This document shows, one piece after another, positions 1 through 37,015 of a stretch of DNA of 37,015 nucleotides (its first letter is position 1; each line of letters opens with the position of its first letter). The notes below the pieces were generated by a model, which worked only from the letters and a program-made list of their open reading frames with translations, did not search any database and was not told the DNA's origin. Origin of the DNA: Actinomycetaceae bacterium (GTDB lineage: Bacteria; Actinomycetota; Actinomycetes; Actinomycetales; Actinomycetaceae). A program made the translations under genes and the position numbers. The DNA lies in NCBI GenBank assembly GCA_030524055.1, contig JAUNHH010000025.1:1-37015 (forward strand), read 5' to 3'.

Positions 1-3
1 TTG

Positions 4-119
4 CTCAAGGCAGAGTTCTTTTCTCAGGGCATAGTTTGTTGCTCAAGGCACCGTTAATTCGCACTTTAACGCTGCCTTGAGCGAGGAACTATGCCTTGAG
101 CGCAGAAGTATGCCTTGAG
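4..119. repeat. 19-bp-phased palindromic repeat element, copy 1
   Basis: Three direct units CTCAAGGCA (second one CTCAGGGCA) begin at 4, 23 and 42, and three inverted units TGCCTTGAG begin at 73, 92 and 111. The period is exactly 19 bp on each side. The centre is CTCAAGGCACCGTTAA, an 8-base loop and TTAACGCTGCCTTGAG, which pair with one mismatch. Transcribed, it would fold into one long hairpin. It may extend left beyond the window. It is related to the elements at 34316 and 36974. No open reading frame, terminal transposon structure or target duplication is visible. Its function is unknown. Confidence 0.9.
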
Positions 120-332
120 CACAGGCGCCTTAAGACAGTTCCATGTCCCTCTGTCCACCTGCCCGTGTTTTTGACACTGTGCGTTCATTGCAGCGCGGGT
201 TTGTACCGGCCGGCGCCGCCAATAATCCACCCGCGCCCCGCCCTCGTCAATAAAAGAACGGACCACCACACCGAGCCTGCGCGAGCCGCACTAGGCTGGG
301 CCGTATCGACCCTTGCGATTGAGGAGACTGAT
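120..332. other. Intergenic region upstream of ridA
   Basis: An open frame from 96 runs through this stretch into ridA, but it crosses the palindromic element and a copy of the 13-bp motif and resembles no RidA N-terminus, so I treat it as non-coding. Apart from the motif copy at 235-247 I see no clear promoter or RNA gene. Confidence 0.5.
235..247 (-). repeat. 13-bp dispersed motif (ACGAGGGCGGGGC)
   Basis: Perfect copy on the minus strand, in the extended form ATTGACGAGGGCGGGGC (to 251), about 85 bp upstream of ridA. Confidence 0.9.
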
Positions 333-800
333 ATGCCAACTCCCAGTGAAAAGCTCGCTGAACTCGGCCTGGAACTACCGCCCGTTGTGGCACCTGTGGC
401 CGCCTATGTGCCTGCCGTCATCGACCGTGGCGTGGTGCGTACTTCAGGCCAAATCCCCATGCGAGACGGCGCCCTGGCGTACACAGGAGCGGTCGGAAAG
501 GGTGGCACTTCGCCAGAAGATGCCACTGCAGCTGCACGTTTATGTGCACTGAATGCCCTGGCTGCTGCCGCTGACGCGGCAGGCGGGCTCGACTGTCTGG
601 CCGGAGCCATTAAAGTCACGGTTTTTGTCTCCTCTGCGCCTGATTTCACTGGCCAGCCCCAGGTTGCCAATGGAGCTTCCGAGCTCTATGGCGAGATTTT
701 CGGCACCGCCCACGCCCGTTCTGCCGTTGGGGTTGCGGTATTGCCGCTAGATTCCACCGTTGAGGTGGAAGCCGAATTCGCGCTCGTCGAGAATGAGTAA
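333..800 (+). CDS. RidA family protein (YjgF/YER057c/UK114)
   Basis: This 155-residue protein belongs to the RidA superfamily, whose archetype hydrolyses reactive 2-aminoacrylate and related enamine/imine intermediates in the cytosol. What supports this is the pattern of a proline-rich start, the VRTSGQIPMRDG segment near residue 37, the Ala-rich helix with ARLCALNALAAA, the strand IKVTVFVSSAPDF and the C-terminal VAVLPLDSTVEVEAEFALV. The length fits the longer actinobacterial relatives. I chose ATG 333 because GAGGAG lies about 7 bases upstream and the product begins with the usual MPTPSEKLAELG. The canonical catalytic Arg of the archetype (in the 'RSAV' region) appears as ARSAVGVAVLP. The gene stands alone. 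A 13-bp motif copy starts at its last stop base. The exact subfamily, and so the substrate, is uncertain. Confidence 0.9.
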   Translation: MPTPSEKLAELGLELPPVVAPVAAYVPAVIDRGVVRTSGQIPMRDGALAYTGAVGKGGTSPEDATAAARLCALNALAAAADAAGGLDCLAGAIKVTVFVSSAPDFTGQPQVANGASELYGEIFGTAHARSAVGVAVLPLDSTVEVEAEFALVENE

Positions 801-812
801 CGAGGGCGGGGC
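800..812 (+). repeat. 13-bp dispersed motif
   Basis: Perfect copy whose first base is the last base of the ridA stop codon. Confidence 0.9.
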
Positions 813-939
813 GCTGTGACTTGGCCGAGGGGTGACCTTGGCTGAAAGTCCTGAACCGGGACGCCAACGAGGCGGGCCAACTGTGCGGCAATGAGCAACG
901 CGTGGTGATTGCGCACCCTTTACACTAGACATGTATTGG

Positions 940-954
940 TACCCCCGAGGGGTA
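940..954. promoter_or_regulatory. CsoR/RicR-like palindromic operator
   Basis: The 15 bases read TACCC-CCGAG-GGGTA, a perfect TACCC-N5-GGGTA inverted repeat. This matches the general operator form of CsoR/RicR copper-sensing repressors in actinobacteria. It lies 95 bp upstream of the Cys/His-rich DUF2249 gene. A weak promoter (TTGCGC at 909, TGTATT at 932, spacer 17) would start transcription at the operator, as expected for repression. No csoR-like gene is in the window, so the assignment is inference from motif and context. Confidence 0.55.
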
Positions 955-1048
955 TAGCTGACCATCCCCGCGGGGAGTGTGGGCTGTGCCTGAATCCGAA
1001 TATATGTGCAGGTTTATGCCTGCGTCATATCGGTATTGAGAGGACAAA

Positions 1049-1687
1049 ATGACTGAGACGAATCCTGCAGCTGCTGCAGAAAATGGACGCCAAGTCTTCC
1101 GCCTTGTTGACCACCGGGCTGCTGCCCAGCCATCAGGTGGTGGCAGCTGTGGATGTGGTGGAAAAGGTCACGCTCACCGGGCTGCTGGCGGCGTAGATAC
1201 TGCGCGCCCTGCTGGTGGAGGCTGTGGCTGTGGTGGTCACGGCAAAGGACATGGACATGGTGGCGGCCATGGACACGGCCACGGCGGTGGGGGCTGCGGA
1301 TGTGGAGGCCACGGACACCAACGCGGGGCGCAGGCTGCTGCCGAAACCGCTGAAACAACTGACACTGCGCCCGCCGAGGCCCCTAAAACCACTGAGGCTG
1401 CCGCATCAGCCGGAGGCTGTGGCTGCGGCAGCTCTTCGGCCGCAGGAGTGCGCGCCCAAGCTTCAAATGACGAATTTGTGGTGGCCTCAATTCCACCAAT
1501 TGTCCGCAAAGCGGTTCTTTTTGCGGCCCTGGACGCAATTCCAGTGGGCGAATATCTGATCCTTCGGGCGCCTCACCAGCCAGAACATGCATTCGATCAC
1601 CTGCGCGACTCTGAATCCCACTACCGGGTAGAAACGCTGGAAGCTGGCCCCACCGATTGGCGCTACCGCATTACCCGCCTGAGCTGA
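1049..1687 (+). CDS. Cys/His-rich metal-binding-like protein with C-terminal DUF2249 domain
   Basis: The protein has 212 residues. The N-terminal half is Gly-rich with four CGC clusters (around residues 34, 59, 83 and 124) and a His-Gly run between residues 64 and 90 (HGHGHG-type repeats), a composition expected to bind soft metals such as Cu, Zn or Ni. An Ala/Thr/Pro linker (residues 91-120) joins it to a C-terminal domain from about residue 145 (PPIVRKAVLFAALDAIPVGEYLILRAPHQPEHAFDHL...WRYRI). That domain has the DUF2249 pattern, a small domain often found with hemerythrin-like and nitrogen-oxide/redox proteins. The start is ATG 1049 after GAGAGGA. A CsoR/RicR-like palindrome upstream suggests metal control. 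I infer a cytosolic metal buffer or metal-dependent redox partner; the DUF2249 function is not established. Confidence 0.75.
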   Translation: MTETNPAAAAENGRQVFRLVDHRAAAQPSGGGSCGCGGKGHAHRAAGGVDTARPAGGGCGCGGHGKGHGHGGGHGHGHGGGGCGCGGHGHQRGAQAAAETAETTDTAPAEAPKTTEAAASAGGCGCGSSSAAGVRAQASNDEFVVASIPPIVRKAVLFAALDAIPVGEYLILRAPHQPEHAFDHLRDSESHYRVETLEAGPTDWRYRITRLS

Positions 1688-1733
1688 CAGGGGCGAGTGC
1701 GAGCGCTCGCGGGTTAATCAGCGAATCAACGCC

Positions 1734-1769
1734 AAGCGCGGCAGGGCAGTACTTCGCCCTGCCGCGCTT
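1734..1769 (+). terminator. Hairpin terminator after the DUF2249 gene
   Basis: Two perfect 14-bp arms (AAGCGCGGCAGGGC and its complement) flank an 8-base loop, followed by TTT. It lies 47 bp after the stop codon. Confidence 0.75.
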
Positions 1770-1969
1770 TAGTGTGACAACCCGCGTCCGCGATGACATT
1801 TGCTGTTTGGAAATGCGTTGTGGTGGCGGTTTGTCAGCGCGGCGCGATGCAGATGGGTGCCCAGGCCCCAACCCTGCGCCCACAACGCAGAATCGCTGCA
1901 CACAAATACCTGTGTATTCATAGTCGCGTCCCTCTTGGCGCCACAGCAAACCTCCTCTACCGTTAGGTC

Positions 1970-2443
1970 ATGAGCTACTTCGATGATGATGACGACCAGA
2001 TCGAGGACAACCACGACACTATTGAGGCCGACATTATTGTCGCCGCTCCAATAGAAAAGGTCTGGGCTGTGATTTCCGAACCGGGCTGGTGGATTAATGC
2101 TGGCCCTATGGGGGATCACGAAGTAGATATTGACGACGAGGGCATCCACCATATTGCTGACCCCGAAGTTGGCCGCTGGCTGGTGGAAAAACTCGAAGAA
2201 GACCCTATGGATGTGGCGGCATTCCGCTGGTATCCCCTCGCGGGTGACGAACTTCCTGATGAATACGCTACCCGTATTGAGGTCTCGATTTCTGAAGAAA
2301 ATAAAGGCGTCGCTGTCCATATTGAGGAAACGGGCCTGTCGCGCGTCAGTGACGATGAAGAGGTGGCCCTGACTGCGTGGGAGGATGCCCAAGGAATGTG
2401 GGATGACGCGCTGGCGCAGTTGAAAAACTGGCTGGAGGGATAG
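1970..2443 (+). CDS. SRPBCC (START-like) family protein
   Basis: The protein has 157 residues with a strongly acidic N-terminus (MSYFDDDDDQIEDN). The segment ADIIVAAPIEKVWAVISEPGWWIN (from about residue 19) is the usual first strand and helix of SRPBCC-fold proteins such as the Aha1-C/polyketide-cyclase-like group. A C-terminal helix (EDAQGMWDDALAQLKNWLEG) closes the fold. These proteins bind hydrophobic ligands or act as co-chaperones; nothing here fixes the ligand. The conserved WW pair after the first helix is seen in actinobacterial SRPBCC proteins of unknown role. The gene is monocistronic and converges on the DUF2218 gene. Confidence 0.75.
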   Translation: MSYFDDDDDQIEDNHDTIEADIIVAAPIEKVWAVISEPGWWINAGPMGDHEVDIDDEGIHHIADPEVGRWLVEKLEEDPMDVAAFRWYPLAGDELPDEYATRIEVSISEENKGVAVHIEETGLSRVSDDEEVALTAWEDAQGMWDDALAQLKNWLEG

Positions 2444-2471
2444 CTAGCCGGGCGGCGGCTCAAGAGGCGGT

Positions 2472-2501
2472 GGGCGGGGCATAAAATTTCGCGCCCCGCC
2501 C
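2472..2501. terminator. Bidirectional hairpin between convergent genes, one arm formed by the 13-bp motif
   Basis: GGGCGGGGC (2472-2480) pairs with GCCCCGCCC (2493-2501) across a 12-base A/T-rich loop. It lies between the SRPBCC stop and the DUF2218 stop. There is no strong T-run. Confidence 0.5.
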
Positions 2502-2505
2502 TCGT
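2493..2505 (-). repeat. 13-bp dispersed motif
   Basis: Perfect copy; its GC-rich part forms the right arm of the 2472-2501 hairpin. Confidence 0.9.
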
Positions 2506-2537
2506 ACTTTTGGGCCCTGGCCTCGTACTGAAAGAAA

Positions 2538-3167
2538 CTACTCCCCGCGACTGCGTCGTTCTTCGCGAAGACGACGATGCTCCGCCACTTCTTCTGCGGT
2601 GAGCGGCCCCTGCGTGGTCCCCGCAGTCCCATCTGTGCGCTGCCAGGTCACGGCCAAGGCGTCTTTGACCCCAAAACGCGCCAAGTGAATGCCAATCACA
2701 TGTTCAAGGCCAGCAAGATCCCCAATGGGAGACGTCGGATCGGCAGGTGCGCTAGCGTCGGCAGTGAGGGTCAAAACCAGTGCACCCTCCTCGCAGTCAA
2801 CCGCGCAGTGCGCACGAAAATCGTCACGCACAAAATGCAAGTCACCACGGTCGCCCTGATCATCCCAGGTCGCGTTGATTTTATGGCCCATATGGGACAC
2901 CAGTTGCCGACCGTAGCGGGAAGGGCGTTCCGTGGCTACGCGAGCAATGGACGACGGGGCAATGGACGAGGGCGGGGTGCGATTCTCATTGGAAGCGGGG
3001 CCTGTGGGCGCCTCCCCCTGGGAAAGGGCAGCAAGGGCAGCCTGCTCTGCGCTTACCCCTGGCTCGGCCACTGCATTATCAATTGTCATGAGTACATCCT
3101 CGCTCAAATAAGGCCAGCCTTCCACAAAGGGGGGTAACTCCACAATCGGGTGAAAGTCCACAGCCAA
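2538..3167 (-). CDS. DUF2218 domain-containing protein
   Basis: This 209-residue protein has a DUF2218 domain from about residue 80 to 175: RYGRQLVSHMGHKINATW, a central strand segment DDFRAHCAVDCEEGALVLTLTA, and LEHVIGIHLARFGVKDALAVTWQR. DUF2218 is a small actinobacterial/proteobacterial domain of unknown function. The N-terminal 80 residues are low complexity and include the tandem peptide SSIAPSSIA. That peptide is encoded where a copy of the 13-bp motif and a degenerate neighbour lie side by side. The C-terminus is charged (AEHRRLREERRSRGE). The start is TTG 3167, with AGAGG upstream; GTG 3161 is an equally possible start. The gene is divergent from the moxR operon. Confidence 0.75.
   Translation of the reverse strand: MAVDFHPIVELPPFVEGWPYLSEDVLMTIDNAVAEPGVSAEQAALAALSQGEAPTGPASNENRTPPSSIAPSSIARVATERPSRYGRQLVSHMGHKINATWDDQGDRGDLHFVRDDFRAHCAVDCEEGALVLTLTADASAPADPTSPIGDLAGLEHVIGIHLARFGVKDALAVTWQRTDGTAGTTQGPLTAEEVAEHRRLREERRSRGE
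2966..2978 (+). repeat. 13-bp dispersed motif (last base T) with a degenerate tandem partner
   Basis: AATGGACGAGGGCGGGGT sits directly after AATGGACGACGGGGC, giving a local duplication inside the DUF2218 gene. Confidence 0.85.
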
Positions 3168-3301
3168 TTCCTACCTCTGCGACGCGACGGAACCTGAAGT
3201 TCATGCGACCATGTGGGTGTTCCGCTAAATCTATAGCTCATTCATCGTGGTCACACGAGTACTCTGAACCACTGATGACCCGAAATTTCCAAGGAGGACA
3301 G

Positions 3302-4255
3302 GTGACGACTTTCGACGTCGCTGGTCTAGCTCGTCGCCTACATGACGCCGTTTCAAGCGTTGTGGTTGGAAAGGAAGAGGCAGTTTCTACTGCTATTTGT
3401 GTACTGCTCGCTGGTGGGCACTTACTTGTGGAAGATGTGCCAGGGGTCGGTAAAACCAGCCTGGCCCTGTCAATGGCTCGGGCTAGTGGCGCCACCTCTC
3501 GGCGTATCCAATTCACCTCCGACATGCTGCCCACTGATGTGACGGGCGTTTCTGTCTTTGATCAGTCTGAACGTGCTTTCCGTTTTCATCCTGGCCCAGT
3601 GTTTTCCCATATTGTCCTGGCGGACGAAGTGAATCGCGCGACCCCGAAAACCCAGTCTGCCCTGTTGGAAGCCATGGGGGAGGGGCGCGTGAGTGTTGAT
3701 GGGCATACGATGACTCTGCCTGATCCTTTTATGGTGGTCGCTACGCAGAATCCGGTGGATATGGAGGGAACATTCCACCTGCCGGAAGCTCAGCGGGACC
3801 GTTTTATGGCGCGTTTGTCCCTGGGGTATCCCGATCAGGAGGCGGAAGTGGCTATGGTGGCTGCTCGTGCGGGGGCGAACCCCTTGGATGCGTTGACTCC
3901 TGTGGCAAGTCCTGCGGATTTAGTGGCGGCCCGGCGAGCTGTAGCGTCCCTGTATATGGCTGACGGGGTAACCCGCTATTTGGTGGCTTTGACTGCGGCC
4001 ACTCGTCACCATCGGGGCCTAAGTTTGGGTGCGAGCCCTCGTGCGACCCTGCATTTGGGGGCAATGGCACGGGCGCGTGCTGCTTTTGAAGGGCGCGGTC
4101 ATGTTAACCCTGATGATGTGGCGCGCAGTGCTCACGCAGTTCTCACGCACCGCCTGGTGCCAAATGGCCGTTTTGCCTCTGCTGCGCAGGTGCGTGAATC
4201 TGCTAGCGCTACATTGTCAACCATTATTCGATCAGTTCCGGTGCCGTCACGGTGA
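3302..4255 (+). CDS. MoxR family AAA+ ATPase
   Basis: The 317-residue protein is a cytosolic MoxR AAA+ ATPase, a family thought to act as chaperones in maturation of partner proteins carrying DUF58 or VWA domains. Walker A is DVPGVGKTS (residues 45-53) and Walker B is IVLADEVNRA (104-113). TQNPVDMEGTFHLPEAQRDRF carries the usual sensor-1/arginine-finger region, and a C-terminal lid domain contains GASPRATLHLGAMARARA. I chose GTG 3302 because AAGGAGG ends 4 bases upstream. The ATG at 3275 lacks this and would add a non-conserved leader. The stop codon overlaps the next start (GTGA), so the DUF58 gene is translationally coupled. Confidence 0.95.
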   Translation: MTTFDVAGLARRLHDAVSSVVVGKEEAVSTAICVLLAGGHLLVEDVPGVGKTSLALSMARASGATSRRIQFTSDMLPTDVTGVSVFDQSERAFRFHPGPVFSHIVLADEVNRATPKTQSALLEAMGEGRVSVDGHTMTLPDPFMVVATQNPVDMEGTFHLPEAQRDRFMARLSLGYPDQEAEVAMVAARAGANPLDALTPVASPADLVAARRAVASLYMADGVTRYLVALTAATRHHRGLSLGASPRATLHLGAMARARAAFEGRGHVNPDDVARSAHAVLTHRLVPNGRFASAAQVRESASATLSTIIRSVPVPSR

Positions 4256-5859
4256 CTCTTCGGCCAACAGAACGTGGAATGGCGGTCATTGCAATGACTG
4301 TCATTCTTTTCCTTCTGCACCGCATTATGGGGCTGAGGGAAGTGACCTATTTAATGACCCTTTTTATGGGGTGGATTATTGTGGCAATCGCATGTGCTAT
4401 AGGAATAGCATTAGTGGCGAGGCCGCGGATAAGTCGAATGTTCTGCGATATTGCCACTCCGTATGTGGGAGATAAACTCCGGGTAAGTGCCGAAATAGAA
4501 ACTACCCTTCCCTGGACGACTTTTATTCGGGTGCTGTGGGCGGCGGGGCAACACGCTCCGACCTATGCAACGAATCATCACCTGAGTGGGCGGCGCGGGT
4601 TGATTACTATTCCTATTAAGGCGCGTCGGCGTGGGCTTCTTGAGGTTGAAATCCGCCATATCGCCTGGTCGGATCCATTTTCTTTATTTTCTTTCCGGCG
4701 GAAACTGCGTGGAGCGACCTCGATATTAATCCTGCCAACGCCATTAAATCCGGGGAAGGAAGCGCGTCCGGCAGGTGCCCCCAGGTCGCGTTCAATTCCC
4801 ATTGACGAGGGCGAAGCGGCAGGTGCAATACGTGAATATCGAAATGGTGATGCTCCGCGCTCTATTCACTGGAAACAAAGTGCCCGCCAGGGGCGTTTAT
4901 TAGTGAATGTCCCTGAAGTGCCAGCACCTCAAGTTGCCACACTTGTCCTAGATACGCGTGAAACCTCATGGACTATTAATAGCGACCAGCGTGAGGGATC
5001 TGCTGCGAAAACACGCCCGATAATTGACTGGGCTGCATTTGAACGGGCCATTCGCGTGTGCGCCTTTTATATTGAGGAATGGCTGGAAAATGGGGAAGAT
5101 ATTGAATTGCATGTGGGAGATCGGGTTTTAGATAGCTCTGAACTGGGTGGCGATGCGCTCATTTGCGAATTAGCGCAAGTGAATATTGAGAGTCGGGAGG
5201 AATATCAGAATTGGCGCCCCGATGAAGGGGACCGATTATCAACCCTGGTTGGTTCACCCAGATCTGCGGAACTATGCGAGTATCTTGCTCCGGAAGGCTC
5301 CTTTATCTGTAGTGATCTGGATGTGAATGATGGCGCAGCTAATACCCCGCTAGGCGACAGTAACGCAGTGGTTACCCCATCTGGCTGGACGCTGGTGAGA
5401 GTGGGCCCCGATACGGGCGCTACTGCTGGCTATGCGCAGGGCCCCGCCCTCGGCGATTTTGATGATGGGCAGGAGAACTATGGCTTTGATGCCTATGACG
5501 CGGAACTAGAGGCAAGTGGGCCGCTGGTGGCAGTGCCCGGCAGTCATTTACCTCGTTTTTACCCTAAGTATGCGCCGATCCCGGGGATGCCGATCCACCC
5601 TGCTGCCTCACTATTCGACCAGGTGTCGCCAAGTGAGGCCTACTCTTCACCCCAATCCTCTGTCCACACACCTGCGCCACCGGCGCCAACACGGCCCCGG
5701 AATTCTCATTATGGAGCCACCTATTCACCGTCATCAACGGCTGCTCCTGACGTGCCACATTCGCCGGGTGTGCCACATGGGCCCCGTATGCCGCATTCTC
5801 CGGGTATGCCACATCCCCCCAGCTCAGGCAATCCGCCGTATTTTGGGGGGCGCCAATAG
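4252..5859 (+). CDS. DUF58 domain-containing membrane protein
   Basis: The protein has 535 residues. Two membrane segments occupy roughly residues 10-26 and 33-56. A DUF58 core follows with the family signature REYRNGDAPRSIHWKQSARQGRLLV (residues 194-218). This family is always near moxR and is proposed to be its partner. After about residue 350 comes a long acidic, then Pro/His/Ser-rich tail. Its end has a short tandem repeat of the type PHSPGVPHG/PHSPGMPH (about residues 503-525). The tail is unusual for the family and probably unstructured. The start is GTG 4252, overlapping the moxR stop; the stop TAG shares one base with the GTG of the next gene. The IDEGEAAG segment (residues 184-191) is encoded by a degenerate copy of the 13-bp motif, but may simply be conserved. 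Confidence 0.9.
   Translation: MTLRPTERGMAVIAMTVILFLLHRIMGLREVTYLMTLFMGWIIVAIACAIGIALVARPRISRMFCDIATPYVGDKLRVSAEIETTLPWTTFIRVLWAAGQHAPTYATNHHLSGRRGLITIPIKARRRGLLEVEIRHIAWSDPFSLFSFRRKLRGATSILILPTPLNPGKEARPAGAPRSRSIPIDEGEAAGAIREYRNGDAPRSIHWKQSARQGRLLVNVPEVPAPQVATLVLDTRETSWTINSDQREGSAAKTRPIIDWAAFERAIRVCAFYIEEWLENGEDIELHVGDRVLDSSELGGDALICELAQVNIESREEYQNWRPDEGDRLSTLVGSPRSAELCEYLAPEGSFICSDLDVNDGAANTPLGDSNAVVTPSGWTLVRVGPDTGATAGYAQGPALGDFDDGQENYGFDAYDAELEASGPLVAVPGSHLPRFYPKYAPIPGMPIHPAASLFDQVSPSEAYSSPQSSVHTPAPPAPTRPRNSHYGATYSPSSTAAPDVPHSPGVPHGPRMPHSPGMPHPPSSGNPPYFGGRQ
5441..5453 (-). repeat. 13-bp dispersed motif, 12 of 13 bases
   Basis: GCCCCGCCCTCGG lies inside the tail-coding part of the DUF58 gene. 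Confidence 0.6.
5752..5822 (+). repeat. Short tandem repeat encoding PHSPGxPHxP peptides
   Basis: Degenerate units around GTGCCACATTCGCCGGG and ATGCCGCATTCTCCGGG recur about every 21-36 bases in the 3' end of the DUF58 gene and encode the proline/histidine-rich C-terminus. Confidence 0.6.
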
Positions 5860-8579
5860 TGGAGCGTAAAGAAGGCATTATTCAACCCCTTTTTGGGCCA
5901 CCGTGGAATGGCGGTGACGGTCGCTGGAGAATCGTACCGTGTGGTATTTTTATTCTCCTTCTCTGGATTGTCGCATTGCGCGGTCTTAATGAGCTTTTTG
6001 CCCCTGGGCGATGGCAAACAATGGCCCTACTGATTATTTCTCTCGCCATTGTTCCCGGAATTATTGCGCGATTTATCGTTCCTTCTGCGCGTATTATTGC
6101 CACGAGTAGTGGGACAATAGGTAGCCTCCTTGGCTTTATGTTCTATTTGTGGGTGAATGGAAGAGTTGAGCCCTGGCTGCGTGATCCTATTGGGCAAAGA
6201 GATGCTATTCGTGACGCTATTATGAATAGTGCTGCCCCAATGGAAGTTCTGGTTCCCACCAGCGATATGGTCCTCGCCCTCGTTTTATTAACCGTATGGC
6301 TGAGCCTCCTTTTATTAGTTGGTACTGATTCCCTGTTTTTGTCCGCCCTCGTTCCCACAGCTCTTGCCCTCACCTCAACTATTGTCACCGGACTGCGGAT
6401 TGAAGCATTGGTTACGTGGGGTTTGCTTGCTGCGTGGGTGGGGGTCCTTTGGGCGGCATCCCCTGAATCGCCTCCCGCTCGAATTCGTGGATTTGTCGCT
6501 CGCCTTATTGATCGAATCCGCACAGGAACTGCCCGACTGGTGGCCGCGATCTGCGCCATTGGGGTTGCCTCATTCCTCGTTACCATTGTCCCCATTGGAG
6601 AAACGCACCCGTGGAGTGCCACTGGTGTTGCGCCTGCCCCAGTTGGATCAACTGTTCCTGACGTGACTGTTTCCCTGAGTAATCAGATCCGCCGTGGCGC
6701 AGAAACCACAGCATTCCGCTATACGGGTATTCCTGCGGGCACCTCTTCGCGTTTTACTTTGGCTAGTCTGGCTGATTTTGAGAGCGGCACATGGAAGCCC
6801 ATTGATACGCCAAATTTGCTGCCATTAGAACGGGAAATGGACATTAATGCGCCGAATTATTCGGGCGTTTTAGAGTCTCTTCCCATTCGTTCCGATAGGG
6901 AGCAACCAGCTGTTGAAGGCAGTGTGGCCATTGAAGTTCAAGGACTGGTCAGCGAATGGTTGCCCCTCCTTCAAGGGACATGGCAGTTGGACCCTGTAGG
7001 GCCAGGTGCCACAGTGAATCTGGGGCCAACACAGGTCACCACCACTGAGCAAGCGACCACTATTGAACCTGAAAAGTGGGGATGGGTTCCCGGGACCGAT
7101 ACGATCCGTTCCCCTGACGGGTCAACGCGCCGAGCTATGGTGTATAGCGTAAAAGGCTGGGCGTCATCAGAAATTAGCGGGCCAAATAGTGTGAATCTCT
7201 TGGCGCTGGACCGAGATGATAATGGCGCTGCCCTAAAACGCATTATTGAGGTGCCAAACGAGTCTATTGACGCAACTACTTCTCATGGTGTGGACCTGTC
7301 GCGCTATTTAACATTGCCAGAAGGAATGCCGGAAGAAATATCCGCCGCCGCCCAGGAAGCTACTGCTAATGCGGCAACCCCACTGGCAAAAGCAAAGGCT
7401 TTAGAAGTCTACTTCACGTCAGGCAATTTTAAATACGACGAGTCGATTCCCTACACTGCTGGGTCAAATCCAGCAGACCCCTATGGGGTAATGACAGCAC
7501 TATTAGAGCAGCGCAGCGGATTTTGTGTGCACTATGCCTCGACCTATGCCGTAATGGCCCGCGAATTAGGTATTCCCACCCGATTATCAGTGGGTTATGC
7601 GACGCGCACAGATGATTCCAATGAATGGGTCAGTGTCAGTGGCCGAGATCTCCATGCTTGGCCTGAAGTGCACGTTGATGGGATTGGTTGGGTGCCCGTT
7701 GAGCCCACACCTGGTGGGGCAGGATGGCGCGCAAATACAGGGAATCGGGAGGAACCGCCTGCCACTCAGGACGCTCAAAGTGCAGATAGTCAAAGTGCGG
7801 AATCAGAGCAGTCTGAGAATGCCCAGTCAGCGGCCGATAGTGCGGCTGAACAAAGCCAATCCGAAGAGGAGGGGATTTCCTCGGGGTCTACGTCTGGCAG
7901 CCCAGGAGTAGGTAGTGATGCTGCCAGGGACGGTGGCATTGGGGCGTGGTTTGGGCGAGCCTGGGCCGCGTTTATGGCGGTATTTCCATGGTTGTGCGGA
8001 CTCGCCTTGCTAGTGGGCGTGCTGTGCGCACCGCGACTGATTCGCGCTCAGCGGGCGCGTCAGCGTCGAGAAGCAGTAGCGCGCGGCGATATGCCTGCGA
8101 GCGCAGCCTGGGATGAGGTGCTCGATACTGCAGCGGACCTGGGGTGGGTAAGTGTTGACGTCGCTGGATGGCGTAGTGTGCGCAGCGGACGCGGGCCAGT
8201 GCGGGCGGTGGCAGGCACTGGCGGAGAATTGCGTGCCCGCACAGCGGAAGCGGTAGTCGAATACCTCGAAAATACGGGGGCTTTGCCCGTCTCTGAAGAA
8301 TCAACGAGGGCGGGGCACTATCTTCTTCACGCTCTTGACGGAGAAAAATGGGCGCCGGAAGGTGAAGCCGCGTGGGTGGCCAGCCAAGATATGGCTGCGC
8401 TTGGCGGAGCAGTATCCGCAGCGGTGCCGTCTGTGTCCCCAGATGATTTGGCAATGGCGCGCGACATTCTCCTTGCGGGTCTGTGGAATAGTGCCGCACC
8501 TGGGCAGCGAGTGCGTGCAAGGTGGGTGCCGGCCACTGTTTTTGCTCGGCGCACAAGGAACCTGCGGGGAAAGGGGTAG
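5859..8579 (+). CDS. Transglutaminase-like membrane protein (TgpA/DUF3488 type)
   Basis: The protein has 906 residues. About six N-terminal membrane helices (residues 20-265) are followed by an extracytoplasmic region, a transglutaminase core, a Ser/Gln/Glu-rich linker (about 625-690), a further membrane helix (about 702-722) and a cytosolic tail. The core has Cys556 in RSGFCVHYAS and His599 in GRDLHAWPEVHV. The third triad position, 16 residues on, is Glu615 in VPVEPTPG rather than Asp. It completes the moxR-DUF58-transglutaminase operon, a conserved trio usually linked to envelope or secreted protein maturation; the substrate is unknown. The GTG start overlaps the upstream stop by one base. 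A 13-bp motif copy sits inside the coding region near the 3' end, encoding STRAGHY. Confidence 0.92.
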   Translation: MERKEGIIQPLFGPPWNGGDGRWRIVPCGIFILLLWIVALRGLNELFAPGRWQTMALLIISLAIVPGIIARFIVPSARIIATSSGTIGSLLGFMFYLWVNGRVEPWLRDPIGQRDAIRDAIMNSAAPMEVLVPTSDMVLALVLLTVWLSLLLLVGTDSLFLSALVPTALALTSTIVTGLRIEALVTWGLLAAWVGVLWAASPESPPARIRGFVARLIDRIRTGTARLVAAICAIGVASFLVTIVPIGETHPWSATGVAPAPVGSTVPDVTVSLSNQIRRGAETTAFRYTGIPAGTSSRFTLASLADFESGTWKPIDTPNLLPLEREMDINAPNYSGVLESLPIRSDREQPAVEGSVAIEVQGLVSEWLPLLQGTWQLDPVGPGATVNLGPTQVTTTEQATTIEPEKWGWVPGTDTIRSPDGSTRRAMVYSVKGWASSEISGPNSVNLLALDRDDNGAALKRIIEVPNESIDATTSHGVDLSRYLTLPEGMPEEISAAAQEATANAATPLAKAKALEVYFTSGNFKYDESIPYTAGSNPADPYGVMTALLEQRSGFCVHYASTYAVMARELGIPTRLSVGYATRTDDSNEWVSVSGRDLHAWPEVHVDGIGWVPVEPTPGGAGWRANTGNREEPPATQDAQSADSQSAESEQSENAQSAADSAAEQSQSEEEGISSGSTSGSPGVGSDAARDGGIGAWFGRAWAAFMAVFPWLCGLALLVGVLCAPRLIRAQRARQRREAVARGDMPASAAWDEVLDTAADLGWVSVDVAGWRSVRSGRGPVRAVAGTGGELRARTAEAVVEYLENTGALPVSEESTRAGHYLLHALDGEKWAPEGEAAWVASQDMAALGGAVSAAVPSVSPDDLAMARDILLAGLWNSAAPGQRVRARWVPATVFARRTRNLRGKG
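8304..8316 (+). repeat. 13-bp dispersed motif
   Basis: Perfect copy inside the cytosolic-tail part of the transglutaminase-like gene. Confidence 0.9.
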
Positions 8580-8604
8580 TGGTTTATGGCTTCTGTCGGT
8601 ACTG

Positions 8605-8639
8605 CCCGCCCTCGTATCCCATAGGGATGGGGTGGCGGG
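8605..8639 (+). terminator. Possible hairpin terminator after the transglutaminase-like gene
   Basis: CCCGCC (8605-8610) and ATCCC (8616-8620) pair with GGGAT (8624-8628) and GGCGGG (8634-8639), with a mismatched stretch between. The left arm contains a degenerate 13-bp motif copy (8603-8615, 11 of 13 bases). There is no T-run. Confidence 0.35.
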
Positions 8640-8728
8640 GGCCTCTAAAAGTACCCAGGAATAGGAAAATTTGCCGTCATCGGTGACGTGAAGAGTGCAT
8701 CCTGAAATCGCTACCTGCCGATAAAGAA

Positions 8729-8776
8729 AGGCCTTCGGTGTGGAGAGCGTACCTAGTGGTCCCACACCGAAGGCCT
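8729..8776 (-). terminator. Terminator of the alpha-galactoside operon
   Basis: Perfect 15-bp arms, AGGCCTTCGGTGTGG (8729-8743) and its complement (8762-8776), enclose an 18-base loop. On the minus strand the hairpin is followed by TTTCTTTAT, so it fits termination of the leftward ABC operon whose last stop is at 8800. Confidence 0.8.
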
Positions 8777-8799
8777 AATGTATGCGTGGAGCTGAGTTG

Positions 8800-10212
8800 C
8801 TATTCGCGTTTTCTCTTCATCATCGCATTCACCTCCGCTGTCGCTTGGTCGAGCGAGTCAATGTCTTTCTCGAACATGAAGACGGCGGACATCGCAGGAC
8901 TCATGATGGACTCTAAAGCTGCCCAACGATCAATGACGGGCGAGGCCACAGCAGTATCCTCGTCGAGGTGGACGGAGAACGCCGTTGCGTCAAAACCGAT
9001 TTTCTCGAAGGCCTCGACGGCTTTATCAGAAGAGGTGGAAATCGCAGGGAAGACCACAGCCTGCTCAGCAATAATGTCCTGACATTGTGTAGATCCAAGG
9101 AACTTCACCCATTCCCAGGCCTCATCTGGATGTTCGGTACCCACAAAAATTGAGTCAGCCAAGCCATTCATGACAGAGGCGCGGTGACCATCAGGACCAA
9201 TTGGCGTGGGTGCAACCTGAACGGGAACTGCACTTGAGTTGGCAATGCCAGCAACATTCCATGAGCCCTCAACAATCATTGCATAGGCGCCACTGCCTAG
9301 GGATTCAAGCGTCCCAACCCCCGATGATGCCACTGATAGGGGCGGCATATACCCTTTTTCGATGAGGCCGATATACCACTTGATTGTTTCCTTGAACTTG
9401 GGGTCATCGTAGTTGAAGGTCTGTCCCCACGGATTCTTATCGGCCCATCGCCATTGGCCATTGGACAGGGCAAATGCTGACCATTGGACCTGCCCATAAC
9501 CAGCGCCAGCCTCGTTGTAGCCCATACCATAGACAGCCACATTATTCTTATCGAAGCCGGGTTCATCGCCGCGGATCCCATTCTTATCAATCGTTAGGTG
9601 GGCGATGAGATCTTCGAAGGAACCTCCATCTGTAGGGTTCCATTTAAGATTCCAGAGCTGCTCTCGGGTAATGCCTGCATCACTCATCATCTGCTCGTTG
9701 TAGAAAAGTGCTTCAGTATCCCAGTCTTTGGGAATGCCATAACGTCCCTGGCCATTCTGCCCAACCCACTGATCAGCGAGCCCATCATTGTAAATAGACA
9801 GGTCGAAATTATCGCGTTGGACATAAGGTTCGAGATCCAGTAGCTGATTCAGATCAGCGTATTTACCGAATTGACCAGTGTGATTAGTAAAGACATCAGG
9901 AGCTGATTCGGCAACCATTGTTGCTGTCATCTGCATCCAATAGTCTCCCCAGCCAAATTGGGTCATCCGGATCTCGATATTGGGATTTTTCGCTTCGAAA
10001 GCAGCAGCGCACTGCCGATAGCCAGGCATTTGCGCTGAATCCCAGAGCCAGTAGTCAAGAACGACTTTGTCATTGTGTGCGAGTGGCATGGCCGAACATG
10101 CAACTAGTGCTAAGGTGGAGGCGAGGGAGCCTGCAAGTAAGGTAATACGACGTCCGAAAGAACGCAGCTTTTTCCCTGTTGCTCTGTGACGATTTTGGAT
10201 TTGACGAGTCAT
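8800..10212 (-). CDS. ABC transporter sugar-binding lipoprotein
   Basis: About 470 residues long, this is the extracytoplasmic solute-binding component of a carbohydrate ABC importer of the MalE/UgpB type. The N-terminus has a basic stretch, a hydrophobic segment and the lipobox LVAC-S, with the lipidated Cys near residue 39. The body has family features such as NIEIRMTQFGWGDYWMQMTATMVAESAPDVF, GIPKDWDTEALFYNEQMMSDAG and a late EGSWNVAGI segment. The start is one of two consecutive ATGs (10215 or 10212), which follow GTGAGG. The stop of the upstream permease overlaps this ribosome site. It is the last gene of the operon, before a strong terminator. By context it should bind alpha-galactosides (raffinose or melibiose type). 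Confidence 0.92.
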   Translation of the reverse strand: MTRQIQNRHRATGKKLRSFGRRITLLAGSLASTLALVACSAMPLAHNDKVVLDYWLWDSAQMPGYRQCAAAFEAKNPNIEIRMTQFGWGDYWMQMTATMVAESAPDVFTNHTGQFGKYADLNQLLDLEPYVQRDNFDLSIYNDGLADQWVGQNGQGRYGIPKDWDTEALFYNEQMMSDAGITREQLWNLKWNPTDGGSFEDLIAHLTIDKNGIRGDEPGFDKNNVAVYGMGYNEAGAGYGQVQWSAFALSNGQWRWADKNPWGQTFNYDDPKFKETIKWYIGLIEKGYMPPLSVASSGVGTLESLGSGAYAMIVEGSWNVAGIANSSAVPVQVAPTPIGPDGHRASVMNGLADSIFVGTEHPDEAWEWVKFLGSTQCQDIIAEQAVVFPAISTSSDKAVEAFEKIGFDATAFSVHLDEDTAVASPVIDRWAALESIMSPAMSAVFMFEKDIDSLDQATAEVNAMMKRKRE

Positions 10213-10219
10213 CATTGCC

Positions 10220-11170
10220 TCACTTAATCCCGGAGAAGCCAATAGAATTGACGATCTTCTTACCGAGGATAGAGAAAAGAATAATAATTGGTAAGGCGGC
10301 GACTAGTGTCGCAGCCATTAATCCCGGCCAATCAGGAGACCCCTGTGGTGTTTGTGAGCGGAAAATGCCCAACGCAACTGTCAGAACGCGGACATCATTA
10401 TTCTGTCCGACGAGTAGTGGCCACATATAGTCATTCCACGCAGCAATGAAAGTGAGTACCCCTAGAGTGGTGATAGGGGCAGCTGACATTGGCATAATCA
10501 CGCGGAAGAAGACTTTAATAGGCCCAGCGCCATCAATCATTGCGGCTTCGTCAATCTCTCTTGGGATTCCGAGGAAAAATTGCCGGAGGAAAAAGATTGC
10601 GAAGGGTGTCATAAAGAAGGTAGGCAAGATGATGCCAGCAAATGTGTTGAGAAGGCCCAGCTCCTTAATCAGGATAAAGTTTGGGATCGCCGTAAAAATA
10701 GAGGGGACCATGAGGGCAGATAAGAAAACGGCGAAGAGGAAGTCTCGTCCTCGCCACTGAAGACGAGAGAAGGCAAAAGCTGCCATTGCAGAAAATGTTG
10801 TTTGCCCAAGGGTGACAAGAGTGGCAACAATCGTCGAGTTGCGTAGATATAACCAGAAATCAATTGAGGCGCCAGCGCCCCCTTGAGCAATCGCTTCCTC
10901 AGGAGTGGTCAAACCGAAAACTCGTCGGTAGGCGTCAAATGTTGGATTTGTGGGCCACAGTGCTCCAGGATTGGCGATGAGGTCAGCATTGGATGTAAAA
11001 GAGGATCGCAGCATCCAATAGAAAGGAATGATGGTAATTGCGAGGATAATAAGAAGGCATGCCCAGGCAAAGTAGTATCCAGCGCCACGGTGAATTCCCT
11101 TATTGGGGTTTTCTTTTGCCTGACGAGAGGAATGTTGGGTTGCGCGCGTAGGTAGAGTTGAGCGTGTCAT
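10220..11170 (-). CDS. ABC transporter permease (MalG-like)
   Basis: The 316-residue protein is an inner-membrane permease of a carbohydrate importer with about six membrane segments; the first is FAWACLLIILAITIIPFYWMLRSSF without its ends. The cytosolic EAA loop reads DEAAMIDGAGPIKVFFRVIMP, the contact site for the ATPase. The long cytosolic N-terminus (30 residues) is typical of actinobacterial MalG-type proteins. GTGAGGA overlaps the stop of the preceding permease gene 10 bases upstream, so the two are probably coupled. It pairs with the MalF-like permease to form the translocation channel. Confidence 0.93.
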   Translation of the reverse strand: MTRSTLPTRATQHSSRQAKENPNKGIHRGAGYYFAWACLLIILAITIIPFYWMLRSSFTSNADLIANPGALWPTNPTFDAYRRVFGLTTPEEAIAQGGAGASIDFWLYLRNSTIVATLVTLGQTTFSAMAAFAFSRLQWRGRDFLFAVFLSALMVPSIFTAIPNFILIKELGLLNTFAGIILPTFFMTPFAIFFLRQFFLGIPREIDEAAMIDGAGPIKVFFRVIMPMSAAPITTLGVLTFIAAWNDYMWPLLVGQNNDVRVLTVALGIFRSQTPQGSPDWPGLMAATLVAALPIIILFSILGKKIVNSIGFSGIK

Positions 11171-11180
11171 TTCTGAATCC

Positions 11181-12095
11181 TCACAATTCGTCAGACTCGC
11201 TAGCTCTCATGAGCTTGAGTTGAATGAAAGCAATACCGACAAGAAGAAGGAAGAGGACCATTGCCATCGCGGATGCATATCCAAAGTCGAGTTGACCAAA
11301 GGCTACATCGTAGATGTAGTAATAGATCACGCGAGTAGCGTTAATAGGACCACCTTGGGTGGTGATGGCAATCGTGTCGAAGATCTGGAATGAACCAGTA
11401 ACAGTGACTACGAGGACCATCGCTAAAACCGGCCGAAGTAGCGGTAGGGTAATGGAGAAGAATTTTCTGCCTTCACTTGCTCCATCAATATCTGCGGCTT
11501 CGTACACCGACCGATTAATTGTTTGTAATCCGGCAAAGACTAATAAAGCGGTATAGCCCATGTGTCGCCAGACATTGATGAAGGCGACGGTGGGAATTGC
11601 CCATAGTGATTCACCGAAGAAGGCAATGCGCTCCATGCCAATGGCATCTAAAGCCACATTCACAATGCCCATTTGATGATCCATCATGAAATACCAGAGC
11701 AAGGCGATCACCACATTCGCAACAAAATAGGGCAGGAGCGCCATGCCTCGAATGAAGGTCGAATTTGTGAGTCGCTGAAGTAAAACCGCCAGGAGAATGG
11801 CAATAATGGTTTGGAAGCCAATATTGAGCAGTACGTAGTAGGCGGTCACCCCCATGGCATTCCAAAACAGTGGGTCACTCAGGAGGCGTGTGTAGTTGTC
11901 TGTCCCTACCCACTGGGCGGGCTGAAGGACAGGATAGTCTGTGAAAGAATAGTAGAAGCCGCGTAGAGCGGGGAGAATGTAGAAGAGGATGAGGCCAATT
12001 GTTGCGGGTAGAAGAAAAATGGCCGCGTATTGTTGGTCTTTTCTATGGGATTTTCGCGCCGGTGGCGAAGTTCTCCCAGTGGTATGGCTAGACAT
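11181..12095 (-). CDS. ABC transporter permease (MalF-like)
   Basis: The 304-residue membrane permease has about six helices, starting with YAAIFLLPATIGLILFYILP. The EAA loop is EAADIDGASEGRKFFSITLP. The segment SFTDYPVLQPAQWVGTDNYTRLLSDPLFWNA is the typical periplasmic-side region after helix 1 in this family. The gene starts 27 bp after the alpha-galactosidase stop, with GGAAGGG upstream of the ATG. With the MalG-like protein and the lipoprotein it forms an importer. No nucleotide-binding subunit is encoded nearby, so an ATPase encoded elsewhere (MsiK-like) would be needed. Confidence 0.93.
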   Translation of the reverse strand: MSSHTTGRTSPPARKSHRKDQQYAAIFLLPATIGLILFYILPALRGFYYSFTDYPVLQPAQWVGTDNYTRLLSDPLFWNAMGVTAYYVLLNIGFQTIIAILLAVLLQRLTNSTFIRGMALLPYFVANVVIALLWYFMMDHQMGIVNVALDAIGMERIAFFGESLWAIPTVAFINVWRHMGYTALLVFAGLQTINRSVYEAADIDGASEGRKFFSITLPLLRPVLAMVLVVTVTGSFQIFDTIAITTQGGPINATRVIYYYIYDVAFGQLDFGYASAMAMVLFLLLVGIAFIQLKLMRASESDEL

Positions 12096-12122
12096 TGAGC
12101 GTGTCCCTTCCGCACTGATGTG

Positions 12123-14279
12123 CTAGTCGATGGAGCGAAGGTGAAGGACAAGTGATTGTGCTGGAGGAAGGTCAGGTAGTCGCAGACCCACCTGCTCTAA
12201 TACACGACCAGGAAGGGACAGCCCCTCTGGCCACCACGGCAGACCTTGGTTGTGGAGAGCGAGAGGAAAACTCCCATCCTTGGGTTGCAGGTGCTTCACG
12301 TGATAGCGCTTTTTCTCGTGCAGTCCATGTAGTCGTAGGGCAGGCGATGGGCGTTGGGACGAAGTTGCAAGATGAACGATGACATAGAGAGCTTCTGTCC
12401 CATCATTGGCAACAATGCCCCGAATGCTCCACGTGTGATCAGGTCCTTCACTGTGAATAAGGGTGCCACTGTGGAGAAATGGACGGAGTTTCTTATGCAG
12501 ATCAATCCAGTACTTCAGTTCATCCAATTCGCTTGTCGCCACACTCGTCAGGTCCCACTCAATGCCCATATGGGAAAGGAGGGCATGAGAAGCGCGTAGA
12601 TTCAGGGGAAGGGTTCGACCTGTTGTGTGGGAAGTGGTGGACGCAATATGTGAACCAATGAGTTCGGGTGGGAGCAGAAGGGAAGTTCCTGCTTCGATGA
12701 GTTGTCGCTCAATGGGATCAATGCAATCGGATGCCCACACGCGTACTGCTTTTTCCATTATCCCGAGGTCGATGCGACCTCCACCGCCTGCACAGGATTC
12801 GATTTCAATGTCAGGGTGGGCTGCGAGAATCGCCTCTAAGAGTGCATAGGTCGCTTCGGTTTGTGCGTGATAAGAGGGTTTTCCTGTGCGGGGAGATATT
12901 GACTCATAGAGGTCCCTATTGAAATCCCATTTGATGTAATCGACCTTTACGCTTTCGAGGACTGCCAGCATCTGGCCGAGAATATGATCGAAAGCAGCTG
13001 GATTTGCGAGATCAAGAACCTGTTGGTGGCGGCAGGGGATAGGCTGATGATGCGCGGGGGATAGGATCCACTCGGGGTGGGCGCGAGCAGTGTCCGAATC
13101 GGGATTCACCATCTCTGGTTCGAACCATAAGCCAAATTGCATGCCCTTCGCATGGACCGCATCCGCCAAAGGTGCGAGGCCCTGGGGCCATACTTCTGAT
13201 GACACCACCCAGTCCCCGAGACCGGAAGTGTCATCGCGGCGGCTGGAAAACCAGCCATCGTCAAGAACAAAGCGTTCAACACCGACCTCAGCTGCCCGAT
13301 CAACTAACTCCAATAGGCGAGGAAGTGAGTGATCGAAGTACACCGCTTCCCAAGCGTTGAGGGTGACCGGACGAGGGGTATGTGGGTGGTGGGGCCGTGA
13401 ACGAAGGTACTGGTGAATGCGTCCAGCTGCTGCATTGAGGCCGTATCCCCATGTGGCAATGATCCACGGGGTGGTGTACTTCTGTCCCGTCCTCAGTTGA
13501 ATTTCGCCGGGGAGGAGTAGCTCTCCTGCGAGCAGACATTGCTGACCAAGGGGCGTTTTTTCTGCAACTGTTCGAGTGTTGCCGGACCAGGCAACGTGGA
13601 CATAATGGACCGAAGCGCGTGTCCATAAAGGACCATCAGCGCAGGTGCCGTGGATCATCGAGGTAGCGTGGGCCCGAGCAACCCGGGAGGTTCTTTCGTG
13701 GGCTCCGATACTGAAATCGTGAGTGACAATTTCCCTTTCTCGCAAATGGCGACCAGTTTGATCGATGACCTGGCTTTCGACATTTGGGGTTGGTAGAGCG
13801 AGAAGTAGTGAGTCAAGGTCGTAATCGCGGGAACCGTCGTTGGTGAGAGTTGCTCGAGCGCGGAGTAGACCAGAGTCGTCAAGATGAAGTTCTATGTCAA
13901 GGACAAGATCGGCTTCACTGTCATGTGCGCTGATCATTACTGAGGTGGGGGCGTTATCGGTGCCAGATCCGACAGTATCGGCTGACACGTGATTGAAAAG
14001 AGAAAATTGGGAATGCCCATGATGCGACCCCTGGAGTCCTGGCGTTCCAATCCACCCCTCAGATTGTTGCGGCACTAAAGTAAGTCGTGGGGGAAGGTCG
14101 GGGCTGCCGGAGACTGTGGGGATAGTCTGCGAGGCGGCGAGGGCGGCCTTTTCCTCGTCGTTGAGGCTGCCCAAGTCCGCGCCCCAATGAAGAACTTCGG
14201 GTAAAGAAGTCTCATGTATCACCAAGAAAAGCGAGGTGCCGCCATTGCGAAGATGAATATATGGTGAGGGGGTGCTCAT
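12123..14279 (-). CDS. Alpha-galactosidase, glycoside hydrolase family 36
   Basis: The 718-residue enzyme should hydrolyse terminal alpha-1,6-galactosyl residues of melibiose, raffinose and stachyose. It has an N-terminal beta-sandwich (about residues 10-300), a (beta/alpha)8 barrel and a C-terminal sandwich. The catalytic nucleophile is the Asp in VDYIKWDFNRD (about 452) and the acid/base is the Asp in WASDCIDPIER (about 518). ESCAGGGGRIDLG and FVLDDGWF are further GH36 landmarks. No signal peptide is seen, so it acts in the cytosol on imported sugar. I prefer ATG 14279 (MSTPSPYIHL); the frame is open to 14342 but that would run towards the promoter. It is the first gene of the operon, ahead of the transporter genes. 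Confidence 0.93.
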   Translation of the reverse strand: MSTPSPYIHLRNGGTSLFLVIHETSLPEVLHWGADLGSLNDEEKAALAASQTIPTVSGSPDLPPRLTLVPQQSEGWIGTPGLQGSHHGHSQFSLFNHVSADTVGSGTDNAPTSVMISAHDSEADLVLDIELHLDDSGLLRARATLTNDGSRDYDLDSLLLALPTPNVESQVIDQTGRHLREREIVTHDFSIGAHERTSRVARAHATSMIHGTCADGPLWTRASVHYVHVAWSGNTRTVAEKTPLGQQCLLAGELLLPGEIQLRTGQKYTTPWIIATWGYGLNAAAGRIHQYLRSRPHHPHTPRPVTLNAWEAVYFDHSLPRLLELVDRAAEVGVERFVLDDGWFSSRRDDTSGLGDWVVSSEVWPQGLAPLADAVHAKGMQFGLWFEPEMVNPDSDTARAHPEWILSPAHHQPIPCRHQQVLDLANPAAFDHILGQMLAVLESVKVDYIKWDFNRDLYESISPRTGKPSYHAQTEATYALLEAILAAHPDIEIESCAGGGGRIDLGIMEKAVRVWASDCIDPIERQLIEAGTSLLLPPELIGSHIASTTSHTTGRTLPLNLRASHALLSHMGIEWDLTSVATSELDELKYWIDLHKKLRPFLHSGTLIHSEGPDHTWSIRGIVANDGTEALYVIVHLATSSQRPSPALRLHGLHEKKRYHVKHLQPKDGSFPLALHNQGLPWWPEGLSLPGRVLEQVGLRLPDLPPAQSLVLHLRSID

Positions 14280-14359
14280 GGGATCTCTATTTCTTTGAGA
14301 GTGGTAGATGTGGGAATCGTGGTGTGGCATCACTGCGCACACTGTCGATGTTAGTTTCG

Positions 14360-14372
14360 CTATGGAACATAG
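14360..14372. promoter_or_regulatory. Candidate ROK operator overlapping the operon -10 box
   Basis: CTATG-GAA-CATAG is a perfect 5+3+5 palindrome overlapping the -10 of the leftward promoter, where a repressor encoded by the divergent ROK gene could act. Inferred from position only. Confidence 0.4.
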
Positions 14373-14398
14373 TAGGGGACGCTGCTGCTGTTTGACAA
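14369..14398 (-). promoter_or_regulatory. Promoter of the alpha-galactosidase/ABC operon
   Basis: On the minus strand TTGTCA (14393-14398) and TACTAT (14369-14374) are spaced by 18 bases, giving a start about 80 bases before the ATG. The sequence TTGACA at 14392-14397 overlaps it on the plus strand, but has no good -10. Confidence 0.5.
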
Positions 14399-14463
14399 GG
14401 GGTCAGCGGAAAATCTGGCGATTGCCATTTACAGTGGTGGTAGTGTCATAGCAAGGAGGAAAA

Positions 14464-15633
14464 ATGCTCGGGCTTTATGACGATTCGGCGATGGCAACTG
14501 CTGCGCATATCTTGACTAATGGCCCGATTTCCCGAGCGGAGATTGCTCGCGCATTACAGTTGTCCCCTGGAACGCTTACGCGTTTAGTCAAGCCCCTCCT
14601 TGAAGCGGAACTGGTTATTGACGAGGGCGTGGGGGTGCCAAAAAGTGGAATGGGGCGCCCAACCCAACTTCTTGACATTCCTGCCTGCCAGCATCGATTT
14701 ATTGGAATCAATATTTCGGTGGGAGCGGTACATGCAGTCACTGTCGATGCTCGTGCGCGTGTGCAGTCCTCAAAGCGGATCAGTGTCACGAACGCGTCTC
14801 CCTCGGAAATTGGCGAAGTAATTAATGCTTTGATGGCGACGATGCTGCCAAACGTTTCCGGCTCTCTACGAGGGATTGGCCTATCTTTGGGGGGTGCTAT
14901 TCGCGAAGGGAGGGTGAAAGAAAACCGATTTTTCGGCTGGCGTGATGTCGATATTCGTACGTATATCGACCTTCCTGAAGCGGTTCCCTTCAGTGTGGTT
15001 AATGACCTGGAAGCTTTGACTGTTTTTGAGCAGTGGTTCATGCTTGGAAGAAAAGTCCCATCCTTTGCATTAGTCACCGTTGGTGCTGGAGTAGGGCATG
15101 GACTTGTGCATCTCCGTCGGCGCCTCCGGGCACCAAGTTCAGGCTATGGGATGACTGGCCACTTTCCCTTGGCGGGTGCACATGGCATTTGCCAATATGG
15201 CCACATCTCCTGCGCTAATGGGGCCCTCACCACCTCAGCTCTTCTCGGCAGGGCCCGCAGTGGTCGAGGCATTCTCAATCAGGATCGGCGCCCCGCCGAT
15301 CAGAATGATCTCATTGTTTTAGCAGATGAGGGAGATGTAACTGCGCGTACTGTTATTGATGAGTACGTTCGCAATTTGGCCACCTACATTCAAGCAGTTG
15401 CCTGCGCATCCATGGTGACAGATGTTGTCATTGATGGGGAAGGGGTGCATCTTTTAGATACTCCGTGGAGCAGTTCATTTGATGAGCTTTTGCAATCCTA
15501 TCGCAGTCCAAATATTCCTGTTCTTACTGCTCACCGGCGATCGGGTTCATTTGAACGCTGGGCGCAAGGTGCTGCCACCCATGCGATTATTTCTTGGCTC
15601 GAAGACCGGGTTTTATCGGCCCATTCACGGTAA
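14464..15633 (+). CDS. ROK family transcriptional regulator
   Basis: The protein has 389 residues. A winged helix-turn-helix covers residues 10-55 (ILTNGPISRAEIARALQLSPGTLTRLVKPLLEAELV), followed by a ROK (sugar kinase/repressor) domain with LSLGGAIREG, VVNDLEALTVFE and ALVTVGAGVGHGL. The zinc-binding signature CxCGxxGC is altered: it reads CQYGHISC (residues 243-250), so the second Cys is Tyr. This could weaken zinc binding. AAGGAGG precedes the ATG. Being divergent from the alpha-galactosidase operon, it most likely represses that operon and senses a galactoside or derived sugar. Confidence 0.92.
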   Translation: MLGLYDDSAMATAAHILTNGPISRAEIARALQLSPGTLTRLVKPLLEAELVIDEGVGVPKSGMGRPTQLLDIPACQHRFIGINISVGAVHAVTVDARARVQSSKRISVTNASPSEIGEVINALMATMLPNVSGSLRGIGLSLGGAIREGRVKENRFFGWRDVDIRTYIDLPEAVPFSVVNDLEALTVFEQWFMLGRKVPSFALVTVGAGVGHGLVHLRRRLRAPSSGYGMTGHFPLAGAHGICQYGHISCANGALTTSALLGRARSGRGILNQDRRPADQNDLIVLADEGDVTARTVIDEYVRNLATYIQAVACASMVTDVVIDGEGVHLLDTPWSSSFDELLQSYRSPNIPVLTAHRRSGSFERWAQGAATHAIISWLEDRVLSAHSR

Positions 15634-15747
15634 CTGTGAGCATGTGACATGGGACTCGCCGCTGAAAATGAGTCTCGGTTCCGACGTGTGTGCTCTGGCG
15701 CTTTTGGTGTGCCTGCCCAGAATAACTCTGACCCGTAACTGGGCGTG

Positions 15748-16374
15748 TCATGTGGTGACTGCGTTATTGGCTCCGGCTAGTTGATCTAAAAAGTCAATGA
15801 GCTCATACATTGTTGTTCCTGACCTGCCACTCCATAAATCCTCATGGGTCGCGGTTGTGTTTTGTGCACGCTTAGCTGCCTGGCGGTAATTCTCAAAAAG
15901 CTCAGGCGGAATAGGGCCGCCTTTGGAAAAAGCAGCACAATATTCCTGGACACGACTTTCAGCATCTTTGGCTGCGAAATGGCGGGGATTATCCGTGTAG
16001 TGAAGAAGAAGCCAGTATTCAAAGCAGGGATTGCTTAGGCAGCAGTGATGTCTGTCTTCTTGAAGCCACTTTTCCAACTCGCGCTTGTGGGTGGCATTTT
16101 CATCAGTGTCACAGATAATCCACACGGCAGTGCAGTCTCTATTTTCTCTTTCCTGGGTTTTGGCGCTGGTGAGAAGATTCCGTAGCGAGGTCTTATTACG
16201 TTGATTCTTGATGAGGAGAGCGAGAGGATCGGAATACTCACGCTTGAGTAACGTGATGTATTCTTCCTCGGTTTTCCCCTCAACAATGACAATAACGAGC
16301 GGTTTGGGCGCCCGAGTGCCGCTTGGACGTCGGCCTCGTGAGGAAATGCGTTCGCGTGACTTCCTTCTTCCCAT
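15748..16374 (-). CDS. RloB family protein
   Basis: This 208-residue protein shows RloB hallmarks: the N-terminal strand with acidic residues KPLVIVIVEGKTEEEYITLLK (residues 23-43 less the ends), the acidic loop IICDTDENATHKRELEKWL, and SNPCFEYWLLLHY. The fold is thought to be TOPRIM-like, suggesting a nuclease. It begins 15 bp after the AAA15 ATPase stop and is probably co-transcribed with it. ATPase-RloB pairs occur as AbiLi/AbiLii, an abortive infection system, and elsewhere beside type I restriction loci. No restriction genes are here. Anti-phage function is inferred from family and arrangement. Confidence 0.85.
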   Translation of the reverse strand: MGRRKSRERISSRGRRPSGTRAPKPLVIVIVEGKTEEEYITLLKREYSDPLALLIKNQRNKTSLRNLLTSAKTQERENRDCTAVWIICDTDENATHKRELEKWLQEDRHHCCLSNPCFEYWLLLHYTDNPRHFAAKDAESRVQEYCAAFSKGGPIPPELFENYRQAAKRAQNTTATHEDLWSGRSGTTMYELIDFLDQLAGANNAVTT

Positions 16375-16389
16375 TTCCTTGAGACCTCT

Positions 16390-17706
16390 TTAGAGTTTCG
16401 GCACGCCACCGAGGCGGCCCGAGGTATAGAACGAAACCTGATCAGCACCCTTACGTAGACCACCCGCTGAAAAATCAGCAAATCGAGTCAGAGTTGATGA
16501 GTGATTCTGTTTTTCGATATGCCATATTTCGTCACGCCGCAGCAATCCGGAGCTCATGAGGTGCAATTCATGGGTAGTGAAAATAAGCTGTTGACGCTGC
16601 GTTTCTCCCGTCCCTTCTAGGAAAGTGGAGACGAGCTTTTCGGTAAGGAGTGGATGAAGGGAATCCTCGATTTCGTCAATAAGAATGACCCCCCTTTTTC
16701 CCTCCTCAAGAAGAAGAAAAGCGGGAATTAAATTCAGATAGCGTGAAGTGCCATCAGATTCTGCGCTCAAGGGAAGGGTAAAAGACTCGGAACCATTCCG
16801 CTGATCAGAGTGAATAGTGACCAATAGTTGGTACTCGATATCTTGGCCCTCGGTGCGTACTAAACGGAAGAAATCGCCATCGCCCGTCTGGATAACGGCT
16901 TCGGTAGTGTCTTGAACGCGGAAAGTCGCCTCAATTTCATTAAGCGCAGATCCGTCAATGGGGACTTGCTCGCGCGCTATTGTCTGGAAATCAATAGCGG
17001 TAATGCCGGTATCTGCGGTGGATAGGGCATTTCCGAGGGCGGTCTTGAAGTCCTTGTCTGCGGCAATTCTCTGTGGAAGAAAGACATAGGAAGCCTGCTT
17101 AGTAATAATGACTAACTCGTCGAACCAACGCAGGGCCGTCTTGATGATTGCCGGGGGAGTGTCAGCGTTATATAGCGTCTCCAGGAAAAGCCGATTGGGT
17201 AAAACTGTCTGTGCTAAAGCGTGGACTAACGGATTGTGACCCAGTTCCTCATAGAGTTCAATCTCTTGGAAGGAACGCTCGAAAAGGCACAGTTCTTTAC
17301 GCTGCTGAACGAGATAAAGCGATTCCTCCTCTACTGCCCGCGCTGTCACGGTGACTTCGTAGTAGAAGGTTGTGTCACGGGAAGACTGACCTTCGCCACC
17401 TGCAACAGAAAATTCCACTCCAAAAGTCGTGGCCTCATTTTTATGGTGAAGAAGGTGTGGGGTAATGGGCATTAACTCCCCGCGATTACGCGACTTGTGG
17501 ACGAGGTGCTTAAGTAGACCTAGTGACTCAATAAGCACAGACTTGCCAGAAGCATTGGGCCCGTAGAGTGCAGTGATCGGCAGGACGCGTGTTTTGCCTA
17601 TTTTCGCTAAGCGGTCACCGTCCTTTTGTTCCCTAGTGGCAAGCATAGTGAATTCAACTTCTTCGCCGAATGACTTCCAATTGCGTAGCTTGAGGGAGCG
17701 CAGCAT
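16390..17706 (-). CDS. AAA15-type ATP-binding protein (partner of RloB)
   Basis: This 438-residue ABC-like/AAA15 ATPase (OLD/RecF-related group, COG1106 type) starts LRSLKLRNWKSFGEEVEF, the usual first strand. Walker A is GPNASGKS (residues 49-56). Walker B is VILIDEIEDSLHP, followed by the H-loop region QLIFTTHELHLM. I chose ATG 17706 because AGGAG lies about 7 bases upstream; the frame extends to 17751 without support. Together with the RloB gene it resembles AbiL. A possible promoter lies upstream (TTGATC at 17776-17771, TATGCT at 17752-17747, spacer 18, minus strand). There is no 13-bp motif in or near this pair. Confidence 0.88.
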   Translation of the reverse strand: MLRSLKLRNWKSFGEEVEFTMLATREQKDGDRLAKIGKTRVLPITALYGPNASGKSVLIESLGLLKHLVHKSRNRGELMPITPHLLHHKNEATTFGVEFSVAGGEGQSSRDTTFYYEVTVTARAVEEESLYLVQQRKELCLFERSFQEIELYEELGHNPLVHALAQTVLPNRLFLETLYNADTPPAIIKTALRWFDELVIITKQASYVFLPQRIAADKDFKTALGNALSTADTGITAIDFQTIAREQVPIDGSALNEIEATFRVQDTTEAVIQTGDGDFFRLVRTEGQDIEYQLLVTIHSDQRNGSESFTLPLSAESDGTSRYLNLIPAFLLLEEGKRGVILIDEIEDSLHPLLTEKLVSTFLEGTGETQRQQLIFTTHELHLMSSGLLRRDEIWHIEKQNHSSTLTRFADFSAGGLRKGADQVSFYTSGRLGGVPKL

Positions 17707-17842
17707 TGAGGTCTCCTGAGGTTGAAGATGAAGGTTGGCTGCGACAAGCATATCTATATTGGTAAGGAAGGATCAAAGTGGGGTCCCTAACGGCAGTGCC
17801 TTCGCATCTAATATTCAGTGTGCCTCGGCCTCGTAAACTCCC

Positions 17843-18346
17843 TTATTTACGCAGCCTGCGAAGCTCTTTTGCGTAGGCGCCACCGGGTTGGGTGGGCTTT
17901 CCTTCGTGGGTCCACTCCAAAATCAAGTCCGAGGAAAAAGTGGAAGAACAGCTTCCACAAGAGGATACTCTCCGGGGTGCTGAATACAAGCGGCGCTGGG
18001 CACTGCAGCGTGGGCAGGTCCCCACCCAGGGGGCAGCAGGCGGGGCCTCCGCCGAATCGATACGCGACCGTGGATCAGCTCCAATCGCTACCGCCGTGCG
18101 CTTCCATACGGGCCCATGTCCATGCTGCGGTCCCACCAAAGCGTGTGCTATCTCGTGCAAAATTACTGCTCGCACCCATTTTTCATCGCGAATATCCGTC
18201 AGTGGCCCCGATAAAGAAATAGTCCGCGTCGAATGTGTGCAGCTGCCCGCACGCCGCCGTGCACGATCAAAAACAAAAGTCCAGCCGTTTAGACCGTGTT
18301 GGAGTATTAAAGCTGTCGCCAGATCCCGCGCCGCCTGCCTATTCAT
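17843..18346 (-). CDS. SprT-like zinc metalloprotease domain protein
   Basis: The 167-residue protein has the HEIAH zinc-metallopeptidase motif (residues 64-68) followed by ALVGPQHGHGPVWKRTAVAIGAD, where the His in GHGPVW is the usual third ligand. It also has a C-terminal zinc ribbon made of CPRC (111-114) and CGSC (130-133). The layout matches SprT-like/SPRTN-related small proteins that may cleave DNA-protein crosslinks. The gene lies after HrpA, 75 bp downstream of its stop, on the same strand. The C-terminal end is basic. Confidence 0.88.
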   Translation of the reverse strand: MNRQAARDLATALILQHGLNGWTFVFDRARRRAGSCTHSTRTISLSGPLTDIRDEKWVRAVILHEIAHALVGPQHGHGPVWKRTAVAIGADPRSRIDSAEAPPAAPWVGTCPRCSAQRRLYSAPRRVSSCGSCSSTFSSDLILEWTHEGKPTQPGGAYAKELRRLRK

Positions 18347-18385
18347 TGGCGCCTTGACGATCCAGTGTGCAGGAATCTGCCCAGT

Positions 18386-18398
18386 GCCCCGCCCTCGT
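18386..18398 (-). repeat. 13-bp dispersed motif
   Basis: Perfect copy, extended form ATTGACGAGGGCGGGGC on the minus strand, between the hrpA stop and the SprT-like gene. Confidence 0.9.
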
Positions 18399-18421
18399 CA
18401 ATGGAAGAAAATCCCCACCCA

Positions 18422-21400
18422 TTAACGGCCACGCTCCACTAAGGCAAGCACACGCTTCACCGAAATCTTTTGTGACGTCCCCAATTGCTGGGCAAAAAGG
18501 GAGACCCGTAACTCTTCGACCAGCCATCGAGCCTCCAGCAATGTCGCCGCACGCCCCGCATCCCATGGACGCCGATCGGCAGCCGCTTGAGCGTCAGCTA
18601 ACTCAGCCTCCACCTGGTGAAGGCGGTCCATATTGTCAATATCGCGGTCCAGCGCTGCTGAACCCCCGGTTGCCCGTTCAATCCGCACCGCTCCAGCCTT
18701 GATATACCGCGCAATATGCGGCAACCAGCGCAGTGGAGTTTCCCGAAGAAAACCATTGCTCACCAGAGCATCAACCGTGCGCAGAATATCCTCGGTGACC
18801 TCATCCAGTGATGGAGGTGCCGCCCGCAATGCCCCATCAGTCTCCGCTTTGGCTTCCATAGCGCGCACCACGTACCCGAGAATCTCATACACGCGGTCTT
18901 CATGCAGATCACGGGCCCGCCGAGCCATATTCTCAAAAGCATCCCGGCTCCGAATCGACTCCGGACCGGCCTCCCCGGTGAGCTCGTCCACCAGCGACAA
19001 AGCCGACGCATATTGTGCATCCGCAATCAGCGCTTCCGTATTCGGGTAGGCGGTCGCCGTCAACATCAGGGCCTGCCGTCCCGTCCACCGGGTGGTGACG
19101 CGCTTGGTCGCCAAAGATAAACGCAGAGTGAGCAGCATTGCGAGCCCCTCGCGATGGCGCCTGGACGCTTCGGCAACACTGGCCATGACGCGCACCCCAG
19201 CGCGTGGCGTAGCAGTATCACCCTGCGGAACCAGCGACGGGAAACCACGTAGCGTCAAAGCACCACTTGGCGAATCTACGCTGAGCGGCAGCGCATCCGT
19301 CGGGAAATCCGTGAGATTATCCAGATGCAAACCCTGAGATACAGCCGAAAAGTCGGCGTCCGCGGGCTTGACGCTAGGCGGGTGTGCGAGGCCGGGGGCG
19401 CCGTTGAGATCAGGCGTAGCAGGGCCTCCAGTGGCAGCATCATCGCTGGTAGCGGGCGTAGTTGGGGTATCGCTAGCGGCTGCCATGGCCGGGGTTGGCG
19501 GCGGATCGGCCGGCGTATGGCCAAGGTGTGTCGCGGCGACCTGTTTACCGCCCGTTGACCTGCGCTTTTTATCGAGAGCGTCGCTGACCGCACTGCGCAC
19601 GGCGGTCCGAATGGCAGCGTCGGATTGGCTGGCCAAGGTCTTTTGCAGATAGGCCAGGTCCGGACCGGAACCGAGTTCTTTCCCAGAACGATCAATGACC
19701 ACAAAGGTCATCCGTAGGTGATCGGGCAGATGGTCACGCATATACGCGAGGTCAGCCTCGTCCAGATCAACGCCACGAAGCACAGTAATTGCGGAGGAGA
19801 AGGCGCTGACAAAGGATGGACGAGGGCGGGGGCGTGACCCTTCTAAGGTGGAGACAGAATCCGACGCGGGCGATATTGCTGCGGTCAGGGACTGTTCAGT
19901 GGGCGCCGTTTCTGACGAGGCAGTGGCAGGGGCGGGATCCTTGGCGGCGGATAGTTGCTCACCGTTTTTCTGGGAGCGCTGGGTATGCCCGCCCTGTTTC
20001 TTTGAGGCCCGCTTGTGGGAGGCCTGCCTGGCCTGGCCAGTACGCTGCCCCCAGGCAGCCAAACGACCAAGCGCGGCATCTAAAGACATTGGGTCCTCAG
20101 CGGGACCGTCCTTTGCTGCAGCGTCAGAGGTCGGACCATGTTGAGAATCAGCATTTGTTGTGGACGCATCCGCAGGTCCGTAGGCATTATCAGTGGCGAC
20201 CTTGGGATGTGTCGCCCCGCCCTCGTTTATTGATGGCGCACTCCCCTCTGCCTCGGAGCCGCCACCGCCACCAGAAGCGGGCGTCGTGAAAATAGTGTCG
20301 CGTATCCACTGTGCGGCGCGGCTGCCAACTTCCGGCGCAGGGGCAAGAAGACGCCGTTTTGCTTTGGGGAGGGCGCGAATTGACTCTGTAATCAGCTCCT
20401 CCAACATGCCTGGGACCAGCCAGTCTGTGCCCTCTTCACGCACGCGCGCGAGCACTTCGATGGGGATCGTCATCGTCACGCCATCACGCGCCGACCCCGG
20501 AGAAAATTGGTAACTCAGCGGCAATTCCATATCCCCACTGACCCAATGATCAGGGAAACCCTCGGAGTTATTGCCAACACCGCGCGGGAGCAGGAGGTCT
20601 AGTGTCCATGTTAAAAAGTCAGGATTCTTGCGACGGTGGTCCTTCCACCAGCGATTAAAGTGGGCGGCTGAGGTAATCCGGTCTGGAATTCGCTCGTCAA
20701 AAAATGCGCATAATGCGTGCTCGTCAGCGACCAGAGCATGGGTACGAGAACGTCGCTCCACTTCTTTTGCCTGGTCAAGAAGCTCTTCATTGCGCTGTTG
20801 GAAGGCATGGCGTTCCCGCCATTCGCCGCGCACTAAAGCATGGACAATAAACATTTCGCGGGCCAAATCGCGTGCGCTGGGCTGGTCGCTGCCGGGTTCC
20901 TGGTCCATTGACGAGGGCGGGGCCGGGCTGTGCGACTGATCTGCGAGGTGCTCAGGGGCAGCGTCGGTAGCGGGGAGGTCAATGGCGCTTTGGTCAGTGG
21001 AATCGCTGGCGAGACTGGGGGCAGCCCCTTTTGACGCAGCTAAAGCATCCGCTAAATAGTCGCTGCGAATATTCACGTCAAAAGTGGGGTCTGCCAAACT
21101 CAATGCTGCGAAAAGTTCCGCGCGATCCTGAGCGAGGGCGGCGTCACCGGAGGCGGTGGAAGAAGCGTCAGCTGAGGTGTCACCTAAACCCAACCCTTGA
21201 GCGCGCCCAGCCACTGTGCCAGCACGCACCCTGCGGAAGGCCCGTGTTGGCGTGGATACGGCAGAGCCTAAAGGAGAATCCCCCAAAGACCCCAAAAGAA
21301 CAGGCCGTTCAGCCACTAAAGTCATGCCATAGAGGAGGACTTTTTCTTTGATCATGGCTGCGCCTTTAGAGGCTGACCAATAGGGCTCAGAATGGACTTT

Positions 21401-24112
21401 CTTGACTAGTGAGCGCGCTAAAGGCTCAATCCACTCGGGGCGAATGCGCGCCACTGTCCGCGCAAAAAGCCGCGATGTTTCCACTAACTCGGCGGTCATG
21501 ACCCACGCTGGGTGGGAACGCGCTAAACCAGAACCTGGCCAAATCGTGAAATGGGTGCCTCGGGCTCCCTGATAATCGCGTTTGACCTCATCCCAATTGC
21601 CGAGATTCGACAGCAGGCCGACAAGGAGAGACCGGTGAATATCATCGGCGTCAACGCTATTTGTTGATGAGGTATACCGGACGGTTGCACGCGCCGCCGC
21701 ATTGAGAATGCCGCCGCTGTGGGCTTCTTCAGCAATATCTCCAGCCGATGGTAAACCAATAGGCTCCACATTGAGATCGAGTGGCCGTGCCATTTGCCGT
21801 AATTGGGTAACGACATCACGCCATTCGCGATAACGCAGATAGTGCAGGAATTCGCCACGACACATTCGCCTAAATTGCGAGCCGGACAGGTCTCGACTTT
21901 GGACACCTAAATAGCGCCACAGATTCAGGTAGGTAATGAAATCAGAATGCGGGTCAGTAAAACGTGCATGGGCAGTATCGGCAGATTGCTGGTGCTCCAA
22001 TGGGCGTTCGCGCACATCTTGAATCGACAGCGCCGCCACAATTACGAGCACTTCAGAAGCGCAGCCATGTTCATCGGCTTCGATCAGCATTCTGCCGAGG
22101 CGCGGGTCAATAGGAAGGCGCGCTAAATCCCGGCCAATAGCCGTTAAACGTGGGCCGGCCGCAGCGGTTTTCCCGTGACGTGAGCGCGCCCCGCCCTCGT
22201 CAATAGTTAAAGCCCCGATTTCGACGAGAAGCTGAATGCCGTCGCGCACTGCCCGCGAATCTGGCGGGTCAAGGAATGGGAAATCAGAAACGGAACCCAG
22301 GCCTAAGGCCGCCATCTGCAAAATGACAGATGCTAAAGATGTGCGGAGGATTTCTGGTTCAGTAAATGCGGGGCGAGTGGCGAAATCATCGGCTGCAAAA
22401 AGGCGAATAGCAATGCCGTCAGCGACACGGCCACAACGCCCAGCTCGCTGATTAGCGCTGGCCTGCGAAATAGGCTCAATAGGGAGGCGCTGTACTTTCG
22501 TGCGATGAGAGTAACGAGAAATGCGCGCTAAACCTGGGTCAATCACATACCGAATCCCCGGCACTGTCAGTGACGTTTCTGCAACATTCGTGGCTAAAAC
22601 AACCCGGCGCAGAGAATGCGGCTCAAAAACTCTTTGCTGTTCAGCGGCAGAAAGACGGGCAAAAAGCGGAACGATCTCTATAGACCCTGGAAGGATGGGC
22701 TGGGCTTTACCGTCTTTAGTGGCTTTCAGGGCGCGCGGACCTAAATGGTCAATAAGAGCCTGTTCGACATCGCGAATATCCCGTTCACCGGGGAGGAAAA
22801 CAAGAATATCTCCATCGCCTTCTGCGCAGAGTTCATCCACTGCATGGCAAATAGCGGTTTCAATATCAATATCCTCGCCCAGGCCATATCCTAAAGACGG
22901 TAAATCGTCATCCGGATCTTCCAGGAGAAGATGATCGGGTTTTAATGCGGAATCCTGGGTGGGGATGAGGTCTGTTTCTGCGGGTGAATCTGGGGATTCT
23001 CCCGATTGCGTTGACCAATTTTTTGGTGTTGTGGGTGATAGCGGCCGATAGCGGATTTCCACTGGATATGTGCGCCCAGAAACCTCAATGACCGGCGCAG
23101 TCTCCCGCAGAACTCCCTTACCAGGGGCACCGTCCCATACACCGAAATGCTGAGCGAAACGCGTCGAATCAATAGTGGCCGAGGTGATAATGACTTTAAG
23201 GTCTGGGCGGGCCGGTAAAAGACGTGCTAAATACCCAAGGATAAAGTCAATATTCAGGCTACGTTCGTGGGCTTCGTCAATAATGAGAGTGTCATAACGG
23301 CGTAATAATGGGTCAGATTGTATTTCTGCCAGCAAAATGCCGTCAGTCATTAATTTAATAAGGGTATTGGGCCCGACTTCATCAGTAAAACGCACCTGAT
23401 AGCCCACAACTTGATCGGGTGACTTCCCGACTTTTTGACCCAATTCGTGGGCAATTCGGTCGGCCACAGCGCGCGCCGCAATTCGGCGCGGCTGAGTGTG
23501 CCCAATCATTCCGGATACGCCGCGCCCCAATTGCAGGCAGATTTTTGGCAGCTGAGTGGTTTTACCCGAGCCGGTTTCGCCAGCAACAATTACTACTTGG
23601 TGGTCACGAATTGCGTCGGCGATTTCGTCCCGCCGGGCAGAAACCGGTAAATCTGGGAAAGAAATGACCGGGATTGCGGCTGCGCGTCCAGCTAATTCTT
23701 CCGGGGTGAAAGGCTGCCAAGGGGTGGCGTATTCGTGGGTGGGTGTGCGCCGACGAGGGCGGGGCTGCTCTGCTTGGTGGTGGGAACGGGCCACGGTGCG
23801 CTTGCGTGACGGGTGAGTGGATTGGCTGTGCGAAGGGCTGCCAGAACGACGGGAAGAACGACGAGGGGATTCTGGATCTGAGCCTGCAGCATTAGGGGAG
23901 GGGCTGCGTTGATTGCGTGATTTGTGCGAGTGCTGGGCGCCAGAGTGCGAACCCGCGCCACTGCGCGGACGCCGACGAGATCCCTGCCGTGGTTGGCGCG
24001 GATCAGAGGGCTGGGGGGTAGATGATTCTGGCACCGCATTAGTGTATCGGTGCCCACCCACATTTCCTGTTGAGACGATTTCCGCCAGCGTCTTGTCCAC
24101 CTCACGGCCCAA
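18422..24112 (-). CDS. hrpA: ATP-dependent RNA helicase HrpA, with extended linkers
   Basis: A DEAH-box helicase of up to 1896 residues. Walker A is GETGSGKTTQ (from residue 178), the DEAH box is at 279-282 and SAT at 311-313. These are followed by the second RecA domain, a winged-helix/HA2/OB region and the HrpA-specific DUF3418 C-terminal part. E. coli HrpA has about 1300 residues. The excess is an Arg/Ser-rich N-terminal tail (1-130) and low-complexity linkers at about 1040-1085, 1285-1440 and 1515-1580. Five 13-bp motif copies lie in this gene; four fall in the tail or linkers and one in a loop near 640 (TIDEGGARSRHG). The start is uncertain: TTG 24112, GTG 24100, or GTG 24061, which has AGGA closely upstream. 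Confidence 0.93.
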   Translation of the reverse strand: MGREVDKTLAEIVSTGNVGGHRYTNAVPESSTPQPSDPRQPRQGSRRRPRSGAGSHSGAQHSHKSRNQRSPSPNAAGSDPESPRRSSRRSGSPSHSQSTHPSRKRTVARSHHQAEQPRPRRRTPTHEYATPWQPFTPEELAGRAAAIPVISFPDLPVSARRDEIADAIRDHQVVIVAGETGSGKTTQLPKICLQLGRGVSGMIGHTQPRRIAARAVADRIAHELGQKVGKSPDQVVGYQVRFTDEVGPNTLIKLMTDGILLAEIQSDPLLRRYDTLIIDEAHERSLNIDFILGYLARLLPARPDLKVIITSATIDSTRFAQHFGVWDGAPGKGVLRETAPVIEVSGRTYPVEIRYRPLSPTTPKNWSTQSGESPDSPAETDLIPTQDSALKPDHLLLEDPDDDLPSLGYGLGEDIDIETAICHAVDELCAEGDGDILVFLPGERDIRDVEQALIDHLGPRALKATKDGKAQPILPGSIEIVPLFARLSAAEQQRVFEPHSLRRVVLATNVAETSLTVPGIRYVIDPGLARISRYSHRTKVQRLPIEPISQASANQRAGRCGRVADGIAIRLFAADDFATRPAFTEPEILRTSLASVILQMAALGLGSVSDFPFLDPPDSRAVRDGIQLLVEIGALTIDEGGARSRHGKTAAAGPRLTAIGRDLARLPIDPRLGRMLIEADEHGCASEVLVIVAALSIQDVRERPLEHQQSADTAHARFTDPHSDFITYLNLWRYLGVQSRDLSGSQFRRMCRGEFLHYLRYREWRDVVTQLRQMARPLDLNVEPIGLPSAGDIAEEAHSGGILNAAARATVRYTSSTNSVDADDIHRSLLVGLLSNLGNWDEVKRDYQGARGTHFTIWPGSGLARSHPAWVMTAELVETSRLFARTVARIRPEWIEPLARSLVKKVHSEPYWSASKGAAMIKEKVLLYGMTLVAERPVLLGSLGDSPLGSAVSTPTRAFRRVRAGTVAGRAQGLGLGDTSADASSTASGDAALAQDRAELFAALSLADPTFDVNIRSDYLADALAASKGAAPSLASDSTDQSAIDLPATDAAPEHLADQSHSPAPPSSMDQEPGSDQPSARDLAREMFIVHALVRGEWRERHAFQQRNEELLDQAKEVERRSRTHALVADEHALCAFFDERIPDRITSAAHFNRWWKDHRRKNPDFLTWTLDLLLPRGVGNNSEGFPDHWVSGDMELPLSYQFSPGSARDGVTMTIPIEVLARVREEGTDWLVPGMLEELITESIRALPKAKRRLLAPAPEVGSRAAQWIRDTIFTTPASGGGGGSEAEGSAPSINEGGATHPKVATDNAYGPADASTTNADSQHGPTSDAAAKDGPAEDPMSLDAALGRLAAWGQRTGQARQASHKRASKKQGGHTQRSQKNGEQLSAAKDPAPATASSETAPTEQSLTAAISPASDSVSTLEGSRPRPRPSFVSAFSSAITVLRGVDLDEADLAYMRDHLPDHLRMTFVVIDRSGKELGSGPDLAYLQKTLASQSDAAIRTAVRSAVSDALDKKRRSTGGKQVAATHLGHTPADPPPTPAMAAASDTPTTPATSDDAATGGPATPDLNGAPGLAHPPSVKPADADFSAVSQGLHLDNLTDFPTDALPLSVDSPSGALTLRGFPSLVPQGDTATPRAGVRVMASVAEASRRHREGLAMLLTLRLSLATKRVTTRWTGRQALMLTATAYPNTEALIADAQYASALSLVDELTGEAGPESIRSRDAFENMARRARDLHEDRVYEILGYVVRAMEAKAETDGALRAAPPSLDEVTEDILRTVDALVSNGFLRETPLRWLPHIARYIKAGAVRIERATGGSAALDRDIDNMDRLHQVEAELADAQAAADRRPWDAGRAATLLEARWLVEELRVSLFAQQLGTSQKISVKRVLALVERGR
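19820..19832 (+). repeat. 13-bp dispersed motif, last base G
   Basis: Inside the hrpA linker, encoding the segment RPRPRPSF on the minus strand. Confidence 0.85.
20214..20226 (-). repeat. 13-bp dispersed motif
   Basis: Perfect copy inside the hrpA linker, encoding NEGGAT. Confidence 0.9.
20911..20923 (+). repeat. 13-bp dispersed motif
   Basis: Perfect copy with the ATTG extension inside the hrpA linker, encoding PAPPSSMD on the minus strand. Confidence 0.9.
22188..22200 (-). repeat. 13-bp dispersed motif
   Basis: Perfect copy, extended ATTGACGAGGGCGGGGC, in a loop insertion of hrpA (IDEGGARS). Confidence 0.9.
23753..23765 (+). repeat. 13-bp dispersed motif
   Basis: Perfect copy in the basic N-terminal tail of hrpA, encoding QPRPRR on the minus strand. 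Confidence 0.9.
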
Positions 24113-24130
24113 CTTGTACCGCTGTCACAG

Positions 24131-24168
24131 CGGGACTTGTTATGCGGTTACCGCAATAACAACTCCCG
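24131..24168. promoter_or_regulatory. Long inverted repeat upstream of hrpA
   Basis: GGGACTTGTTATGCGGT faces ACCGCAATAACAACTCCC around a palindromic core GCGGTTACCGC. The arms differ by one substitution and a one-base gap. It lies 19 bp before the most upstream hrpA start. It could be an operator or an mRNA hairpin; no T-run follows on either strand. Confidence 0.55.
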
Positions 24169-24178
24169 TCGCAGCCGG

Positions 24179-24197
24179 GCCCCGCTTTTAGCGGGGC
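24179..24197. terminator. Short GC-rich hairpin between hrpA and the lipoprotein gene
   Basis: Perfect 8-bp arms GCCCCGCT and AGCGGGGC around TTT. It lies 16 bp past the stop of the leftward lipoprotein gene. The lack of a T-run makes its role as a terminator uncertain. Confidence 0.45.
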
Positions 24198-24212
24198 TTC
24201 CGTGCGTGCCGT

Positions 24213-25292
24213 CTAGTATCCGGCCAACGGCCCGCCGACCGTAATAATCTTCGGTGATCCTTCGGCAGGGGAACGGACAATAAACCACAGGTCATACTCA
24301 TCACCTTGGGCCGACTGGGCAGAAGGTGGAGGCGAAGACCCACTTGGAACGCCGCACACGAAATCCCCTGGCCGAATAGTCTGTTCTCGGGATGAACTTG
24401 ACTCGGAAAGAAACTTCTCCCACCCGGCAAGGATTTTCTCTTGGCCACCGAGATTTGCTGGGTAAATCATTGGGTTTGATGGCGCTAAAGCGCACTCATC
24501 AGCCTCTTTCCCTTTTAAAGCAGGGTCTGCAGCCATAAGGCTATGGATTTCCGTACGGCGAGGGGTAATAACATCCCCATTAGGGGAATGGTAAATAATA
24601 GTGGTCGCTTCCCAGGTATTCCCAGTCCACTTGAGATCGGCACTTGCGAAATAGCGGCCAGGAGTTTCTTTTCCTGGATTATCGCCGAAGGCGTTAATGT
24701 GAGGGACAGTAAAAGATAAAGTGCTTCCCTTAGCGGTGATCTCATTGCCAAAAGTAAAGTTCCAGATATTTCCAGAGAAGATTCGTGAGCTGCCTTTTTC
24801 TTGGCTTGCTTCCCAGGGTTCTAAAGCGCCGATCAGCTCCATATTCGCGTTATACGCGCCAATAGATTCATGTGTAGCGGCATCAGTGGCGCAGGAAAAC
24901 ACAAGTAAAGTCGCTGGCTTCTCATCCAATGTCGCCGCAAGGAGCTGTTTAATAGTGACCTTGTGACGAGGAGTTTTTCCTTCAGTTACCCCTTGTGAGA
25001 ATGTTGCAGGCTGGTCGCGTTGTAAAGAAAAATCCGCACAGGCGCGCGGAATAGTGACAGTGGCATTCTTTAGAGAATCAAGAGATGGCGGTATCCCGGT
25101 TGAGGCATTTTCTGAAGTCGATTGCCCACTAGTTCCAACAGATTGTGCATTGACCCCAGATTGGCTCCCGCCCGACGCTAAAGGACTGGGGATAGTGCCA
25201 GAAGAAGAGCATGCCCCGCAGACCATAATGACCGCACAAAAATAGACCAAAGGCACACCTAGAATGCGGAGAAGGTGCGGGTGAGGGTGCAT
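24213..25292 (-). CDS. Predicted lipoprotein of unknown function
   Basis: I do not recognise the family of this 359-residue protein. The N-terminus has a hydrophobic segment (about residues 8-24) ending in CGAC-SSS, a plausible but non-standard lipobox with Cys28. A Ser/Gly/Thr-rich linker follows (residues 29-70). The rest looks like a globular secreted domain with two Cys (CADFSLQRDQ, FSCATDAATHE) and a second Cys pair near the end (ECALAPSN, FVCGVPSG). The start ATG 25292 has GGAGGA upstream. It probably sits on the outer face of the membrane. It is a single gene, divergent from the DUF2004 islet. Confidence 0.7.
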   Translation of the reverse strand: MHPHPHLLRILGVPLVYFCAVIMVCGACSSSGTIPSPLASGGSQSGVNAQSVGTSGQSTSENASTGIPPSLDSLKNATVTIPRACADFSLQRDQPATFSQGVTEGKTPRHKVTIKQLLAATLDEKPATLLVFSCATDAATHESIGAYNANMELIGALEPWEASQEKGSSRIFSGNIWNFTFGNEITAKGSTLSFTVPHINAFGDNPGKETPGRYFASADLKWTGNTWEATTIIYHSPNGDVITPRRTEIHSLMAADPALKGKEADECALAPSNPMIYPANLGGQEKILAGWEKFLSESSSSREQTIRPGDFVCGVPSGSSPPPSAQSAQGDEYDLWFIVRSPAEGSPKIITVGGPLAGY

Positions 25293-25398
25293 TTAATCCT
25301 CCGAATAGGTCCACAATGATTCGCGTGAGATTCTTGGCGCCACCATCCAGTGTGGCACGGTTTGACTTGAGTGTCAGAGGAAGGCCTTCACTACCCGT

Positions 25399-25466
25399 GT
25401 CGCAAAGCTGCGATATCAGCGCATTCACCCTCGTGAATAAAACGAGGCCGGGGTATTCTCTTAGTT
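25399..25466 (+). promoter_or_regulatory. Conserved leader of DUF2004 paralogue 1
   Basis: About four of five positions match the leader at 27289-27355, right up to the start codon. It contains TGCGATATCAGCGC and a hairpin CCTCGT-GAATAAA-ACGAGG, the latter made from two inverted partial copies of the 13-bp motif (right one ACGAGGCCGGGGT, 25442-25454). No clear -35/-10 pair is visible. Confidence 0.6.
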
Positions 25467-25946
25467 ATGACTCGCATTTCTCACCCCTATTTCGGCCCTC
25501 TTGATACTGACCTGATTGACGATATTGATGTTATTTGGGGCAGTCAGAAAGAGGTGAATGGCGTTGAAATTGACCTGGAACTGTGGAGTGAACCAGGTTA
25601 TGAACTCAGCGAAGCTGCCCTAAATGAAGTTGCTGACGCTTTTGAGCATCTTGAGGCCATTGATACTGATAGCCGCAAGGAGCTGATCACTTACCTTGAG
25701 GGTGACCCCACATATATCGAGCATCATCGCTCTGAACTTCCTCACCTTCATCTACCAGAAGAGTCAGAGAAATTTGTTTCCCTATTGTCTTTATCGGCGG
25801 TGTCAATAACTCTCTCGTCTGAAGATAGCGACGAAGAAACGGGATTGTGTTTGGACTACGCTATTGCCCCTGATGAGAGTGATTACCTTCTCTGTGTGAC
25901 CAGGAAAATTAATGGCGAGATTCTTGAGATTGCCATGGAAAGTTGA
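25467..25946 (+). CDS. DUF2004-type protein, paralogue 1
   Basis: This 159-residue protein begins MTRISHPYFGPLDTD and continues with a short strand pattern, KEVNGVEIDLELWSEPGYELSEAALNEVADAFEHL. This is the pattern of the DUF2004 family (HPxFG...NGxxI...LT...L), whose function is unknown. The C-terminal third is a strand-rich acidic segment (SEDSDEETGLCLDYAIAPDESDYLLCV). The gene product is clearly paralogous to that of 27356-27907. It ends 38 bp before the MntA gene, and the two may be co-transcribed. Proteins of this size and setting are often immunity-like, but that is speculation. Confidence 0.7.
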   Translation: MTRISHPYFGPLDTDLIDDIDVIWGSQKEVNGVEIDLELWSEPGYELSEAALNEVADAFEHLEAIDTDSRKELITYLEGDPTYIEHHRSELPHLHLPEESEKFVSLLSLSAVSITLSSEDSDEETGLCLDYAIAPDESDYLLCVTRKINGEILEIAMES

Positions 25947-25984
25947 CGCTCCCCACCAGCGTGCCTGGATGTTAACATCGCGTT

Positions 25985-26446
25985 ATGGCTCCGCGAAGTC
26001 CGGCAGAATGGTTGAAGTTCCGTAGAGGTGCTGCGGGACTCGATCATCATGAACTTGCGCGGAAATCTGGTGTGAGCCACGCAATTATTGCCGCTATCGA
26101 AGCAGGTGATTGTCAGCCGTCTGCTGCAGTGTGGGCGGGCCTTCGTGAGGCTCTTGCGCTTCGGCCATCGGTATTGCTGCATCATGCTGAAGCGGAAGTG
26201 CAGGAAATTGTTGCCAGTTACGGTTGTGATCGCCTTCGTGTTTTTGGTTCTGTTGCACGGGGAACTGACGATCTTCACTCGGATATCGATCTTGTCCTGC
26301 GTTTTCCGGAGTCCGCTGACATTGTCACCCTCCTTGAAATGGAAGAGCGACTTTCAGACCTGCTGACGGTGTCAATAGATATCGTCGCTGAACCTATTCC
26401 CTTTGAAACAGTGCAGGCGCCTTTGCGGAAAGTGGTGGTCGAATAG
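25985..26446 (+). CDS. MntA-type nucleotidyltransferase antitoxin fused to an XRE helix-turn-helix
   Basis: The protein has 153 residues. Residues 8-58 form a Cro/C1-type helix-turn-helix (FRRGAAGLDHHELARKSGVS...). Residues 70-153 form a minimal nucleotidyltransferase with GSX10DXD: Gly88-Ser89 and Asp100/Asp102 in GSVARGTDDLHSDIDLV, with a later Asp (VSIDIV, about 132). MntA antitoxins neutralise HepT by adding AMP to a Tyr in its RX4HXY motif. The fused helix-turn-helix suggests that it also autoregulates. The stop is 1 base before the HepT start, as expected for a co-translated toxin-antitoxin pair. Confidence 0.9.
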   Translation: MAPRSPAEWLKFRRGAAGLDHHELARKSGVSHAIIAAIEAGDCQPSAAVWAGLREALALRPSVLLHHAEAEVQEIVASYGCDRLRVFGSVARGTDDLHSDIDLVLRFPESADIVTLLEMEERLSDLLTVSIDIVAEPIPFETVQAPLRKVVVE

Positions 26447-26447
26447 G

Positions 26448-26792
26448 ATGGCTGAAACAGGAGACCAGCGCACGAAAGAACTTCTTATCGATCTAAAACG
26501 GTTCGGCGAGGAAGCGGCTTTCATTGTGACTCATGGGGAAAATGCTTACCTAGCTAGTACCAATGAAGGTGCCTTGCTCCGTAATGCGGGTGAACGAGTC
26601 CTGATTAAGGTTGCAACCGTGGTGGAGAAATTGCCTGACTCATTTAAAGCCGCATTTCCAGAAATGGACTGGATTGCCATTAGGCGCATGCGTAATTTAG
26701 TGGCGCATCATTACGATAAGGTAAATGATGAATTAATGTGGCGCGCCCTAGCTCAGCGAATTCCTCAGTTAATGGCTGACCTCAGTCTGTAA
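26448..26792 (+). CDS. HepT-type HEPN ribonuclease toxin (DUF86)
   Basis: This 114-residue all-helical protein has the HEPN catalytic motif RX4HXY as R82-NLVA-H87-H-Y89 (RMRNLVAHHYD). The Tyr in this motif is the one modified by MntA. It probably cleaves RNA when released from its antitoxin. I chose ATG 26448 because it directly follows the mntA stop, with AATAGG before it; the frame is open further upstream inside mntA but that part has no homology to the family. It should work with the MntA gene as a type VII toxin-antitoxin system. Confidence 0.9.
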   Translation: MAETGDQRTKELLIDLKRFGEEAAFIVTHGENAYLASTNEGALLRNAGERVLIKVATVVEKLPDSFKAAFPEMDWIAIRRMRNLVAHHYDKVNDELMWRALAQRIPQLMADLSL

Positions 26793-27288
26793 ACGAAAAT
26801 ATGGCCACTTATCAAGATGGTCCTGCGGACCCTAAGTCCTTATTGCATGGAGAGAAAGAGTGTCGTTGCTGGACGGCCTGCCATAATTCTGTTTTCTGGG
26901 GTCCATTGGTAGCTCCCTTTTGGTAGGCAGGGGTGATTTGAAATGCCGTGAGGGCGACAATGGTGGAAGAAAAGCTGCTACTGTCGCCCTCGATAGGGCT
27001 TGTCTCGGGTCTTATCCCTCGGACTTACATGCTCAATTGTCTGGGGGTCAACTCTGACATTCTGCTTTCGCCCTGCATATATAAGATCCCCCAAGTGCGC
27101 ATCGTGGAGAGGCGTGGGGGACATAGTGACATCAGTGTATCTCAATAAGGGGCGACAAATCAGCCTCAGGGAGAAGTAAATCGCTGCTTGTGCGTGCCTG
27201 GTAGTTTGCGCCTCAGTGTTATTTTGCAGCTAGCAAGCATTCAATAGGCGCATTTATTGCCTTCTCTCCGCATCAGACAAGTCGCCTT
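26793..27288. other. Intergenic region between hepT and DUF2004 paralogue 2
   Basis: I see no convincing gene. There is one inverted repeat, GAGGGCGACA (26950-26959) with its complement at 26982-26991 and a 22-base loop. A 66-residue frame at 26948-27148 has no family features. Confidence 0.5.
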
Positions 27289-27355
27289 GTCGCAGGGTTG
27301 CGATATTGGCGCATTTGCCCTCGTAAATAGAACAAGGGCGGGGTAGCCTCTCTCT
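27289..27355 (+). promoter_or_regulatory. Conserved leader of DUF2004 paralogue 2
   Basis: Matches the 25399 leader, including TGCGATATTGGCGC and the sequence GCCCTCGTAAATAGAACAAGGGC. The last contains an inverted pair of motif halves; the right copy is ACAAGGGCGGGGT (27332-27344, two mismatches). Confidence 0.6.
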
Positions 27356-27907
27356 ATGACTCTCATTGTTCACCCCTATTTTGGCTTCCTCGACACAGAC
27401 TCGCTAACTGATACAGAGCAGATTTGGCTGAGTTCGAAAAAAGTCAATGGTAATGAAATTCAGGTGCATCTGTGGGCGGAACCGGGAATTGAACTCACAG
27501 AGGAAAAGTTGGATACCGCCGCCGAGGTTTTTGAGGATGTCGCCTCTTATGATCGTGCTGCGCGTGAATATTTGTCTGCCTATCTCGACGATCATCCTGA
27601 TGAATGGAAGAATGCGCAGGCAGAGTTGGAGGCCATTGGCGTTTCATTGGAGGAAGAGTTTCTCTCTCAAATGGAGTTGGATTCAGCCTCTATTTGGTAC
27701 GAAGCCCCATATGGTGATGATGAAGAGGGTGAGGAGCAAGGCTCGGAAGAACAGAATGATGATGACGAGGAAGGTGATACCTTGTTGATGTACTACACAA
27801 TTGCGTCACAAGCACCCGACTATGTAATTGGTGTTGCCGCTGCCGTTGTCCCAAATGAACCTATACGGTTCTGCGCGGTCGATCTGGGCATTAGTGAGGA
27901 TGACTGA
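27356..27907 (+). CDS. DUF2004-type protein, paralogue 2
   Basis: The protein has 183 residues and begins MTLIVHPYFGFLDTD. KKVNGNEIQVHLWAEPGIELTEEKLDTAAEVFEDV is aligned with paralogue 1, and the shared length reaches the C-terminus (YTIASQAPDYVIGVA against YAIAPDESDYLLCV). It differs mainly by a run of about 20 acidic residues near position 120-140 (DDEEGEEQ...DDDEEGD). Its ATG and leader also match those of paralogue 1. Function is unknown. It is followed at once by a decayed third copy. Confidence 0.72.
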   Translation: MTLIVHPYFGFLDTDSLTDTEQIWLSSKKVNGNEIQVHLWAEPGIELTEEKLDTAAEVFEDVASYDRAAREYLSAYLDDHPDEWKNAQAELEAIGVSLEEEFLSQMELDSASIWYEAPYGDDEEGEEQGSEEQNDDDEEGDTLLMYYTIASQAPDYVIGVAAAVVPNEPIRFCAVDLGISEDD

Positions 27908-27936
27908 GAATGTCCTATCCTGCCCACTTTCCATTT

Positions 27937-28045
27937 ACGAGGGTGGGATATTCTCCTTTTGTCACCGCTATTTGTCATCACTATTTCGGCATATCCGGCA
28001 CCGCATTAATCGGTGACAATGGTGTCGAAATGGACTGGGAAGTCT
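27937..28045 (+). pseudogene. Decayed third DUF2004 copy
   Basis: ACGAGGGTGGGATATTCTC (27937-27955) resembles the end of the conserved leader. It is followed by codons reading VTAICHHYFGISGTALIGD and NGVEMDWEV. These align with MTRISHPYFGPLDTDLIDD and NGVEIDLEL of paralogue 1, with about 12 residues lost between the two blocks. The expected ATG is GTC, and similarity ends near 28045. It overlaps the 3' end of the SUKH-like gene on the other strand. Confidence 0.7.
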
Positions 28046-29096
28046 CTACATTTGCGATGTTCTCATGGCGGTGCGGATATACCTCTTCCAGGTAGCCGCG
28101 GTATTCAGGAAGGGAATAAAATCGTGCAGCCTCTCGGTATTCAGTTGGTGTGACAGCTAAAAGACGCGCTGCCAGGTCTTCTGGTCGAGGTGTCGTAAAC
28201 ACGGCAAAAAGCGACATTGATTCCGGGGTGATTCGGAATCGGGACATGCATTCATCTGAAGCAAGAGCAGAGCGATAAACCTCTTTCGCAAAGCCATTTT
28301 GCTTTCGAGCCCGCTGTTTATCAGGTCTACTATTGATGGGATCACTCGTAACGACGAGCTCGTGTGTCACCTCGAATAGACGTAACCCTAACTTGATCTC
28401 TTCAGCAGCTTCGGGAGTAGCTGTCATCCACTCAATATAGCCACTGTCTTTAGCAACATAGAGACTTGTCGATGTATCTCCGAAAGAGACGCCGTTAAAT
28501 GTCGGCCAATCAGTGATCGGAATTTGGGGAAAGTGCTGCGTGACCCAATGAATAATCTCCTCGGAGACATTTCTTATTCCTCCCCCACGAATTTCGGGCT
28601 TTAACCTTCCGAGGAAGGAAACCCTTTTGCTGCTGTCCATGTCTGGAGACTCCCCAGTCCAGACTCCTATCCTCGTTTCGCAAATTGCGCGCCCCCGTAA
28701 CCATTCACTCAAGGAACAAATGCCTATCGGCTCCTCTCGTATTCCAAAGGCAAAGACGTGAGGATCACTGCCCTGATCAAGGCTAGCGCCGACCCACCAG
28801 TCTCCACGGTTTTCTACCCAGAATCGGAGGTGACTGTTGCTTACTTGCCATTCATCTGGGCCTAACGCGACGTCTTGTATCTGAGAGTTAATCCGCGCGC
28901 CAACAAGTTCATACCATTCGCGTAGAGCCTCAGGAATTGTCACCCCTAGACGCTCTGTAACTCCATTAATGAATTCAGCTGATAAGGCATCTTTCTTGCT
29001 GAGAGGCTCTGCATACCAGGTGGCAATAAAGTTACTCAACCAACTCCAACGCGGGAGGGAGAGCAATTCTTTTTGACGATCAGATGGACTAGACAT
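27981..29096 (-). CDS. SMI1/KNR4 (SUKH)-like immunity-type protein
   Basis: The protein has 371 residues. Near residues 45-70 the pattern TERLGVTIPEALREWYELVGARI is the usual SUKH opening; SUKH proteins are immunity factors of toxin systems. The rest has several Trp-rich strands and no motif that I recognise. It starts at ATG 29096 after AAGGAAG. The last 20-odd residues (NVETSQSISTPLSPINAVPDMPK) are read from the antisense strand of the DUF2004 remnant, including its TAG stop, so the original C-terminus may have been replaced. No toxin gene is nearby. Confidence 0.65.
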   Translation of the reverse strand: MSSPSDRQKELLSLPRWSWLSNFIATWYAEPLSKKDALSAEFINGVTERLGVTIPEALREWYELVGARINSQIQDVALGPDEWQVSNSHLRFWVENRGDWWVGASLDQGSDPHVFAFGIREEPIGICSLSEWLRGRAICETRIGVWTGESPDMDSSKRVSFLGRLKPEIRGGGIRNVSEEIIHWVTQHFPQIPITDWPTFNGVSFGDTSTSLYVAKDSGYIEWMTATPEAAEEIKLGLRLFEVTHELVVTSDPINSRPDKQRARKQNGFAKEVYRSALASDECMSRFRITPESMSLFAVFTTPRPEDLAARLLAVTPTEYREAARFYSLPEYRGYLEEVYPHRHENIANVETSQSISTPLSPINAVPDMPK

Positions 29097-29197
29097 GGCT
29101 GTCTTCCTTTCGTCATTTCAAGCGGGATTCGACGCGAATCACTAGGAAAGGCAGCGTTTTCTATTCCAGTGAAATGGGAGCGTATTACCCACTGTGC

Positions 29198-30115
29198 CTA
29201 GTCACCAGAAGTCGCCGTCGCCACGCCGACACTGTTTTTCTTCAGTACGGCGATTTCTTCGCGCAGAGCTTTGATTTCCTCAAGCAGGACAATGTTGGTG
29301 ACTTCACCCTGTTCTAAAACAGAAGCCCGCGGAGAAGTCTCGCCGTCGTCCTCGTCATTATGATCGTCACTATCGCCTTCTTTCTTTTTAATGTCAGCAA
29401 CCGTTGGCGCCACAGGAGCTAAATTGCTCATAGTGTCAACGATGACCGCCACAAAAAGATTCAGCATCGTGAAAGCGGAAATCAGGATAAAGGGAACAAA
29501 GAATGCCCATGCCCACGGAATCTGCTCCATAATGGGCCGCACAATCCCATCTGCCCATCCCTCTAATGTCATGACTTGGAAAAGAGTGAAGGTTGACGCC
29601 CCAAGATTCCCGAAAAGCTCAGGGAAATCGTGCCCAAACATGACAGTGGACATGACTGCAGCCACATAGAAAATAATGCCAATAAGAATGGCAATGGAGG
29701 TGAGCCCAGGCAGTGACATTAACAGCGCTTCAACAACGCGCCGCAGGCTCGGCATAAACTTAATGACCCGCAAAAGCCGCAGAATACGCAAGGTTCGCAG
29801 CACAGACAGTGGCCCTGCACCCGGAGCTAAAGCAATAGCCACCACGGCAAAGTCAAAAACATTCCATCCGCGAGAGAAGAACTTTACTGGCCCAAGTGCC
29901 ACCATTTTCACCGCGATTTCCGCCGTGAAAATCACTAGTGCTGCCAAGTCAAGAAAATGCAGAACAGTGTACAGGGCAGAATCGTGGGAAACCGCCGTTT
30001 CTAAGCCAATGGTAATTGAGTTAATGAGGATAACGGCCATCACCAGATTTTGGATACGCTCCGAATGTACCCACCGATCCAGGCGGTGACGCCAGGAATT
30101 CGCACTACTCGACAC
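29198..30115 (-). CDS. Bacterial voltage-gated cation channel (NaChBac/NavBac-type)
   Basis: The 305-residue subunit should form a homotetramer in the membrane. S1 is at about 22-40, S2 48-72, S3 84-97, S4 103-120 (Arg107, 110, 113, 116 and Lys119 at every third position), S5 132-158 and S6 203-227 (MLNLFVAVIVDTM). The selectivity filter is TLEGWADG (183-190). NaChBac has TLESWASG, so Ser is replaced by Gly and an Asp follows; this resembles the calcium-selective CavMr filter. An acidic stretch (247-262) and a C-terminal coiled coil (LLEEIKALREEIAVLKK) match the tetramerising tail of the family. I chose GTG 30115 because AAGGAG lies 6-11 bases upstream; an open frame extends to 30172. Confidence 0.93.
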   Translation of the reverse strand: MSSSANSWRHRLDRWVHSERIQNLVMAVILINSITIGLETAVSHDSALYTVLHFLDLAALVIFTAEIAVKMVALGPVKFFSRGWNVFDFAVVAIALAPGAGPLSVLRTLRILRLLRVIKFMPSLRRVVEALLMSLPGLTSIAILIGIIFYVAAVMSTVMFGHDFPELFGNLGASTFTLFQVMTLEGWADGIVRPIMEQIPWAWAFFVPFILISAFTMLNLFVAVIVDTMSNLAPVAPTVADIKKKEGDSDDHNDEDDGETSPRASVLEQGEVTNIVLLEEIKALREEIAVLKKNSVGVATATSGD

Positions 30116-30243
30116 AGGCCTCTCCTTACCATTGAAACAACGCGGATCATCATATCGGCTGCCTATCTTCACTCGCCTGCCCGCGACGTATCAAAGCTGA
30201 GTCATGCGCAGTTCAGCACGGAGTCATGAAGTGCGCTATATGC

Positions 30244-30256
30244 GCCCCGCCCTCGT
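30244..30256 (-). repeat. 13-bp dispersed motif
   Basis: Perfect copy 23 bp upstream of the PfkB gene. Confidence 0.9.
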
Positions 30257-30279
30257 GAATTCCACGGCAAGATAGAGAC

Positions 30280-31344
30280 ATGACGCACGCGCTCTTCGTT
30301 GGCCTGACAACCCTTGATGTTGTTCACGGACTGGACCACGCCCCAGACCCGACCCGTAAAACGACCTCCACTGATCACGTCATGTGCGCGGGCGGGCCGG
30401 CCACAAATGCGGCTGTCACTTTTGCGGCGCTTGATCGTGTGGCGGCCAGACTCAGCGCAGAAAACCCTGCGGCCGCCGCAGCAGAAGCCGCCCCCAGCCC
30501 AGATCCCACGAACGCGGTTTCCCTTTTGACTGCCGTCGGCACTAGCGCTATTGCTGACCTTATCCGCGCGGACCTGGGCGCCTGCGGCCTGGAGATCCTC
30601 GACGCTTGCGCACCCGTCGCCAACAACGCCCCCGAGCAAGCCCCCGCGGTCTGCTCCATTATTGAGCACCCCACGGGCAGAATGGTGGCCTCGACAAATG
30701 CGCGCCTCGACACTGACGCTGACCTCGCCAGGCGTCTCCTCATGCAGGCAGTTGCCACCCACGGCGAGCCAGACATTATCCTTGTTGACGGGCATAACCC
30801 CGCCCTCGCCAATGAGGCCCTGAAGTGGGGGATTGACGCGCAAACGGACCAGCAAGGCTCAGACGACCCCTTTGTTGAGCTCACTGCAAAACCCCCTCAC
30901 CTGCGGGTACTCGATGGAGGATCGTGGAAACCGTGGTTTACTCCGCTGCTCGGATTTATCGATATTGCTGCCGTGTCCGCCGATTTCTGCCCGCCACTGC
31001 TTACCGAACCCGCTCCCGACGCCGTCGCGGAATTCCTCAAGGGATTTGGGATTACGCGGATTATTCGCACTGACGGTGAAGGCCCTGTGCGCTGGTGGTG
31101 GGATGGTGGCGAAGGTGAGGTCCCTGTCCACGCTGTTAACGCTTTTTCAACGATGGGCGCAGGCGACATTTTCCACGGAGCCCTATGCTGGGCGCTGGCT
31201 CGCCGCACGTCAGATGCGCGCACGCTGACGGACCCAAGCGAGGTCATCGCTTTTGCCGCCGCCATCGCCACACAGTCCACCACCACTTTCGGTACGCGAG
31301 TCTGGCGCGAGGATCCGGAGATTGCCCGCATTATTGCGGGTTAG
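30280..31344 (+). CDS. PfkB family carbohydrate/nucleoside kinase
   Basis: The 354-residue kinase of the ribokinase fold phosphorylates a sugar or nucleoside with ATP in the cytosol. CAGGPATNAAVTFAAL (about residues 36-51) is the first PfkB signature (substrate binding). NAFSTMGAGDIFHGAL (287-302) is the second, with the catalytic Asp296. An Ala/Pro-rich insert lies at residues 56-78. An incomplete copy of the 13-bp motif (30797-30809) encodes NPALANEA. Which sugar is used cannot be decided from the sequence. It is a single gene, and a motif copy follows it after 12 bp. Confidence 0.9.
   Translation: MTHALFVGLTTLDVVHGLDHAPDPTRKTTSTDHVMCAGGPATNAAVTFAALDRVAARLSAENPAAAAAEAAPSPDPTNAVSLLTAVGTSAIADLIRADLGACGLEILDACAPVANNAPEQAPAVCSIIEHPTGRMVASTNARLDTDADLARRLLMQAVATHGEPDIILVDGHNPALANEALKWGIDAQTDQQGSDDPFVELTAKPPHLRVLDGGSWKPWFTPLLGFIDIAAVSADFCPPLLTEPAPDAVAEFLKGFGITRIIRTDGEGPVRWWWDGGEGEVPVHAVNAFSTMGAGDIFHGALCWALARRTSDARTLTDPSEVIAFAAAIATQSTTTFGTRVWREDPEIARIIAG
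30797..30809 (-). repeat. 13-bp dispersed motif, two mismatches
   Basis: ACCCCGCCCTCGC followed by CAAT, inside the PfkB gene. Confidence 0.6.
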
Positions 31345-31356
31345 CATTCCCCATCA

Positions 31357-31369
31357 ACGAGGGCGGGGC
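31357..31369 (+). repeat. 13-bp dispersed motif
   Basis: Perfect copy just after the PfkB stop codon, between convergent genes. Confidence 0.9.
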
Positions 31370-31415
31370 GCGAAATCCTCACTGGCTACCGCCGCTCTAG
31401 CTCGCCACCGCCGGC

Positions 31416-32186
31416 CTAGCCAGCCACCGGCACCCATTGCCGCGCCCACTCCACCGCAGGATCAGCCAGCGCTTCAGGGCGCTCACCCCGCCCAAAACGC
31501 GCGTCGTGGACAATCTCCACCCGCGACCCATCGGGCAGGTGAGCAAAAGCGTTCTGAGTGACATCCACCAGCCCAGCTTCCACATCATCCCGGTCATGAA
31601 TAATTAATAGCGGCGAGACCTGCGCAGACAGCACTTCCTTGGTATTGACCATCGACAGGTCCACCAGGGTCTGCTTCGAGATCATAAAGTTCTGGCGAGG
31701 CCCGGGAAGGTCATCAGGAATAGTGGTGACCCCATGGACTTCCAACTCATCCAACTGGCTCTGCGAGAAAATCGCTTCCCAATCGTAGGTCCGCGGCCCA
31801 AGAACAGGGGAAGACAAAACCATGGTTTTCACGTGAGTTGGGTGGGCAGCTAAAGCCACCAGCGCCCCAAAAGAATGACCATGGACAATTTGGCGAGTAA
31901 AACCTTGATCTGCGAGCCATCCAGACGCGGCTCGCAGATCCTCAATCAGGGACTCTCGAATAATAATCCCATCGGGAGAGGTCCCATGACCAGAAAAGTC
32001 AAAAGCTAGCGTGGCATAGCCCGCAGAACGGTATGCGCGGCCAAGCCGATCAAAATGTTTCCCCGAACGCCTATTGGCTAAAAAAGAGTGTGAGAAGAGG
32101 ATCGCGGCATCCCCACTATCAACAGGGTTAGTAAAGGACCCCGACAGGGCCAGCCCGCGGGGAGTCATAATCCGTACATCTCGCAC
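31416..32186 (-). CDS. Alpha/beta hydrolase
   Basis: This 256-residue protein has an alpha/beta hydrolase fold with Ser105 in the nucleophile elbow GHSFGA, Asp200/201 in IIHDRDD and His227 in EIVHDARFG. A lid-like region lies at about 130-170. FDFSGHGTS carries the usual turn before the first conserved helix. These enzymes are esterases, lipases or peptidases; no substrate can be assigned. I list GTG 32186 as the start because the first strand would be lost otherwise. GGAGG lies close before it, so ATG 32168 is an alternative. It converges with the PfkB gene. Confidence 0.85.
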   Translation of the reverse strand: MRDVRIMTPRGLALSGSFTNPVDSGDAAILFSHSFLANRRSGKHFDRLGRAYRSAGYATLAFDFSGHGTSPDGIIIRESLIEDLRAASGWLADQGFTRQIVHGHSFGALVALAAHPTHVKTMVLSSPVLGPRTYDWEAIFSQSQLDELEVHGVTTIPDDLPGPRQNFMISKQTLVDLSMVNTKEVLSAQVSPLLIIHDRDDVEAGLVDVTQNAFAHLPDGSRVEIVHDARFGRGERPEALADPAVEWARQWVPVAG

Positions 32187-32262
32187 CCCTCCAACCTAAA
32201 CCCTTCTGTGCCCAGATAACAGTGCATCTCGCAGTAGGTAACTATGTGACAAGATGTCGGCT

Positions 32263-32295
32263 GTGACCAGCGCGAGACAGAGCGCATCTGGTCAC
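32263..32295. promoter_or_regulatory. Inverted repeat upstream of the YtxH-like gene
   Basis: GTGACCAG (32263-32270) and CTGGTCAC (32288-32295) form perfect 8-bp arms 17 bases apart, between the divergent hydrolase and YtxH-like genes. Role unknown. Confidence 0.35.
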
Positions 32296-32392
32296 CCGAA
32301 TTGCCAGGATGTGTCGAGGTGAGAGTTTCGCCTCTCGCGCGGCGACCTCTTACCCCATTAGGCTGTAGGGCACCGTCACGATCGGAGAGACC

Positions 32393-32770
32393 ATGGGTAC
32401 AAAGTTCGGCCTCATTCTTGGCCTCGGTATTGGGTATGTTCTGGGTACGCGCGCAGGTCGCGAACAATATGAACGGATTCGGGCAGGCGCATCCCGTTTG
32501 CGTCAAGTGCCCGTCGTAGCCAAGCCCCTCGATCGCGCAGGAGAAAAACTCTCTGACGTGGTGCGCGCCCAGGGCGAAGCTGTCACCGATAAAGTCGCTG
32601 AAGCAGTCAAAGAACGTCTCTTTGGAATGCCCGCAGATGGGCGGAGCTCTTCTGGCAGCGCTGGGGCGTCCGGGTCCAGCTCTGCCGCCTCCGCCCCGGG
32701 CCCCACCGAAGGCCCAGGAGGCGCAAGTTTCACTGATCCTGGCACCCCGCCCTCGTCCCAAGGACGCTGA
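32393..32770 (+). CDS. YtxH-like membrane-associated protein
   Basis: The 125-residue protein has an N-terminal Gly-rich membrane segment (KFGLILGLGIGYVLGTRAGRE, residues 4-24 less its ends) that matches the YtxH/gas-vesicle-type actinobacterial small proteins. An amphipathic helix (YERIRAGASRLRQVP...VKERLFG) and a Ser/Ala/Gly/Pro-rich tail follow. The last codons, encoding TPPSSQGR, contain a 13-bp motif copy (32744-32756). It starts at ATG 32393 with CGGAGAG upstream. It lies 38 bp before the VIT1-type gene. Function unknown; probably envelope-associated. Confidence 0.75.
   Translation: MGTKFGLILGLGIGYVLGTRAGREQYERIRAGASRLRQVPVVAKPLDRAGEKLSDVVRAQGEAVTDKVAEAVKERLFGMPADGRSSSGSAGASGSSSAASAPGPTEGPGGASFTDPGTPPSSQGR
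32744..32756 (-). repeat. 13-bp dispersed motif, one mismatch
   Basis: ACCCCGCCCTCGT at the 3' end of the YtxH-like gene. Confidence 0.85.
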
Positions 32771-32808
32771 AACCCGCCCCCAGACCGCACCATTTTTAGG
32801 CCACCGCA

Positions 32809-33927
32809 GTGACCATCACCCACCAAGCCCCAACCCCCGCGCAAATCCGCCGCTGGCGCCGCCACCTCGCCGAAGAACGTATGGAGGCGCGCACCTACCG
32901 GGCACTTGCTGAACGACGTGTTGGCGAGGAACGCGAGGTCCTTCTAGCCCTGGCGGAAGCCGAACGCCGCCACGAAGAACACTGGCTGACCCTCCTTGGT
33001 GACAAGGCTCTGCCCGCACCGCAACCTTCCCTATCAGCACGTATTAGCGCTGCCCTGGCTCGGATGTTTGGCACGGTCTTTGTTCTGGCAATGGCTCAGC
33101 GCGCCGAACAGCGTTCCACCTATGACGGCGACGAAGACGCCACTGAACAAATGGCAGCGGATGAGCACATTCACGGCGAGGTAGTGCGCGCGCTAACTGC
33201 CAGGTCGCGTCAAGCGCTGGCTGGCACCTTCCGTGCTGCGGTCTTCGGCGCCAATGACGGGTTGGTGTCGAACTTAGCGCTGATCTTGGGTGTGGCTGCC
33301 ACTGGTATGGCCGGACATATGGTGCTGGCCACCGGATTTGCTGGCTTGCTGGCGGGGGCGCTGTCGATGGGAGCTGGCGAATGGGTCAGTGTGCGCAGTC
33401 AACGTGAACTCCTTGACGCCTCTATTCCTGACCCGGAAGCCCACCGGTCGGTAACACACCTGGATGTGGATGCCAATGAGTTGGCGTTGGTATTCCGGGC
33501 TCGCGGTGAGTCCCCGGAAGAGGCTGAGGCGCATGCGGCCGCCGTTTTTGAGCGGGTCCTCGTGCCGGCGACCACGGATTCGGGGATGCTGGCGGTGCGC
33601 AGCGCCTTGGGTGATGGTGGGGGAGCAGGCCGCGGCGCCGCTGAAGAGTTGGGGACGCCGTGGCGAGCTGCGGTGTCTTCTTTTGGGTTTTTTGCCGCGG
33701 GTGCTGCGCTGCCTTTGCTGCCATGGCTGGTGGGTTTGTCGGGGATGGTGGCCGTGGTGGTTGCTGCCGTCATGGTGGGGTGCGCCCTGCTGATTACTGG
33801 TGGGATTGTTGGGGTTCTGTCCGGCCAGGCGCCACTGCCGCGAGCCTTGCGCCAGTTAGGCATTGGGTATGGTGCGGCGCTGATTACTTACCTTTTAGGG
33901 TTCGCCTTCGGGGTGCAGGTCGGCTAA
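32809..33927 (+). CDS. Ferritin-like/VIT1 fusion transporter (iron or manganese exporter)
   Basis: This 372-residue protein has an N-terminal ferritin-like (rubrerythrin/erythrin) domain with acidic/His metal sites: ERMEARTYRAL, EAERRHEEHW (Glu52-His55) and ADEHIHGEV. The C-terminal part is a CCC1/VIT1 domain (AVFGANDGLVSNLALILGV) with about five membrane helices. Such fusions resemble the membrane-bound ferritin MbfA, which exports iron; manganese is possible. I chose GTG 32809, although no clear ribosome site is visible; the next ATG (32881) would remove the first ferritin helix. The gene follows the YtxH-like gene at 38 bp. Confidence 0.88.
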   Translation: MTITHQAPTPAQIRRWRRHLAEERMEARTYRALAERRVGEEREVLLALAEAERRHEEHWLTLLGDKALPAPQPSLSARISAALARMFGTVFVLAMAQRAEQRSTYDGDEDATEQMAADEHIHGEVVRALTARSRQALAGTFRAAVFGANDGLVSNLALILGVAATGMAGHMVLATGFAGLLAGALSMGAGEWVSVRSQRELLDASIPDPEAHRSVTHLDVDANELALVFRARGESPEEAEAHAAAVFERVLVPATTDSGMLAVRSALGDGGGAGRGAAEELGTPWRAAVSSFGFFAAGAALPLLPWLVGLSGMVAVVVAAVMVGCALLITGGIVGVLSGQAPLPRALRQLGIGYGAALITYLLGFAFGVQVG

Positions 33928-33935
33928 GAGGATGA

Positions 33936-33948
33936 ACGAGGCCGGGGT
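33936..33948 (+). repeat. 13-bp dispersed motif, two mismatches
   Basis: ACGAGGCCGGGGT, 9 bp after the VIT1-type stop codon. Confidence 0.7.
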
Positions 33949-33988
33949 GCCGGTCTGGCGGTCAGGCCTGGCGTAGTGCGGCCTTTGC

Positions 33989-34102
33989 CTACAGGTCTGG
34001 TCGCCTGGAAATTTCTCTGCGCGGGCTTGTTCCTGGTCCTTTCTTGATCAGCTGCTGGCCGCATACCACACATGAAGGCCGGGGCGTGTAAGAGGCATCC
34101 AT
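33989..34102 (-). pseudogene. Transposase N-terminal remnant
   Basis: A 37-residue frame from ATG 34102 reads ...RPSCVVCGQQLIKKGPGTSPRRE..., with CVVCG and a following basic stretch. This resembles the N-terminal zinc-finger of IS1249/IS256-like transposases (CxxCGxxLxKxG...). The rest of the gene is absent, so it is a remnant. The match is short and uncertain. Confidence 0.35.
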
Positions 34103-34190
34103 GATGCTCTCAGACCATAACAATCCCCGCTTTCCCGCACGCCCCCAACGAAAAACCCTAAAACCGCACACACCTTCACGCCGATAACCC

Positions 34191-34267
34191 GGCTTTCTCC
34201 TTTCGGCTCTATGTTTTTTAAGGTGTTGGGGCTTTCTCCTTTCGGCTCTGTGTTTTCAAGGTGTTGG
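34191..34267. repeat. Two-copy tandem repeat of 39 and 38 bp
   Basis: GGCTTTCTCCTTTCGGCTCT followed by ATGTTTTTTAAGGTGTTGG (34191-34229) recurs with minor changes at 34230-34267. A possible relation to the nearby transposase remnant is unproven. Confidence 0.8.
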
Positions 34268-34315
34268 CTTCTTTTTAGGTCCTCAGGTTCCCCATGTCTG
34301 GCGTGCCCCATTTTG

Positions 34316-34450
34316 TTCAAGGCATAGTTTGCTTCTCAAGGCACCGTTCGGCGCTCAGGGCATAGTTTTAGCCTCAAGGCACCGTTAAATTACGAATTAA
34401 CGCTGCCTTGAGCACGGAACTATGCCTTGAGTTCAAAAGTATGCCCTGAG
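34316..34450. repeat. 19-bp-phased palindromic repeat element, copy 2
   Basis: Four direct units (34316, 34335, 34354, 34373) and three inverted units (34404, 34423, 34442) show the exact 19-bp period of copy 1. The second half of the direct units alternates between CATAGTTT and CACCGTT. The centre is GTTAAATTACGAATTAAC. The elements differ in unit number and lie 34.3 kb apart. Confidence 0.95.
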
Positions 34451-34561
34451 TGCAACAGGAACCCCGCCCGCGCCTCGTCAAACCATCAAGCGATCCCGAG
34501 TTATCCACAGGCTAGCGACATGCACCGTGACAAACTGACATAAACAGGTCATCATGGAGTC
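34451..34561. other. Upstream region of the DUF559 gene
   Basis: Holds a degenerate 13-bp motif copy (ACCCCGCCCGCGCCTCGTCAA, from 34461, less its last base) and TTATCCACA (34501-34509), a perfect DnaA-box sequence. A single box is not an origin. Confidence 0.45.
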
Positions 34562-35605
34562 ATGAGCACTCCACGATTAACCTCAGTCCCAAGCTCTCAA
34601 AAAAACGCAGCCGGCCGAAATTTCAATAGACGGCGGCTCCGGCGCGGATTTTACCTACCAGAATCGGCTCCAATTCCCACTACTCCGTGGGAATGCTGGT
34701 TGGACGTTGCCCACAATCGGATGTACTCCATTAATAATGCGCTGAAACAGCAGGTAATTTTCGTGTTGAACTCAGCGCTGCTCCTATGGGGTATCGAAGC
34801 GTGGGTGAGCAACCCAGATGTTGTCATACGCCCTTCTAGCCGATATCGAGGTGCATCAATGGATGAAGTCGTCCTTGGCTCCACCCGGGTTCCCGCAGTT
34901 AGAAGCCGCGAGTGCCGCGTTCCTATTGCCCCGCGCCCAGTGGTGATTCACGGTCTCCGGGTGGATTCTTTGGAAAATACCGCGGTGACTTTCGCAGCTG
35001 GAGCCCACCCGTTGGAGGCCTTTGTTGCTGTCTGTGGAATCCTCAGAAAGTTAGCGCGATTTGACCGATTCTCCCTAGCAGAATCTCGCAAGCGTGAAAC
35101 GCAGATCCGCCAGGACCTTCTCCGTATCCTGTCCGAATCTGCCATTACTCATGGATGCCAACGTGCCCGCGAACTCCTTACCCTGGCTGATGCTGCCTGT
35201 GAATCAGTTGGAGAACGAGCGCTACTGTGGGTCATCCTCACAGTTAGCCCCTTGTTGCCACGGTGCCAGCATGAGGTTGTTATTGAAGGTCGCAGGTTCT
35301 ATCTGGACTTTGCATTTCCGGAAGTGAAACTCGCTTTCGAGTTTGATGGGATCGGGAAAATGGGTAGTGACGAGGCGCAGTTCCGCCAGGCGCAGCGCGA
35401 TATGTTGGATCGGCAGCGCATGTTGGAGCGTGCAGGGTGGACAGTCATCCGTTTTCAATGGAGGGATTTCAGTGACTTTGAGGGTCTTCGCTTATCCATT
35501 GCTGTCCTGCTGACTGAGAGGACAGGGCTGACTTTGGCAGTCGGACGCAACCTATGGAAGCCGGTGCCCGCGGAACTGAATTCTCCGTTTCGTCGGTTCC
35601 TCTAG
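34562..35605 (+). CDS. DUF559 (Vsr/PD-(D/E)XK-like) endonuclease-domain protein
   Basis: The protein has 347 residues. The C-terminal part, YLDFAFPEVKLAFEFDGIGK then RQRMLERAGWTVIRFQWRDF (about residues 246-305), is a DUF559 domain of the restriction-endonuclease-like fold, with the Asp and E-x-D of the putative active site. The N-terminal 170 residues, with SLENTAVTFAAGAHPLEAFVAVCGILRKL, resemble the AbiEi-like front end of actinobacterial DUF559 proteins. A Vsr-type repair or defence role is possible but unproven. The start ATG 34562 follows ATGGAGTC. It is flanked on the left by the palindromic element and ends in a terminator. Confidence 0.8.
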   Translation: MSTPRLTSVPSSQKNAAGRNFNRRRLRRGFYLPESAPIPTTPWECWLDVAHNRMYSINNALKQQVIFVLNSALLLWGIEAWVSNPDVVIRPSSRYRGASMDEVVLGSTRVPAVRSRECRVPIAPRPVVIHGLRVDSLENTAVTFAAGAHPLEAFVAVCGILRKLARFDRFSLAESRKRETQIRQDLLRILSESAITHGCQRARELLTLADAACESVGERALLWVILTVSPLLPRCQHEVVIEGRRFYLDFAFPEVKLAFEFDGIGKMGSDEAQFRQAQRDMLDRQRMLERAGWTVIRFQWRDFSDFEGLRLSIAVLLTERTGLTLAVGRNLWKPVPAELNSPFRRFL

Positions 35606-35614
35606 TGGGCATAT

Positions 35615-35627
35615 ACGAGGCCGGGGC
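35615..35627 (+). repeat. 13-bp dispersed motif, one mismatch
   Basis: ACGAGGCCGGGGC, 9 bp after the DUF559 stop codon. Confidence 0.8.
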
Positions 35628-35638
35628 GCGCGTAAAAG

Positions 35639-35682
35639 AAAAGCGGGAGCTGAAAACATGGTGGTTTTCAGCTCCCGCTTTT
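35639..35682. terminator. Strong bidirectional terminator
   Basis: Perfect 19-bp arms AAAAGCGGGAGCTGAAAAC and complement around the loop ATGGTG, with A/T ends on both sides. It lies between the convergent DUF559 and DUF4352-like genes. Confidence 0.92.
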
Positions 35683-35693
35683 GTTGTCAGCAG

Positions 35694-36551
35694 TTACTTC
35701 ACTGCAATAAAGGCCTTGTCTGTTAGGAAGTCTGGCTGTATTGCCAGTACCCCGTCTTCTAAGCCTTCAGTCGGGACAACTAGGTCGATATTTCCCCTCA
35801 CTGAAGCGCCAGAATATAGTGAGGATGTGGAGTCGAGGCTGTAAGGAATGTCAGCATAAGTGCCCAGCGAGTCGTAGCTATGTCCCTGAGGGCTGACATA
35901 TTCAACGCGCATGAAGGGTATTGCTCCATTGGGGTCGTTACCTATGTAAGTAACCGTGACATCTAGCAGAATGTAGGTATAGCCATCAACCGGAACCTGG
36001 TTAAATCTATTGAAGCTGGTCACGGCTTCGGTGGCGTCAAGGTCAACATGATTTACAGTGAAGATCCACTCGTAATTCGATAGTGGGGTGCCAATCGGAA
36101 AAGGATTTTCCCGGGTTCCCTCACGCGGTTCATTGCTAGGTGTGTGAGCGTTTGCGTCTTCCGGTGTAACAGTAGGAGCCGAAGTTATTGGGGGCTCCGC
36201 TGCCTGTTCAGTAGTCGTTGTCGCTGTGGGAGGTGTGTCGGTGACCTCTGTATTTAGGGACTGATCGAAAGCGGATCCGAGAACAAAAAGAAAGACGAGA
36301 ACCCCGATAATTGTCCCGGTCACTGAGACAATAATGGCGCTTACCCCTGGCCATATCACCTTGTTTTTCAGAACCGCGGCAACAATGCCGAGGATAAATC
36401 CAATGGGGAGAAGGATCCAGCCGACAATAAGAATGCCGGGAATGCATGCACAAATAAAGCCGATAATAGAGATTGTCAGGGCGACAATTCCAAGTGGGTT
36501 GCTTTCTTTTCTCGCTATTTGAGGCGGGAAATCAGGTGCTGGGGGATACAT
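35694..36551 (-). CDS. Membrane-anchored DUF4190/DUF4352-like protein
   Basis: The protein has 285 residues. A short Pro-rich cytosolic start precedes two or three hydrophobic segments (about residues 20-96), a DUF4190-like membrane region with GIVALTISIIGFICACIPGILI. A Thr/Pro/Glu-rich linker (100-145) follows. The outer domain from about 150 (GTRENPFPIGTPLSNYEWIFTVNHVD...YILLDVTVTYIGND) resembles DUF4352, an immunoglobulin-like extracellular domain of unknown function. The start ATG 36551 follows TTGGAG. The adjacent strong terminator suggests a monocistronic gene. Confidence 0.75.
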   Translation of the reverse strand: MYPPAPDFPPQIARKESNPLGIVALTISIIGFICACIPGILIVGWILLPIGFILGIVAAVLKNKVIWPGVSAIIVSVTGTIIGVLVFLFVLGSAFDQSLNTEVTDTPPTATTTTEQAAEPPITSAPTVTPEDANAHTPSNEPREGTRENPFPIGTPLSNYEWIFTVNHVDLDATEAVTSFNRFNQVPVDGYTYILLDVTVTYIGNDPNGAIPFMRVEYVSPQGHSYDSLGTYADIPYSLDSTSSLYSGASVRGNIDLVVPTEGLEDGVLAIQPDFLTDKAFIAVK

Positions 36552-36688
36552 AGTGCTCCAATGGACTTCACTGCTGACGGGATGTCAGAAACGATCATAC
36601 GCCCAGGTAAAAGACAGTATGTGCGACTAGTATCCAAAATTTAAAGAGAGGGTGACGTCAAGTATTGTTGCCCATGGCCATGGCATCT

Positions 36689-36701
36689 ACGAGGGCGGGA
36701 C
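36689..36701 (+). repeat. 13-bp dispersed motif, one mismatch
   Basis: ACGAGGGCGGGAC in the right-hand intergenic region. Confidence 0.75.
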
Positions 36702-36899
36702 CGCTTTGATTAGCGATTCCCGGATAAATGTGCCAGCAAGATGTCTGCCCGCTAGGTGGAAAGAATTTAAGTCCGCGCTATAAACCCTGACTTTGTGTAT
36801 GAGAAGTGCGGCTCATAAATCAGATCTTATTTCCAATGCGGCCGTCACTTGCCTCTGAGCCAGTGTTCATATTTCGCTCTCTAATTCCTAATTCCGGCT

Positions 36900-36912
36900 G
36901 CCCCGCCCTCGT
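36900..36912 (-). repeat. 13-bp dispersed motif
   Basis: Perfect copy on the minus strand. Confidence 0.9.
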
Positions 36913-36973
36913 GAATTGCCTTGTGTATTCCCCAAGCTATTTCGCCCCGTCCTTCTTGGGGCAGGGTTGTGCG

Positions 36974-37015
36974 CTCAGGGAATCGTTTCTTTCTCAGGGC
37001 ATAGTTTGCTTCTCA
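36974..37015. repeat. 19-bp-phased palindromic repeat element, copy 3 (cut by window end)
   Basis: Direct units begin at 36974 (CTCAGGGAA), 36993 (CTCAGGGCATAGTTTGCTT) and 37012 (CTCA, truncated), with the exact 19-bp period. Its right half lies beyond the window. Confidence 0.85.

What the first reader, a model, noticed from the sequence alone, without database searches (positions are those of the whole stretch)
235..36912. Dispersed 13-bp motif ACGAGGGCGGGGC with about twenty copies in both orientations
Perfect or near-perfect copies occur at 235, 800, 2493, 2966, 8304, 18386, 19820, 20214, 20911, 22188, 23753, 30244, 31357, 32744, 36689 and 36900, with weaker ones at 5441, 8603, 25442, 27332, 30797, 33936 and 35615. 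Many extend to ATTGACGAGGGCGGGGC. A given 13-mer is not expected even once by chance in 37 kb. Copies occur in intergenic DNA and in genes, on both strands, and in several reading frames (NEGGA, APPSS, RPRP, STRAGH), so selection or spread acts on DNA, not on a peptide. Candidate roles are a DNA-uptake signal, a recombination or segregation signal, or a small mobile repeat.
Basis: partly seen in the sequence, partly recalled or inferred. Interest (0 to 1): 0.85.

Follow-up and report, generated by a model that had tools for sequence, protein, structure and literature searches.

The report
Actinobacterial DNA self-recognition (uptake) tag
A short DNA tag is sprinkled hundreds of times through the genome of a Schaalia/Actinomyces-type bacterium and has sister versions ("dialects") in its relatives, which looks like a self-DNA uptake tag, a system that the papers consulted here describe only from two Gram-negative families.

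Summary
The window holds 28 sites (12 exact) against 1.5 expected. The genome (3.03 Mb) holds 727 exact copies, 363/364 by strand; the reversed control gives 0. In a 437 kb sample it is the commonest 13-mer (98 seen, 0.07 expected). The motif is about ATTGACGAGG-N-CGGGGC. It lies in genes on both strands, is enriched between genes, shows no polarity with GC skew (91 of 180), and all 13 close neighbour pairs in the sample are inverted. Where coding copies can be aligned with relatives, they mostly arise by substitution, not insertion.
Congeners (Schaalia/Actinomyces) carry their own versions: ACGAGGCCGGGGC (S. odontolytica and others, up to 303 copies), ACGAGGACGAGGC, ACGAGGGCGAC, TTGCCGAGGCCG. 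The first marks one ComEC clade; the window's version is scattered. ComEA, ComEC, DprA and two Tad pilus loci are present.
Best explanation: a DNA uptake sequence with dialects, like neisserial DUS and Pasteurellaceae USS, in a monoderm actinobacterium. Uptake preference and receptor are untested. Eight literature searches listed no report of this.

The parts
235..247 (-). exact copy, preceded by ATTG
800..812 (+). exact copy
2493..2505 (-). exact copy
2514..2526 (-). 2-mismatch copy
2966..2978 (+). 1-mismatch copy
4805..4817 (+). 2-mismatch copy, preceded by ATTG
5441..5453 (-). 1-mismatch copy, antisense in ORF 4252-5859
6271..6283 (-). 2-mismatch copy
8304..8316 (+). exact copy inside transglutaminase-core ORF 5859-8579
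8603..8615 (-). 2-mismatch copy
14621..14633 (+). 2-mismatch copy, preceded by ATTG
17822..17834 (-). 2-mismatch copy
18386..18398 (-). exact copy, preceded by ATTG
19820..19832 (+). 1-mismatch copy, antisense in helicase ORF 18422-24112
20214..20226 (-). exact copy in helicase ORF
20911..20923 (+). exact copy, preceded by ATTG, antisense in helicase ORF
22188..22200 (-). exact copy, preceded by ATTG, in helicase ORF
23753..23765 (+). exact copy, antisense in helicase ORF
25442..25454 (+). 2-mismatch copy upstream of ORF 25467
27332..27344 (+). 2-mismatch copy upstream of ORF 27356
30244..30256 (-). exact copy
30797..30809 (-). 2-mismatch copy, preceded by ATTG
31357..31369 (+). exact copy just after ORF 30280-31344
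32744..32756 (-). 1-mismatch copy
33936..33948 (+). 2-mismatch copy just after ORF 32809-33927
35615..35627 (+). 1-mismatch copy (CCGGGGC form) just after ORF 34562-35605
36689..36701 (+). 1-mismatch copy
36900..36912 (-). exact copy

Best explanation
The motif is a DNA uptake sequence. Shown: it is a degenerate tag of about 17 bp (ATTGACGAGG-N-CGGGGC), 727 exact copies of its 13-bp core in this genome, in both orientations, in genes and between genes, with related versions in other species of the genus. Inferred: during natural transformation a surface DNA-binding part of the Tad-pilus/ComEA/ComEC uptake machine prefers DNA that carries the tag. Fragments with the tag are taken up and recombined more often, so tags accumulate and are kept by biased uptake (molecular drive plus whatever benefit comes from preferring kin DNA). 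Changes in the reader protein shift the preferred bases and create dialects.
For: 727 exact copies in 3.03 Mb, 363/364, reversed control 0/0. Commonest 13-mer of a 437 kb sample, 98 seen vs 0.07 expected by an order-4 Markov model, with 112 one-mismatch copies. No polarity: 91 of 180 sites concordant with GC skew of the stretch; 35 of 65 on the inferred leading strand in closed relative G005 (counted by hand, ten stretches). Intergenic 75 of 149 vs 23.7 expected, densest in convergent gaps, and 13 of 13 close neighbour pairs inverted; 3 of 3 folded pairs give hairpins of -33 to -41 kcal/mol. Dialects: 12 of 34 congeners have 29-303 copies of ACGAGGCCGGGGC, 7 of 34 have 21-162 of the window's 13-mer, G005 has 154 of ACGAGGACGAGGC; the first two 13-mers reach at most 6 copies in the 43 genomes outside the genus. 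De novo, 12 of 14 sampled genomes list a CGAGG-N-CG word among their top eight 12-mers, three of them (G002, G004, G020) weakly. Five genomes rich in the CCG form are one fully supported ComEC clade, 0 of 500 shuffles as good. Coding sites: 17 of 46 sites with an ortholog align ungapped in at least one relative, several one base from the tag. comEA-comEC operon, DprA, two Tad loci.
Against: No uptake or transformation data exist here, and the searches made listed no report of natural transformation in the genus. ComEC (73 of 78) and PF00437 ATPases (78 of 78, type not examined) occur in nearly all relatives, tagged or not, so gene presence does not discriminate. No receptor found: five pilin-like proteins and ComEA all have negative net charge. 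In G011 and G005 intergenic enrichment is only about two-fold, convergent gaps are not special in G005, and one close pair in each is direct. G008 and G016 list no CGAGG-N-CG word among their top eight 12-mers. The window's form is not significantly clustered on the ComEC tree (4 changes, 51 of 500 shuffles as low), and G000 and G013 carry both forms (128 and 159 copies of the CCG form). 25 of 46 coding sites lie where relatives do not align, so insertion cannot be excluded there, and gaps in the relative are somewhat more frequent at sites (8 of 103 aligned pairs) than at random positions (80 of 1770). Contig C3 is uneven, 55 plus to 34 minus (p 0.03).
Confidence: 0.72

Rival explanations
1. 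A Chi-like or FtsK-guiding (KOPS-like) site read inside the cell by recombination or chromosome-segregation machinery.
For: Hundreds of copies, G-rich, species-specific variants; such sites are known to differ between species (recalled). A 240 kb stretch of contig C3 is mildly uneven, 55 to 34.
Against: Such sites work in one direction and are polarised along the replichore (recalled); here 91 of 180 concordant with GC skew, 363/364 by strand, 35 of 65 leading in G005. Length of about 17 bp and inverted hairpin pairs are unusual for them (recalled).
Confidence: 0.09
2. Binding site of an abundant chromosomal protein (nucleoid or global regulator) that organises or regulates the chromosome.
For: Intergenic enrichment; dialects could track a DNA-binding protein of any kind.
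Against: Divergent gaps, where promoters sit, are not favoured in the window's genome (0.52 per kb vs 2.88 in convergent gaps), though they are in G005 (1.02 vs 0.44, 4 and 2 sites); 69 of 149 sites lie inside genes on both strands; close pairs are inverted only.
Confidence: 0.1
3. A terminator or REP-like hairpin repeat spread as a small mobile element.
For: Inverted pairs fold into strong hairpins and the five exact close pairs all lie in convergent gaps.
Against: Among 149 sites only 13 close pairs were found, so most copies are single, and 69 lie in genes; the conserved block fades beyond about -4 and +12; where alignable, relatives mostly have non-tag bases in register without gaps; no clear run of T follows most pairs.
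Confidence: 0.06
4. Codon-usage or peptide by-product (for example repeated Asp-Glu-Gly-Gly-Ala).
For: 19 of 41 exact coding sites read in one frame; GACGAG words are common in high-GC relatives.
Against: 55 of 98 exact sites are intergenic and coding sites use both strands and all frames; control reversed pattern 0.
Confidence: 0.01

Closest known systems
Neisseriaceae DNA uptake sequence (DUS) and its dialects (PMC3630211, passages read)
   Same: Short tag in hundreds to thousands of copies, genes and gaps, inverted pairs at terminators, invariant inner core, dialects by species group.
   Different: Different sequence; host is a monoderm actinobacterium; no ComP-type minor pilin or type IVa pilus identified, only two Tad-type loci; dialect congruence with the tree shown for one form only; uptake not shown.
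Pasteurellaceae uptake signal sequence (USS) (PMC7811141 and PMC12616744, passages read)
   Same: Core plus weak AT-rich flanks: in intergenic sites T is favoured at -9 and at +18 to +20; dialects.
   Different: Different, longer and G-rich core; host without outer membrane; the proposed reader there (PpdA) is a type IV minor pilin, and no PpdA search was made here.
Micrococcus luteus Tad/Flp-dependent transformation (described in PMC6370729, passages read)
   Same: Actinobacterium with comEA and comEC homologues and Tad/Flp-type pili.
   Different: There Flp pili are reported as required for transformation; here nothing is tested. The passages read mention no uptake tag for it.

Membership tests
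DNA uptake sequence (DUS/USS) | Short motif in very large genomic excess | tested here: met
   727 exact copies, reversed control 0; 98 vs 0.07 expected in 437 kb
DNA uptake sequence (DUS/USS) | Both orientations, no replichore polarity | tested here: met
   363/364; 91 of 180; one contig stretch uneven 55 to 34
DNA uptake sequence (DUS/USS) | In genes and intergenic, inverted pairs forming terminator-like hairpins | tested here: met
   Own genome: 75 of 149 intergenic, 13 of 13 close pairs inverted, 3 of 3 folded pairs are hairpins. Weaker in G011 (3 of 4 pairs inverted) and G005 (2 of 3)
DNA uptake sequence (DUS/USS) | Related dialects in related species around an invariant core | tested here: met
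   core CGAGG-N-CG
DNA uptake sequence (DUS/USS) | Dialects congruent with phylogeny | tested here: inconclusive
   CCG form: one clade, 0 of 500 shuffles; window's form: 4 changes, 51 of 500 shuffles as low. An earlier test used partly hand-set labels
DNA uptake sequence (DUS/USS) | Host has competence machinery | tested here: met
   ComEC, ComEA, DprA, two Tad loci; but nearly all relatives have ComEC and PF00437 too
DNA uptake sequence (DUS/USS) | Tag increases DNA binding, uptake and transformation | not testable with these tools
   bench experiment
DNA uptake sequence (DUS/USS) | Dedicated sequence-reading pilin receptor (ComP, PpdA) | tested here: inconclusive
   The two PF00437 matches over cut-off lie in Tad-type loci; pilin-like proteins there have negative net charge; ComP and PpdA themselves were not searched for
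Chi / KOPS-like polar site | Orientation biased along the replichore (recalled) | tested here: not met
Mobile repeat (REP/MITE-like) | Copies inserted as units relative to orthologs | tested here: not met
   For alignable sites: 17 of 46 distinct sites ungapped in at least one relative, 3 gap only, 1 other; 25 not alignable and so untested

The most novel reading that the evidence does not exclude
A third, independent origin of uptake sequences: a genus of monoderm actinobacteria discriminates self from foreign DNA through species-group tags read by a part of a Tad/Flp-type pilus or ComEA rather than by a type IVa minor pilin, so genetic exchange between Schaalia/Actinomyces species is partitioned by dialect.
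Probability: 0.55. Interest if true: 0.92.

Novelty: new variant of a known kind. Interest (0 to 1): 0.84.

Why it matters
Two papers read in passages here (PMC7811141, PMC5031613) describe uptake sequences only from two Gram-negative families, Neisseriaceae and Pasteurellaceae. An actinobacterial case would be an independent evolution of the same trick in a cell with one membrane, with about twenty species to compare, and would predict natural transformation in Schaalia odontolytica, which is grown as host of Nanosynbacter lyticus TM7x (PMC10633639, passages). It would also give a practical handle: adding the right tag to DNA should help transform such species (my inference).

Tried and rejected
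Peptide repeat: rejected, since 55 of 98 exact sites are intergenic and coding ones use all frames and both strands. Mobile repeat: disfavoured on flanks and ortholog alignments. Polar Chi/KOPS site: disfavoured on orientation. A degenerate core pattern WYGACGAGGNCG across 78 relatives was uninformative: many high-GC genomes outside the genus carry hundreds (up to 1270 in G071) and the reversed pattern is not a fair control there, so it is not used as evidence. ComEC and PF00437 presence did not separate tagged from untagged genomes. Pilin charge as a clue to the receptor gave nothing. The k-mer scan of 79 named loci of up to about 21 kb was too small to judge other genera.

A first tree test used dialect labels partly set by hand; one row (ph3) had been labelled without a count and G014 had been left out. 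I repeated it with a rule (at least 50 whole-genome copies); the claim that all dialects fit the tree was withdrawn, the claim for the CCG form stands, and confidence was lowered from 0.73 to 0.72. Under that rule G000 and G013 also pass 50 copies of the CCG form; they were put with the form they hold more of.

Limits: genes were called with a home-made hexamer ORF finder. The own-genome sample (400 kb in 20 stretches plus the window, of 3.03 Mb) was chosen, not random: 240 kb of contig C3 and the surroundings of ComEC and PF00437 matches. Sampled relatives were not chosen at random either.
Full report
CHECK OF THE OBSERVATION. The 13-mer ACGAGGGCGGGGC occurs 28 times in the window with up to two mismatches (12 exact, 6 with one, 10 with two) against a mean of 1.49 in dinucleotide shuffles, none of 100 reaching 28. 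The whole genome (3,034,260 bases, 47 contigs) holds 363 forward and 364 reverse exact copies; the same pattern read backwards occurs 0 times. In 437 kb (20 stretches plus the window) it is the commonest 13-mer, 98 copies against 0.07 expected by an order-4 Markov model, with 112 further one-mismatch copies. The genome-wide number is the opposite of what would have refuted the finding.

THE MOTIF. Around the 98 exact copies A at -4 (69%), T at -3 (68%), T at -2 (50%) and G at -1 (47%) are favoured, with weak T at -9 (48%). The same ATT preference is seen in intergenic (85) and coding (95) sites separately, and intergenic sites also favour T at +18 to +20 (38-48%). The seventh base varies (G in 75% of 131 sites). 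The consensus is therefore about ATTGACGAGG-N-CGGGGC with weak AT-rich flanks. Conservation fades outside this block, which does not look like a longer inserted element.

PLACEMENT. Of 98 exact sites in the sample, 55 are intergenic, 41 in genes and 2 at edges, in 84% coding sequence (home-made gene caller). With common variants added, 75 of 149 are intergenic against 23.7 expected, 69 in genes, 5 at edges; density is 2.88 per kb in convergent gaps, 0.68 in co-oriented, 0.52 in divergent and 0.19 in genes. All 13 neighbouring pairs closer than 60 bp are inverted, two of them overlapping by 2 bp. The five close pairs of exact copies all lie in convergent gaps. Three pairs folded as RNA give -32.8, -41.3 and -37.1 kcal/mol with z of -6.1 to -8.2. 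A run of T after the hairpin is mostly absent, so terminator function is plausible, not shown. In G011 and G005 intergenic sites are 23 of 66 and 20 of 61 (11.8 and 10.6 expected) and inverted close pairs 3 of 4 and 2 of 3: the same direction, weaker. Coding sites lie on both strands and in all frames, with one frame favoured (19 of 41).

ORIENTATION. Sites do not follow the GC skew of their stretch (91 of 180). In closed relative G005, whose skew is positive in five stretches of one arm and zero to negative in five of the other, 35 of 65 sites point with the inferred leading strand (counted by hand; the comEC stretch left out). In G011 the counts are 12/12 and 14/18, but its skew is unclear. 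Against this, the 240 kb of contig C3 carry 55 plus and 34 minus sites, p 0.03 without correction. Bins of 5 kb with G+C of 0.48-0.52 carry 0.86 sites against 2.37 and 2.74 in richer bins (7, 49 and 31 bins); this fits recently acquired DNA being poor in tags but is confounded by the motif's own composition.

RELATIVES AND DIALECTS. Among 78 related genomes, 7 of the 34 congeners carry 21 to 162 exact copies of the window's 13-mer, the other 27 carry 0 to 13, and the 43 genomes outside the genus carry at most 6. A blind k-mer look at 20 kb around comEC in 20 congeners (one piece only 3.7 kb) showed other versions of the same word. Whole-genome counts: ACGAGGCCGGGGC reaches 29 to 303 copies in 12 of 34 congeners, 0 to 21 in the rest, and at most 5 outside; the window's genome has 128 and G013 has 159, so the two forms can coexist. 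ACGAGGACGAGGC reaches 154 in G005, at most 39 in other congeners, and up to 22 outside, so its background is higher. In samples of 100-437 kb from 14 genomes, 12 list a CGAGG-N-CG word among their top eight 12-mers: clearly G000, G003, G005, G007, G011, G013, G014, G015 and G024, weakly (4-6 copies) G002, G004 and G020; G008 and G016 none. In G024 the word is TTGCCGAGGCCG (9 copies, 0.33 expected). The shared frame is thus CGAGG-N-CG, often after ATTGA or similar, with a variable tail.

NAMES AND TREE. A scan with a ComEC alignment (A1, 15 sequences) gave 79 named loci. Equal contig lengths identify G004 as Schaalia vaccimaxillae DSM 15804, G006 S. georgiae, G008 Actinomyces sp. B33, G009 S. 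cardiffensis, G013 A. culturomici, G014 A. provencensis, G017 A. polynesiensis, G019 Schaalia sp. ORNL0103, G020 A. mediterranea; G028 fits S. odontolytica FDAARGOS_732 by the position of the match. With labels set by rule (at least 50 whole-genome copies), the five genomes of the CCG form in the ComEC tree are one side of a fully supported branch (0 of 500 shuffles as good); the window's form (six genomes) needs 4 changes, reached by 51 of 500 shuffles, so it is scattered, compatible with an ancestral form; all three labels together need 5 changes (least possible 2), reached by 0 of 200 shuffles (27 rows, 5 unlabelled). An earlier version used hand-set labels and is not relied on.

SUBSTITUTION RATHER THAN INSERTION. 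For 98 genes with sites (113 sites), 46 sites had an ortholog among the fetched pieces. 17 align without a gap in at least one relative, 3 only with a gap in the relative, 25 fall outside the alignable part, 1 is mixed. Over sequence pairs: 90 ungapped, 8 gap in relative, 5 gap in query, 134 unaligned; random positions in the same genes gave 1661, 80, 29 and 290. So sites prefer poorly conserved protein regions, and where they can be compared the relative mostly has other bases in register; for instance S. odontolytica (L125) and G022 differ at one of 13 bases. Pairs are not independent of each other.

MACHINERY. The genome has a comEA-comEC operon (SLBB plus helix-hairpin-helix ComEA; Competence-domain ComEC), DprA and two Tad-type loci (PF00437 ATPases over cut-off with Tad/TadE-domain neighbours; other genes there read by eye). 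Nearly all relatives share the first parts (ComEC 73 of 78, PF00437 78 of 78), so they permit but do not prove competence. PMC6370729 (passages) reports that Micrococcus luteus, an actinobacterium, has comEA and comEC homologues and requires Flp pili for natural transformation. Net charge of five pilin-like proteins and ComEA is negative, so no receptor stands out.

MECHANISM. The tag, its spread, its dialects and the presence of machinery genes are shown; preference, reader and drive are inferred. The anatomy matches neisserial DUS in dialects, invariant core, intragenic copies and inverted pairs (PMC3630211 passages).

NOVELTY. Searches of the held library for the 13-mer (one unrelated paper) and for uptake-sequence or transformation terms with Actinobacteria, Actinomyces, Schaalia, Gram-positive or Tad pili listed no title or shown abstract reporting an uptake tag in actinobacteria; some listings were cut (25 of 32, 15 of 30), beyond them only the passages named were read, and most subscription papers are not held. 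PMC7811141 and PMC5031613 (passages) name only Pasteurellaceae and Neisseriaceae for such tags.

Noticed in passing
window 1-120, 34310-34435, 36954-37015; L047 about 6036-6170: A second dispersed element: 19-bp-period repeats (CTCAAGGCATAGTTTGCTT-like) arranged as inverted half-arrays around an AT-rich centre; 18 pattern hits in 437 kb of this genome, all in the window and L047, and 0, 1 and 0 in samples of three relatives; one copy folds at -52.5 kcal/mol, z -6.3. They lie at both ends of the window.
   Followed up: partly
window 27086-27121 (-): Match to Rfam abiF RNA (RF03085, 41.3 bits, gathering 37), near ORF 27984-29096 without a Pfam match; possibly an AbiF-type defence pair.
   Followed up: no
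window 24000-30000: Low-GC stretch with only weak tags, several ORFs without Pfam matches (24216-25292, 25467-25943, 27984-29096): a likely acquired island.
   Followed up: no
window 25400-25470 and 27290-27360: Two similar gene starts (ORFs 25467 and 27356, the latter a DUF2262 match below cut-off), each preceded by a CCTCGT...AC(G/A)AGG(C/G)C arrangement with a degenerate tag.
   Followed up: no
window 29201-30172 (-): Ion_trans-domain protein (voltage-gated-channel-like, E 3e-44).
   Followed up: no
   Followed up: partly
L069 and L097-L101 (G014): A different dispersed repeat, GAACAGAGCGGAC(TTC), 13 copies in 120 kb of A. provencensis, 9 of them in the 20 kb around comEC.
   Followed up: no
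G016 samples L071, L107-L111: About 47 copies of a unit containing TCTATCAAGAGGATTGGTAAC, clustered (10 left when copies within 300 bp are merged), CRISPR-like.
   Followed up: no
L166, L167, L173: Two Arcanobacterium loci show repeated GACGACG words and an Actinomycetaceae MAG shows CGAGGGCGCC six times in about 20 kb; possible related tags in other genera.
   Followed up: no
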